A DNA stretch of 64,000 nt from Polytrichum commune (Eukaryota > Streptophyta > Polytrichopsida > Polytrichales > Polytrichaceae): the NCBI GenBank assembly GCA_950295325.1, contig OX485805.1:19083501-19147500 (forward strand), in the 5' to 3' direction. Each line of letters starts with the position of its first letter. Position 1 is the first letter of the stretch. A program made the translations under genes and the position numbers. Shown one piece after another: positions 1 to 64,000 of this stretch. The notes beneath the pieces are model-generated. The model did no database searches and was not told the DNA's origin. It saw only the letters and a program-made list of their open reading frames with translations.

Positions 1-329
1 CTACATGGAAATTAACCCTAAGTCTCAAACTTTGGTTATGCTATCACCAAGGAATCGATAGTGCCATGACACATGTCCCCGGTTTTGAGTATTAAAGTGA
101 GGAGGCATTTGTCTCAAATGGAGCAGTCATGACAGACTCTAAACATTGGTAATGTGTGCAGGCCAACTTTTGGCTTCAAAAATTCCAAATAATTTTAATT
201 TAAGGTATAAAATTACTAAAAATTTGAAGTTTTACTTATGTCTATCTTCCTACACCAATTTTTTTGGTACTACCTTATACTTCTCCAAATTTGGCACAAA
301 ATATATTAAGTGATTGGTTATGGGCGCCT
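1..329. other. Unassigned AT-rich sequence
   Basis: I see no gene, RNA or repeat copy that I can match elsewhere in the window. Reading frames are short and broken on both strands. Confidence 0.5.
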
Positions 330-720
330 TACTCTAGATGGATATTTTTCTCACCGCACCCACTTCTAGTGATATATGACATGCACTAAAGTTAGAGCAA
401 GATGATCAGCAAATGTGAACCGTGTCCATAGCCATTTGTCTCATAATTTTGTAAGCTCACATGAATATCTTATTCATTATCAAAGTGAAAAATCATTTTG
501 CTCATTAAGTGACCAATTGGCCCCTCACCTCCCCCCCCCCCCCAATTAATGTTGACTATTGAGCCAAGAAGAGTCAGCACTTACGAGCACACACTCAATC
601 TTTGTTTTAAACACATTTATTTTTAGTGTTGGTTCTTAGATCCTCACCTAACCATAGACCACTCAAATATAAGTGTCACCATTGCCGTTGTGTTTGATTT
701 AAGCACATCTACACCTTATT
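330..720 (-). repeat. RepA copy, reverse orientation, with poly-C tract
   Basis: This is a diverged copy of RepA, the commonest dispersed family here. It shares ordered blocks with the copies at 21860-22230 and 54660-54940: the segment about leaving a cell-like run of 'gctcacatgaatatcttatt', then 'gttgactattgag', then 'gttttaaacacat', then 'cactcaaatataagtgtc'. A run of about 14 C lies near 530-543. There is no coding potential. Confidence 0.6.
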
Positions 721-739
721 TCTCTGCAACCCATAGAAG

Positions 740-940
740 TGTGCCCTTATGGATTCATTTTGACCATTAGAGTATTTGATGAAGTCACCCAGAGAGGGAC
801 AAAACCATGGGTTTGATCCTTCTTTGAGAAAGCTTTAAATCGAGAACACGTTAGCTCGTCGTACATCGGAGCCTACTTTGAAAGTTGAGTGAAACATTTG
901 GGACCTCCTCTTCCCACCTCTCAAACTTTGAGTGAATGTT
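740..940 (+). repeat. RepK copy 1
   Basis: About 150 bp of this segment recur in the same orientation at 55160-55310. Shared blocks include 'gagggacaaaac', 'atccttctttgagaaa', 'gttagctc' and 'gggacctcctctt'. In both places the segment follows a reverse RepA copy, so it may be an inner part of a longer RepA-type element and not an independent repeat. Confidence 0.6.
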
Positions 941-1641
941 AGGGTCTAGAATAGGGTATGCGCATGGGACCGTTGTCGTAAACCCCGCATCAGCCTATGC
1001 AAGGCTAGCTTGACCCACCCGTCCTAGTAGGACAAGCTAGAAAACCGTTTTTTTATAGCCCGACACCGCTCTTTATGTACGATATTAAACACTAAGAAAA
1101 TTTGGGTGACGTTGTGTTAGTTCTCGTAAACTCGAGGTTTGTGACCCAACCCATGGTTTCATCTCCTTTATTTCACAAAGAAATCTATCATGACTCCACC
1201 ACATTGTGACATATTTCTTCGGTGGGCAACATAGTGGGGATATCAACATCCACACGGTAGAAAGGAACCGAAGGTGCGATGAAAGAGGCGGGAGAATAAT
1301 CTCACTAGGTCTTCCAAGGCCCAAGCAAACAAGTGTTGGGTTCCGAGCATTGTGGAAGTACGCATATTGTTGATATTGTTGGATGCACGCGATTGACTTT
1401 GGTGGCTAAACGGATGTGGATATGCATATGGTGTAGAAGTGTGTCCATCCTTTCGAGGTTATTTGGACTCCGAAGGATGTTTTCTTCACCACCGACGTAC
1501 ACAACACAAATGGCAACCACTAAGACGAAGTCCAAGATTGGAGTCAATCCACACTTCATTGGCATTACAAAGCTCCCATGCGTCATGGAATGATCAACAC
1601 ATGGATGGTCAACCCCGCTTTGGCAACAACTATTTAGCATT
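941..1641. other. Unassigned sequence with short overlapping frames
   Basis: Several open frames of 60-110 codons overlap on both strands here (for example 1305-1640 minus, 1333-1593 plus). None shows a recognisable motif, and their mutual overlap argues against any of them being a real gene. I see no repeat match. Confidence 0.4.
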
Positions 1642-2101
1642 ACACCTTAAACTCCATAATATCAACCTCCATAATGTCACTCACTCTCTAATTTCCTGAA
1701 ACCCTAGGGAACGGATGCTCGTAGTTCAAATCTCATTCCTTATAGTCACATTTCTCTCCCTTATATCACAAATTTTGTCATTAATGCGAACCATCAAAGA
1801 AGTCAACCCACACCTCACATTGCATCATGTGTCAATATGTGGAGTGCCACCTTCTTAGTCTTATTCTTCTTCTTCTTATGCCACTTGTTGAATGTTGGTG
1901 CATGCATGTGCCACATCGCCCAGGAAGGCCAAGTGGAGTAGACCACACCACACCGTTAAAATGTTGCATTGTGTGTTATTCCATAGTGTCACATGCTACA
2001 CTACTTCTATAGTACCACGCATCCATGTTAACACTACGAAACTCCGTAATATCACGTGCACTTTGGTTGCCACAGGTGTGATTTTATAGAGTTTAGAGTG
2101 T
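1642..2101 (-). mobile_element. RepD copy 1, short inverted-repeat element
   Basis: This is the most complete RepD copy. The left end starts ACACCTTAAACTCCATAATA and the reverse complement of the right end starts ACACTCTAAACTCTATAAAA, giving imperfect terminal inverted repeats of about 22 bp. Copies in the opposite orientation lie at 24206-24545 and 47330-47690. The inner part carries a TTC-rich run (GAA-rich in the opposite copy) and the block 'ccaagtggagtagaccacac'. There is no long reading frame, so it is non-autonomous. The class is not resolved because no clear target duplication is visible. Confidence 0.6.
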
Positions 2102-2109
2102 ACAAGGAT

Positions 2110-2215
2110 GGTGGGTTGTGGCCACTACACTAAATGTGAAATTTAGTGTCACCAACTCTCATTGTCGTGCTCAACACTAATTGTAAACCGCGGTATAGTG
2201 TCACCGACACTAAAT
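2110..2215 (+). repeat. RepG fragment
   Basis: The sequence contains the 'aaatttagtgtcaccaa' motif followed by 'ctcaacactaattgtaaacc'. The same order of blocks is seen at 37585-37725, and related motifs are clustered at 35160-35285 and 48840-49140. Confidence 0.5.
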
Positions 2216-4202
2216 CTTAACCCAACATTCTTTCTCATTCCTTGTGAATTTTTTGGGGGATTATACATTTATGGTGTTGCAATTATTGTCAGTTACCATG
2301 TGGTTTTTCATCCACATTTCAATCATCCATGACAATATTTCATCACAAGTTGCTGACAAGAGAAGGTAGGGTTTTGGCCAATGGATGAACTCATCCATCA
2401 TCCATGACAATATTTGTAAACACATACATAAGAAGTGTCATCCGAAAAGTTACCATAGTGACACCAAATACCATAGACACTAAATACCACATTTAGTTCT
2501 TTGCCACTACGAACAAGATAGATTATAGACATCCAAATGTATGCTAGTGTATTGTAGAGGGTTCTCTATTCCGACACAAACTAGTAAATTTTCCCTCAAA
2601 TTTTGCCACGTGTCATGTTGAGTTCTGGTAAGGCCCAATTGTCTCCCACACGGAAACTACACTCCAGCACAATAAAAATAAAGAAGAAATTCCTCTATGG
2701 CATCAGATTTGGACATCTAAAATCTACCTCGTAATGACAAAGAGCTACACTAAATATTGTATTTAGTACCACATGGTATTTTATGTCATTATGGCATCTT
2801 TTGTATTGACACTTCTCATGAATAAGTTTACAAATACTATCACCCTAACTTAAATTTTAGTTCATCCACTTTTGATATATTATGCATCCTAACATTTCTG
2901 TAATGGAATGTTGTCATTGATGATTGACATTTGGATGAAGAAATACTGAACAAGTGATAGTATTTGCAACATTGCAAATCTATAATTCCAAGGAATGACA
3001 AATAATGTTATATATACATTTAGATTTGGTGAAAACTACACGGATTGTTTAGATTGATATTGAGCAACACAATAGAATTACGTATACCACATTGACCACG
3101 TTTCAATCTGAAACGGGGTAAACATGAAAATGTCAATCCTATGGTGAATCTTAAATAGTCTTGTTAGATACATATTTAACATTAACTTCTTCGATGTGTA
3201 AGCAAAGGGTTAAGTGTAAAAGACTATCTACCATGTTAGTTCTGTACTTGAAGACGTTTTGATTAATTTGTGCTTATTCTAGGCTCTTTTAAAAGTGTGG
3301 ACGTTGCTAAAGAGTATCAATGACACTAATACGTGACTTTTGTGGAACCAAAATTAAATGAATAAAATCAACATGATACTAGGTATTCATTACTTAAAAG
3401 CAAAACTGGTCACTAGAAGAATTGGAAAGAAATGCACTTATAAAGGCGAATTTTCCAAATGATTGAACCTCCACGTGTATTCCATTGGTATGTATGTTTT
3501 CTTCTCCAAAGTGTGAATTCTACACTTCAAATTCATGTTCAATGTCTTTTTTTTATGAAGTTCACCTGACATTCAAATCCATTTGGTTATTTGGTTATTC
3601 GAGGTGAAAATTGAATCTCAAAGTGTTTAGTGCTGAAAGTATGAACCAATTAGAGTGTTTCAAGACTTAAGTGACATAAGGTAATACCCAGGACCACACG
3701 GACATGGACTAGAGGCAGTGAATGGACATCGCATGTCAGTGTAAAACGAACACTGACGATGTTTTTCCTTCTTCTTTATAAGATAAATTAAGTTTCCGAT
3801 TCATCCAACAAAAAAAAAAAAAAAAAAAAAAAACCAAAACAACAACAACAAGGGTTTGTATACAAAGGAGAAGAATATCAGGTTTGAAAGAACTACGTAG
3901 TTATTATTTATGATGAAAATCTCGTAACCCTAATTTGCGACTCGAACCAAGAATCGTGAAAGTGGAAAGTGATGGCTCCCTTGATTGCTCAAAAGCAAAA
4001 TGATGGAAACATCAACAAATTTGACGGCTTCAGTTATTCCACACTAATTACCTATTTTGGGGAATTGTTGGGTCCCCCATTGCACTTAATTAATACTATT
4101 CGTCGACGGCCACGAAGCTAGCCTCCTTTGCCATTGTCCTCAATTTGGCCTCTCTAACTCTTAAAAGCCCAAGTCATGCCCTTGTACTCAGTGGGAACAC
4201 AT
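2216..4202. other. Unassigned sequence; poly-A run at 3810-3833
   Basis: There is no credible gene. A RepG-like patch lies near 2440-2510. A run of 24 A at 3810-3833 is followed by CAA/ACA repeats. It could be the tail of an old retroposed sequence, but I cannot find a matching target duplication. Confidence 0.4.
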
Positions 4203-4424
4203 GAAAACACAAGGTGTAGGTCCGAGATGACCTTAAACTATCGGATGATGGCGGAGAGATACCCAAATCTCAAGGAAGAGGTTGGCGGTTCGAATCCCAG
4301 TTGTGAAATCTCCTCTCTACTTGACGGAAAACTTGTCAGGTGGTCAACTGTCTCCTGTGCTTTGGCGTTGGCCTGTCAACCTTCTGTCTCAAAAAGAAAA
4401 AGAAAAAGAAAAAGAAAACACAAG
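4203..4424 (+). mobile_element. tRNA-derived SINE with 11-bp target duplication
   Basis: The element occupies 4214-4413 and is flanked by a perfect direct repeat, GAAAACACAAG, at 4203-4213 and 4414-4424. Its head resembles a class II tRNA: an A-box-like run beginning about 4217 (TAGGTCCGAGATGACC) and a clear B box GGTTCGAATCC at 4287-4297. The A to B spacing of about 70 bp matches a tRNA with a long variable arm, of the Ser or Leu type. A unique body of about 90 bp follows, then a tail of AAAAAG repeats. A shortened copy of the body lies at 37898-37981. SINEs of this type are transcribed by RNA polymerase III and moved by a partner LINE. The partner is not identified here. Confidence 0.85.
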
Positions 4425-4447
4425 TTTTTTTTTTTTTTTTTGGGGGG
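4425..4447. repeat. T17 followed by G7 tract
   Basis: A homopolymer T run passes directly into a G run just after the SINE target duplication. It is simple sequence with no further feature. Confidence 0.8.
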
Positions 4448-7400
4448 GCGGGGGTGGTTATATTGGAGAAGGAAAATATTGTGGACCCTACTAAAATGTA
4501 ATTTTCTAACATTCATTATTATGTGTTTTTGAGGACCCTATGGGTAGGTTAACTTGGTTTTGTTAAAACTTGGGGATACAAAAGTTATATATTATAGTTT
4601 TGGTTGATGTCATGTAAAATCTCACACTTACACATACAAGATCGTAAGTCACACGTCAACACATCACAACATGCACACAGTTCAACTTCTTAGTATGCAC
4701 TCTTTTCATTTCTAAAACATGACCTCATGGAAATGGTGATAAAATGCTTATGTTTGAGAACACATGCAAAATGCTCCAAAATTTGTGTCTAAAAAAACAT
4801 TCGCATACATAGGTGTAGCATTAGAACACAACCAACCAGCACATATCACAAAGTTTATTTAGGGCTTACACATTCAAATATGAAGAAATTTTGGAGTTCA
4901 AGTGGTTGAAACTACTCAATGCACAACAATTGCAAATTTGAGTCGCTTTGATAAGTGGCGGTTTTCTTGGACCAACCTACATTATGCACATACTAGTTGC
5001 TCAAGTACTCACTTCCTATCACCCACAATGTTCCTCGATTATCTACCAGATGCCTAGCATAACGTAATTTCCTTCGCTTCAAGATCCCCGACTAGAGCAA
5101 ATGGATTTCCCTCATCATAACTATTTTCATTCACTGCACTTAGTATTTGAATTATTTCAGCCACTGGTGTTGGATGGTCAAATGCATTCAAGACATGGAC
5201 TTCCCTATAGAGGCTTGTGATTGGGGGATGATCACTAAATGGGACTACCTTTCTTTGGCATCATGGTGAATATGTATGTTAGACACGAGGTTGTCAGGGT
5301 GGTTATGGATTGTGTTCTTGGAATGATCTCTAATTGTGGATCCAAACTCTTTACAAAACTCCACACATTACACCATTACTACACCCATAGAATTTTGGTC
5401 TGAAGACCTCGAGTGCCATCGGTGATCCTCCAAGGTTATTGATTTCAAATATTTTCTAAGTTTCTCTTTGGCCCACAAGTATCTAGCATGGGGGATGCAC
5501 TCCATTGTCAAGTTAAACACCATGTGCGATGATGTATATATATATATATATATATACTTTTTACACAAAGCATCACCAAAATGGATCAACATTTTATCAA
5601 AAAATTCATGAGTAGATATACATGGTATCTATTACATAGTAAAAATGGGTAACCAAATTTGATGATTTTAAAATTAAAAAAAAAACATACCGTTTCTAAC
5701 TAGAATGACGCAGAATTGAACTAAAACAATTACTACAAAAAAATGAAGACGACTAAAAATTTCAAAAAATATACGATAGATATTATCAATGATTATGTAT
5801 ATGTGGAGAAAAATATCATAATTCTAAAAATTATCTATGGCATATAACATAGGGTACCAAACTTTTATCGCACGTGCTTATGAAACGAAAGGGGGTGTGA
5901 TCGCTTTGAGGTATCTAGCCATAACCTTAATAATCACCAATGTGGACTTCAGGTCATATGCCACATGGTCAAAGCTCTCACCACTAATTTTGAAACCAAC
6001 AAATGCAAGCAATGCTTGGTTAAAGTCATCAAGAGGAGTAAGGTTTTGGATTTCAACCTCCTATGCTATCAACTCTATAGGCCAACCACATGGATATACT
6101 TTCTAGATTCAAGGTTGGGATCAGCTAATGGTAGAATGTATACATCCGAAGAAAATCTATTGAGCCCCTCAAGCTTGTAGTTAATCTTGCATCTTCTCTC
6201 AATATCAAAGCATTGGAAGGGCATACAATACGAATACCTTCAAGTAGTGGTTTGAGTTTTGCATATGTGTCGCCCTCAACACACTCACAAGATCCAATAA
6301 GTTTTGGACTAACATAGGCATCAACAAGTGAGAATATTTTCATCTTCAGAGACATCGCAAACTTGGTTTGTAACCAACACTAGAACTGATGGAACTATAA
6401 TTGGTGGAGTTTATTATTATAACTTGAGCTTTGTTGCAAACACATGTTTTATAATTTGTAGGGAAACCCCCCCCTGGGGAGATAACATCTTTTTCTTCTT
6501 CTTCTTTTTTGGGTATAAATTGAGAATCTCAATTACAAAAGCAACCAAAGTACAACCACCAAGGGAGACATAACATTATCAAGTAGTTGTGTGCCCTAAA
6601 AATATAACCATGGGATATTGGGAGCTCAATTTGAATTTAAGCCTCCATGCACATGGTTTTGCATCACATGACAAAACATCATAATGAAATTAGTGTAGTA
6701 GAAGTGCACATACAAGTTCATTATATCCAAAGTTCATGCATAAGTCCAATGTTCCTTAAAAAAAACATAGTTAGGGTTAAGAGTTAACTTACCTTCCAAC
6801 AAGCCATCATTCCTTTATCCACCAACCCGGGGTTCTCGCTATGGCCAAATGATATGCTAACTTAATGTAATATGGGTATGTCCGTACTATAGTAGTTGGT
6901 GAGACATGTGATTCCTTCGGTTTAGACAATGCAACTTTTATTCCACACATCTTCCAAGTTCCCACTCCAAGTGATAGTTTAGACATTCACTCCCACTTTT
7001 AATACACTCTTGTGGGTCCTAGTAGCTAGTATCTTACAAACCTCAACTCCATCCTTTGTTTTGCTCATTTGGAGCTTATACATGGTAGTACTTACACGTG
7101 CGCTCTTAATTTCCTTCCGTATACAAGCAATATTATGTGCAAGGCACACAAGTGCTTTACTAGGTCATGCACCCATTCTATACACGACACCAACTTTCTT
7201 ATTTGTTTTTTCTAATCTTGGATTAAATAATAGAGTCCAAAAGCACACACACTCCAAATGTAGTACAAATGTCCAAACACAACCCTTAAATTTTTGAATC
7301 TCGAGAAGACATACTTTGTTGTTATCCATTGAAGGTTTTTATGTTATCATGTTCTCGATGGCCAAATTGGTGATTGTCACAAGGTATACGCAATGTTGAC

Positions 7401-7839
7401 GGTGTCATTTCACTCTACCTATAAAATACACATGGGCCTCCACCAATGGTGTTGCAGAATCGTCATGTTTGAAAGAAAAGGAAAAGAAAATCGAATGAAC
7501 ATCATTGTAAGTACATTGACGTGTGATTGTTGTGAAACACCTTACACCAAAATCTACGTGGGCATGTGGGGGGGGGGTGCAAAAGGTGATGTCCTGCCTA
7601 TTTTTTCAATAGGCGGCCTACCACTAGGTTGTTATAACTAATATTTTCTTCTTCTTTTTCTTGTTACAATAGTTGATATTTATGTGAGGCCTTGTGTACA
7701 TGCAAAACATCGGTCTCAACAACCATTTGAGCTTTGCACGTTTCCTTAAATCATTGTTGCATCAATTGAATTACTTGGTAAAGTTTCATATACCGTATTG
7801 CACATAGGATCACATAGCGTTGCCATTACACTAAACATT
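4448..7839. other. Unassigned sequence with a (TA)11 microsatellite
   Basis: There is no credible gene. A TA dinucleotide run lies at 5535-5556. A segment near 6500-6570 ('aaattgagaatctcaatta' followed by 'cаaagtacaaccacc'-like sequence) has a diverged relative near 12960-13030, so it is probably an old dispersed repeat. Confidence 0.4.
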
Positions 7840-8070
7840 TGATTTGTGTGCCATGTCAATCAGTATGGTCTTTTTGACTTGTCATGTAGCACTAGTTATC
7901 ACATGACTTTCAATACTTGCAAAACAATGAATGTGGGTTGACAATAAATAATGCAGGCCACACTAAATCAGATGTTTAGAGTAGTTATTTGCCACTAGGA
8001 GTTTGGTATTAGAATCAACCACACTAATAGATAGTGGGTGTCTAGAATGTACCTCCTAGTGGCAAAAAAA
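7840..8070 (+). repeat. RepI copy with a terminal 14-bp inverted repeat
   Basis: Blocks such as 'gacttgtcatgtagca' recur at 14010-14160 and in reverse at 17035-17160. Within it, TTTGCCACTAGGAG at 7988-8001 pairs perfectly with CTCCTAGTGGCAAA at 8053-8066, framing about 51 bp. The small framed unit may be a separate fold-back element nested in RepI. Confidence 0.5.
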
Positions 8071-8304
8071 ACCCCATTGGCAACAACACATGATCCTTGT
8101 CGTGGGTTTGGTGACCCTCAAAATTGGTACTCCAAGTCTTGTATAGCTTTGAGTATTTCTTATATGTAAAATTAGACACAATAGGGTGTTCATGTCAACT
8201 TGGATAAATCATCACACCAATTAAACTTACATCGTGCAACTCGGAATTTGAAAGTGGACCTAATTTGAATGGGCTCCTGAGCAAGTGCGATACAATGTCA
8301 ACTA

Positions 8305-8685
8305 AGGTAGACATGCCTTATTCCATCATCTAGCAAGAATATGGACAACTACATTTTAGTGGTACATGGTCAAGTGTGGATCTAAGAATGGACACCAAAA
8401 AGATACGGACTACGTGCTCAAAACATGCTACTCTTCCTAGACCCAATAATAATTAACATGATTGTAGGGGACCCATATGACCACTTAATGGGCACGAAAA
8501 TCTTCACTTTCGTATTAGACAAGATATTCATATGAGCTCCAAAAAGAGTGAAAGAAATGGCTACATGCACAATTTGGGTTCGGTAATCATTTAGAGCTAA
8601 TTAATTGTGTGTTTCATGTCCTATGGGAAGTGGGTGTCGAGAGAAAAGTGTCCAAATAACACAACCTCTACCTTATGTGCCCATC
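8305..8685 (+). repeat. RepA copy, forward orientation
   Basis: Shared ordered blocks with 14305-14640 and 18455-18815 include 'gtggatctaagaa', 'acatgatt' then 'ggggacc', 'atatgaccacttaatgggca', 'gatattcatatgagctcc' and 'tttcatgtcctatgggaagt'. It has no coding potential. Confidence 0.65.
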
Positions 8686-8929
8686 AACTTTGAGAGGAAG
8701 GTGACAAAATTTCACTTTGTGGACCTTGCATATATGGTGTTCCTAAAGTAGTGACCAGGTGCCACACTTTGTGGCATGGCACAAAGAATATGATACAAAT
8801 GTAGCGGGTCCTCATACCTCTACTAACTTGTTAGTCGAGGTCCTCTACAATAGTGATGGGGACCCAATGCTAACCAGTGTTGGACTAGTATAGTATCGTC
8901 ATTTTTATACAACGTGGGTATCTTTAATG

Positions 8930-9560
8930 AGAAGTTCACATTGATACGATTAGGGTATGGGCATCTGATAGTGTTTTTGTTTTTGATATCATTTGGGTTG
9001 GTATGTCATGCAAGAATTTTTGTACCTAGGTAAAGTTGTTCTAGTATCAATATTATTTTGGGATGGTAATGACCAGTGGTCGTGTGATATTGTCTTTTTT
9101 GATACCAATAGGGTATGGGCATTTGATTGTGTTTTTGTTTATGATTTCAATCAGGTCTATATAACATACAAGAATTTTCATATGTAGGTAAAATGGTTCT
9201 GGCATCAGTACGGTTTAGAGTGGTAATGAATAGTGTTGGTTTGATATCGCCTTTTTATTCCTTTGGGTACGTATGATGAGGATTTCACAACTTTCGATAC
9301 TAGTAGGGTATGGGTATCTGACAAATAGTTTTCTTCGTTCGGGTCTATATTTTATACAAGAGCATTTGTATCTAGGCAAAATCGTCCTAGTATCAATATG
9401 GTTTTGTATGCTATTGACCACAATAATAACTCATGCATTCAAAAATTCTCTCACCTTCACATAACCCATCAAAATATCAATATTTGGATGGGATTATAGT
9501 CTTGATACCCATGGGTAGTTCATTGATACCATTATTGATGTTGATTATTCATACCCCATG
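8930..9560 (+). repeat. RepH copy with about three tandem units
   Basis: A unit of roughly 160-190 bp repeats about three times. Each starts near 'agggtatgggcat' or 'agggtatgggtat' (about 8950, 9110 and 9306), then 'gatat' plus 'gggt', then 'gtaggtaaa' or 'ctaggtaaa', then 'ctagtatcaatat'. A single-unit relative with the same downstream sequence lies at 39990-40270, so tandem growth happened in this copy. There is no long reading frame. Confidence 0.65.
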
Positions 9561-9654
9561 CATTCACCTATACAACAAGACCCAATGTTGGTATACATTT
9601 TATTTTTCTCAAGTAAATCAAAAATATTTTTGATTTATTTGCTACAATTTTCAA

Positions 9655-9800
9655 AAACCTTCGGCCTCAACGGAAAAGCCAAAATTTTGGCTTTTTATTC
9701 TTTGCTTGCGTGTTTGCTTGCTCTTTCGCAAGTTGATTATTCTATCCCTGAAGAGAATAAAGCGCTTTATGTTCATGGCAAAAAGGAAAACGTATAAGGT
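9655..9800 (+). other. Patch of different composition with a 22-bp perfect palindrome
   Basis: The sequence carries the perfect palindrome AAAAGCCAAAATTTTGGC plus TTTT at about 9673-9694, and an open frame (9558-9797) whose last 47 residues are hydrophobic then polar (FYSLLACLLALS followed by charged residues). The style differs from the flanking repeats. A fragment of organellar or bacterial-type DNA is one possibility, but I do not recognise the protein. Confidence 0.3.
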
Positions 9801-12647
9801 AGAAGTGCATATAATGGACATTGTGAGCACATGAGAGCTTCAACATGCTAGATAAAATTTCACCCAAAATCTCAAAATTTAGAAACTCTAGAACGAAGTC
9901 AATGCAATACAATTCACATTAAATTGTGAATAATTGGTTAATATATGATTATTGGAAGTCAAGGTGTCTTTGTGATCCATAAAGGTTGCATAGGGCCCTT
10001 GTAGTTAAACTTTTGCTATGACTCTAAACTAACCCAAGAAAAATAACTAGGGTATTAGGTCTCATGGAAGACTAAGATAAAGTTTATTAGGATAATTGTC
10101 AAGTTGGATTAAGGTTTCTAATAACAATCTATATCTTTCACTACTTCAATTCTTATTAATTAGGTTATATTCACACTCTTATAGTTCATTGGTACTCTTT
10201 TTGTCGTGTGTGGTTCCGTCCTATGTGTATAGACTCTTATCACTCTAATTCCATCCGCTATATCAATCATGAAGCTCAAGAGCTTGGCAAATAGTTTTGT
10301 AATCTCCCATTCAAATGCAATAATCTGGTCACTGTCTTTATTAGGGCCCAAGTATTCTTTTAATATTCCATATTGTGTTCCTTAATCAAACTCTTGATTC
10401 ATTGTGGTTTTATCATTTTTTATGAATTGTCACAACTGGAAACATGCTATAGTTTGGTTTAACTTACAAGTCAACAATTCAATCTCACAAAAACTATAGC
10501 TACCATTTCAATTTGAAGGTATAGTCTAGTGGATCAAGCTAGTAGCTATGAAGTATGTTGCATTATTTCTTCTGTCGATTCTTTTTGTTAGAATATGCAA
10601 GTAATAAAGCATTCAATGTAGCTGAGCAACAAGGTCAAGTTACTCTGACCTTGCTTTGCCATCAATCTCACACTTAACTCTTATTTGTTATATTGTGGTA
10701 GAAGGAGTTCAGACTTCGTGCTATTATAATTAAATAAATCTCTCTAATTGCTTCAATTGTTCCCTTTGACTATATTAGCTTGGGTCAATCAAGTCTCATG
10801 TTGTCAAACTATAGCTTAATCTTTACTAGACGCCTTATTGTAATCACTACCAAAACAACAAACTTTCACTTCTTAACTCGCACATCAGTCTGGCTATATA
10901 TCTTCCTAGCCAACTCTTGTATCATTTAATGGACACGCAATTTAACATGATTGTACTCCTATTGCCTTCTAAAATTTATCACACAAAGACTAAGCTTACA
11001 GCCACTTTGTTATGAAACCATTCTAATGTTCCTTTGATCATCAATCAAGACTTGTCCTATCCCTTGTCAAACATCTCACTTCTTCTATTTAGTTGGCTCG
11101 TTCTTAGCCATATTGCCCAGTAATTAACTTCAATGATTATAGCTGGAAGACACATATTCATCACCATCTTATGCATATTTAACGCAACATCAAACCCTTT
11201 GGACATTATACACTTTATCAACTTAATTAGCTCCTTCCTCTTGTATAAACACAAACATAATCATGACACAAACTCACTACTGCAAATTAAACCATAATTG
11301 ATTCAATTAATAATTCAAGATTGAACAGCCAAACTTACGGTACTTTCCTATAGAGGCATCTCTTGCTATAACCTACACTCTCATCTTAGGATTATGTAGC
11401 TATATACTTCTTATCCTCTATCTTTTTCTTACGCTCAACCTACAACATGCAGTACTCTTGCTAGCCCTCACAACTATAATATGATTTGCCTATTACAAAA
11501 TGAGTAATCTTCTTTGTTAGGGGAACATCCCTTATAGCACCGGCCTCTAATACAATCGTATGCGGTCTGAAACTGTTGGAAAACGTTTATAGCCTACCAT
11601 TCACACTACTTTCAGGTTCCAACCTTACTTTATGCGTCAAATTTCAACAATCTACTTCCTATACCTAGTGTGAAAGGGCTCTAACCAAACATTTCTTGCT
11701 ACAACCCTCTTCCCATTGCAGCGTCGAACATGAACAAGCTTTTGGACTTTCATTGCAAACCATGCTCCATAACATTTGTTGAAGACAAGCTTACATCATC
11801 GTATGGAGAATTTCCATTGAATATACAATTCTCCTTTTCCAAAGTCTAGTCAAGGGATAGCAAAATAACAAGACATGAATGATTGTGGTTGTAGGGTGCA
11901 TCTCTATTGAGAAGTGGAAATGAAATGGAAATATTATCAAGAATCTAGGGCAACCTTTTTTCTTTCATGAATGGCAATTATGGATAGACTTCCCATCCCT
12001 TCCACCTTGTACTATGGGTGTTACAAAGCGAAAAGTTTGATAGTTTAAGTATGAAACCCCTAGATGTGCTCAACCTACTTAGAGAAGTTGACATCATCAT
12101 TATGTTTTCACTTCTCAATAGAAATGCGCCCTTAGTGTAAGGCCACCACTAGGCCATCACCACATATGTCTTTCTTTTATTATTAATGTACTAGTGATTG
12201 CCCGAACCGGACACTAGCTCGGTGACTATATCATTCAACAAATTTTTTTAAAAAAAAACAATAATTTATAAATTGATTTTTTACATTAATGATTGTCAAC
12301 GGTATCTTGAGAATGAACCTCCTGTGAAGACAATTCTAAAAGCATTTCAATCTTGCTATTCTCAATGTCGCTTGTGTTAGGTTGATTTACAAACCTCACA
12401 AACCTCACTTGACCCTTCCAATTGATATAGGCCTCCTCGAAATGGACAGTGGTGATCATTAAATTTTTTTGTCTTCAACAACCAATGAGTTGCATTTGTA
12501 GTCCTTAGAAGAATACAATTAGTGTTCTTGTTGAGGTATGTAGTTTCCCACCTTGGAGAAAAGTTGGTGTTGGAATTGGGTGTTTGTACCTTATGCTATG
12601 TGAACCCTTACCCCCAAAACCTTGTGATGAGGTTGAATAATATCAAG
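9801..12647. other. Low-copy unassigned stretch
   Basis: I find almost no match to the window's repeat families across 2.8 kb, which makes this the longest low-copy run. Frames are short and there is no supported gene. On the minus strand near 10980-11260 there is weak similarity in layout to a Ty1/copia integrase end, but it is too decayed to call. Confidence 0.4.
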
Positions 12648-12869
12648 CTACATTGTTCATGGTATTTAGTGTCACTTACTATTTGAAGTTACACAATACT
12701 ACAATTTCTCACTAAGAAGGTAATTTTTTACCAAAGAGAAGTGACTATGTTATATAATGTCCATACAACCTGTTTAATCTTTGTAGGTACAATATGAAAC
12801 CTATTGTAAGAAGTTATAACATTATGTAATCCCAAATACAAAATGACACTAAATAACATGAATGGTGCA
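12648..12869. mobile_element. RepF-type inverted-repeat element, copy 1
   Basis: The left arm reads 'ttcatggtatttagtgtcac' then 'ttactatttgaagttacaca', and the right arm is its imperfect reverse complement ending 'gacactaaataacatgaatg'. The arms are about 60 bp, leaving a core near 100 bp. Relatives are at 15263-15465, 38016-38245, 38331-38546 and, longer, 41690-42117. It is non-autonomous. The long arms suggest a fold-back or Mutator-like MITE, but no target duplication is clear. Confidence 0.6.
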
Positions 12870-13137
12870 ACGGTAAGCTTTAAGTGTAACTCAACACCAA
12901 GTTTCAAAACACGATAGCTTCTAGTAGTAATTCCATACAAGTTTTTTTTATGTTCTTTTTGTTTAAATTTTTTTAATACAAATTGAGGAATTCAATTGCA
13001 AAGGTAACCCAAAATACAACCAACCCGGGCAAGCCAACACAATCTGAGCGGTTCCATACAAGTCTCAACTTATCAATATAGAAGTTTTCCTTCATGTAAG
13101 TTATCCACATGTCCCGCATCTAGTGTCTAGATAGAAT

Positions 13138-13360
13138 TTTCGGCATGCATAATCGATTGAGATCCTAGTGGTGTTTCCAAGGCCAACCAATCACATGTTA
13201 TGATCTTCTGGTTTCTCTTCATTACTTTAAAGCACTTTCCATAGATTCCTTTAGAAAGATACATAATTTTCCTGAACGTCTTAAACTTCAAATGCTAAGT
13301 TTCTTAAACTCAACCAATCATCTCTAACTACAAATTGGTTCTTCCCGTTCATTGCCCGCA
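13138..13360 (+). repeat. RepB copy 1
   Basis: This is a diverged member of RepB (seven copies). The order of blocks is 'gcataatcgattgagatcct', 'tttccaaggccaacc', 'cacatgttatgatct', 'attccttt', 'cttaaacttcaa' and 'ggttcttcccgttcattg', as in the better-kept copy at 33361-33640. Confidence 0.65.
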
Positions 13361-13610
13361 TGTATGGGAGGGGTGGGCTTTTTTCCATGGCAAGAATCGT
13401 CTCCCAGTTGCAAACAAAAAGTACCACCCCTCCATGCATAATAGATATTTTGGGCCGTGTTTTCTACAGTTTTTGAGATGGACTGTTGTTGGTGGTTCAC
13501 ATGTGGTCCCAAGTTCCAAGTCTCTACATGGAGGCAGAGTCCCAACTTTTGAGCCCCAAGAAATTCAAATATGGTTTCTTTCATTGTAATTGGATCTTGA
13601 TTACTTTATG

Positions 13611-13611
13611 C

Positions 13612-13687
<76 letters not shown>

Positions 13688-13688
13688 A
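13611..13688. repeat. ACA trinucleotide microsatellite, about 25 units
   Basis: An uninterrupted CAA/ACA run of about 76 bp. Frames through it encode only poly-Asn or poly-Thr and should not be read as a gene. Confidence 0.95.
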
Positions 13689-13706
13689 CAAACAAAAAAA
13701 TGCACA

Positions 13707-13764
13707 GGACTTGTGTTGAGAGTTGAGTCTACCTTTAGCTCGACTCAACTCTCAACACAAGTCC
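13707..13764. repeat. Perfect 23-bp hairpin
   Basis: Bases 13707-13729 (starting GGACTTGTGTTGAG) pair perfectly with 13742-13764 (ending CTCAACACAAGTCC), with a 12-nt loop. It sits directly after the ACA microsatellite. Parts of the stem recur imperfectly at 13810-13930, which suggests a fold-back element. Confidence 0.85.
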
Positions 13765-14009
13765 AAAGACTTGCCTCCAAAAAGTGTTGCCATGTAGGCA
13801 TGCGTGCCATGCTTGAGAGTTAAGACTTGGGACCTTGTGTGAAGTGGTAAGTCCCGACTTCACATACTCTCAACGGCTGAGATTGCACAGATTGACCTCA
13901 AGTGACTTGGGACCCCATGTGAACATGCCCTCGAGAAGGTGCTAGAAGTACAAAACTAGAAGAAGTATATTATCTATTATATTTAGAATTTTGTACTAGG
14001 GGGATAGAT

Positions 14010-14160
14010 ATTCTAGTTGGCATTAGTAATCTTGTTATGCAATGCCTATTATAGTGGTCTTCGTGACTTGCCATGTAGCATCAAATGCAATATAGCACTA
14101 GTTTCTAGTTGCCACCTAATGATTGCAAGACAATTAGTGTGAGGTGACAACAACCCTCAA
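14010..14160 (+). repeat. RepI copy 2
   Basis: Shares 'gacttgccatgtagcatcaa', 'gttgccac' and 'gaggtgacaa' with RepI copies at 7840-8070 (same orientation) and 17035-17160 (reverse). Confidence 0.5.
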
Positions 14161-14304
14161 CTCTCAGATCACAAGCCAAATCATCATCATCATCATCACC
14201 ATGCCAAATCAGGAAAACAAATTAATTATCATCAACGATTAATTATGTGATATATGATAAGAGACTCAATTTATCCAAATATGAGAGCATTTGGATAACC
14301 TCAA

Positions 14305-14640
14305 GGTAAAATGTGCCTAATTCCAACATGACCATAATCCTAAAGACATGTGTTTACAAGAGATTGCACTACGTGTCCAAAATATGCGAACCATTCTAGA
14401 CTCAACAATCAGCATGATCGAGGAGACCTACACGACCACTCAAATGAGCACGAGAATCTTCGCTTTGACAATGGATATGATATTCATACGAACTCCAGAA
14501 ATTATGAGGCAAAATGGCTTGTGAGCATGATTTGGAAATATTAATCATCTCGCACGAACTCGGGGTTTCATTTCCTCAAGGAAGGAGAAGTGGGTGTAGA
14601 GAGAAAGTATTCAAATAACACACATCCACCTTATCTCCAA
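14305..14640 (+). repeat. RepA copy, forward orientation
   Basis: Ordered RepA blocks are well preserved: 'cctaattccaacatga', 'gtgtttacaagagattgcac', 'catgatcgaggagacctac', 'gatattcatacgaactcc', 'gaagtgggtgtagagagaaa'. A left part holding the 'cacctatatttgagtggtatg' block of other copies is missing, so this copy is internally deleted. Confidence 0.65.
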
Positions 14641-15262
14641 ATGGGGTAACATCGTGTACACAATGTTTTATGCATGAGTCCAAATTTGCTTACAACCTAG
14701 GCCCACCGCTTTTCCCCATGCATTGGTGGCTCCTCGCTCACCCTCTTCCTCCACTTGTATAAAGGAGGGTGACAATGATGGTGGGCGATGAAACAAAAGT
14801 GGTGCCGAGCTCACCATGCAAGATCTTTTGCCTATCATAGAAGCGAGGTGACCCCTAACCTTACAAATCAATTCGATCTCGCTTTGCTTATTACCTACAA
14901 CGGGAAACTTCCGGCTTCCACAAACCTTTTTTGGCCGTTCGATGGGATTGGTGAATTGTTAGCAATTGTGAATCATGAAAAATGTCGTTTCAAGTGTCAA
15001 AATCGGAGTTGAGATGCAAAAGTTATGAATGTTGTGGCTATTTTCTCTCTCTTAACATGGTCACGTACAAGTCTTCTCATTTGCAAGTTGTAATGATACG
15101 AGATGATGGGTGGAGATGACACATAAATGGGTCAACCTCCTCCCAATGTGAAGATCAAAGGGTTGTTTGGATCAAGTTATCGTAGTGTTACAATGAGTAT
15201 CTACAAGTGAAAAGGATGAGAGGATGTGGACTCTTTATCGAGTACTTTTTTTGAGGGGGGGG
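14641..15262. other. Unassigned; patch shared with 49500-49600
   Basis: Near 14950-15030 the block 'aattgtgaatcatgaaaa' followed by 'ggagttgagatgcaaa' recurs at about 49520-49580, and in weaker reverse form near 36590-36655. An open frame at 14788-15012 covers it but is not supported by any motif. Confidence 0.4.
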
Positions 15263-15465
15263 TCTAATTAGTGTGGGTTATCATTTGAAATTATGCATTG
15301 CTCTAACATTTTTATTGAGAGTATTGTTTTTTTACCCAAATAACATAAGTTGTCAGTATGCACGTCGAAGAATATGATATAAAGTAGTTGGTAAAAGAAA
15401 TAACGTCAGTAAGAAGTTATTGCAACCTATAACTCTGAATGGTAACCCACACTAATTAAACAAAA
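15263..15465. mobile_element. RepF element, copy 2
   Basis: The left arm 'taattagtgtgggttatcat' pairs with the right arm ending 'ggtaacccacactaatta'. The arms are about 50 bp. The core, with 'acccaaataacataagttgt', matches the core of 38331-38546 in reverse, so the two are the same subfamily inserted in opposite orientation. Confidence 0.65.
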
Positions 15466-15769
15466 TAGTGTAGTGTAATGGATAAATTTAAATTGAAAAA
15501 TGAGTCATTTTCCTCTTAACATGTTATGTAGCGTATGTGTTGAGACATTTCATGAGCTACAACCAACCTCCTTAGTAAATCATGGGAGGTGCCATGTAGA
15601 AAAGAAAGGCATTTTGCTTATTATGCAAAATGTTTAACATAAAATTAATATCATCTGCTATAAATAGAGAATACACAATCATTATGCACATGCTAAAAGC
15701 GTTTTAAGGCGAATGTTCCATTAGCAAATCTATGGTGAAGTTTCACCATAAGTTGGATTGAAAATTGAA

Positions 15770-16030
15770 CCTTTGTTGAGTTGGTTATGTTTATCAAAAG
15801 TGCATGTGTGTTGATTCCTTAAATGAATACCCAAGTCTCCCAATTATGTTGATTATTGAGTCTATAATGGTTGATAAATTTGGCACACATAGTCCAATCT
15901 CTTTTGAACACATATCTTGTTGGGTTTTGTTCATAAATGTAGCCTAACCTCACACCATTCAAATATAGGTGTCCAATTGAGATAAGCTTTTGAGTATGGC
16001 ATGCACACCTTTAGATATGTGGGCTTTGTG
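15770..16030 (-). repeat. RepA copy, reverse orientation
   Basis: Blocks 'caaaagtgcatgtgtgttga', 'ttatgttgattattgagt', 'tttgaacacat' and 'attcaaataggtgtccaatt'-like sequence are in the same order as at 17390-17640 and 21480-21740. Confidence 0.6.
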
Positions 16031-16199
16031 TGGCCACTCTTCTTAATTAAAGACACCAATGACATATGAGGAATATATAGCAAGACTTGTAGTTTTTAAA
16101 AAGCGGACACTAAACACACATGTGTTATGATGACATTGGATTGTGTGCTCTGTAAAACTGTCTCTAGGTCCCATATGGAACACAATTGAGAGCAACTAA

Positions 16200-16510
16200 G
16201 GTAGAGGGGCCCTTTCCCGCTCGGGTCCTTAAACTGCTTACTAGACCTATCCAACCAAGAGGTACATTATAGCTTCCAACCTCAAATTTCTATGTAATCA
16301 TGGTGTACATTTTTGGGGTGAGTGGTTTTGGGTACCCCTATGAGTTCTCCTTCCAAAATTCATAACTAACTCAATATTAATCCAAAATTAATTATTCCAA
16401 TTGGTCCAATTTCCAATGTACTTTGCACATCTTCCAAGATTGATTCCCCCTTAATAACTCCCCAATGAACATGCCAATCTGAAATTCGAGCGGGAAAGGG
16501 CCCCTCTACC
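16200..16510. mobile_element. MITE-6, PIF/Harbinger-like (TAA duplication)
   Basis: The element has perfect terminal inverted repeats of about 24 bp, starting GGTAGAGGGGCCCTTTCCCG. It is flanked by TAA at 16197-16199 and 16511-16513. A 3-bp TWA target duplication is the signature of PIF/Harbinger elements. At 311 bp with no frame it is non-autonomous and needs a transposase in trans. The core is AT-rich with no inner symmetry. The arms are almost free of mutations, so insertion is probably recent. It is a single copy in this window. Confidence 0.85.
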
Positions 16511-17034
16511 TAATGTGATCAATATGATAGTAGAATCTTCACTTTGACCTCTTGTATCTTTTCACTTCTACTGAGCCTATTTTGTAAAGTTGACATGACA
16601 ATTTTTGTGATTCGCAATTGCTAACTAGACGAGACAGTTCTCGAGCCAATCCAATGGCCATAAATGTTTGTGAAGTCTCTTACAATGGGGCCACATAAAA
16701 ATAACTACAACTATGGTGGTGCTTGGTTTTATGCATGATAAATAAATTACCTAAGACAGAGCATACTAAAAGCATTGCCCCACTTGAAACCAACAACATG
16801 AAATCTTGCATAATAAGTGCATATTAAATATGATAATGTATAGTACTTTAACATCATGAATGTTTTAGACGTTTGACTCCATAAATAGCATCAGCGTCCC
16901 CAAATTAGTCTAGTTAGGTTTTAATTGGAATGAATTGGCCCTCATCTTGTTTTTACCAAAGCCCTTTCATCCATAATGGATGAGAGTGCATAGATGCTAT
17001 GAAACCTTTCTAAGTAAACTATACATCGAATTTA
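16511..17034. repeat. RepA-associated sequence, fragmented
   Basis: The block 'ccaatggccataa' followed by 'ggggccacataa' near 16650-16695 recurs near 52725-52775, next to another RepA copy. The 'aaccaacaacatgaaatctt' to 'gcataataagtgcatatta' run near 16790-16830 resembles 58330-58390. I treat it as decayed RepA-type sequence. Confidence 0.45.
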
Positions 17035-17160
17035 GTGTGGCCAAGACATTCTCATCGGCGACTTGAGTCAACGATCTTGCAGTCACTTGGTGGTGACCGT
17101 AGAAGGTGGCAAGTAACACTTGCTACTACATGATAAGTCACGGAGATCACTCTGATTAAC
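17035..17160 (-). repeat. RepI copy 3, reverse orientation
   Basis: Read in reverse it gives 'gacttatcatgtagtagcaa', 'gttgccacctt' and 'agtgactgcaagat', matching RepI at 14010-14160. Confidence 0.45.
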
Positions 17161-17389
17161 ATGGCACATCAATTTTGATGTCAGACTTTACCAAATATAT
17201 AGTCCTCAAATCTCATTTTCAATAGGAAGCTCTCGTATTGTGGAACTCCGTATACTAAGGTACGCATGGTTTATTCGGTTCATCTTTTTCTTGTACTCCA
17301 TCTTCTATTGATCATATTTATGTGCTCAAATCCATGTTGAACTAGCAAATCTTTAGCAAGACATCAACAAAAACCGTAGCGAGAATAAC

Positions 17390-17640
17390 ACCTCCCTTGA
17401 TGTAGTCATGGTTATCAAAATCGCATGTTTGTTGATTCCTTAACTAACTTCATAAGTCCTCCCAATTACGTTCACTATTGAATATGGAGTAGTTAATCAA
17501 ATTTGAAGACACAATTCATTCTTTTTTGAACACGTGTCTTTAAAGTGTTAGTTCCTTGGCCCTCACCAAACTACACCCCAATCAAACACATGTGTTCAAT
17601 TAAGAGAAAAATAATCGAATAACACCCGCATACCTTAATC
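17390..17640 (-). repeat. RepA copy, reverse orientation
   Basis: Matches the reverse RepA copies at 15770 and 21480: 'gtttgttgattccttaa', 'aattacgttcactattgaat', 'tttttgaacacgtgtctt', then 'caattaagag'. Confidence 0.6.
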
Positions 17641-17904
17641 ACACTATTTGTATGGACGGGTGCTTTATGTAGACACGGGTGATGGGGAATGCAACCCTAA
17701 AGTATGTGGCACACAAAGTAAGATTTGTAGCTTTTCCTAGGCTATCAAAGTTGGTGACGTCTGGAGCTTGTCGGTTCACTTTCAAGAAGGGGAAAAAGGT
17801 TAGGTGCACACACGAAAGGTCTCATACTTTAGAAGGTGGCATCCTCAACGCACGCTCACTTTCCAACAAACCCATTCTCCTAGCTTGTGATTGTATTTGG
17901 TTAC
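17641..17904. other. Short unassigned spacer between RepA copies
   Basis: An open frame of 77 codons (17679-17912) lies here. It has no recognisable motif and I do not call it a gene. Confidence 0.3.
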
Positions 17905-18260
17905 ATACCTAAGGTGGATGTGGCTAATTCGGTGCCCGGCCTTTAACGGACACCTATATTTTAGGTAGTATATGGTTGGATGTGGATCTAAGAACAAACC
18001 CCATAAAGGCATGTGTTGAAAAGTGGTTGGATTACATGCTCCAAATGTGTTACTCATGCTGGATGCACTGTTCAACATGATCGAGGGGACCTACATGATC
18101 AATGAATAACTCGAAGATATTTGATGTTGACATTGTGTAAGATAATAATACGAGCTCCAAAAAGCACGAGGAGAGTGGTTACGGACATGATTTGCATTTG
18201 TTAATCATCTCGCACTAATTGCATGTTTCATATCCTACGAGAAGTGATGCGGGGAAGAAA
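17905..18260 (+). repeat. RepA copy, forward orientation
   Basis: Well-kept order: 'ggacacctatattttaggta', 'gtggatctaagaacaaacc', 'gcatgtgttga', 'catgatcgaggggacctaca', 'atcatctcgcactaattgca' and 'tttcatatcctacgagaagt'. Confidence 0.65.
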
Positions 18261-18454
18261 ATGTCCGTTTAGGGACCCACTTGCCTTGAACCGAAACTTG
18301 ACTCCATACCTAGCACGAGGACCCATCCCCCATGCCAAGAAGATTTAGCGAAAGGGCAAAACAAAAAGCAACGGATCCACACCGTCCCGTCCCAAAAGTA
18401 AAGTATTTCTTGGCCACATCACTTAAGTGCAAACTTGAGAATGTGGTTTAAAGT

Positions 18455-18815
18455 AGGCATGTAGATGTGCCTAAATTCAACATAGCAATAAAATGGACAC
18501 CTATAATTTGAGTGTTGTGTGGTTAAGTGTGGGTCTAAGTATGCATACCAAAAAACATGTGTTCAAAAGAGATTGAACTCACGCTCAAATTATATTAAAC
18601 ATTATTGGTTCAATAGTCAACATGGTTGGAAGGAGCTATATGACCACTTAATGGATAATGAATAATATATTCATATGAGCTCCAAAAATTATGAGTCAAA
18701 TGGCTATGAGAATCATATGAATTTCTTAATCACATTGCCATGTATATGTGTTGTACATCCCTTGAGAAGTGGGTGCATAGAGAAACATATATTCAAATAA
18801 CACACATTTATCTTG
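18455..18815 (+). repeat. RepA copy, forward orientation
   Basis: A second forward copy about 200 bp after the previous one: 'atgtgcctaaattcaacat', 'ggacacctataatttgagtg', 'catgtgttcaaaagagattg', 'catatgagctccaaaaatta' and 'gagaagtgggtgcatagaga'. The two copies differ by many substitutions, so this is not a recent tandem duplication. Confidence 0.65.
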
Positions 18816-19189
18816 GCAATGCAAATTAAAGGAGAAGCCCCGGCCTCTTGGAGAAGGTTATTCTCTTATATGTATGTAGAAAACCACCTCCCATTTCTTG
18901 AGTTTCTAAATGTTGCAATAACTGACTCGTTTGAGAATCAATCTCCTTGTGGAATACAAACGCCTATCCACATGTCAACTCAAATTCGTATGCAAGCACC
19001 GGCATTTCCTCCCCATTGTTCACATGGTTAAATGACGTGACAACCAATAAGATATCATTTTTCTTCTTTACTTCTACACAAATACATGGGTGGTAGTTGC
19101 ATGACATCATCATCCAACAAGAAATGACCGTAATGACAAGTTGCAACGTCATTCGATCATCTCATGTTTAGATCGTCGTGTCATTTACA
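18816..19189. other. Unassigned sequence
   Basis: I see no gene and no repeat match. Overlapping frames at 18813-19031 and 18964-19152 have no motif. Confidence 0.35.
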
Positions 19190-19690
19190 TACAACATTTG
19201 TACTACATGTGTATGGTATTTATAGTGTCGCATGTGTAGTACTATCACTTACTTTATTTTGAGGTGTATGCTAGGTTACACTAGTGACCAACAACTTCAC
19301 CATTTGGTATCACCTCATGACACTTGGCATTCGAGTGTGGATACTGATATCTTGGCATGAGTATGGTCAATAATGTTGTATGGTGCATGAAGATGTTACA
19401 CAACGGTCTACAAGTTGACTAAAGTGTGCACAAACGACACTTGGTATTAGCGTGCTCAAGAATATCCTCCTCTTGCATACCAAAATGTAAACACGAGAAT
19501 CTTCCCATTAGGATGCTCAATAATATCTTCCTCTTGCATAAGAGAATGCAAAACTATCATCTTGAATATCCCAATGTGCTACACAAAATGTCATAACGTA
19601 AACAATTTCTTCACTTAAACAGTTACTTATGTTGACAAATAGAATCATATTGGCAATTAGCGGATGTGACACTTTAAGACATGTAAAGTA
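19190..19690 (+). mobile_element. RepC copy 1, inverted-repeat family, right end eroded
   Basis: This copy aligns throughout with the RepC copy at 24061-26010 read in reverse. Shared blocks are 'ggtatttatagtgtcgcat', 'ttgaggtgtatgctaggtta', 'gttacacaacggtctacaag', 'cttcctcttgcata', 'gcaaaactatcatcttga' and 'aacagttacttatgttga'. It lacks the LINE and RepD insertions present in the other copy, so it serves as an empty-site reference. Its right terminal repeat cannot be recognised beyond about 19690. Confidence 0.65.
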
Positions 19691-20030
19691 GCCGACCCAT
19701 TCATGACCACCCCATTTTTGTAGCTCAAGCCTACCTAATTCCGTGCAACACATTATCAATCTTTGATCAATGCTGATAAGTCGTGGTCAAACTCAACTTA
19801 TCCAAATGTTAGTGGTTCAGTTGACAACTAGGTTTAGATTGCAAATTTAGGTGCCACAGTTATCAATCACGGGAATCAAGCGCTCTCGGTTTTGTACCTG
19901 AGAGGTGATTAGAAATAAGGTCGCCTATATCACAAGTATAGATCAAAGAGAATATGCACTTAAAGGATTCGTAGTATTGATTATTGGAAAAAAAATTCAA
20001 TGAAAGAGCACAAATTGCTTCTTATTTCTC
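19691..20030. other. Unassigned sequence
   Basis: No gene, RNA or matched repeat. Ends at the target duplication of MITE-1 copy 1. Confidence 0.35.
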
Positions 20031-20038
20031 TTCTCTAC

Positions 20039-20386
20039 CTCGGGGGGGGGGGGTAGTCATTGGTTGGAGTAGCAGTATACGTGCGAACAAATGATAGGGT
20101 ATTTTAAAAACATGGGGGCTAAAAATTATAAATGGACTTAAGAGTAATATAGGGTATAAAAAATGGCATTGGACATCTTTAAAGTACTATAGGGTATGGA
20201 ATAATAAGTAATTTGGAATTATAAGTAATGCAAGCCATTTTTCTATTAACCCAAAGTAGAAATTTACATAATGATAGCATGTGAAAAAAAGAAGAGAATT
20301 GAAAGTAATACCCCCCTATAAAATAGTGGTTGTTCGCACCTATATCCTTAACTTTTTAACACACTGCCCCCCCCCCCCCCCCCGAG
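20039..20386 (+). mobile_element. MITE-1 copy 1, hAT-like (8-bp duplication)
   Basis: The element runs CTC(G)n to (C)nGAG and is flanked by a perfect 8-bp repeat TTCTCTAC at 20031-20038 and 20387-20394. The terminal inverted repeats are CTC plus poly-G (12 G at the left end, 17 C at the right). A subterminal inverted motif, GTGCGAACAA, occurs near both ends. An 8-bp duplication is typical of hAT elements. At 348 bp with no frame it is non-autonomous. It is nearly identical to the copies at 38837-39175 (inverted) and 61883-62223. Confidence 0.9.
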
Positions 20387-21479
20387 TTCTCTACATGAGG
20401 ATCCCCCCCCCCCCAATAATCTTACACCTAAACCGCACATAGGCTAAAATCTCTTAATTGGTTGAGAATGGGTCACCTACCTTAGGCTACCTCTGGCCCC
20501 TTATGAGTTAGTTGATTCCACGCTCCAATTTTTTGCAAATACTAAGCTTAAGGTTGAGGCATCTATGACCAATAAAATAAGAGGGTTTGCATCTATTTAA
20601 GAGGAGTAATAGCGGGAAATTTTTATTTCTTGCGGAGAGAAACAAATTAAAAGGAAAATGCAAAAATAAAATAAAATTCATGTATATGGAATTATTTAAA
20701 CAGTTTACAAATTTCAAAGCGGTAAAGTTAGGACAACACATAGTCGATCCATATGTTAACCCATAACCGCTCATCTAACTTCTAATGCTCGGCTACGATA
20801 ATTGTCAAAACTCTTATGAAGATAATCGATCACAAGCCGTTGCCACCACATAAACTTCAACTCAACTCACCTGCAACATATAAATCTCATCCATGTCGGC
20901 AGTCCATGACCATAGTGAACAATTGAATGGACCTGATCGACTATGGATGCCTCGACCTTATAAGCCCATGCCAATTGCCACAAACTCCAACACTCTTCGT
21001 TCTCTTCCCCCCAAAACCAAACGAGTTCGGACATGTGATCCGAGGCCCCATTGGTCCATGAAAGGAGGCACGCCACTTGTCACTAGCCCACAACCCCCCC
21101 CCCCCCCCAAACACCCACCCACAAAACGCCATAGTATAATCTATAATTAGCAAGAAGGAAGAAGGTATAGAGGAGAATGAGAGCGGTAACCTCCACGAAG
21201 CTCCCCTTTAAAACACACATCAACCTTCCCATGACTTAAGTTATTAAGACATAAAGGCATTTTGAACACAAGTGGGCGGCAGCTGGGTCACGGTTGTTGG
21301 CCCATTAAGTGAAAAAAATTAAGTGGTTTAATTGTTGTTTGTTGTGTGTGGATAGTGGGTGCATGTATGGGCTCACGTGGTGACACTACCCGAGGAATGT
21401 GGGTGCCGTTTGGTTCATTTCTCATGTTCTCCAACTTCTACCGATTAGATTTACATAACAAAACTCATGTTGCATTAGT
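20387..21479. other. Unassigned; poly-C tracts at 20403-20414 and 21094-21108
   Basis: A C12 and a C15 tract are present. Overlapping frames at 20893-21150 carry no motif. I see no supported gene. Confidence 0.4.
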
Positions 21480-21740
21480 AAATCTACTTCGAAGTATATA
21501 TGGAAACCGACCTCCCCTGATTTAGTTATGATTATTGGAAGTGCATGTTTGTCGATTTTTTGATTAGATACACATTTTCTTCATTGTTGCGTAGATTGTT
21601 AAGTGTTTAGGGGTGTAGTCGAATCTCTTTCAAACACGTGTCTTTATGATGTTTGCTCACCGAACCACATACCAATCAAATAAAGGGGTTCGATTACGAA
21701 AAACGAACTCAAGACCCATCTACCTTAAGTTATCTTCCAA
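21480..21740 (-). repeat. RepA copy, reverse orientation
   Basis: Blocks 'ttatgattattggaagtgca', 'tgtttgtcgatt', 'ttcaaacacgtgtctt' and 'accaatcaaataaaggggtt' follow RepA order. Confidence 0.6.
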
Positions 21741-21859
21741 TGACATGTTTCTTACATAAGGTGGGTGGGTCTTAAATGGTCATTTTTTCCGACAAGCCCA
21801 CTCTATGTTGCCCTCCGCATCATACACGACAAAAAATAAAATTGGTCATACAACTCTCA

Positions 21860-22230
21860 CTCAAATAGCGTCGATTGTTGTAGGATATGAAACATGCGAT
21901 TAAGTGACTATGAGATAGTTAGCAAATCCAAATCCTCTTTCCTCGTGATTGTTGGAGCTCATATGCTTATCTTGTTCACTATCAAAATGAAGAGTCTCAT
22001 GCTTATTAAATGGTCGTATAGGTATGAGAGAGTCGACATAAAGGTCTACATTACCCCCCCCCCCCCTTGTGTAAACTCTTGAGCCTAGAATGGTTATCAT
22101 ACTTTGAGCATGTAGTCCAATCTTTAAACACAAGTCTTTCTAGTATCTATTATTGGATCCGCACCTTACCACGTACCACTCAAGTACATGTGTCCAATTA
22201 AGATAGGTGACCGAATTAGGCACATCTACG
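21860..22230 (-). repeat. RepA copy, reverse orientation, with poly-C
   Basis: A long reverse RepA copy: 'taggatatgaaacatgcgat', 'gttagcaaatccaaatcctc', 'ttggagctcatatgctta', then a C tract near 22053-22068, then 'gtctttctagtatctatta' and 'gtgtccaattaagatagg'. The same order surrounds the two MITE-3 insertions at 54175-54945. Confidence 0.65.
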
Positions 22231-22560
22231 TTGAGGTTGGTGGTGCTAAAACCGACACCCCACCCAAATCAACACCCTACAATATTGCAAAATAAGTACG
22301 TATTGATCCTAAAAGTGTTCACCGTCTTAAACATCAGGCTATTGTCACGTTGGTTATGGATCCTCCATCAATGAAAGGTTGAACCCTTGTAATCTATGTT
22401 GCAATTGGGTGGTTGTTGGCATGTATTTGACTTGATTTTTGCATGTTGTGTGCGGATTGTAGACGTGTGTACGTACAGTTCATATGATGACACTAAGTAA
22501 GCTCCAATGGCCAACTTCTTATATAAGGTAGATGGTGCTAAAACCAACGTCCTTGAACAT
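22231..22560. repeat. RepA-associated 'gctaaaaccaac' segments
   Basis: 'ggtggtgctaaaaccgacac' and 'gtagatggtgctaaaaccaa' occur at both sides of this stretch, and related lines occur near 31200-31270, 52775-52850 and 58320-58400. They are probably the outer parts of long RepA elements. Confidence 0.45.
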
Positions 22561-23953
22561 GGTTGTAACAAATCCAAGCCTACATGTCATGAGCTCTCTA
22601 CTTGGAGCTTTTGGTGAGTAAATAAACTCATCTATCGAGAATGTTAAAATGCATTGTCTTATTCTATAATATCCTAGACAATTATATGTCTACAAAACAA
22701 GATTCCAAAGGAAATGGCATCAAATACCCCAAATCAACTAGTAAAGCCCATTTAAACATATACTACATGGGGCTTATTTTCACTAGAGCCCGACGGCTGA
22801 TTCTACCCACTTAGATGCCATGAAACCTAAGCCCGATGGTTATTCATGTCTAGAAATGGTAGTTTAACAAGTTGACTTCACATAGCATTGCTAAGCCCTA
22901 CTTGCAGTCACTCTAGGCATGAGAATACTACGGCCGATGACTGCGAATAAACATGTTGTAATTATTAAAACAAAAGGACAATCTAAGTCTAAGTGTCACA
23001 ACAAGGTCCCCATAAAACATGGCATCTCTTGTATACAGGATGGATGCACGAGCACAAGAATTAGGAATGCTATGGAACAATTCAAATTTCTACATAACAT
23101 TGCTTGTTTCGCCAACCACCGATGTTGTGAGCCAATGTAAATTAGGCAATGACATAGACCAACCACATTGGCGGGCTTAGTAGCACATAGCCTTTTCACA
23201 ACAATCATATGACTCTTGGGCAACTATTTCACGTCACTGGAAAATTGTCCGACCTCATCGGGGAAACCATAAACCTACCATAGTGTTCATTTGCCTTCTC
23301 TTTTTTTTACCAATGTAACCCAATTGCCTAGGACGCATATGATGGTAGTATTTCCACACAACCGTCAGTTTTGACTTGCCTTCCCATGCCTAGACCTAGC
23401 TCTCAATTTGGACAAAATTCAATATCTATGAACTAATGTAGGAACTAACTAGACATTATCATGGGTCCACAATCCCCTCTCATGCCTACTCAATAATGTT
23501 ATGTAAGGTAAGAATTCGCACTAAACCAACGCTACCAACATATGGGTCCTAGGCAATCACCATGATGCGATGGTGAGAGAAGCATGCAAAGTCATCCATG
23601 TGTGTAATATGATTTCCAAATGTTCCCGTGACGTTGGAGAATTTCTCAACGATGCAGGTCAATTTGCCCATGACTCATATGCTTGTAGTGCAATGTGCAT
23701 GCCTCATCAAATGTGGTACTATGCTTGGGCTCATGCATTCAAATTCGTTCCTTGTTTGCAATATATATAAATCTCGCAAATGTACTTAACTTGGAAGTTA
23801 GTAGCCCCCCCCCCCCCCATTCCGGTTGACATTGACAATATGAGAAATCTTGCAACAGCTTTTAGGAGGTCAACTGTTCTAACGAACATCTCGTAGTTTA
23901 CATATATTGGAATATGCATGAGTCTAGTAGCAAAGGATTTGTGGTTGTATAAG

Positions 23954-23955
<2 letters not shown>
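22561..23955. other. Unassigned; poly-C near 23804-23818
   Basis: No supported gene. Several 60-75 codon frames overlap on both strands without motifs. It matches none of the window's repeats as far as I can see. Confidence 0.4.

Positions 23956-24015
<60 letters not shown>
23956..24015. repeat. Compound (TA)n(GT)n microsatellite
   Basis: A TA run of about 28 bp passes directly into a GT run of about 32 bp. Confidence 0.95.
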
Positions 24016-24017
<2 letters not shown>

Positions 24018-24205
24018 GGTACTACTAGGTATATGATATACTATACGAGTAAGCATTGAACGACACCGTTTATGGTATTTAGTGTCACATATACTATTTG
24101 CGAAGTGCCTAAACTAGACACCTAGAGGTCTCAAAGTGTCATGTCCTCTAATTGCCAATATGGTATGATTCATCAACATAAGTAACTGTTACAAGTGAAA
24201 TTTTA

Positions 24206-24545
24206 TTTATATTACACTCTAACCTCTCAGATGTCATGCACATGGCCAACCAAAGTGCACGTGATGTTAAGGACACATGTGGTGTTAACATGGATGCATG
24301 ATAATAGAGAAACTGTGTAGCATGTGATAGTATGGAATAACACATAGTCAATAATGAAAACAATGACAATGTGATGTGTGTCGAGCATGTGGTTTGAATT
24401 CTTTGGTGGGCTATTTCAACGTCGAAACCCATGGTATACGGGGGATATGTGACAACAAGGAGGGAGATTTAAACTAAGCACATCCGTTCCCTAGGGTTTT
24501 CGGGATATAAGAGAGGGATTGACATTACGGAGGTTATGGTGTATG
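24206..24545 (+). mobile_element. RepD copy 2 nested in RepC
   Basis: The left end ACACTCTAACCTCTCAGATG and the reverse complement of the right end ACACCATAACCTCCGTAATG form imperfect terminal inverted repeats. The inner blocks 'accaaagtgcacgtgatgtt' and 'gttaacatggatgcatgata' match 47330-47690. It interrupts the RepC alignment, which identifies its boundaries. Confidence 0.6.
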
Positions 24546-24650
24546 ACAATATGAGTAGCATGTTTAGATACTTGAGATGATAGTTTTGCATTTTAGTATG
24601 CAAGGGGAAGGCGTTTATGGAGCATACTCATGGCAAATGTCATGTGTTCA

Positions 24651-25705
24651 GAGAGAGAGAAGAAACGCTGACCTCTGATGGGATCAGCATGATTGAAATG
24701 CCCGTTCGACCCACCCTTGATATTATGTCCACTTGACATAATATCAGTGGTGCAGGACTACTAACCCCTCTCGGGGTGGGCACTATGGTAACTGGGGTAA
24801 CCAAGTTGGCCATGCGTTGGTGCGGTTGTAGTGCTTGTAGGGGCAAAGGTTATCACTTTGTGGGGTGGATATTGAGTCATGGGCCTTCCATTAGCTTATT
24901 GTGATATCTTTTATTTATTGGTTGGCTAGTGTTTTAGGGAGTTCTTATGGTAGTTGTGTGTCAAGTGGTATTGACTCGTTATTTTCTATCCTTCTTTTGT
25001 GGAGAATTATGGACATAGCATGTTGTATAGCAATGACATTAATTGCCTCAAATGTGTTCTTGATGCTCTGCTTAGGGATTTTAAATGTTGTTTCAATGTT
25101 ATCCATAGAGGGGATATGTGTGGCAGCCCTAGCGCCTGTAGTGATGACAATTAGTGGGTCTATTTTCCAACCTTTGTTGGCAATATTGTCCATTAATGGT
25201 TTATATTTTTATATTTTACGGTTTATAGTTTCATCCGGTATTCTATCGTTACAGTATGTAAATTTAATGAATTGTATTGTTAGGTTGTCATTAGGTTCTA
25301 TTGGGGGTGAGGACTGATATGGTAGTCCTTTCACACATAAAAGATTTGGTTTGAATCTGGCATTACAATGGCATCTTTGTTGGCCACATACACACGGTAA
25401 TACCCATGAAGGGACCGTGTTTTCTGGGGGGTCATTATTGAATGTTCCTGCATTCATGAGTATATAACATCTTGGCTTTTTTGATGACACTATAAGTTTT
25501 CTTAATTCCCATACTGCTTTATTGTGTCTTTTGGTACGGAGGGCATGAATGTGGTGTTGTTTGCATTTTAGAAGTACATGCAGCCATGTATCCGGGTCTG
25601 TTGAGTCACATATGGGGCATGTAATTGATGGAAAAACTTCTCTTCCGAAGAACAACTATTTCCTGGCATTTCCCATGTATTGACCATGTCTTAGTTTTAG
25701 AAGAC
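24651..25705 (-). pseudogene. 5'-truncated non-LTR retrotransposon (LINE), reverse transcriptase protein C-terminus
   Basis: On the minus strand one frame runs from the 5' break at 25705 to a stop near 24945, with two in-frame stops (TAG near 25656-25658, TAA at 25209-25211). Just after the first stop it encodes a CCHC zinc knuckle: CPIC, nine residues, then H and four residues to C (within TCPICDSTDPDTWLHVLLKC). A Cys/His-rich stretch (PCVCGQQRCHC) follows, and then a 'PLIVITTGA' segment like the end domain downstream of the reverse transcriptase in many LINE proteins. No catalytic domain remains. The 3' untranslated region (24651-24944) has two perfect hairpins. The insert is flanked by a 14-bp duplication, ATGTCATGTGTTCA, at 24637-24650 and 25706-25719. 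The tail is not poly-A but a short TC-rich run. The homology is recognised from motifs, not from a search. Confidence 0.8.
24718..24777 (-). other. Two hairpins in the LINE 3' untranslated region
   Basis: Bases 24718-24729 (TGATATTATGTC) pair perfectly with 24735-24746 around a 5-nt loop. Shortly after, ACCCC TCTC GGGGT at 24764-24777 forms a second stem. In several LINE families the 3' hairpins are the recognition signal for the reverse transcriptase, so a role in template binding is a reasonable inference. Confidence 0.6.
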
Positions 25706-26052
25706 ATGTCATGTGTTCACATTCCAGTATGCAAGAAGAAGATAATCCCGAACACACTAATGCCAAGTGTCATTTGCGAAAAATCAACTTGTAAACCATT
25801 GTGTAACACAAGCATACACCTCATAACACAAATGAACATAATACTCATGCCAACAATGTATCAGTAAACGCACTTGAACGCCAAATATCATGAGGTGACA
25901 CTAATGATAAAGTATACATTTGGTGATGAGTGTGACTTAGCGTGTGCCTCAATATAGGGTACGTGACACTATTACGCATGTGATCCTAAATACCATAAAC
26001 GGTGTAGTAAGTGAGAGTTCTCGTGTGGCCTATTTTCCACTCATGGATATAA

Positions 26053-26446
26053 GAGCATCCTCAGTCGGTCTAGGTAAAGCTCACTGCAAACCAAAACCTA
26101 TCTTTTGACTTACCTAAAATTAGAAACTGAATTTACCATCATTAGAAGCGCACCTAAATAAACGTGAGATATTTCTCAAGAACAAAGAATTGTAAAAATT
26201 TGACGTAGGTGAAATCCCTCATTGAAAACACCACATTTTCAAAATTTAGAGGGAGTGCACCAAATCTTGCTTTAAATGGAAAGATCCTCCCACACTCCCT
26301 CCAAATTTTTGACATTTAGAGGGAGTGTGGGAGGATCTATCCATTTTTAAGCAAGATTTGGTGCACTCCCTCTAAATTTTGAGCAATTTTAAGCAAGATA
26401 GGTCTTGGTTTGCAGTGAGCTTTACCTAGACCGACTGAGGATGCTC
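26053..26446. mobile_element. MITE-5, PIF/Harbinger-like (TAA duplication)
   Basis: The terminal inverted repeats begin GAGCATCCTCAGTCGGTCTA and extend about 50 bp with a single visible difference. It is flanked by TAA at 26050-26052 and 26447-26449. A second, inner inverted repeat (the GAGGGAGTG block near 26240-26305 and 26315-26385) makes most of the 394 bp fold back on itself. GAGCATC-type ends with TWA duplications are known from plant PIF/Harbinger elements. There is no frame, so it is non-autonomous. Confidence 0.9.
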
Positions 26447-26449
26447 TAA

Positions 26450-27846
26450 GGGCTCAACATATATACGACAGTCCCAATGATATGAACATTTTTATATGAA
26501 CATTTTATTGAAGCAAACCTGCAGAGAGAATGATGATGATGATGTCCCTATGGGTACCACAAAGAGGAAACATTCCGTTACATTCCTGTATAACTTGCAA
26601 CCAATTTGTTTCCTTTTGCAACTGCCATATGATGGCCGTTTTACACACATGAGATATGAGATAAGGCATTCATTTATACTAAGGGTTGTGAGAAGAATAT
26701 GAGATAGGGTTTCTTGTGGCCATGGTCAAGGGTCTAAAGACCATGACCAAGAGAAATCCATGGTCGACAGTCTAAAGACCATGACCAGGAGAAATCCACA
26801 TCACTTTCAAAAAGCCTTGTTCAGATGACAGAGTGGAAAGTGGACTTAGACCATGACGTAGTTATTTTAATGAAGATCAAATAATAAAAATAAGGATACG
26901 ATCAACTAAATTGTTTTGGGAGTATCCCAATGTCCCCTTGTCCAGTGGGCATCGGGTCATTGGCATTACGAACGGACACTTTACTCACGCCGGCCCCTTG
27001 CTTGAAAGGGGTTGGAGTTTCTATCTATCTTTTGGGAGTAGACACTGTGTCCTGGTGAGACAACCTATTTGGGTTGTGTCACTGCGAAATCCGGGTGATC
27101 ACTAACCGTTACTAATTTTTGGATTTGTAGGATTCCATGTCACTTTCTCATTCATTTTCTAACATGGTCACTCTTTTCTTGGGTGCCTTGTGTACAAGGA
27201 AGAGACTCATACCACCATTCATTTTCTCAACCAATCAGAGAATTTAGAACGCGGTGGTGGTCATGGTCACGGGTCACTCGTGTAAATTGGCCCTAAGCAT
27301 GGGCATGCCTCTCATGCATCCGTGCTAAAATAAAATCATGCCTAAGGAGTTGGTTTGGGGGAGTTGGGGTGTAAAAATGAGGTGCATTATCATTGTAGGA
27401 GTTTTCATACCACACGTGTCATCACTATAACAGTCATTGTGTGGTCTTATCAACCTTTTTCTTCCATGAGGAAGGTTATAGAACTTATGAATGCAGATCT
27501 AGACTGCACCCTATTTGTGCATCATATAGTCACTCATTGGGAAAACAAATTGGATTGATTATGGTAAATAGCATGGGCACTTATAAGGTGCGATCCACCT
27601 TGGGTAACTTTGTAGTGTGGCATCATGATAATATACATCATCATGGTGGACAACAATGTGCAACCCAAGTTACACTTACACTTTGAGTTTTTTGAACCAC
27701 TCACCATGTTTCGTTCCTTCCCAATTTTGGTTATAAGCGGGGTATCCAATGAAAGCTATTGAGAATGTGAATCCAAAAAGCTTAATCTCGCTTTCTAAGG
27801 CCCAAAGTCGAAGAAGGGAAACATACAAAATTTGAGTTGACGTACA

Positions 27847-27848
<2 letters not shown>
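26450..27848. other. Unassigned; 38-bp tandem pair and a RepE-like end
   Basis: Two tandem 38-bp units lie at 26721-26758 and 26759-26796, each with CATGGTC and GACCATG as a small hairpin. Near 27255-27296 the block 'catggtcacgggtcactcgt' followed by 'ggccctaag' resembles the right end of RepE. No gene is supported. Confidence 0.45.

Positions 27849-27894
<46 letters not shown>
27849..27894. repeat. (CT)23 microsatellite
   Basis: Uninterrupted CT dinucleotide run. Confidence 0.95.
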
Positions 27895-27896
<2 letters not shown>

Positions 27897-27939
27897 AATA
27901 AATGGACTAATCAAGAAAAATGGATGCACCATTAATCAC

Positions 27940-28280
27940 GCCGTTCCTCCTCCATAGCCAGGAACGGTGGGATCTGCCTAAAAACCCCCCATCGAGCGTG
28001 GCTCGGAGGCTAGGTTCGGGAGGGGGTGGCAAGGTTGGGATAAAACATGCCCCCTATTTTTTTTTAATTGGGTGGGGCCTTATTTGATCTCATAAGAGGC
28101 TCCCTAGGGTAATTTGGGGCCGCATGACCCAAATTTAGCAAAAAAAAACCAAAAAAAGTCACCAAGGGGCTAAGACGGGGAGGGCCAGAAAAATGAACCC
28201 CACCGAACCTGGCCTCCGAGCCTCACAGCTGCAACGCTCGTCGGGGGTATTTAGGGAGCCCCGGAACGGTGCTGGTGACT
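27940..28280. mobile_element. GC-rich fold-back element
   Basis: Left arm blocks 'ggaacggtgggatctgccta', 'catcgagcg', 'ggctcggaggctaggttcgg' pair imperfectly with right arm blocks 'ccgaacctggcctccgagcc', 'cgctcgtcg' and 'ggagccccggaacggtg'. The arms are about 80-90 bp and the middle about 150 bp. It is a single copy in this window. The GC content of the arms stands well above the surroundings. The class is not determined because the target duplication is unclear. Confidence 0.6.
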
Positions 28281-28821
28281 AACTAACAGAATTTTGTCAT
28301 GCTACTTTGAGGTGCAATAACTCATAATGGTTATTTGAATTTTGGGGTGAGCACCGTAAGTAATAAGAGTCAGGATAGTGCTCAGTGCTAACTTAAGCTT
28401 AGCCTTGTGAGAAGCACAGGCCCAAAGTCAAAAGCCAAAGTGGCAGAGGGGACCATATTGAATGTCAGATGCAACTGGCAGTGTCCGGAGAGCCAGAACC
28501 AGCTGCTCCACTATTTTTAGTGTGGGTGGGAAGAAAAATTAGTGTGGAAATAATTAGCACGGGCCACACTAATTTCTCTAGTCGAGGTGGACTTAATCAG
28601 AGTTCGGGAAGTTTTTGAAGCCTTAGTGGCTAATTGCCGGTAGTTGCTATGAAGGGTCGGATTTTTTTCCAAATTTACATCGGCAAGAGCCGGTCTTTTG
28701 TAAAATCAATCGGCCAATTGCCTATATTTTCATATTTTCATTGGCCAATATCCGATTAAATGGAATTCATATTGGAACTAATTGTTTTAAAAATGTATGA
28801 AAAGAGTTAATATCCTTGGCA
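28281..28821. other. Unassigned sequence
   Basis: A patch near 28515-28580 ('attagtgtgg' and 'gggccacactaatt') resembles 29365-29490 and 37225-37520. It may be the body of the tRNA-like element that follows on the minus strand. Confidence 0.35.
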
Positions 28822-28860
28822 GGAATTGAACCTAGCAATGCCTTCACCGCTTGAAGGCCA
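28822..28860 (-). repeat. tRNA-like A box and B box pair, possible SINE head
   Basis: On the minus strand an A-box-like run TGGCCTTCAAGCGGTGAAGG (28841-28860) is followed by GGTTCAATTCC (28822-28832), a good B box, and then 'tgccaagg'. The spacing is too short for a functional tRNA because there is no anticodon arm, so this is not a tRNA gene. It is most likely the polymerase III promoter of a tRNA-derived retroposon running toward lower coordinates. Confidence 0.5.
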
Positions 28861-29499
28861 AGGGTCCCCCAATTCTTCATAGAAGCAATTGGATTTGGTC
28901 ATGGAAAGGTTGCATAATTCAAAAAGTTTAAGGTTTAGGGTACTTCCTCAAGTGCATCATCAGATGCCCCAGACAAATAGCGCTCTGGATGCTTCCGGCT
29001 GAAATCCAGTAAGTCACAAGAAGAATCGGCTACATTTATGGGACATTTTCTGACCAACACATTGAATAGGAAATAATTGGAGTTGGGTACAAAGCCAATA
29101 CTAACCCGCAAAGTTTTGTTGTATATTTAGATTTGGGATTGTTTTGAAAGATTGCAGGGTCGAGCTGAGTAACCGTGGGAATCTGCCAAACAGTTTGGGC
29201 CAAATCCTGAATGAATGAATGAAGAAAGAGCTTTGCGTTTGACATTCGTTGGGTTGCGGTCCTCTGCATGAGCCCATTGTTGCCTCTTGTAGGAGTATGG
29301 GCAGTCGCATGATAGATGTGGCACAAAACAACATGACCACACACATTGGTTTTTCTAGAAACACACACATTGTGACCCACACTACTTTTCTACTAAAAGT
29401 TTAGCGTGGGTTGGAGATTCATGTGGCCCACGTTAATTCATGTTATGAAAAGTAGCATGGGCTCTAGAAAATTATTGTGGACCATGGCAATAGGATTAG
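28861..29499. other. Unassigned; patch of 'cccacgctaatt' type repeat at 29365-29490
   Basis: Three overlapping minus frames at 29036-29382 show no motif. The 29365-29490 segment ('gtgacccacactacttttct', 'ttagcgtgggttgga') has diverged relatives at 37225-37520 and 42385-42470. Confidence 0.4.
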
Positions 29500-29695
29500 T
29501 TAGTGTAGTTATAGATGAATTGGGTGAGTTTGAAAGATAACCGCTTGAAGTTCAAGACCTTAAAAAGATTGCACATCATTTTAGAGGAATTTAGAGAATA
29601 TATACCCCAATTTGAGAAAGGAGACCCATAAGATGTCAACATGTAACCGGTGGGACTTGGAACACACTAGGATCTCAATAGCAATTTGAGGTCAC
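29500..29695 (-). repeat. RepB copy 2, reverse orientation
   Basis: Blocks 'gtagttatagatgaattggg', 'gaagttcaagaccttaa', 'cattttagaggaattta', 'gtcaacatgtaaccggt', 'ggacttggaacacactagga' run in RepB order. Confidence 0.7.
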
Positions 29696-30715
29696 AATTG
29701 CACAACTTCCACATAGATTTACACCCACCAACACATGTCCAACTAAAAGGTCCAGTGGTAGATGCTTAGGAGATGTTGCGTTTGAATGTCGTGCAAACTT
29801 TCAGATCAATTGGGAATCGTTTACTAAAAGGGATCAACAACAAACGTGTTTAAAATATGTTGCCCCTAAACAACAGAGTTGACAAATGTCAAATTTTGGT
29901 TTGTAGACCAGTTCCACTGTAAACCAGTTGAGAGCACACTCCCATATTTGAATTAATCCCAAAACAACTATATGTGTTGAATCAAAATAATCCACATGGC
30001 ATAACATAATAGACTTGAACATGAACAAAAGGAGTAGTTGGAACAATAAGGAAACCATCTGAACTAGTGTAAAAGGGGTCATAGTGAACTACTCACAACC
30101 TGAGTATGGTCGCATAGGACATTAGGGGTTAAGTTAGTATGGATCAAGAAGGGCCACCCTAAGTCTGCAAACTTCTCATTGTTGTATTGTCTCTTGAGTT
30201 CCTTGCCATACCTTCCTTGGACCACATGCCCTGGAGGAGGTTCATATGATATTGCACTTCCACATATACTAAGTTATATATTAACTTAAGGGAGAGGGTG
30301 CTTAAACCAACACTTTAAGCTATTGCACGTACATACGACTATGTGGTTGATATATAAAATATATATTCATACCAGCCTTTTAGCTAAACATAGGTATAAA
30401 GGGGTAAAAAGTAGCCTCAATTGAATATTCAAAGTTAATACCACTAGCTTCCTTAAACCAATTCCTAGGCCATGTGTATGATGACCTTGCATATGACGAG
30501 GACCCCACCTTCACTGCCTTGAATCAACACATGATTGCCTAGAACCAACACGACACAATTGGGTACCAAACCCAAGCCAGATCAAAGCCCAACTAGTAAC
30601 GGTGTGCACAGCCACGTGGCCATCTTAACCATCCCACCCAGTACGGTTGCAAAACTGTCACTTTGCAGCCTGGGTACGAACCCCCTTTATGCCCATAATT
30701 GACCCCTCGATGAAC
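29696..30715. other. Unassigned sequence
   Basis: No gene or matched repeat. The minus frame at 29834-30082 (82 codons) lacks a motif. Confidence 0.4.
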
Positions 30716-30915
30716 AGGGAGAACCGACCACTATTTACAAATGAATTGGTTGAGTTTGAGAAATAAGTGGTCGGAAGTTCAAGACTTTAAGAAAATGATT
30801 GATCGTTTTAGAAGAATCCATGGAATCTACTTCAAATTAATCAAATAAAAAAAACCAAAAGATCACAACGTACAACTAGTTGGACTTGGGAACATTAGGA
30901 TTTTGGTTGATTATG
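30716..30915 (-). repeat. RepB copy 3, reverse orientation
   Basis: Blocks 'agggagaaccgacca', 'gaattggttgagtttgagaa', 'ggaagttcaagactttaa', 'atcacaacgtacaactagtt' and 'ttatgcccaaaaatctcccc'. It includes the distal 'ggttctccctgttcat' block seen at 33361-33640. Confidence 0.7.
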
Positions 30916-31389
30916 CCCAAAAATCTCCCCGGACATTGGACCCCCTTTGTGCTTTGTGGGCCTACCACCTTGGCTTTGTGAATATAATGGCTAGAACCAT
31001 TCCCCCCCCCCCCTTGAATAGAATGGCTAGAATAGGCACTGAAAGTCAGCCTAAATCCACCTTGAACCGACTTGAGATAGAATGAAGCATGTTGCCTACC
31101 CTACATGAAGGTAGTGGAGGCTAGTATGAGGTGGCACCACTAATGGCACCTAAAACTGCCACTCCGTGGGCCTGGTAGTCCTACACCATGGGATCAATTC
31201 AAGGTAGTAGAGTGTTGACGATTGGGAGGCACTTATAGGTGTTGGTTTTGGGTGGGGTGTTGGTTTTAGCACCCTCTACTTTATCCCTATCTTATTTGCA
31301 AACCCCCATGTGACCACCCCCAATCTTCCTTTCCCCTTGCTTTCCCACCATGAAACAAACATAAACATTATCTTATAAGGTAAGTTGTG
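30916..31389. other. Unassigned; poly-C 31002-31013
   Basis: A C12 tract is followed by two near copies of 'gaatagaatggctaga' and 'gaatataatggctagaacc'. RepA-associated 'gttggttttagcacc' occurs near 31255. No gene. Confidence 0.4.
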
Positions 31390-31560
31390 CTGCCCAAAAA
31401 CCCAACATAGCATTATAATATGGACACCTGCATTGTAGTGGTGTGTGGTTAGGTGTGATTGTAAACAACCACCAAAAAAATGTGTGCATAAACTTTTGAA
31501 TGATCTACGAACTTACATGAATCATATAATGAATAATCCTAAAGGATAATTAAAAGGGGA
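31390..31560 (+). repeat. RepA fragment, forward orientation
   Basis: 'tggacacctgcattgtagtg' and 'gtgtggttaggtgtga' followed by 'aatgtgtgcataaac' match the left half of RepA. The right half is missing. Confidence 0.5.
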
Positions 31561-33360
31561 CAACAACATGTGAGCGAAGAGGATCTATCTATCTATCTCT
31601 CTATACAAACACATTCATTCATGATTGCTCCCAAGGGAGCAGGCGTTGATATTCACTTAAAATGACAACTCAAAAATTTTCAATAATGGAAAAATGAAGG
31701 CTTTCCTTGGCTTATCAATAGTATGTTGAAAAATAACAATCATATTATTTACCTTTTCAAGTGAGTCCTTACATCACTGTAGCATATTTCTAGTTCTTTA
31801 ATTGTAATATACGTCATATACATGCAAGACCTTGCCCCCCCCCCCCAACACACACACACACAAACCCCCCCTAGAACTATGCACCGCTTTGTATTGAATC
31901 ATGAAACTCAAAGAAGTTCCATTCACCTTTACAAGGGTGAGTACTTGTAGTCATCGTGCAAAAAGAATAATTTAACCCATCGATTCCAATATCTTACATA
32001 TTCATGCAAGATATGCCCTTCTTTTAAAAAATTAAAATAAGAATAAGATTAAAACAAGAAAAACAAACCCAACCACCCTAGACATAACATTAATGAGCAG
32101 CTAGAAGATGGGTTTCTTTCCAAAGGAAGCGGTTGCAATCAAAATTCTCTGATAAATTATAGCCACTTGTCAAAAACTCTATATTACACACAATATGAGT
32201 GCTTCCCATAAACGGGAATCTTGGAATCAAAGGAGAATTGTGCTTGCCTGATACTTGATCCCACAGAACGCATCCAAAGAGCTGAGTATTGTTTTGGAGC
32301 CAGGCATCACGTTGTAATAACTCTGCAAAATATAAAGCAATAAAAGTTCAAGTAACCTTCACCAAGGGGGAGGTGCTTGTTGTGACTATGACAAACAAGA
32401 TGGGAAAAAGGAGGGGGTCTTTTGAGTCCTAACATACCTCAATTGGGATGTACCACCTAGGATTTATAAAAAGAAACTCATGTTTTGTGTCAAAGTTGTG
32501 TCAAATCGACCATTTTGATATTGAAAGTGATGTTTTTTTACATGTCGGAAAGATCCCCTACTTCATCTAATGAAAATCAACAACCAAGTTCATCAATTCT
32601 TATACCATCACGTATTTAAGGTACACATGTATACCCCAAAACCAACCCATAACCTAAAACCGATGAGTATGTTAGTATGTGCATATTTCATATCTTTCAA
32701 TGGGGTTAAGGTTTGTGACAATCATATAAACATATCCGTCGTGGATGAAGGGGCTCTAATTACAACAAACCTCCCTATAGGTTGAGGGTTGATTTATTGC
32801 CATTGACATCTCTCCAAGGTATGTGCCCCTATCATGGACGATATTATACCTAGCAATCTAGACACGATCTATGAATCCCTAGATTTGAGGCGTGAGATGA
32901 AACCATCCCTTGATTTCGTGCATTTCGGATACACCATTCCAATTAGGTGCACAATATACCGTCAGATCAATTCCAACATTCTAATGCTACCTTCAAAGTT
33001 AAATCACATAAAAACTTTTAATTTTTGGCTTGGAAGGGCCAAGTTCCATGTGCCAGTGCCGGTCCGTTTTTTTTTTAAGTGGGTGAGAAACGGGTGACAT
33101 CATCCAAAAAATGAGTGATGTCACCCATTTAATGGAGGGGTACTTCTATGCGGGGTGTTGGTTTGTTCCGATTTCCTACTTTCTCACCAAATTTGGTGAG
33201 TACTAAGATGTCACAATTGATGAAGGTGACCGGTAATGAAGGCCATCATCATTTAACTTTTGATATTCGACTTGCACAAGATTTTCTGTACATTTATAAG
33301 TCCATCTCTCCTTAGTCATGCATGCAGTTTTAGCCTTTTAGGTTAGTGTCCGCGGAGGTT
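31561..33360. other. Unassigned; poly-C near 31835-31846
   Basis: A TATC patch lies near 31582-31600 and a C12 tract near 31835. Plus frames at 32570-32785 and 32834-33097 have no motif that I recognise. No supported gene. Confidence 0.4.
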
Positions 33361-33640
33361 TTGGGCATTAATCGGTCAAAATCCTAATGTTTCCAAGTCC
33401 AACCGGTTACATGTTGTGATCTCTCAGTTTTCCTTCATTAATTTGAGGTATATTCCATAGATTCCTCCAAACCGATGGATAGTTTTTTTCTGAAGTCTTG
33501 AACTTCAACTGGTTATTTATGAACATTCAATCGGTTCATTTGAAAGTAGTGGTTGGTTCTCCCCGTTCATTGTTTTGTGGTTACGTGTTAGTTTTGGGTT
33601 TGCATGCCTACCTGAATCATAATCATATACATGCATCTTT
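33361..33640 (+). repeat. RepB copy 4
   Basis: One of the longer RepB copies: 'tttccaagtccaaccggtta', 'catgttgtgatctctcag', 'gaggtatattccatagattc', 'cttgaacttcaactggttat', 'ggttctccccgttcattg' and, further right, 'gaatcataatcatata', which recurs after the copy at 56752-56960. A LINE copy begins directly after it. Confidence 0.7.
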
Positions 33641-33644
33641 CCAT

Positions 33645-34170
33645 CTTTCGGGGAAGAAACTAGATTACCTCCACCTCAAAGATTTTCTCAAACACGAACA
33701 TGACCAGTACATGAAGCAACCATTGACACCATCACAACGCAAGATCATTGCCGCAAATTGCACCTCGAACTATAGATTAGCCATTGAAAGAGGACGATGG
33801 TCCACTATCCCTATCTCTAGAGATACTAGACTATGCCACTTTTGCTCCTATGATGGAGTTGACAACGAGGCACATTTTGTGTTGGAATGTCCCCTATAAA
33901 AGCCCATTAGAGACAAGTTTCCATCAATATTAGAGAATGCAGTCCTAGGCAGCCTCGCGTCTCTCTTTCGATTGGACCACCAAGTTGACGATACTAGCCT
34001 TTAATCTCACGGAGGCTACCGCACTCTGCCACTCTCTTAGAGAATAAGCTCGTTTGAAATCATCATGATGTACTTTCAGCCCCATTAGCCTTTCCGATTT
34101 CCTGGGGTTTAGAACCAATTCCATCTCATTTCATACAAGCTTTCGCCGAAAGGGGGAAAAGAAAAGAAAA
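33645..34170 (+). pseudogene. Non-LTR retrotransposon 3' end, zinc-knuckle remnant
   Basis: From about 33648 the plus strand encodes SGKKLDYLHLKDFLKHEH, then 'LTPSQRKIIA' and a CCHC knuckle, CHFC, nine residues, H, four residues, C. This is the layout typical of the C-terminal end of LINE reverse transcriptase proteins. Reading is broken by TAA at 33897-33899, a frameshift near 34000 and TAA at 34045-34047. After the frameshift the frame 'LTEATALCHS' continues to a final TGA at 34066-34068. The 3' region ends with a small hairpin (CTTTC GCC GAAAG at 34140-34152) and an AAAAG-type tail near 34156-34170. The family differs from the LINE at 24651-25705, but the knuckle spacing is identical. No clear target duplication is seen. 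The match rests on motif recognition only. Confidence 0.7.
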
Positions 34171-34548
34171 GCATGGCACCAAGTGTACAACTATTGTACT
34201 CTTCACACATAGGTGTAGGATGGCGGGTTTTTTACGTGTCGAATTACGACCATTTTAGACCTCTCAAACGAACATCATCCTAAGGCCTACTATAAACCAA
34301 ACCGTTGCATGAACAAAATAAGAGATTAATAAAAGCACGAGCCATGGGCCACCTATATACATCACGACGGATGAAATCATCCGTAACACAAAACGGGCCA
34401 CATTCCGAAAACCCTTCTCATCACGAGTTTCTCCGATCAAGGATGAGATTCATCCACATATGCTCATCCACAATCTCCAATCCATAAAAACAAACAACCT
34501 ATTATTAAGGGGTTGGCCTTTTAGTAAGGAGGGGGGTTGGTTGGTTGG
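34171..34548. other. Unassigned sequence
   Basis: No gene or matched repeat. It ends in a short GGTT tandem run near 34535-34550. Confidence 0.35.
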
Positions 34549-35050
34549 TTGTAATACGCCCCGTCCCTCGAGGCGGGTCCCACCAAATCCCGGGTCTCCC
34601 GCACCTGCCGCCACAATACAACCCGGGTACCCGGGGCCACCCGGCCCCCCAAAGATTTAAACGAGCTGCCCGTACTGCCCGGTGGTCAAAATACGCGCCC
34701 CCCCCCCCCGTCTGACCCTGGGCCCGGTCTGCCCGGGCGGGATCCGTAGGGGCGCTCCTCCTCTATATTCACAGATACGGTTTCAACGTACGGGATACGG
34801 TCAAAGGTTGCACGAGATCGTGCCATTGGGCAGCCGGGGCAGCCACCCTCACGATTGGGAAAGTTTGACCAGAGGCGGATGTTTGACTTTCCTTTATTAA
34901 TAGGCCCGGGCCGGCTTTTTGTGGGCCAGGCTTGGCATTGATAGGCCTATGATGGGGCCCCCCATTCTTGCCCTCCCGTAGGGGTCAAACCCTAGGCCTT
35001 GACCGCTGTTTTGGATATCGCCGGTGCGGCTGAGCTGGATGGATGATGAG
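34549..35050 (+). other. GC-rich island, possible solo LTR
   Basis: About 500 bp rich in CCCGGG, GGCCC and CGGG words stand out from AT-rich flanks. The left edge reads TGTAATACGCCCCG, a TG start seen in plant LTRs. A TATA-like CTATATTC lies near 34760, and poly-C at about 34698-34709. I cannot find a matching CA end or a 5-bp target duplication, and no internal retrotransposon domain is adjacent. A CpG-rich fragment of another kind is equally possible. Frames through it show no motif. Confidence 0.3.
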
Positions 35051-35110
35051 CATCGTACCCCCTTCCCGTGCCGACGTCATCCATCCACACGTCCATCCAT
35101 CCATCCCCCC
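35051..35110. repeat. ATCC-rich simple repeat
   Basis: Imperfect CATC/ATCC units ending in a C7 run. A related ATCC patch lies at 35370-35412. Confidence 0.7.
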
Positions 35111-35159
35111 CCTCTTTCCCCCTTTTGTTCGGATGCCATTCCATCCTTTAACTTATTAC

Positions 35160-35285
35160 CGCTAGCTACACTAAATACCGTATCTACACTAAATAGGATG
35201 TTTAGTGTTGGATTATACTTAATGTTGTTACCACTCTACCTTGCTCAGCACTAAGTGTCGGATCATTGACAATTAGTGTTAGAAG
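35160..35285 (+). repeat. RepG motif cluster
   Basis: 'actaaataccgta', 'actaaataggatgtttagtg', 'cagcactaagtgtcgga' and 'gacaattagtgtta' are RepG words and match the cluster at 48840-49140 in reverse. Confidence 0.5.
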
Positions 35286-37224
35286 ATATGCTGGAATTCT
35301 CTTTCAATTATCGGTTTTATTTTTTATTTTTTTAAAATTTTCATTCATATGCTTACTAACACTAAATCTATCCATCCAACCATCTATATATTCATCCATC
35401 CATTCATCCATCTATATACGTTTCACTAAGATTGAACTATTGTTGAAAATACGGACATAATTCTAGGTTCAGTTGTTAACACTTTCGGGAGGGCCTATGC
35501 GTTGCCATTGAAGTAAGAAGATCTCCGGTTTAATATCTTAAACCCTCTACAATTTTGAGGACGAAAATCTCAATCTTCATCGTTCGTAATTGCTAACCAA
35601 TGAGACAATATTTCATCTAGTCCAACAACTAGAACATATGTGGATTTGGAAGTGCCCACAATAAGACCACGTACCTATTTCGAGTTAAAATCATTTATGT
35701 TATATTCTTCAGGCATGTAGAAACAGTGCTTAGTTGTCAAGTTTCTATATTGAGGATGGTCATATGGTCTCATGCTTGTGGAGAAATTGATCATTTCATG
35801 CTACGAATTATGTTAGACAATATTTTGTTTAAGAATTTTGGTTATAAACATCTTGGAAGTCCAATAGTCGGTGGTTCTACATACCGGTCATCAATGTCAA
35901 ATCATTCCTTCTTATTATTGAGAGGTTCATTTTGTAGTGATTTAGTTTCATTATCTTCCTTCTAGAATGATATCTTGATAGAATGTAGTTGAAATTTCAT
36001 CCTATTTTACACCCATCATACTCTCGAGATTAGAGGGACTACTATTGACATTCATGCCTCCACAACTGAAGGTTTTCAATAACAACATTTTGTTGGGAAG
36101 AATAATGTGACGGATGTGAACAATGATAAACTTTTGAGCCCATAATCATATGATATCCAATCACAACATGTACAACTAACCAACATTGGTATGTAAGCCT
36201 TAGGGGGTCACCCTTCTTGAATAGGACACCTATATTTGAGTGGAATATGAGAAGCTTCTTGTTAATTGTACGATGTTTGACTATGTGTTGTAAATATAGA
36301 CACCAATCTAGGCGTTCCTTTTAACACAATTTGGAGAGTTCGTTGCCATGCCACCATTGGCAACTCACACCCTGTTCAATTTATTCATTTCTCTTAGCAC
36401 AAGTGCCACATGTCACATAACATTTGACCAAAACCCATGACAAGGTTGAGGTTGATGTGGCACCCCCCCCCCACCCACCCACCCCACAAAAGATTACAAC
36501 ATCATGGTATGTGATTGTTGAAAGAGATTAATTTTTCTTTTTCTTTCTTTTTCAGTTTAAAGAGAAATGTAATCTTCCATTTTGGCCCTCTTATAACTTT
36601 TGCATTTGAAATTTGATTTTAAAACTTGAAACAACAATCTTAACGATTGACAATTGATGATTGGATGAGACACTTCTTGATCTAATCCAACCACCCACAG
36701 TTGTGCGTGGAGTTGGAAGTGCCATAACATTCTTCAGCTCTTGTCCAATGTTCAGTGGGGCCAGGTCCATGGAACAGTACTCTAGGGTGTGTTACACGTT
36801 GTTTGCATCTTGCAAAACTTTCATATTGAATCTAAAGCCACTTGAGGCAAAGTGACCAAACCTGGGAGCCATATGGTGTTTTTGAAGGAGACGAGGCCAA
36901 TGACAAGTACAATTGATGTGCTTTCCATCATTGTTGTTGCTCGTGGACTTTATGTGGACGGTTTATGTATCTCGCATTTACTAAAATCAACAAAGGGTTG
37001 TGAGCCATTGAAGAATGTTGTGGCCCACACAACAAGACCACGTACCTTATGATTTCCTAACTTCCCATCTCAAAATTGTAGTTATTTGTGTTGATGGGAG
37101 AGGGGGGGGGGGGGGCAATGAAAGGACCCAACCGTGTGTCACAACCATCCAATTAACTTGTTTAGAGGAGACAAATAAACAAAACCAAATTATCTACTAC
37201 ACTAAACAATCCTAATAATGTAGG
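35286..37224. other. Unassigned; poly-C 36463-36472, poly-G near 37090-37105
   Basis: Simple runs are present. A RepA left-half fragment ('ggacacctatatttgagtgg') lies near 36225-36245. Plus frames at 36661-36855 and 36852-37052 have no motif. No supported gene. Confidence 0.4.
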
Positions 37225-37584
37225 TCACGTTCATTTTCTAGAGCCCACGCTAATTTCAAACCCACGCTAAATCTATAGGAGAAAATTAGTGTGCGCCATA
37301 TGAATTGTTTTCTAGAAAACCCATGTGGGTGATTATTCTAACTTATGCTACTTTTGTCCTTAAACTAACATACAATGTGTTGGTTAGAAGTCTTGAAGAA
37401 GGTTTACGGGACGATCCATGGTCTTGGATCCACAATAGTTCCACCCTCGCTACAAAATTAGTGTGGTCCATGTTGATTCTCTCCACGCTAATTTTCCACC
37501 CACACTAATAGGATTGTTTTGCGTGCCTATCATACAAATCATGATCATTGTTAGTAGGCTCGTTCCATGCCATCACCATTGATG
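37225..37584. repeat. Diverged 'cccacgctaatt' repeat
   Basis: 'agcccacgctaatttcaaac' and, reversed, 'aaaattagtgtg' occur several times with inverted arrangement across the stretch ('ccacgctaattttccaccca' near 37485). It is probably an old inverted-repeat element related to 29365-29490. Confidence 0.45.
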
Positions 37585-37725
37585 TTGTATTTAATTATCA
37601 CACTAAATATTGTATTTAGTGTCACCAATTCTATTTGTCATCCTCAAGACTAATTGCATGTTGCCTGTATACTGTCACTAACACTCATTGTAAACCTAAC
37701 ATTACTTGTAACCCCTTTTAAAAAA
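37585..37725 (+). repeat. RepG copy
   Basis: 'actaaatattgtatttagtg', 'tcaccaattctatttgtcat', 'cctcaagactaattg' and 'cactcattgtaaacc' match 2110-2215. Confidence 0.55.
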
Positions 37726-37729
37726 AACC

Positions 37730-37748
37730 GGGGGGGGGGGGGGGGGGG
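37730..37748. repeat. Poly-G tract, 19 nt
   Basis: One of the longest G runs in the window, preceded by an A7 run. Confidence 0.9.
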
Positions 37749-37883
37749 CAATCACAGATCAACAATGTTGCAATTACTACCACTTACTAGAAAAAAAATC
37801 ATCCAAATTTCATTCATCCATGAGAATTTTACATTACCCATAAAAAGGATGCAAAATGTACTAAACTAAAAGTGGACGAACTA

Positions 37884-37995
37884 AATATGAATGAACTTCC
37901 AGGCTGTGAAATCATCTCTCTACTTGACAGAAAAACTAGTTAAGTGGTCAAGTGCCTCTTGTGTGTTCCAAAAATAAGAACAATATGAATGAACT
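37884..37995 (+). mobile_element. 5'-truncated SINE copy with 14-bp target duplication
   Basis: Bases 37898-37981 match the body of the SINE at 4214-4413 from just after its B box: 'tgtgaaatcatctctctact', 'tgacagaaaaact', 'gtggtcaa'. The flanks are a perfect direct repeat, AATATGAATGAACT, at 37884-37897 and 37982-37995. The tRNA head is missing, as expected from incomplete reverse transcription at the target, and the tail is a short A-rich run. It confirms that the longer element is a mobile family. Confidence 0.85.
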
Positions 37996-38015
37996 AAAAG
38001 TAATGTGGGATGGTA

Positions 38016-38245
38016 GTACACCAGTTATGGTATTCAGTGTCACTTGCTATTTGGAATTACACAATGCTATAACTTTTGGGATGTAGATATCATTCTTTAC
38101 CAACAAAAGTTGATTAAGCTATTAGACATTCTAGAACACATACAACTTTCCTTGATTAGAGAAAAGTTCATGGTAAGTACAAAGTTATAGCAAGGGTGTA
38201 TCTCCGAATAGCACGTGACACTAACAAATATCATAAACGGCGTAC
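38016..38245. mobile_element. RepF-type inverted-repeat element, copy 3
   Basis: The left arm 'ttatggtattcagtgtcact' then 'tggaattacacaatgctata' pairs with the right arm 'tatagcaagggtgtatctcc' then 'gtgacactaa'. The arms are about 60 bp with several mismatches. The structure is as at 12648-12869. Confidence 0.6.
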
Positions 38246-38330
38246 TTGTAGATTTGTTCATTACTAGTGTCAATAGCAAAAGTTACCACAATGATTTAAA
38301 AGAAAAAAATCATTATTGACCGATCGCTAC

Positions 38331-38546
38331 ATTGTTTTGTCTATTAGTGTGGGTTACCATTCGGGAGTTACATGTTGCTAGAACTTTTAACCTACATCGT
38401 CGTTTTTAACCAACTAAGTTATATCATGTTCTTCATGGTGTATATACTAACTACTCATGTTATTTAGGTAAAAATGATAATATTGGTAAAATGTTATAGC
38501 AACATGTAACTCCGAATGCTAACCCACACCATTTAGACAAAACAAT
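38331..38546. mobile_element. RepF element, copy 4, best-kept arms
   Basis: The arms begin ATTGTTTTGTCTA on both sides and run about 62 bp with few differences ('gtgggttaccattcgg', 'gttacatgttgct'). The core of about 90 bp matches 15263-15465 in reverse. The flanks show no clear duplication. Confidence 0.7.
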
Positions 38547-38550
38547 GTGG

Positions 38551-38745
38551 TTATAGATGAAATGGTTGAATTTGAGAGATAAGCTTTTGAAGCTCAAGAC
38601 TCCATGAAAAATTACCAATCATTTTAGAGGATTCTATGGAATATGCTTCAAATTAATAAAGAGTAACCAAGAGATCACAACATGTACCCGGTTGGACTTG
38701 GAAACACTAGGAATTTAACCGATTATGCCCAAAATTCTCTCCGGA
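38551..38745 (-). repeat. RepB copy 5, reverse orientation
   Basis: 'tatagatgaaatggttgaat', 'gaagctcaagactcca', 'attttagaggattctatgga', 'atcacaacatgtacccggtt', 'aaccgattatgcccaaaatt'. It begins within a few bases of RepF copy 4. Confidence 0.7.
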
Positions 38746-38836
38746 GTATGGATGGTAACCAAAAAATTGGGTGTTTCATCCCAATTTGGAGCCGCTCCCA
38801 GACCAGACCTTGCCCTAAATTCGCATTGGATCTAAG

Positions 38837-39175
38837 TCGGGGGGGGGGGGGGCGCAGTGTGTTAAAAAGTTAAGGATATAGGTGCGAACAACCACTATTT
38901 TATAGGGGGGTATTACTTTCAATTTTTTTTTTCACATGCTATCATTATGTAAATTTCTACTTTGGGTTAATAGAAAAATGGCTTGCATTACTTATAATTC
39001 TAAATTACCTATTATTCCATACCCTATAGTACTTTAAAGATGTCCAGTGCCGTTTTTGATACCCTATATTACTCTTAAGTTCATTTATAATTTTTTGCCT
39101 CCATGTTTTTAAAATACCCTATCATTTGTTCGCACGTATATTGCTACTCCAACCAATGACTACCCCCCCCCCTGA
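38837..39175 (-). mobile_element. MITE-1 copy 2, hAT-like, inverted
   Basis: Flanked by the perfect 8-bp repeat GATCTAAG at 38829-38836 and 39176-39183. The end facing left has 14 G and 'gcgcagtg'; the right end has 10 C before TGA, so the element reads TC(R)G-run inward on both sides. It is collinear with copies 1 and 3 over its full 339 bp with only scattered substitutions. Confidence 0.9.
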
Positions 39176-39189
39176 GATCTAAGTTTTGG

Positions 39190-39290
39190 CTATGAATAGA
39201 TAGATAGATGGATGAATGAATGAATGAACAAATGAATGAATGAATGGATTGGTGGATGAATGAATGGGTGGATGGATGTATCCAAAACTT
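39190..39290. repeat. ATGA/ATGG tetranucleotide repeat
   Basis: Imperfect GATA, GAAT and GGAT units of 4 bp across about 90 bp directly beside MITE-1 copy 2. Confidence 0.75.
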
Positions 39291-39388
39291 GGATGGGCTC
39301 CGGTCATGTGGATGATGGAAATAAGGCCACTCAAATGGTGCCACCTGGTGGGGAATTACCATGCCATACGCACACAATATCCTTAGGT

Positions 39389-39894
39389 GGCCAACGAGAC
39401 ACTAAGGAGCCTTCTCATTGGTGGGGAGAAGGGCTTGAGGGCTTGAGGGCCCTTGATCCGTGAAATACACATCATGTGATTGGTCGAGAAGCCAAAGACA
39501 AGCCAAGTTCAAATTTACACTATATCTTGAAGGTTTGAGGGGTCAAAGAAATTTGAATGAATTGAAAATCTACATGGTGGTATCTAGGATAATAGTTTCA
39601 TTGTTTACTAGATATTGTGTTAGGATGATCTGGGATTAATGCAAGGCTAGGGGGCCGTGACAATCAATTAAATTTTCATTGGCTCCTAGAAATACTATAT
39701 TGTCATGGTGCATATCCAACCCCGACCATACGTTGCGGTCCCTCAACATGGTTCATTCTCACTTTACACTAAGCTTGAGGACCCATCAATTGCAAAACTA
39801 GATATATGTTTCTCACAATACAACAAAATTTAGATGATTTTTAAGGGCCCTATGTTCACATGGTCACGGCTCTTGGTCAGTGTATAAAGTGGCC
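39389..39894. mobile_element. RepE copy, strongly diverged
   Basis: The right end is clear: 'tggtcacggctcttggtcag' followed by 'aaagtggccctc', like the right ends at 51590-51620 and 61600-61632. 'ggttcattctcactttacac' near 39750 matches 61487-61510. The left end ('ggtggccaacgagacac' near 39387) is uncertain. Confidence 0.5.
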
Positions 39895-39959
39895 CTCAAT
39901 TGTCCTCTTCACTCCACTTCACACTTGAGCTTTCAATTACATTGATTATGTTAGTACCA

Positions 39960-40270
39960 ATGTTGGACTAGTTGTCTTTTTTCGGTGCCATCTATTTTTT
40001 TTTTATATTGTTACGATTTCACTTTTTTTTTGTAACCAGTAGGGCATGGGTATTTGAGGATGTTTTCATCTTTGATATTATGTGGGTCTATATATTATGT
40101 AGGAAATTTCATATGTAGGTAAAATTGCTCTAGTACTAATATGGTTTAGAGTGGTGTTGACCCAAATACTAACTTAGGCATACATAGATTCCTTGACATT
40201 AAGATACCCACTAAATATCAATATTTTATTGGTATTTACTATTGTGATACCCGTAGGTAAGCTTGGGGCC
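39960..40270 (+). repeat. RepH copy, single unit
   Basis: 'agtagggcatgggtatttga', 'tatgtaggtaaaatt', 'ctctagtactaatatggttt' and 'gtgatacccgtaggtaa' align with 9110-9510. The tandem expansion is absent here. Confidence 0.6.
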
Positions 40271-41689
40271 ATTACAAGCTATATACTTTTGTAAACCATG
40301 TGCAGTTGGGGGTTAACTAAAGATGGGCTATTTATCTAGATTTCTTGAATAATTGGCACCCTGTTAGTAAATTAAATGGTACTTTGAGGTATTTTTCAAG
40401 ACTCTATAGGCAAATATAATTCACACCATGTGTTCATACTATAGACATTTTTTTGTTTGTAAATTGTACCGTCTATCAAAATATTGAAATTTTGACTTAA
40501 ACTTACATTGATCCATAACAAAACAAGAATACATTAACCGTCATGCAAACAAAATTCAATAGTACCTAGTTGCAATACTGCCTTGAAACACTTAGTGACC
40601 ACCCCAAGCTTGTCAACATCGAAACTCGATCACTTTTAGGCAACTGAGGCAACTTCTCCATCCAATCCAAAGACATTCCTCGTTCCTCACATAAATTCTT
40701 CGTTCCTCCAAATACAATAAACTCTAAATACTACCTATGTTTTTCACCTACCCTATTTCAGACATAATATTGCATGGGCCATTTCATCCAAGCTATAGTA
40801 TATCCAAAATTTGTATAATTTTTTTTTCTTGAATTAAAAGTACGCTATATCTAATGAAGAATTTTTTTCCCATCAATCAAACCTACTATCTTCAGCCATA
40901 CTAATATGTTTTTCTCACGTGGTTTGACAACGATCTCCCCGTGTAAGTAAGTTCTTTGAGATCATTATTGATGTTGATTACTGATACCACGAAACCACCA
41001 GTCGAACATTGGTAAATATTGTGGACCGTACTATTCATGAAATTTCCACACTAATTAACGACATTGGGGGTAAAAACGTGGGTGCACACTATTTATCAAC
41101 TCACATTCAATAACATCGGAGGCCCATGACGTATGCTAGAACAAATTATATTGCATTGAATATAGTCTACTACATACTACTATCTAGTCGACAAGTGGCT
41201 TGCACTTCATGAAGTGAGCACATGTCTAGTAAAAGGGGTGCTCATCACCAAAACTTACCTTCAAGAAATTCCTTCACCTGCTCCAAATGATGATACCATC
41301 TTCAAATCTTGCTTGTTTTGTAGAGCTTCACAAAACAAAGCTTTTCATGCTATTTCTATAGACTAAAGACCGCCTCATTACTCTTAGTTATATGACCACA
41401 ATGCAAAGATAAGGTGCTCTTCATGTTGATTTTGAATGTCTTATATATTCCTTGACTCTCGGACTTAGGAAGTGAGTTTGTGCAACTTGAATATACATTT
41501 TTAATAGTTTTCAATTGATGTCTTAGCGACAACAAAATTGAAAGACTAGGAATATTTTGAGCAGTTCAAGATTCAAGTGTAAGTAGCATTGCATGCTATT
41601 TCCATGAGACGGTGTGTATTGTGAGCCACACTCTAGGGTTGCAGTGGGTAGGTCCCACAATATTTACCATAATTAGTGTACAATGCTTG
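40271..41689. other. Unassigned; RepH tail near 40940-41010
   Basis: 'gatcattattgatgttgatt' with 'gataccac' near 40960 resembles 9520-9560. Otherwise there is no gene or matched repeat. Confidence 0.4.
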
Positions 41690-42117
41690 TGGTATTTAGT
41701 GCCACTTACTTAGTTGGAACTATGCAGTGTTGTAATTCTAGCCAATGCATAGAAGTAGGTTGTCTAGATATTATAAAACATAAACAACTTTACTTGTAAA
41801 TTCTTACATTCATCACTATATTCGTTAATTTGAGACTTTCTCTTGTCTCAAATTAATATATGGACCACAACAACATGGTCTAATGTTTGGGTCGTCCTAC
41901 CTAAACCATCTTGATATGAACACCTGCTTCAAAGTATTTGCATCTTACAACATTCTCCAATATCTGTGTGATTTTATCCATGTTCTTATATTTGTGACTA
42001 TCTCAAAATGCCGAAAAAGTCCCAAATTAACGAATATAGTGATATTCTAAGTAACAAATTACAGCATGGCACGACTCCAAATAGTACGTTACACTTAATA
42101 CCATAAGCAATGTAGTG
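41690..42117. mobile_element. RepF-type inverted-repeat element, long copy
   Basis: The outer arms are 'gtggtatttagtgccactta' and its imperfect reverse complement 'acacttaataccataagc'. A second, inner inverted repeat pairs 'actatattcgttaatttgag' near 41815 with 'caaattaacgaatatagtg' near 42025. It is probably one element nested in another, or a compound fold-back. Confidence 0.55.
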
Positions 42118-42790
42118 ACCTTTAACACTTTCACAAGATTATGATTTGTGACAACTGCACTAATTGCACATAGTATTGTGACCTCCTATAGTTTTGACAA
42201 ACCATGATAATTTGGTCAATGTAACTTTCTCGACCCACCATATCATAAGTTTAAATATAGTCATGTTGAATCAATGTTTCCTCTATGAATGTGAATTACA
42301 TTTGGTTGAGGAATACAACATCCATATCATACTAAAATATTTGATATTTTGATTAAAAATTTATCTCCCAAATAAATTTTTATAGGCCACCCTAAATCTC
42401 AACCCAGAGGATCCCACAGTAATTTCTACCAATGCTAACTTTTAGCCCACACTAATAGATGTAATGCGTGTAGCATGGGGGGTTTGTTGTAAAAGCATGC
42501 CCCTCCCAAGATTGCATGAATGAATTTGAAGATGGTTTGAATTACAAATTCTAGAGGTTGGAGGCAGTGTGTATGTTTGACAAATTTCATGTGATGTTCA
42601 ACCTCAAATCCAAAGTGTCACGTGACGTTTTCAAAAACAAAAATGAATGTCAATTGACATCTACATTTTATTCCAAAATGTCACCTCAATTTTTGGCTTA
42701 CACAATATTTTAGAAAACTAATATTTTGAATAATAAAAAACAAACTTGATTTGTAACAAAAAGAAACTATCAATCGAGCGTAAGTATCCT
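42118..42790. other. Unassigned sequence
   Basis: A 'cccacactaatag' patch near 42385-42470 belongs to the diverged repeat of 37225-37584. No gene. Confidence 0.4.
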
Positions 42791-43790
42791 TCAGTCTCGC
42801 ATGTTTCTCCAAATGTTGAAGATGGTAGCCCAATCCATTGCATCCACTTCAAGCCCACAAAGAGAAACCCGCATAAGGGCATCAAGGGTCTTCAAGTTCA
42901 ACCTATTGCGCAAGTGGCTTTTGATTGCATTTTGTTTGGAAGATCCTCTCTCACAAATAGCTATACTTGATGGAATGAGTATAATTTTTTTGTCAAAGTT
43001 GCATAAGTTTAGGCCAATTTGTGTGCCATTCCAAATTGCTACCACATATGCGCCAAGCCTCAAATATTGTTTTGTTCTCACACTCATGTCGAAGTGTTTC
43101 CGTAAATTCCAAGAGTTCCCCCTTACACATGTCACTCTCTTCTTCAGTGCACGGGTAGATCACTCTAAGGCATTTTTGTGCACCACGTGCGGCTGGGGGT
43201 TTATTGTTTTGGGGCTATTTACCTTCAAGGGTTGAATTTAAGCCTCCCTATAATTACTTAAATTTCAAAAATGGTCCATTTGTTTGCACCCTTCCATTAC
43301 TTATATTATCCAAGTCACTCCAATTTTTTGTACTCTATATTCCTTTTAACGACAACGCGTTCCCTTTTCATCCATTTTTGGACAGACGGAAATTCCAATT
43401 ATCATCCATCCCTGTGAGTCCTAAACCCATTTACATACCATACTAAACATACCTTCTAGGATCCTTATCTTCAGCCCCTATATTAATTTTACAAAAAAAT
43501 AATGGCCCACGTTTTATGTCCATCTAACTTACTTATAATGGGATTGTCTACATTTAATGGCCCCTTCATTATTTGGAATTCCTTTATAATTTTTATTTCA
43601 AATGATTTTAATCCTCTCTATATTATGCCGCACGTCGTTTTTAAAATGCACTAAGTGATCTACCCGTGCTTCAGTGTATTGAAACTTCAACAATATCCTT
43701 TCGAGCCACAATTCGGTATTTGTGATTCGGTCACTATCATTGCTTGGATAATTATGGACATAAACTCTCAAAGGTGATCAACATGGGTGA
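42791..43790 (-). pseudogene. hAT-type transposase C-terminus, interrupted by MITE-2
   Basis: On the minus strand the end of the frame reads 'ICERGSSKQNAIKSHLRNRL' then 'LDALMRVSLCG', matching the hAT dimerisation domain (CERG-type motif followed by the R-x-R-L and L-x-x-L-M/R-V/I pattern), and ends at a stop at 42791. Upstream, one frameshift falls in a run of T at about 42984-42990 (W-P-K-L-M-Q-L before it). The frame then reads 'EAWRICGSNLEWHTNWPKLM'. It is cut at 43142-43149 by MITE-2. After removing the MITE and one target copy, the frame continues without a break ('LKFQYTEESDM') to about 43780. The 5' part, with the BED finger and catalytic core, is absent, so it cannot be active. Family assignment is by motif recall. 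Confidence 0.75.
43150..43668. mobile_element. MITE-2 copy 1, hAT-like (8-bp duplication)
   Basis: The element begins CACGGGTAGATCACTCTAAG and the reverse complement of its right end begins CACGGGTAGATCACTTAGTG. The imperfect arms reach about 42 bp and end at a shared CACGTGCGGC or GACGTGCGGC. The flanks are a perfect 8-bp repeat, CTTCAGTG, at 43142-43149 and 43669-43676. It has 519 bp and no frame. It lies inside the hAT transposase pseudogene. Copy 2 is at 50663-51161 with about 95 percent visible identity and a small deletion. Confidence 0.92.
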
Positions 43791-45119
43791 CTCTCTTGCA
43801 CTGCAGAGTGGAGGCTTTTAGGCTCACAATTACGTATGCTCCTCCCTTTGCTTGATTCTAGTTGAATGTATCTATTTATCTATCTACCTATCTGCTGAAC
43901 AATCAATATCAACCGATATCCTCTTGAAGCATATTATATCCTTTAGTGGTAACGAAAAAGAATAAAAAGTTGTTCAATTGGTGAGGTTTGATCTAGGTCT
44001 CTGAACTGGAATTGTGAAATATAGAAACACTTCTAGTGCGCTGGCCAACAAAAGGTTGTTACAAGAAGGAATATTGATTATCATTGGGAATTAATTGGTT
44101 CCAGGTGTTTCCAGAGAGGCAGGGGAAGTGGAAAGCAACCACACAATCACAACTTCATAATTACAAGTTAATTATCCCAACAGAACAATTCACTCTGGAA
44201 CAAAGTGCGCTACAATCAATCCTAACCGAAAGCAAGCACTAATCTTCGTGCCACTTCTGCGTCATTTTTGCAATAAGAAGCCTCTCCAACTCCAAGAAAA
44301 CTCAAAGGGATTCAGATGCTTTCAACAAGGGAGCTTTGCGATTCAAAGGGAATTGCTCAAAACAACTTTGGTTGAAAGCAAGAAAAACTCACATTGGTTG
44401 GAAGCAAGAAAAAACTCATATGGAATGGAGGATGTGCAAGCACCACGGTGATACAAACATTTGCCTCGCCATGTTCCTAGTTAGTCTCGCTCTCCGATCA
44501 CCGTCTTAGCTCCCGGTTACAAAGGAAATTGCAAGAGCAAAGTTGAACTTAAGTATGTAAGTGAGTGTAGGAAGTTCTCCTACTGTTATGGGTTATGTTT
44601 TCCGGATACTTGAGCTGCACTTTATAGTACTCAAGTAATATGTGTCATTTCAATTTCTAGTGTGTCAATTGACGTGTGGTTTTTTTCTTCACAAGTCACA
44701 GTACGTGTCAATTTCTAGATTGTGCGTGTCAATTGACGTGCATTTTTTTTTTGTGCAAGTTTTTGCGTGTCAAAAGAGAAAAACTTGCAAAAACTTTGTC
44801 AAACATATACACTGGTTGGAGGACAACTGTGATAACTATACCTAAGTTGAACCTTTACCTAAAACCCACCTTAATACTTTCTTGCCTTGAAATGAACATG
44901 CATGGAATATAAGAGACTACTAAAGTCAATTTTGAACATGCCTACAACCGGCACATTGTACTTTATGTATAGTAATCTACCGCTTAAGTGTGCAAATTTT
45001 TTTCGACAAAAATCGTGGTTCATATTTTATTGTTTGAACATGTCATGTAAAGTCAGCTTCTGCAAATGCATGAAATTTTTACACTTGACATTCAATGTTA
45101 GTTTGTTAACGATTCACTG
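43791..45119. other. Unassigned; 63-bp imperfect tandem pair at 44642-44770
   Basis: Two units, each holding 'caatttctag' followed by 'gtgtcaattgacgtg' and a T run, lie at about 44642-44703 and 44705-44770. Frames at 44248-44451 and 44642-44912 lack motifs. No gene is supported. Confidence 0.4.
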
Positions 45120-45129
45120 AAACGTCTCA

Positions 45130-45441
45130 AACGATTGTCAGAGTTCATCATACATTTGTTCAACTTCCGTTTGAACATTGAAGAAAAGCAATTGGTCGTC
45201 GATGTCAAGGACAATGTTGTGTAGAGCTTCAAAGCCTTTGAAGTCGGTAGAACTTTTAGATTTGGCAAATGTCTCGATAGGCTCTCGCAACAAATAATTC
45301 GTTGCAGTATGTTCTCCCAATTGTCCCAGACTTTCCGGATGGTGCCTTCACTAACTTCATATTCCTGCCCTAGTGCTCGCTTGCTCAACTTTGCAACGAT
45401 TTCACATCATTGGGCTTCGGTCAAGCGGGTTGCCTCAGGTT
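45130..45441 (-). pseudogene. Pogo/CENP-B-type helix-turn-helix remnant
   Basis: Minus-strand reading gives 'TRLTEAQ', a stop (TGA at 45407-45409), 'CEIVAKLSKRALGQEYEVS' and 'EGTIRKVWDNWENILQR'. This is the helix-turn-helix layout (L-A-x-E-Y-x-V-S-x-x-T-I-R-K-V-W) of the N-terminal DNA-binding domain of pogo/Tigger-like transposases and CENP-B relatives. A frameshift follows, after which a second frame (LLREPIETFAKSKSST then FEALHNIVLDIDDQ) may be the start of the second CENP-B-type domain. No DDE catalytic region is found on either side. It is a decayed fragment, either of a Tc1/mariner-superfamily transposon or of a domesticated gene. The first is likelier given the context. Confidence 0.55.
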
Positions 45442-45479
45442 TCATCCATTTCCCGTTGCAATTCATCGAATCAGAGGAT

Positions 45480-45700
45480 CTAGAAAGCAATATGATTAAA
45501 ATAAGCACCTACCAACTAAGTGTTTACTTAAGCGGGAGATTACTGTATATGGTGTATAGAAACTACATGCTAAATTGTGTTGAAGCTCGAAATCCTAGAT
45601 TTCGATATCAATAACACCCCCTAATAATACCAATGAACATAATAATAATAATAATGTGCTTAGATGCTTACGAGGACGATTGTAGGTGCAATTTAGCCCT
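45480..45700 (+). repeat. RepJ copy 1
   Basis: 'gtgtatagaaactacatgct', 'gtgttgaagctcgaa', 'aatgtgcttagatgctta' and 'gaggacgattgtaggtgca' recur in order at 47755-47960. A TAA/AAT microsatellite sits at 45630-45650, where the other copy has a poly-C run. Confidence 0.6.
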
Positions 45701-47329
45701 TATTATTTGTGTTTGAAAAATAATAGGTTTGGCTACGTGCTGAGTTTAGAAGCAACCAAGGTGGCGAGTTTGTGATTTTTGTGAAGTTTAGAGTGGCTAC
45801 ATTTGTATGAATGAATAGGGGGTATTTGGCAAATCATGGAACCTATGTGTCAATTTGGGTGGCAACTCTAATTGTACATGGAAGAAATCCAACTCTATTT
45901 GTATGCTTTAATAAGGTGAACAACGGCCCATAAAAAATAATAAGCGAATAAGCGACCCCGTTTATATTCATAGTCTAGTTTTGGCCACATACACCACAAA
46001 TGAAGGGGAAGTTGACTAAATATTGAATTTTAACAAGCCCATTGAGATTGGCTACATGAATAAAATTGCACAAGCCCCTTAAAGGCTTACAAGCTCAACT
46101 AGTTTGCAAATGTATGAGTGGATCAACATGCATGTATCATACATTTCAAGCACTTAGCAACATCGTAGGCCACCAACCCTCTAAACCATCAATGTGCACC
46201 CAAATTGAACAAGTTAGCACACATATAAGATGATTAGCGTTGAAACATCATTGCCATAGTATAGGTGAAAACATCACATTCACATGCACCAGATTTTTTC
46301 AAGGCCGACTCAGTTTCTAGTCTTGTAGGATGCACTTGAACGTTGGAAGAAGCTGTAGTTGGCCAAAGATGCCTCCAAAGACCAATTCAAGCCGGCCTTT
46401 CTTGCATTCGAGAAAATGACATATAAGACAATTTTAAGTGCCACGTGATGTTTTTGACAAATACCAAGTTCATACACTTGAAGTACCTAATGCCTTCCTA
46501 CGCCCAAGAAGATGGGACCATGTCACTTTAACAAGAGAATACACTCAAAATGAACATCATTGCTTAAAAAGACAACTCATACAAACTTACATACAAGTAC
46601 AAAGGGTAGGTAGGGATGTTGGCCTTTGCATTGACAAAATTGCATCAAAAGGTCCAATTGTGATTACAAAATCTGATGCTACTAGGAGTATCATAACCTC
46701 CTACTATTCAAACTCAACTCGCAATTTCATACCATCGGAATTCCACTCCTCCCATTCACGAATCAAAAACCTCATCATGACGGAAATTGACAAGATTCAA
46801 TTGCCTCTAGAAATACGTACCCACTAACAAGCCCCAAATGAGAATATCCGCAAGCCACCTTCAAGCAACACTGATGCGCTCCACTCATAAACTTGGAATT
46901 GGGTACCCAATTTCTTTCTAACTCCACTACAATCAAAAGGTGATGCCATTAATCCGCATTACAAGAGCAAAGAGGCTATAAAGGTACAAACTAAGAGAGC
47001 AAGAGGGTGGCGACTAGTGGGGTGGAGAATGGAGGAGAAAGTGGTGGCACCACTCACCCCACTCAACTAAACCTTAAGCAACGTGAGCCCTTGGATGGGA
47101 GGATGGGCTCCATCCATTGCTCACAACAGAGCTCAATGACGACTCCCAATAACGAAGCTTAATGGTGGGTCCCGATTATTAGGCGGCTCCACTCCAACCA
47201 TGCAAACCTAGTTGGCGTCAACTCTTACCCACAAATAGTGGAGGTGACACCTGACAAGGCAAAAATCACTCCACCATAGCAAAGTGGCTACTGGTAGCCC
47301 GAAAAAAAGAGGGTTGGTGCAATTGCAAT
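45701..47329. other. Unassigned; 129-codon frame at 46438-46827
   Basis: The longest motif-free plus frame of the window lies at 46438-46827 (starts MPRDVFDKYQVH, ends LPLEIRTH). It is rich in polar residues and has no domain that I recognise. Its codon pattern gives no strong support, and it could be chance. No other feature is seen in this stretch. Confidence 0.35.
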
Positions 47330-47575
47330 ACACTCTAAACTCCGTAGTATCACACATGTGGAACCAAAGTGCACATGATATTACGGAGTTTTGTAGTGTT
47401 AACATGGATGTGTGATACTATAGAATTAGTGTAGCATGTGACATTATGGAATAACACAATGGAGATGTGAGGACTATTTGATTCGTTCTCCTGTCACCTA
47501 CGCTAGTGTGGTCCACTCCACTTGGCCTTCCCGGGCAATGTGGCGGACGCATGCACCAACATTCAACAAGTGGCA

Positions 47576-47606
<31 letters not shown>

Positions 47607-47690
47607 ATGACACTCCACATGTTGACACATGATGACGGCCAGAGATATATTTTCAATACTTCCCAACAACCAATGATTGCACATGGCATC
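47330..47690 (+). mobile_element. RepD copy 3 with GAA microsatellite
   Basis: The left end ACACTCTAAACTCCGTAGTA matches RepD ends. Inner blocks are 'accaaagtgcacatgatatt', 'gtgttaacatggatgtgtga', 'ggtccactccacttggcctt'. A (GAA)n run at 47577-47606 corresponds to the TTC run in copy 1. The right end has been lost or is diverged. Confidence 0.6.
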
Positions 47691-47754
47691 CACCCAACAT
47701 GGTTGCTATGTTACGGTTTGGACATATAAACCCCACTGCTTAAGATCAGTTTTG

Positions 47755-47960
47755 GACACACCTATAATCAACACTTTGAACACTCGTCATTGATTCGTAT
47801 AGTGTCCAAAAACTACACGCTAAAATGCGTTGGAATCCCCTTTCCGTTCCCCAAAAAGACTTAACATTCACTAAAGTAATATCCCCCCCCCCCCCGCGCC
47901 CCTAGAGAATCAATGTGCTCCGATGCTTCAAACGAGGACGGTGTTAGGTGCCATTTCAAT
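47755..47960 (+). repeat. RepJ copy 2 with poly-C
   Basis: Matches 45480-45700 as described there. A C13 run at about 47883-47895 lies at the place of the other copy's trinucleotide run. Confidence 0.6.
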
Positions 47961-48314
47961 ACATGCTCCCTGACAATCAATGATTGCACATGGCATCGCC
48001 TTATACGGCGGCCACCCCATGTTGTGGCTGCTATAGAAGTTATGTTGAAATGCTAAATGGATGGATTGTTTGATGAGTTCGGAAGCTATCTTACTTGGAA
48101 GGGGTGTGGGTTGGTGTGTGTGTGTGTGTGAGAGTAATAAGAGTGTTGGGGGACTCCAGCTCCAAGGTCATAATAAATAGCCCACCTTATTTAAGTCCAT
48201 GTGGGAATCAAATACTTGGCCAAAGGACGGGAACGCAAAAAGCATATGTAAGCTATCTTACAACCCGTCCGCGTGTGGCTCCGGTACATTCTTCACATGA
48301 CCACACACACTCAT

Positions 48315-48815
48315 GGCCACTTCACACATGAGCCAAGAGCCGTGACCATGAAGTTGTGAGAGCCCAAAAGAAAGTGTCCAAAGGCTGTCCCAACGCATCT
48401 CCCAAATCATGTGAGTGTGGTCACGGGCCCTCAAGTGTAGCGTGGAGTCACATGTGACTGGGCCCTCAACTAAATGCTATTTCAATGATTTTTTTTATTC
48501 ATGCGGGTTTTCACACATGATCAAGTAAAATAAATCAACGGTTGTGAGTGTTCGGAGTGCCATGGTCTCTTGGTTTTCGTGTTCGGCCTACCTTCAAGAG
48601 GTGGTTTTGGAAAATAGTCCAAGTGACCACGAGACATGATCCATTTGATGCCATGCAGAAATCCATGTGGACTTCACATCCATCTTGCATTCACATACTC
48701 CGTTGGTCCTTCAAGCGTAGTGTGGAGCAAACTTGGAGCGGCTCCGCCTTTTCCACCAATGAGAGTGCTTGAAGTGTAATGGTCTCGGGCCCTCAGTCTC
48801 ATGTGTGAAGTGGCC
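48315..48815. mobile_element. RepE copy 1, intact ends
   Basis: The left end GGCCACTTCACACATGAGCC and the reverse complement of the right end GGCCACTTCACACATGAGAC form terminal inverted repeats of about 35 bp with mismatches. Total 501 bp, no long frame. It aligns in reverse with the RepE copy at 50636-51620 once MITE-2 is removed. No clear target duplication, so the superfamily is open. Confidence 0.7.
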
Positions 48816-48839
48816 CTCAATGAACGGGGCCGAGAACAA

Positions 48840-49140
48840 ACCACTACACTAAATATGATATTTAATGTTAGATACACTAAATACGAACACTACACTAAAT
48901 ATCACTAACCCTATGAAAGTAAGTAACATTAAATGTAAACTCAAACACTAAATATCATCTATGGTAATATGTGAAAGTTACATGCACGAATTTAGTGTTT
49001 AGTAGGAAAGAGGTGGCAACAAGGAAGGCGGCGGCGGCGCATTTATGTCTAACACTAATTATCAAAGAATTGAAAATTAGTGTTGAGCAGAGTAGGGTGG
49101 TAAAACACTAAATCTAATCAAACACTAAATATCATAGTTT
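48840..49140 (-). repeat. RepG motif cluster, longest
   Basis: At least seven 'cactaaat' words with 'atgatatttaatgttaga', 'aaaattagtgttgagcagag' and 'aaacactaaatatcatagtt' in both orientations, around a GGC repeat at 49027-49038. The inverted arrangement suggests an old inverted-repeat element. Confidence 0.55.
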
Positions 49141-49325
49141 GTGTAGTTACAGATGAACTGGTTGGGTTTCATGAAGATTTACTGATCATTTTTAGAGTAG
49201 TTTAGAGAATATGCCTCAAATCATTGAAGCAAACCGAAAACATGTCAACGTATAACTGGTTCAACTTGGAAACACTTAGGATCTCAACCGGTTATGTCCA
49301 AAAATCTCCCCAAACAATGCACACA
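49141..49325 (-). repeat. RepB copy 6, reverse orientation
   Basis: 'gtagttacagatgaactggt', 'tttagagaatatgcctcaaa', 'aacatgtcaacgtataactg' and 'gatctcaaccggttatgtcc'. The stretch with 'gaagttcaagac' is deleted in this copy. Confidence 0.65.
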
Positions 49326-50635
49326 TTCACTCTTCGGCTTGGCTTTTGATGACAAAGAAGCTCATCGCACTCTTCTAAATCCGCCTTAAACTACCATCAA
49401 GCCAAGAGACGAGCTAAGGACCCAATCTTATGTGCCCTTTATTGAAGGCAATGATCGACCTCCATGAATGAGTCTCAACCGTTGAATTGGATTGACGAGG
49501 ATTATCACATGTGGTTTTGCAATTGTGAATCGTGAAAATTGGCATTTCAAGTTTCAGATTTGGAGTTGAGATTCAAATGGTTTGAAAAGATCAAAGCGAT
49601 TGATTTCTTACTGCCAACTTTTTCAATGTTTTGGTTGTCATAAATGAGCCCAAACCTTGGGGGATCGCTTGTTTGCTAGGGTGAGATGAAATCAGAGGAA
49701 GTCAAAAATTGGGCAAAGGCTGCATGATTGTACATGTGACCTACTACAATCAATATGTATATGGAATTGTACTTCCATACCTTTGTCCTGTGGGCACTGG
49801 ATTGGGGGTGGATCGAACAGACACTTAATTCACGTCGGTCTCCTCCGGAGACCGAAGTTTTTCTTCTTCTTTTTCTTCTTCTGTATATGGAATTGAAATC
49901 AATTGTGACTTACGGGATTTTCTCAGTGGCTCGTGGATTGGGTTGTCCAAGTAGAGCGTTGCCCATTCCTTCCCCATTGTAATGAATAAGAGTAGGGTGC
50001 GTGACCAAGTAGTCACCTATACCAATAAACCTCAAAACTGGTCACGTACTTAGTTCACTAGGTGGGTGTTATTTGATGGAGTTGAAATTTTGTGAGGAGG
50101 TTCATGTGTTTTAAGAACATCCACCATTGAGATTTTGAAAATTCCAATATTTCATTGCACATCCACTACGTTGAAGTTTTGGCCTCATTTGTGGCATAGT
50201 TTAGGGTTAGGACATTACAAGCATCAAAATAAAACATCACATTGAGGTGAATCATTGTAGACGTAGCATTAGTTTTAGCTTTTGCATCAATATTGAGACA
50301 ATGAAGAGACTCCCTATAACTTGTTTCAAAATTTTGATGCGGAACTTTTCATTTCTTCTCACCCCACCAAAGGACATCCACAACAATACCCCCTCCACAT
50401 CACTCACCACGAATAGGCTAAAATGTACCAAATTACCACACATGGGTGGCCCAAAAAGCCATTAAATTTTCTACAATGTAATGTGCACTCATCCATAGAG
50501 ATGGGCTTTTCTCAAAGTGAGTGGATCTCTAGAATAAGATTCACGAACTTTGACACTTAAATTGCCCGGTTTCACCCACCAAGTTATGAAACTCATACTT
50601 CCAGCCATTGAATTAAAGACCATGCGATTCATCAG
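49326..50635. other. Unassigned sequence
   Basis: Patch 49500-49600 is shared with 14950-15030. A TTC run lies near 49859-49880. Frames at 49755-49982 and 50247-50465 have no motif. No gene. Confidence 0.4.
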
Positions 50636-51620
50636 GGCCACTTCACACACGAGACTGAGAGCCACGGGTAGATCACTCTAAGGCATTTTTGTGCACCACG
50701 TGCGGCTGGGGGTTTTTTTTGTTTTGGGGCTATTTACCTTCAAGGGCTGAATTAAAGCCTCCCTATAATTACTTAAATTTCAAAAATGGCCCATTTGTTT
50801 GCACCCTTCCATTACTTATATTGTCCAAGTCACTGCAAATTTTTGTACTATATATTCCTTTTAAGTAATTTTGGATAGACGGAAATCCCAATTATCATCC
50901 ATCCCCATGAGTCCTAAACCCATTTACATACCATACTAAACATACCTTCTAGGATCCTTATCTTCAGCCCCTATATTAATTTTACAAAAAAATAATGGCC
51001 CACATTTTATGCCCATCTAACTTACTTATAATGGGATTGTCTACATTTAATGGCCCCTTCATTATTTGGAATTCCTTTATAATTTTTATTTCAAATGATT
51101 TTAATCCTCTCTATATTATGCCGCACGTCGTTTTTAAAATGCACTAAGTGATCTACCCGTGCTGAGAGCCCGTGTTAATTGCACTTCAAGCACTCTCATT
51201 GGTGGAAAAGGCGGAGCCGGTCCAAGTTCGCTACTTCACAGTACGCTTGAGGGACCAATGGAGTATGTGAACGCAAGATGGATGTGAAGTCTACTTGGAT
51301 TCCTACATGGCATCTAAGAGATCATTTTTAATGGTCACTTGGATTATTTTCAAAAACCGTTTGGAGGTAGGCCTAATACAAAACCAAGAGACCATGGCCC
51401 ATGATGTTCTATTTTATCATGTGTGAGGACCCGCATGAATAGACATTCATTAAAATAGCATTTGGTTGAGGGCTCGGTCACATATGACTTCACACTACAC
51501 TTGACAGTTTGTGACCCACATTACATGATTATGGAGGTGTCTTGGGGCATCCTTTGGACACTTTCTTTTGGGCTCTCACAACTTCATGGTTACCGCTCTT
51601 GGCTCGTGTGTGAAGTGGCC
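50636..51620. mobile_element. RepE copy 2, carrying MITE-2
   Basis: The ends are GGCCACTTCACACACGAGAC on the left and the reverse complement of GGCCACTTCACACACGAGCC on the right. MITE-2 copy 2 with its duplication sits 19 bp inside the left end. Without it, the copy is about 478 bp and collinear in reverse with 48315-48815 ('accaagagaccatggc', 'gatggatgtgaagtctactt', 'ggaaaaggcggagccg'). Confidence 0.7.
50663..51161. mobile_element. MITE-2 copy 2, hAT-like (8-bp duplication)
   Basis: Flanked by the perfect 8-bp repeat CTGAGAGC at 50655-50662 and 51162-51169. Same orientation and arms as copy 1 (43150-43668). It differs by a 24-bp or so deletion near 50865 and by scattered substitutions. It interrupts the RepE terminal repeat, so it arrived after RepE. 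Confidence 0.92.
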
Positions 51621-52749
51621 CTCAGTCTCCACAATGCCAACTCCAAATAAAGGGTCTAGAATTCATGTAGTCTAACACATCTTTGATTCGGTTTGAAACC
51701 CCATACTTCTAGAAGTTAATTGACCATATAGACTACCCAAACTTTGTTCACTATTACAAGGTTAGATGGGGCCGTCTTGTCCTATTTGTCATTGGAGCAT
51801 GATAGGGGACAACATGAATGGTAAATAAACTATTATCGTTATTAAATTATTTTAAAAAACCATTTTCATCCCCATCTCATCATTTGTGACAACTTGGTAA
51901 CAATGATACTAGGATGGTGTTTATGTAATGTGCACATAGTCCAATATCATTGTAACCTGTATTTTCTTGGTGTTTGTTTTGACTACAAGCCTTGCCACAT
52001 ACAACTCAAATATAGGTGTCCAAATAAGAAGAGTGATAACAAACTGCTCCCATACATTATTGCTTGGCTAGAGCTTTGTTCTATCTGCACAAATTTGAAT
52101 TCATTCGGGAAGGTGAATCGGAAAAACGTTTGTGCGGCGTGTCAAATTCTAGTGGCCAAAACACAAAAGAGAATTTGTAGGGGGGGAAGTCCTTCCTAGG
52201 AAAAACTACAAATGGATCCATGGACAATTGTTTACATCCACTCCATCGATTGCGCCAAAAAATAAGAGGGACAATGGTGGAGATAAAATCCACCTTCCAA
52301 TACACAACTACACCTTTTACATTAATGCAAAAAAAGAAGAGAAAAAGATTGTAGTTGTGGTTGTATGAAATACAACCACAACCCCTTTCAATAGTTGTGT
52401 TTAAGTGGCCCTTGTATCCACTCTTCTCAATATGTTGCTTTCCATATGTGTAGAATCTCAAAATCAACATTCTGTTGCTTTGGCGAGAAGAAATTGTTGC
52501 ATACAAGTGTACCTCTCATCCATCCATGTCAACAACCTACTACTCTCAAAAGATGATAATCCTTCCAGGTTTAGTAGTTAACACAGTAAGAAGGGGCTAT
52601 GTGATGACTAAAGAGAAAGAGAATCTTATCTTGGACTTCTTAGATTTTTTTTGCATCTCAACATTGTTTATGAAACTTGTGATGCATGATTTGTAACCCG
52701 GATGAGACAATTTTGGACATGATCCAATGGCCATAATTACTTGTAGAGT
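51621..52749. other. Unassigned; RepA fragment at 51900-52060
   Basis: 'cacatacaactcaaatatag' followed by 'gtgtccaaataag' at 51995-52028 is reverse RepA. A minus frame of 141 codons (52081-52506) lacks motifs. 'ttgtagttgtggttgtatga' and 'tacaaccacaacccctt' at 52350-52385 form a local hairpin. No gene is supported. Confidence 0.4.
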
Positions 52750-53105
52750 TCAAAGTGACCACAAATAGGACCACATAAGGTAGATGGCACTAATACTCAG
52801 CGCCCCACCTAGAACCAACACCCTAGAATCTTGCCCTAAAAACATACATTGATTTTGAGAATGTCCACCACCTTTACATCATCATCATCATCATCATCAT
52901 CTACCTTAAAAGTATTCATGTGTCATTTGGTCATTTTTCTTAGTCACACCCCTAAATCTTATTGGTGTGCGATTAGGCGAGGATCAACACATGCTCAAAA
53001 GAGATCAGACTACCTCTTCAATGTTTATTAACGACTCCACACTCAATAGTGAGCACAACGAAGAGGACCTATGAATACATTTTGTTAAGCAATCAACAAA
53101 CTCGC
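52750..53105 (+). repeat. RepA copy, forward, partial
   Basis: 'aaggtagatggcacta', 'acattgattttgagaatgtc', an ATC trinucleotide run at 52876-52901, 'cacatgctcaaaagagatca' and 'gaggacctatgaa' follow RepA order with deletions. Confidence 0.5.
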
Positions 53106-53750
53106 ACTTCTGAAAACCATAACTAAACCACGAGAAGTCCCATTTTGCAATGCGATTTTTGTTGGTGCTTCATCATAAAGACATTATTACGATACCAATG
53201 TTGTTGTGTAGGTTTCAACTGGTAGTAGAAGTTGGAGAGGAGCAGCATGAACACAAACCGAATAATACCCACGTACCTTAGGACTGGGGCGAACCGACCT
53301 GTACACTAATTCCTTGGAGACAAGGGTTTAGGCATCCAACAACTGGTTAATCAACATCGTAAGTCATGCCAACTTTGGAAGTGGTTTGTTTGGGTCGACT
53401 TTCAAGAACCACTCCGAAGACCACCTCCAACGGAAGTGTGCACTTTTTGGCTTGGAATCGATGAATGTAATTGAGAGTACTTACAAACTTGTGTGCTCTC
53501 TCAGCTGCTGCAGGCTAAGTTATTTATTAGTCCACCAACACCTGAATAGATTCCACGCTCAACAGCATGCGCCAAAACCTAAGAAGCTAAGGTTGGGAAT
53601 ATGCGCAACCCTAGATTTCAAACAATTAAAGCGTCGGCTAATTTATACAAGGAATAAATAACTCATAGTCACGACAAAGAACAAGGTTAAGAGCCACCCC
53701 GATGCACTTACGGTGGATGGGTCTCAACGGCTTACCTTTTTTGACTACTA
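53106..53750. other. Unassigned sequence
   Basis: A plus frame at 53386-53661 (91 codons) has no motif. The last 100 bp belong to the RepA host of the MITE-3 pair. No gene. Confidence 0.35.
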
Positions 53751-54171
53751 AGGTAGAAATACCATAACCCGTGAAAATAAGGTGATTTGCATTGAAGATA
53801 TGGTATGACAATCATGAGATAATTTTCCAAGATAGATGAGAAGGATTCATGAAGAATGCAAGTTGTTTTATATTTTTCTGTCTTGTACAAAAAATGTTAC
53901 AAATTTTCAAAGTGAAAAGTTGTCAAACCTCCTACTCGTTCACTAGATTCTTCCTACACCAAACACGGTAATCCGCATTTCCATACAGAACATCGCCTAA
54001 ATCAGTTACCTCATGAGTACATTAACACTTGACTCCCATTGGCTACACTAAGTGTGCACGCATTGAAGTTGCCGCCGAGCCATGATCCGTTTTAGAAATG
54101 ACACTTCACCATTATGACGGCGATCTAGTGCACGGCTAGAGGGTGGTTAACCGCTTATGGTATTTCTACCT
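53751..54171 (+). mobile_element. MITE-3 copy 1, TA duplication
   Basis: The terminal inverted repeats are AGGTAGAAATACCATAA on both sides, flanked by TA at 53749-53750 and 54172-54173. TA duplications are typical of the Tc1/mariner superfamily (Stowaway-type MITEs). It has 421 bp and no frame. Copy 2 follows after a 39-bp spacer in the same orientation. Confidence 0.85.
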
Positions 54172-54174
54172 TAG

Positions 54175-54945
54175 CCCACTTCTCCGACTAGGATACGAAA
54201 CACGTGATTAAGGTAGAAATATCATAACCCGTGAAAATAAGGTGATTCGCACCAAAGATCCGGTTTGACAATTGTGAGATAAATTTCCAAGATAGATGAG
54301 AAGGATTCATGAAGAATGCAAGTTGTTTCATATTTTTTTGCCCTATACAAAAAAATGTTACAATTTTTTAAAAGTTGAAAGTTGTCAAACCTCCTACTCG
54401 TTCACTAGATTCTCCCTACACCGAACACGGTAATCCGCTTTTCCATACATAATATCGCCTAAATCGGTTACCTCGTGACTACATTAACACTTGACTCCCA
54501 TTGGCTACATTAAGTGTACACGCATTGAAGTTTGCCGCCGAGCCATGATCTGTTTAAGAAATGGCACTTCACTGTTATGAAGGCGGTCTAGTGCTCGGCT
54601 AGAGGGTGGTTAACCGCTTATGGTATTTCTACCTTAGTAAAAGATGCTTAGCAAATCCACATCGAGGCCATAGCTACTTTCCTCGTTCTTTTTGGAGCTC
54701 ATGTGAATATCTTATTCATGATCAAAGTGAAGAGTCTTGTGCTCATAAAATGGTGTTATCTGCACCTCCGGTTATGTTGATTATTGAGTTTGGAATAGAT
54801 GTCGTATCTTGAGCACGTCGTCCAATCTTGTTTTAAACACATGTCTTTTTGGTATCTATTCTTGGAACTAGACCAGTCCACATCATAGGTATCCTTATAA
54901 GAAATATAACCGAATGGGAGTCATCCACCTTAAGGTATGTGGTCC
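54175..54945 (-). repeat. RepA copy, reverse, host of MITE-3 copy 2
   Basis: 'cttctccgactaggatacga', 'aaacacgtgatta', then MITE-3, then 'gcttagcaaatccacatc', 'ggagctcatgtgaatatctt', 'aacacatgtctttttggtat'. Collinear with the uninterrupted reverse copy at 21860-22230. Confidence 0.65.
54211..54634 (+). mobile_element. MITE-3 copy 2, TA duplication
   Basis: Flanked by TA at 54209-54210 and 54635-54636. About 93 percent identical by eye to copy 1, including the ends and the 'cctcctactcgttcactaga' block. The substitutions between copies show they are not a very recent tandem duplication. Confidence 0.85.
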
Positions 54946-55159
54946 TAGCGAGGGAGCTTCCAACTCCATTGACAATTTTGACCGTTGGATTGAAGAGGAA
55001 CTTGTCCTATTTGCTTAACATTTGCAGATCAATCAAGTATCAATTCAAGTTCTAAATGCATGAGTTCTAGGATGTAAAATGTGAAGATGTTCTTTCTCTT
55101 TAAGTTGTTAGATAGGGCTTCTCAATTGTGTTGACCATCGAGCTTAATAGCGTCTTCCA
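54946..55159. other. Short unassigned spacer
   Basis: Nothing recognised. Confidence 0.3.
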
Positions 55160-55310
55160 TAAAGCATCTCAACGAGGGACAAAACTATGGGTCTAATCCT
55201 TCTTTGAGAAATCGTTATGCTAAATGTTCGTTAGCTCATCATGCACTAGAGCCTATTTTGAAAGTTGGGTGAAACTTTTGGGACCTCCTCTTTCCACCTC
55301 AACCATGCAT
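55160..55310 (+). repeat. RepK copy 2
   Basis: Matches 780-930 as described there. Confidence 0.6.
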
Positions 55311-55935
55311 GGCATGGTTGAGGGGGCATTTTTTTAAGACTCATTGTGCAAGGTTACTAGCTATATTTCAAAGGAGCCGTTGGGAGAAAGGTGTTGGTGG
55401 GCCTGACCTTCATCACATGTGTAGTGCTTTGTTTGATAATTTTTGTTTGGGTGCTGGATGGGTTGTGTTGATGTGTGGATTCGCAAGCCTTTCCACGATG
55501 CAGTGGGCAGGGTCGAAAGACCAAGGTGTAATTCCCATTTGGAATCATTCTTTTGCACATTGAATCTTCGATGCAGCCAAACTCTAATGCACCTTGGGTT
55601 GTATTTGCCACATTTACATCAACAACTTAGGAAGTAGGGGTCATATTTCAATTCTACATTGGCAAAACATAACCACATAACTCTCCCCAAACAAATTTTA
55701 TATCGCCACATACTCAGACCTTCTACAACATGTCACCATCCTGGACTGATGTGGACCCTCTAAAAGTGCCCAAGTAGATAGCCAACGCATGGGCCACGAG
55801 CCAACGAAGACACCCATTCTTCTTCTTCTTCTACTTCTTCTTCTTTAACAATCTCGTTGCCATGGGATGCCTTGGGACTCGGGAGGACGAAGAAGAAATC
55901 CTCAGCCCAAGATGGGGATGAGATTGTAGGAAGTG
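55311..55935. other. Unassigned sequence
   Basis: Overlapping frames on both strands at 55309-55637 show no motif. A TTC run lies near 55819-55845. No gene. Confidence 0.35.
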
Positions 55936-55942
55936 TAAGTTA

Positions 55943-56315
55943 GGGCCGGTTTACACTACGGTGGAGAAGTCCACCGGTCATGAAAAAGGGCGTTTCTCAA
56001 TTGTGATTGGTCGAAAATGCAACTCTTGACCGGTGGGTGTTTACACTAGGTGAAGAAAACAATGGTGGTGAACTTTTCTCATGGATGATAAAATGACATG
56101 GCCGCCTACATGGCGGCACTTTTTGGAGTTGGGCTTCTCCGGCCTCAAGAGGCCGGACAAGAAACTCCTCCTCCGGAGAAGCCCAACTCAATAAAAATAT
56201 TTTATTGTGCTTTAATTCTTCTCCGGCACATCCACCATTTGCCTCATATAACCATGTCTTGGCCAAGCATTCTTGACCGACCGGAGGCCTTCTCCACCGT
56301 AGTGTAAACCGGCCC
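55943..56315. mobile_element. MITE-4, nested palindromes, 7-bp duplication
   Basis: The terminal inverted repeats start GGGCCGGTTTACACTACGGT and are perfect over 28 bp. The flanks are TAAGTTA at 55936-55942 and 56316-56322. In the middle a second perfect palindrome pairs GAGTTGGGCTTCTCCGG with its complement, and inside that CCGGCCTC pairs with GAGGCCGG. The 7-bp duplication does not match the usual hAT (8) or Mutator (9) size. One base could be lost, so the superfamily is open. No frame. Confidence 0.85.
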
Positions 56316-56722
56316 TAAGTTAATATGAATGAATCCATCACTCTCCCAATCTCTTCCATGGAATCGGAGGACAGTCAGGCGGCTGATGGGGATTAATAAG
56401 ACTGTCCTTAAGTTAAGTCACATCTCCATCTCTCCATCTCTCCATCTCTCTCTCTCTCTCCCTCTCCCTCAAAATTCATCAACGATTTCTGACAATGGCT
56501 CAGCGATGCAATCTCCGGACTCCATCGCGATTTTAATGCCAGGCATTCAGTAATAACTTCGGATGAGTTAAGTTAGTGCTGAATGAAAGAGAAGAGAAGA
56601 GAGTGGCAGCTCATGAACATAATTATGATGTCCACTACACTAACGTAGTTATTATGCGGACCGTGTGTTTCGTATTCTCCAACTTCTACCGATAGTTGAA
56701 GGAAGGGAGTAAGGCACAGTGA
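56316..56722. other. Unassigned; CT-rich patch 56423-56470
   Basis: Imperfect CATCTCT and CT repeats. No gene. Confidence 0.4.
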
Positions 56723-56751
56723 TTTTTTTTTTTTTTGGGGGGGGGGGGGGG
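56723..56751. repeat. T14 followed by G15
   Basis: A homopolymer pair at the edge of RepB copy 7, similar to the T17G7 pair at 4425-4447. Confidence 0.9.
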
Positions 56752-56960
56752 TTTGGGCATAATCGGTTGAGATCCAAGTGTTTGCAAGTCCAACCGGTTA
56801 CATGTTGACATCCTCCGGGTTTCCTTGATTAAATCGGGGTATATTCTATAAATTCCTCTAAAACGATCGGTAATTTTCCTGCAGTCTTGAACTTCAACCG
56901 GTTATTTTTCAAACTCAATCCGTTCAATTTTAACCAACTGCCGGTTCTCGCTGATCATTG
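56752..56960 (+). repeat. RepB copy 7
   Basis: 'gggcataatcggttgagatc', 'caagtccaaccggttacatg', 'ggggtatattctataaattc', 'gtcttgaacttcaaccggtt'. This is the copy closest to the consensus in its left half. Confidence 0.7.
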
Positions 56961-57365
56961 GTGAGGAAAACCCATTTCCGATACCCGCCCCAATCATAAT
57001 ACAGGGTTCTCTAAAGCCGAGAGACGTTTCACAATTGTAGCCGTCATTTTGTAGTTTGGAATGTTGGAAGTAGATGGTGTCTAGGTGAGGGGCTGATCAC
57101 ACCCGCCGCTCATGGCATCCTCCGGCTGTAATAGTGTGGAAAAGTGGTGGGTCAACGCCTATTTGTCAACCAGGGCATGAGACAGAAGTCCTAGTTGTTG
57201 ACATGTGTAGTGTGATGAGAAAAAGTAAGCTACGAGGGCACGGATTTGGGTTCCCTGAAAAGGGTGATTAACTATGCTCAAGTTTTTAGTCTCTCAGTTG
57301 TTGGAAGTAGGTCGACCTATGTTGTGAATATGGGTTGAGAGAGAATCTCGCCTGTAAATATACTG
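56961..57365. other. Unassigned sequence
   Basis: 'caatcataatacaggg' near 56990 echoes the right flank of RepB copy 4. Nothing else is recognised. Confidence 0.35.
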
Positions 57366-57440
57366 AATGTGGGGAATATTTTGTTGAATATTGTCAGCCC
57401 CACAAAACATTGTTATGGATCTGAATAATGTTATGACTCT
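57366..57440 (+). repeat. RepL half element
   Basis: 'gaatgtggggaatatt', 'gttgaatattgtcagcccca' and 'acattgttatggatctgaat' match the right half of 60293-60440. The left half is absent. Confidence 0.55.
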
Positions 57441-58629
57441 CGACCAATACAATTGTTTGATTTTCTAGTTACTTAGGTCTTGGACCCTAGTGTAGACCAC
57501 CCTCATTATAGCTGGTAATTAGTCCTGCTTACCATGTTGATTCTGAACCCACCAAGAACTTAAAAATAAATAAATAAAACTAACAATATACAAAATCATA
57601 TAAGAAACAATATAAATACTATATTGTTACATTTTTATGTGGGAAATCGGTTATTATATCAATATAATATCATTACTTTCCATAGTAAATGTCAATATTC
57701 TTAATTAATGTGGACCTGCAGTATTCACAAACATTCACAACTAGCACATGGGTACTTGTATTAAGCGGTGTTATTATTAAAAAATAAATCTTAATTACAC
57801 AAAGACTTATAATTGTGGCCTAGACTACACTAAACTTATAATTTAGTGTGGCCCACACTATTCATCGTCATCTACTCATATTAATTGACTTGCAATGACT
57901 AGATGATAATTTTGGGGGCGTCATATGACACTTGGTGCTACAAGACAACTGTGACCACTTTAATGGACATCCTAAACTAGTTCTAATGTCACAATAAATC
58001 AGATGTTTAAAAAAGAAATTCATAAGTATTTATTATTGTGGGTCACATGATTTTCTTGAACATGGATGAATGTGAGTTTATATCATCATGAGCATGCATA
58101 AAATAATAAACTTGCGACAAGTGCAACATAAATTATGATAGAAGGGAGAGAAATTTTGATGAGTGACATGGATGGTGTGGTGGTTGGCATTAAGAGAATG
58201 TGCAACAAGGCTACACATCGATTTTAAAGAGTTTGACATCAATGTGAGCAAAGATATATATGTGGCACATCAATCCTAAGCCGCACTAAATGAACGTTAT
58301 AATGCATTTGGTAGCTAACTTGGTAGAGTATGCTAAAACCAACACCCTAAAAAAAATACCAACACCTTAATTTCTTGCAAAATAAGCACATGTTGATTAT
58401 GAAAATATTCACTACCTTAAGATCGTGCTCATGTGTTGGATTTGAGTGATTTTACTGATAAAACTTTGAACGCCTTATAACTTCTACATGTGGTATTCAC
58501 ATTAGACATACTTTGGTACGTTGGAATCCCCTGCTAGTTGCTACAAGAATCAAGAGAAAAGTTCTCAAACATAATAATATTGTCTTTGCTCAATGCTCAA
58601 GGGCTGGTTCTAGCACCATCTCTATGAAG
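57441..58629. other. Unassigned; RepI and RepA traces
   Basis: 57880-58010 weakly resembles RepI, and 58320-58440 carries 'gctaaaaccaacaccct' of the RepA surroundings. No gene. Confidence 0.4.
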
Positions 58630-59035
58630 ATAGACGTGTCTAATTCGGTTACTTGTCTTAATTGAACACCTATATTTAAGTGGTATGTGGTCAGGCATGA
58701 CTCTAAGAACAAATTTTAGAAAGACATGCGTTCAACAAACATGAACAATGTGCTCAAAAAATGATAACCATTCTAGCCTCAATAGTCAATATAATCTGAG
58801 TGGGGGGGGGGGGGGGGGGAGGGGAAGGATCTATATGACCACTTAATAAGCGTGCAAATCTTCACTTTGATGATTGATAGAGAACTCATAGGAGCTATGT
58901 TGATTATGAGGAAAGTGGCTACAGCCTCCATTTGGATTTGCCAATCATCTTGTACTAATTGTGTGTTTCATATCCTAGGAGAAGTGGGCCAGTTAGAAAA
59001 GTAACCATTTATGACCCATCATCTTCCTTAGACAT
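58630..59035 (+). repeat. RepA copy, forward, with G18 tract
   Basis: 'gtgtctaattcggttacttg', 'cacctatatttaagtggtat', 'agacatgcgttca', then a G18 run at 58802-58819, 'tatatgaccacttaataagc', 'tttcatatcctaggagaagt'. Confidence 0.65.
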
Positions 59036-59344
59036 GTTCCATTAGAGATGTAAAATTTCTTTGCAACTTTCACACATGTGATATTCAACTTAGAGAAACT
59101 CACACCATGTTTCAATCACAACAACTGGCACAAAGTCCAATTTCCTTGAAACCCCATGTGCGTATGGGATGCCTAGTATTATTTATCACTTGGGTTATGT
59201 GGATTTTAATGACCTTTGGTTTTTACAAACACAACCTTTTGGGTGGAGGTTCAAGGGTTAGAATGCCTACACTTGTAGTAGCTTTGAAGTGGAAGAATAT
59301 GTCAACAAGTTTATTCTTGACGACCTAAAGTCAAAGATGACTTA
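59036..59344. other. Unassigned sequence
   Basis: A 73-codon plus frame (59107-59328) has no motif. No gene. Confidence 0.35.
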
Positions 59345-59814
59345 TGTCCTTTTGTGGTGAACTTCAAAGTGTTCAACTATAACAATTTTAACCATTGTTT
59401 ATGAGCATGTTCTATACATGTGCATTTTAAAATTCAAATTTTGACACTAGGGTTGAACTGAACATTTTTTCCGCATTTGTAGTAGTAGTTGTGCCAAAAT
59501 AGGTGGAGGTGTAGGAAAAGAAAGAGGCGAGATAAAGTGAAGAAGAGGAGATAAATTACTCAACTACACATGGGCTAGATGTCCTTTTGTGGTGAACTCC
59601 GAAGTGCTCAACCATTAAAGTTACAACCACCATTTTGGGCATGTTCTATACACGTACATTTCAGATTTTAGATTTCGACACTAGGGTTGAACTGAACACG
59701 TTCTTCGCATTTGTAGTAGTTGTGTTGGAATAGGTGAAGGTGTAGGGATAGAAAGACGATAGGTAAAGTGACAAAGAGGAGATAAATCGCTTGTATGCAC
59801 ATGGGTTGGGACAA
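59345..59814 (+). repeat. Tandem duplication, two units of about 235 bp
   Basis: Unit 1 (59345-59579) and unit 2 (59580-59814) both run 'tgtccttttgtggtgaact', 'gcatgttctataca', 'gacactagggttgaactgaa', 'cgcatttgtagtagt', 'gaggagataaat', 'cacatggg'. Identity is roughly 85 percent by eye. There is no long frame. Confidence 0.85.
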
Positions 59815-60292
59815 CAAATACCAAGGGTTGACGAGGTGGTAAATATTACCCATCTTCAAATCCTACTCAAGGGCCTGGATTGATTAGTATAGTTTTATTT
59901 ACAGTCAAAAGTTTTCAAGAATATTTGATGGAAAAAAAACAATGATGTTGCTAGTTCCAACTATGTGGAAGGAGTTAGAAATTCACCTTGTACAACTTTT
60001 CTTTTGTATGGTAGTTCCAAAGCAAGCATTTAAAATAAATTACATTTTATGATACATCTTTGATTTGATTTGGAAATCCTCAATACTTTTAAACGGTCGT
60101 TTTCTCCTAATTTGTTTTCTTTTTCTTTGAGTTCATTTAGAGTAATAGCATAAAACATGATATTTTAGTATTATCACGAAAATGATTCTTCAAAGCAAAC
60201 ATGTAGGGGACAATTTTAACTAACCACCTCCCCTCACCCCAAATGGTACATGTCAATATTCAAATAAACAACTCATACATAGTCTCACATAA
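59815..60292. other. Unassigned sequence
   Basis: Nothing recognised. Confidence 0.35.
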
Positions 60293-60440
60293 TAATATTC
60301 AGATCCATAACAATGTTAATATGTGGGATTGTCAATATTCCAAACATATTCCCAAATATTCCCCACATTTGATTTTAATGTGAGAAATATTCTGTGGAAT
60401 ATTGTCAATCCCACATAACATTGTTATGGATATGAATAAT
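60293..60440. mobile_element. RepL, 148-bp fold-back element
   Basis: The left arm 'attcagatccataacaatgt' and on through 'gtgggattgtcaatattcca' pairs with the right arm 'tggaatattgtcaatcccac' through 'aacattgttatggatatgaa'. The arms extend about 65 bp with a short loop, so almost all of it can fold into one hairpin. A half copy is at 57366-57440. Confidence 0.75.
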
Positions 60441-61042
60441 GCTATATACTACCCAAATATGAATTAGTACATATTTGACAAAACAAATCATATATGTGAG
60501 TTGACGTGACGATGTCTAGAAATAACTCATCCTCCTTGAAACGGATCATTCATGTGTACAAGGGAACCTTGAGAGAACGACACTCGTATGAATGCTATAG
60601 ATTGAAATATCTTATCGATGGTGTCACATATTGCATTCCACTTTCCTCTTTTAAGTTAATTGTGATTTAATGTAGTTTGAGTCTCACCAAGTAAAATCTG
60701 ATTGTTACACTTGTGTGGGGCTTGTACAAACTATCACGTAGACCTTAAAAACTATATCCTTGCCTTAAGTTTTCATGCCCACATACCACTACCAACACGT
60801 GAGTCTACGGAATCATTTTGTGTCATTAGAAGAAATATGCAAATCTACCAGAATGATAGATTTGCGGTTTTTTCAAAGACATATGATAATTTTCTAGTGA
60901 CGCAAGTCAATTACCCATCCGTTTTTACTGTACCTTAGGATCATCCTTGTTCAATGTAATGACTCAAAACCATGTGTGATGTTGTAATTTGGACACTTAC
61001 TTGGATCCCCACCAAAGATGAGCCTGGAGGAGACAAAGTAAG
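60441..61042. other. Unassigned sequence
   Basis: A 78-codon frame (60702-60938) shows no motif. No gene. Confidence 0.35.
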
Positions 61043-61632
61043 GGTCACTTCACACACAAGACTGAAGGCACATGACCATTGTAATCTAAGAGCTCTCATT
61101 GGTCGAAAGGTTGGAGACCGTCCAAGTTCACTTCACACACGAAGGTGAAGGCCTAAAGGCCCAAAGAAGACTTCATGGATGAAAAGTCTACATAGAGTCC
61201 TACATGGCGAACTATGGATAAGGTTTCATGGTCTCCCAAAATTTCCTTTTGGCCCACCTCCAAGAGGTGGGCCTAACGCAAATTCTAGGAGACCATGATT
61301 TTTTTAAAATATTTTTTCCAGCAGGACTAATTTCAGGACAAATTGCAAGGTAGATTCCATATTAGATTCTTGGAAAGACAAACACCACCAAGTAATTCTC
61401 TTGTATTGATAGAGTTCGAGACATATTATATTAAACGAAATCCTTCCCTCTTTTCCCGCCAACAAAATATGCAATGGTCCCGCGACATGGTCCATTCTCA
61501 CTTCACACTATGCTTGAGGGCCCGTGACTACATAAAATGGCTTTCCCAACACCCATGGTACGGCCTTTGGATGAGAGCCAAGGGTCCTCACCATTACAAG
61601 GTCGCGGCTCTTGGCTCATATGTGAAGTTGCC
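61043..61632. mobile_element. RepE copy 3, with diverged centre
   Basis: The left end 'ggtcacttcacacacaagac' and the right end 'ggctcttggctcatatgtga' plus 'agttgcccc' match RepE ends. 'cattggtcgaaaggttggag' and 'cctccaagaggtgggcctaa' match the body. About 180 bp in the centre (61310-61490) have no match in the other copies except 39720-39800. Confidence 0.6.
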
Positions 61633-61882
61633 CCAAGTTAGCCATACAAGACTTGGTTTCAATTGTATTTTAATCTTTGAAATGAACCAAAGTTATTCAT
61701 AAAACCAAAAGGGGGTTTCCATCAGTTTGGTTTCATGTGAGAAGGAACTATCATGGCACGTAAAAAGTTGGGATGGTTGCCATTGAAGGTGAGAGAATAT
61801 CCCTTTACAAAGCGCCTCACCGGTGCACCAAATACTAACAAATCTAGCCTTGAAGACAACCTAATTTTCCGCACTTCTAAAC

Positions 61883-62223
61883 CTCAGGGGGGGTAGTCAT
61901 TGGTTGGAGTAGCAATATACGTGCGAACAAATGATAGGGTATTTTAAAAACATGGGCGCAAAAAATTATAATTGGACTTAAGAGTAATATAGGGTATAAA
62001 AAATGGCATTGGACATCTTTAAAGTACTATAGGGTATGGAATAATAGGTAATTTGGAATTATAAGTAATGCAAACCATTTTTCTATTAACCCAAAGTAGA
62101 AATTTATATAATGATAGCATGTGAAAAAAAGAAGAGAATTGAAAGTAATACCCCCCTATAAAATAGTGATTGTTTGCACCTATATGCTTAACTTTTTAAC
62201 ACACTGCCCCCCCCCCCCCCGAG
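61883..62223 (+). mobile_element. MITE-1 copy 3, hAT-like (8-bp duplication)
   Basis: Flanked by the perfect 8-bp repeat TTCTAAAC at 61875-61882 and 62224-62231. Left end CTCAGGGGGGG, right end 14 C then GAG. Same orientation as copy 1, 341 bp, with few substitutions. The left poly-G is the shortest of the three (7). Confidence 0.92.
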
Positions 62224-62560
62224 TTCTAAACTCAACATACTTTGGGGTGGGGTATATAGCTTTCGCTGGCCATACAATTGACTTGGTTCCAACTTTCAAT
62301 GCCACGGGGTTTCATGTTTTCGTGTTTTTGGACCCGTGTTGTCGTACGAATTCCGAGCTCCAACTTTCTTGGTGCTCCCCATGACTCGCTTTCATCTCAA
62401 ACTCACGCGGCTCAAAGATATTCGACAACTCCCGATGCCGGCCTACTTGCAACTTGTGATGATTTGGAGTTCTCTTTATATGGCCCTAAACGTACAATGT
62501 TAGGAAGACTTTTAAGTGTTTGTTGAGTGCCAAGAGGGAATTGATCATCACATACGTATG
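62224..62560 (+). other. Unassigned segment of mixed codon-like composition
   Basis: This stretch is richer in GC and more even in composition than its surroundings, and several overlapping frames are open (62121-62384, 62278-62526). I recognise no protein. It may be an exon fragment of a captured or dead gene, or chance. Confidence 0.25.
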
Positions 62561-63424
62561 TACCTCTCATTCACCCCACCCTCCCCAAAAAAGAAAACAC
62601 CCCAAATTAATTTGTAGTAATGGAATGTTTTGTTTGGTCTTATGAGGATGATAATCGATTCAACTCATAAAATAGTAAGTTTTGAGCTCTTGAGTTTCTA
62701 TATTGTGCTAGGAATTAGGTAAATCTAAATTTATGTGTGGGTTTTGAGCATAATAATAATGATGATGATGATGATGCATGGCACATACTAGTTTCAAATG
62801 TGAATGACACCTCTTGTTGTTAACACGTTTAAATCATAGTTGATTGTGCTAACCGTGACATATATAGCATATCCAAAGTGGGGTTTCGACCACATCGCTT
62901 TTCAAAAGTTATAAAATTATGGTTCCCGTGTTATTTTTCTAGTTTCTTTTCTTTTCTTTTCTTTTTCCCTTGAATCATTTATTTTGGAATTGATGCTCTC
63001 ATATGGTGCAACTGATAATGTAGTTGATGTTCTCATATTGGATACATTTGAGCAAGTGTTTTGTTTGTATTTACGTAAATGATTTATCATAATTACTATC
63101 AAACATAGGTACAAAATATTGAAATTGGCAACCCTATGTTTGGTGTATACATTGATTCAATGTTGTAGTTTGATGTGAATCCACAAGAGCCTGTAAGTTC
63201 ATCATCTTTGTCCAATATATAGGATTGAGGTAGATAGTGCCACCAATGAAAGTGGTGCATTTGCCACTATCTTAGATACTGGGATAGAGGTGATGAACTT
63301 CATAACTCTTGTGTTGAATCAATGTGAAAATCAACACCAACACAAAACTACTTCTTCTTCCTCCTCCTTTTTGAATTTTTTTTGAATTTTTTAAAAGTTT
63401 TGTTTTGTTTTGTTTTGGTTTTGA
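62561..63424. other. Unassigned; GAT and TTTTC simple repeats
   Basis: A TGA/GAT run at 62757-62777 and a CTTTT run near 62945-62966. No gene. Confidence 0.4.
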
Positions 63425-63907
63425 CCCCCCCCCCCCTCCAACATGAACCAAAATGACCCAAACAACATTGTGCCTAAAGGATCATATTGAAGGCACCGCA
63501 TTTTATGTCAAGTCTGCCACTTTCAACGATTTTGACACCAAATGTGGTCCCTTCATCATGCTCCGTTCGACAAGGTATCCTTTGAGTCAATTTGTCTTTG
63601 ATGTTTGTGTGGAAAAAAGACTCAAAATGACCAAAACGGCATTTATGCCATACAAACTGGCTTGCGATGAACAAATTATGTGTCATTTGGACACAAATAT
63701 GTTCCTCACGAGCCAATGGAAATGACTCCAAATCGCTTTGGTCATTTTGGACCGTGTCATTTAGTTTAGGCTCGTGTTTTCTTGTGGCGCAAGTAGCTAG
63801 TGCAGTGTTCAACTTGGTACATATATATAAGATTTTGAGGTTCAAACTTTGTGGTGGTGTGCGGTTAGAGGACTCCATGTCTCGTGGGTTCTCAAAAGCC
63901 TTGGAAG
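63425..63907. other. Unassigned; C12 tract then overlapping frames
   Basis: C12 at 63425-63436. Plus frames 63453-63725 and 63667-63948 overlap a 134-codon minus frame (63474-63878). Local inverted words ('atgaccaaa' and 'tttggtcat') account for part of the symmetry. I recognise no domain and do not call a gene. Confidence 0.35.
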
Positions 63908-64000
63908 TGGTACACCGTTTATGGTATTTGGTTTCACATGTGCAATAGTGTCACTTACCCTATTTTGAGGCGTATGCTAGGTTACACCAATGATTAACAA
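63908..64000 (+). mobile_element. RepC copy 3, left end, cut by the window edge
   Basis: 'acaccgtttatggtatttgg', 'aatagtgtcacttaccctat', 'ttgaggcgtatgctaggtta' match the first 90 bp of RepC at 19190. The remainder lies outside the window. Confidence 0.65.

What the first reader, a model, noticed from the sequence alone, without database searches (positions are those of the whole stretch)
20031..62231. MITE-1: hAT-like element whose inverted ends are poly-G tracts
Three copies (20039-20386, 38837-39175, 61883-62223) each have a different perfect 8-bp duplication. The ends are CTC(A/G) followed by 7-17 G, with unequal lengths at the two ends (12, 10, 7 at one; 17, 14, 14 at the other). Terminal repeats made of a slippery, quadruplex-capable homopolymer are unusual. 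Subterminal GTGCGAACAA motifs near both ends could be the real transposase binding sites.
Basis: partly seen in the sequence, partly recalled or inferred. Interest (0 to 1): 0.7.

Follow-up and report, generated by a model that had tools for sequence, protein, structure and literature searches.

The report
Miniature transposon with poly-G ends
A small, abundant non-coding mobile element whose two tips contain runs of about 5 to 22 G bases, most likely because a short G-rich tip became pure enough to slip and grow during copying; related families in the same genome still carry the short tip.

Summary
The window lies in an unnamed 408-Mb assembly with 1203 exact matches to the left end. I measured 83 copies with both ends. 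73 of 83 have a perfect 8-bp duplication directly abutting the tips, against 0 of 16,401 mismatched flank pairs. The G tracts lie inside the duplications: CTC-G(n). In 38 copies taken by position, n is 5-19 (left) and 7-19 (right), and the two ends are uncorrelated.

Three other MITE families in this genome have a related tip (CACGGG..TCACT) with ACGTG about 34 nt inside. Their G runs are mostly 3-4 (one tip has 6). In MITE-4 none of 40 tips exceeds 4. MITE-1 tract lengths match those of unrelated poly-G/C runs in the window and show no signal of descent or age.

Best reading: an ordinary cut-and-paste MITE whose G-rich tip crossed the slippage threshold, with subterminal repeats as probable transposase sites. 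hAT membership is not established: duplication size fits, but target preference and tip do not, and no partner transposase was found in the loci examined. Quadruplex function was not tested.

The parts
20031..20038 (.). Copy 1 left target-site duplication TTCTCTAC
20039..20386 (+). MITE-1 copy 1, 348 bp, CTC-G12 ... C17-GAG
20081..20090 (+). left subterminal motif GTGCGAACAA
20330..20339 (-). right subterminal motif GTGCGAACAA
20387..20394 (.). Copy 1 right duplication TTCTCTAC
38830..38837 (.). Copy 2 duplication ATCTAAGT (low-coordinate side)
38838..39176 (-). MITE-1 copy 2, inverted; one tip lacks two bases of CTC (a scan places the ends one base lower, 38837-39175, with TSD GATCTAAG)
38882..38891 (+). 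subterminal motif GTGCGAACAA
39126..39135 (-). subterminal motif GTGCGAACAA
39177..39184 (.). Copy 2 duplication ATCTAAGT (high-coordinate side)
61875..61882 (.). Copy 3 left duplication TTCTAAAC
61883..62223 (+). MITE-1 copy 3, 341 bp, CTCA-G7 ... C14-GAG
61921..61930 (+). subterminal motif GTGCGAACAA
62170..62179 (-). subterminal motif, here GTGCAAACAA
62224..62231 (.). Copy 3 right duplication TTCTAAAC
43150..43668 (+). MITE-2 copy (related family), tips CACGGGTAGATCACT, ACGTGCG 35/33 nt inside, TSD CTTCAGTG at 43142-43149 and 43669-43676
50663..51161 (+). MITE-2 copy (related family), TSD CTGAGAGC at 50655-50662 and 51162-51169

Best explanation
MITE-1 is a non-autonomous cut-and-paste DNA element of about 340-350 bp. 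It belongs to a set of MITEs in this genome with the tip C-W-C-GGG..., 8-bp duplications and a subterminal repeat of the type ACGTGCG facing inward at both ends. The transposase most likely binds the subterminal repeats and cuts at the CTC/CAC tip (inferred). In the related families the tip is CACGGGTAG(A/G)TCACT or CACGGGGAGGTCACT, with a G run of mostly 3-4 that does not grow. In MITE-1 the run is uninterrupted and long; one A-to-G change in CACGGGGAGGTCACT, for example, would give seven Gs (inferred route, not observed). It has therefore crossed the length at which replication slippage takes over, and now drifts at each copy and each end over 5-22 Gs, as other poly-G/C runs in this genome do. 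Shown: anatomy, TSDs, length spread, similar end architecture, short runs in related families, no signal of descent or age in length. Inferred: common origin of the families, binding role of the repeats, slippage as the cause, and that the active source carried about 6 or more Gs at both ends.
For: 1203 exact left-end matches genome-wide, reversed-pattern control 0. TSDs: 73 of 83 strict, control 0 of 16,401. Interior exactly 313 nt in 41 of 44 best-hit copies and 24 of 39 positional ones. Tracts in 38 positional copies: left 5-19, mean 11.1; right 7-19, mean 12.8; correlation -0.01. Runs of 7 or more (35 left, 38 right; 3 shorter left runs dropped) do not differ from the 22 other G/C runs of 7 or more in the window (KS p 0.86 left, 0.40 right). 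16 other runs of 10 or more in the window against 0.04 expected in simulated sequence. Nearest-neighbour test on 66 copies shows no inheritance of length (p 0.64 and 0.67); no correlation with divergence. The internal C6 run is 6 in 31 of 35 readable positional copies (3 unreadable; the others 5, 5, 7, 10). In an unrelated repeat family a short C run (TCCCCT) in two of nine aligned members is 13, 13 and 18 Cs in three others. Related families: in 12 of 12 distinct CACGGG..TCACT tip sequences ACGTG lies 33-36 nt from the tip; in 40 MITE-4 tips the G run never exceeds 4. In MITE-1 the motif lies 28+n nt from the tip, so n=6 gives 34. CTCG tips with short tracts: 15 with 6, none with 2-5.
Against: No autonomous partner found, so the enzyme is unknown. 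Slippage was not observed directly; assembly errors in homopolymers could widen the spread. The absence of CTCG tips with 2-5 Gs could equally reflect a functional minimum. In MITE-4 an exact ACGTG is at 33-36 nt in only 22 of 40 tips; it is absent in 16, at 38 in one and at 24 in one, so the spacing rule rests on fewer, partly related tips. The common origin rests on short similarities: interiors of MITE-1 and MITE-2 share only weak inverted matches (27 nt, E 4e-5; 59 nt, E 5e-4), and MITE-1 against MITE-3 or MITE-4 gives nothing below E 0.005. The 44 best-hit copies are biased towards the query's own lengths (12/17). The positional sample comes from one chromosome and requires an exact 25-mer with four Gs. 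The window is richer in poly-G/C runs than other fetched stretches (14 runs of 10 or more in 30 loci; 8 in 20 loci; MITE-1 ends included).
Confidence: 0.75

Rival explanations
1. The poly-G tract is a working part of the end: the transposase or a host factor needs a G run of at least about 6, perhaps as a spacer or quadruplex, and selection keeps it long in every mobile copy.
For: No CTCG-tipped copy with 2-5 Gs was found while 15 have 6 (exact anchors only). All 83 measured copies have tracts at both ends (shortest pure left run 5, in a CTCA-tipped copy; shortest right run 7). Tracts are rarely interrupted: left 4 of 44 and 4 of 38, including A at the first position; right 0 of 38 in the positional sample.
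Against: Families with a similar tip and TSD have transposed with G runs of 3-6. Lengths match non-mobile poly-G/C runs. Dispersion is already wide among the least diverged copies, so most length change looks post-insertional.
Confidence: 0.15
2. MITE-1 belongs to the hAT superfamily and is moved by one of this genome's hAT transposases. This can be true together with the best explanation.
For: 8-bp TSDs; subterminal repeats as in Hermes (PMC10368747, passages); 1060 first-look candidates for the hAT dimerisation domain in this genome, the 150 scored all over the cut-off.
Against: TSDs do not show nTnnnnAn: T2 26/81, A7 30/81. hAT domains whose ends were seen lie in elements with CAGAGCCC-type tips (13 of 30 loci) or a CCAGTG tip (L133/L134). 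No CTC-poly-G tip with the motif was found around the domain in 30 loci with 1.5-kb flanks, except one separate MITE-1 insertion (L053), nor in 12 further 3' flanks (L088 and L090 hold short CCCGTG or CCCCGAG words without the motif). This covers a small part of the hAT candidates.
Confidence: 0.5
3. The G runs are a target-site or assembly artefact: the element inserts next to poly-G, or the assembler made the runs.
For: The genome is rich in poly-G/C runs, and homopolymers are error-prone.
Against: In 82 of 83 copies the runs lie between a duplication of at least 7 of 8 bases and the conserved interior, with CTC or a close variant outside them in nearly all; 73 of 83 TSDs abut the tips exactly.
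Confidence: 0.03

Closest known systems
hAT-superfamily MITEs (for example mar in Drosophila, PMC3517528, seen in search listings with the start of the abstract only)
   Same: short non-coding element, short inverted ends, 8-bp TSD (partly recalled)
   Different: tip CTC-poly-G instead of a CAG-type tip (recalled consensus), no nTnnnnAn target preference, no partner transposase identified
Hermes (hAT) transposon ends (PMC10368747, passages read)
   Same: cleavage at the tip combined with subterminal repeats inside the end that bind the BED domain; 8-bp TSD
   Different: Hermes motif is AAGT with 17-bp TIRs; here the motif is GTGCGAACAA and its distance from the tip varies with the G tract
MITE-2, MITE-3 and MITE-4 of the same genome (described here)
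   Same: C-W-CGGG tip, 8-bp TSD, inward ACGTG-type motif about 34 nt inside
   Different: G run 3-6 and not expanding; interiors only weakly similar to MITE-1
Mononucleotide (poly-G/C) microsatellites of the same window
   Same: indistinguishable length distribution for runs of 7 or more
   Different: not tied to an element end

Membership tests
MITE (miniature inverted-repeat transposable element) | short, near-uniform length, non-coding | tested here: met
   313-nt interior in 41 of 44 and 24 of 39 copies, the rest 308-321 nt; no ORF of 120 aa or more overlaps the three window copies
MITE (miniature inverted-repeat transposable element) | inverted ends and target-site duplication | tested here: met
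   CTC-G(n) at both ends, 73 of 83 strict perfect 8-bp TSDs, control 0 of 16,401
MITE (miniature inverted-repeat transposable element) | high copy number | tested here: met
   1203 exact left-end matches
MITE (miniature inverted-repeat transposable element) | mobilised by an autonomous partner sharing its ends | tested here: inconclusive
   none found in the loci examined; the search was incomplete because the genome search was mostly unavailable
hAT superfamily | 8-bp target-site duplication | tested here: met
hAT superfamily | target preference nTnnnnAn (as stated for Hermes, PMC10368747) | tested here: not met
   T2 26/81, A7 30/81, both together 9/81; weak Y3 (55/81) and A6 (38/81) instead (81 perfect TSDs, L053 included). 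Other hAT groups may prefer other sites
hAT superfamily | tip of CAG type (recalled consensus) | tested here: not met
   tip CTCG in 38 of 44 left and 39 of 44 right ends
hAT superfamily | transposase with hAT C-terminal dimerisation domain between matching ends | tested here: inconclusive
   hAT domains abundant, none seen between such tips in the loci read
P, Merlin, Novosib, Zisupton/KDZ, MULE (recalled as having 8- or 8-9-bp TSDs) | matching transposase between the ends | not tested
   the KDZ search (PF18758) did not complete; the others were not searched

The most novel reading that the evidence does not exclude
A cut-and-paste transposase that tolerates a freely varying spacer: tip and binding site are separated by about 33 to 50 bp, much of it poly-G, different at the two ends and out of helical phase, so that a fast-evolving homopolymer serves as the terminal repeat of an element with over a thousand copies, possibly in a superfamily other than hAT.
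Probability: 0.2. Interest if true: 0.65.

Novelty: new variant of a known kind. Interest (0 to 1): 0.48.

Why it matters
Transposon ends are usually thought of as fixed sequences. Here over a thousand copies carry a tip that appears to mutate faster than the rest of the element, beside related families with a stable short tip. That allows a direct test of how much spacing between cleavage tip and binding repeat a transposase tolerates, and whether slippage at its own tip helps or kills an element. It is also a practical warning: TIR-based annotation may truncate or miss such elements because the end is low-complexity (inference).

Tried and rejected
Quadruplex as the explanation: not tested, only a DNA fold of copy 1 (z -3.2, expected for an element with complementary ends). 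Poly-G as insertion target: rejected by TSD positions. Inheritance of tract length through transposition: looked for, no signal. Younger copies having shorter tracts: not seen. Long-frame hAT family near C7:27950642 as partner: no matching tips in the stretches read, but its 3' end was not reached. The 420-aa hAT family (L133/L134): tip CCAGTGTTGG, not matching. The hAT remnant at 42565-44814 with CAGTG tips: not a partner by its ends. Viral contig scan for the right end: 0 matches. Pfam on ten long window ORFs: no match over cut-off. Two controls or comparisons of mine were invalid: the reversed-sequence control (reversal keeps TSD and TIR symmetry), and the blastn comparisons, which failed because of unsupported gap costs (found) and were redone there. 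Literature: bear on poly-G or G-rich ends and listed no MITE described so (listings only); two searches were about microsatellites and hAT targets; passages were read in PMC10368747 and PMC3942097.
Full report
Observation. Copies 1 and 3 have CTC-R-G(n) tips and perfect 8-bp duplications. Copy 2 is inverted, and one tip reads CGGG instead of CTCGGG, so its duplication can be read as ATCTAAGT or GATCTAAG. The G runs are 12/17, 10/14 and 7/14.

Genome-wide copies. The assembly (408 Mb, 64 contigs, no name given) holds 1203 exact matches to GGGGTAGTCATTGGTTGGAGTAGCA, reversed-pattern control 0. I fetched 39 regions chosen as best BLAST hits (41 copies) and 40 regions chosen by position (rows 1-20 and 41-60 of the first 100 listed matches, on contig 1). 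With the window's three copies, 44 copies and 39 copies (1 of 40 dropped because its right end was not reached) had both ends. Allowing boundary shifts, 43 of 44 and 37 of 39 have perfect duplications. With the strict rule that the duplication must abut the tip, 73 of 83 do, and mismatched flank pairs give 0 of 16,401. One copy (L097) has no recognisable duplication.

Tract lengths. In the positional sample (38 copies with a duplication of at least 7 of 8) the left run is 5-19 (mean 11.1) and the right 7-19 (mean 12.8), correlation -0.01. The best-hit sample has means 12.1 and 16.0, range 6-22, but is biased by the query. A pattern for CTCG tips with 2-6 Gs found 15 places, all of length 6 (one interrupted), none of 2-5; CTCA and other variant tips were not covered. 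Copies with more similar interiors do not have more similar tracts (66 copies), and tract length does not follow divergence. MITE tracts of 7 or more do not differ from the 22 other G/C runs of 7 or more in the window. The window has 16 other runs of 10 or more where a Markov model expects 0.04. In an unrelated old repeat family, three of nine aligned members have C tracts of 13, 13 and 18 where others have a short C/T stretch. Other fetched stretches have fewer runs (14 in 30 loci; 8 in 20 loci, both counts including MITE-1 ends), so the window is above average.

Related families. A duplication-plus-TIR scan of the window found MITE-2 (43150-43668, 50663-51161; tip CACGGGTAGATCACT). Two more families turned up in fetched loci. 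MITE-3 lies in L002 254-662, inserted with duplication TATAGGTG into a MITE-1 copy, and in L050 152-543. MITE-4 is L005 373-1239, with 20 of 44 matches read as loci L135-L154, the query itself among them. In 12 of 12 distinct tip sequences of this type ACGTG lies 33-36 nt from the tip. Within MITE-4 alone an exact ACGTG is at 33-36 nt in 22 of 40 tips, at 38 and 24 in one each, and absent in 16. In MITE-1 the corresponding motif (ACGTGCG on the left, AGGTGCG on the right) lies 28+n nt inside, so a tract of 6 would restore the common spacing. MITE-4 looks older (its listed matches are 84-91% identical to the query, apart from the query itself). 13 of its 20 copies have perfect duplications and 18 of 20 at least 7 of 8; mismatched flanks give 0 and 17 of 380 by the same rule. 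Its G run is 4 in 28 of 40 tips and shorter or mutated in the rest, never longer. MITE-3 in L050 has one tip with six Gs. By whole sequence the families are only weakly alike: the best MITE-1/MITE-2 match is 27 nt (E 4e-5), inverted, and MITE-1 against MITE-3 or MITE-4 gives nothing below E 0.005. A tip CACGGGGAGGTCACT is one A-to-G change away from seven Gs; that is my proposed route, not an observed event.

Mechanism. Shown: insertion with an 8-bp duplication, near-constant interior, variable G tract between tip and subterminal motif, and a similar motif at a similar place in other families. Inferred: the motif is the transposase binding site (by analogy with Hermes, whose BED domains bind subterminal repeats; PMC10368747, passages) and the tip is cut at CTC. 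Because the internal C6 run hardly changes (31 of 35 readable copies at 6) while every measured copy has long tracts at both ends, the active source probably already had about 6 or more Gs on both ends. Its exact lengths cannot be read back.

Superfamily. The duplication size fits hAT. The target preference nTnnnnAn is absent. hAT domains whose surrounding ends were seen lie in elements with CAGAGCCC-type tips (13 of 30 loci) or a CCAGTGTTGG tip. No CTC-poly-G end with the motif encloses a hAT domain in 30 loci with 1.5-kb flanks or in 12 further 3' flanks (where L088 and L090 hold short chance-like words). I therefore call it an unclassified 8-bp-TSD MITE that may be hAT. The window also holds a hAT-like remnant (42565-44814) with CAGTG tips, into which MITE-2 is nested. 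Its Dimer_Tnp_hAT match is under the cut-off (E 0.034) and not even the best Pfam hit (DUF4022, E 0.011, also under its cut-off).

Novelty. Six literature searches on G-rich or poly-G ends listed no MITE described that way; the library lacks most subscription papers and repeat databases were not available. I rate it a new variant of a known kind: an ordinary MITE with an unusual, slippage-driven end.

Noticed in passing
window 42565-44814: Degenerate hAT-like element with tips CAGTGTRTATGTTTGACAAA and duplication GTTGGAGG; a minus-strand frame 42791-43159 resembles the hAT dimerisation domain (below cut-off); MITE-2 is inserted in it.
   Followed up: partly
window 531-543, 22054-22066, 58802-58819: Poly-C tracts (13, 13, 18) at the same site of an old dispersed repeat family whose other aligned members have only a short C/T stretch there.
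   Followed up: partly
L050-L077 (around the PF05699 matches): In 13 of 30 loci the hAT dimerisation domain lies in an element of about 540-730 bp with CAGAGCCC-type tips and a perfect 8-bp duplication: apparently abundant non-autonomous hATs that keep a coding domain.
   Followed up: no
L131, L132 and relatives (C7:27950642 and others): Several long open frames (up to 1084 aa) that hold a hAT dimerisation domain followed by some 400 or more further residues.
   Followed up: partly
L002 254-662; L091 from 260: Nested insertions: MITE-3 inside a MITE-1 copy, and a MITE-2 left end inside another (right end not read).
   Followed up: partly
window 20138-20234 and MITE-2 interior: Weak inverted similarity between the interiors of MITE-1 and MITE-2 (27 nt, E 4e-5; 59 nt, E 5e-4), and repeated ATAGGGTAT words in MITE-1: possible further subterminal repeats.
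   Followed up: no
window 59344-59787 and 8941-9256: Two-copy tandem duplications with periods of 231 bp and 158 bp.
   Followed up: no
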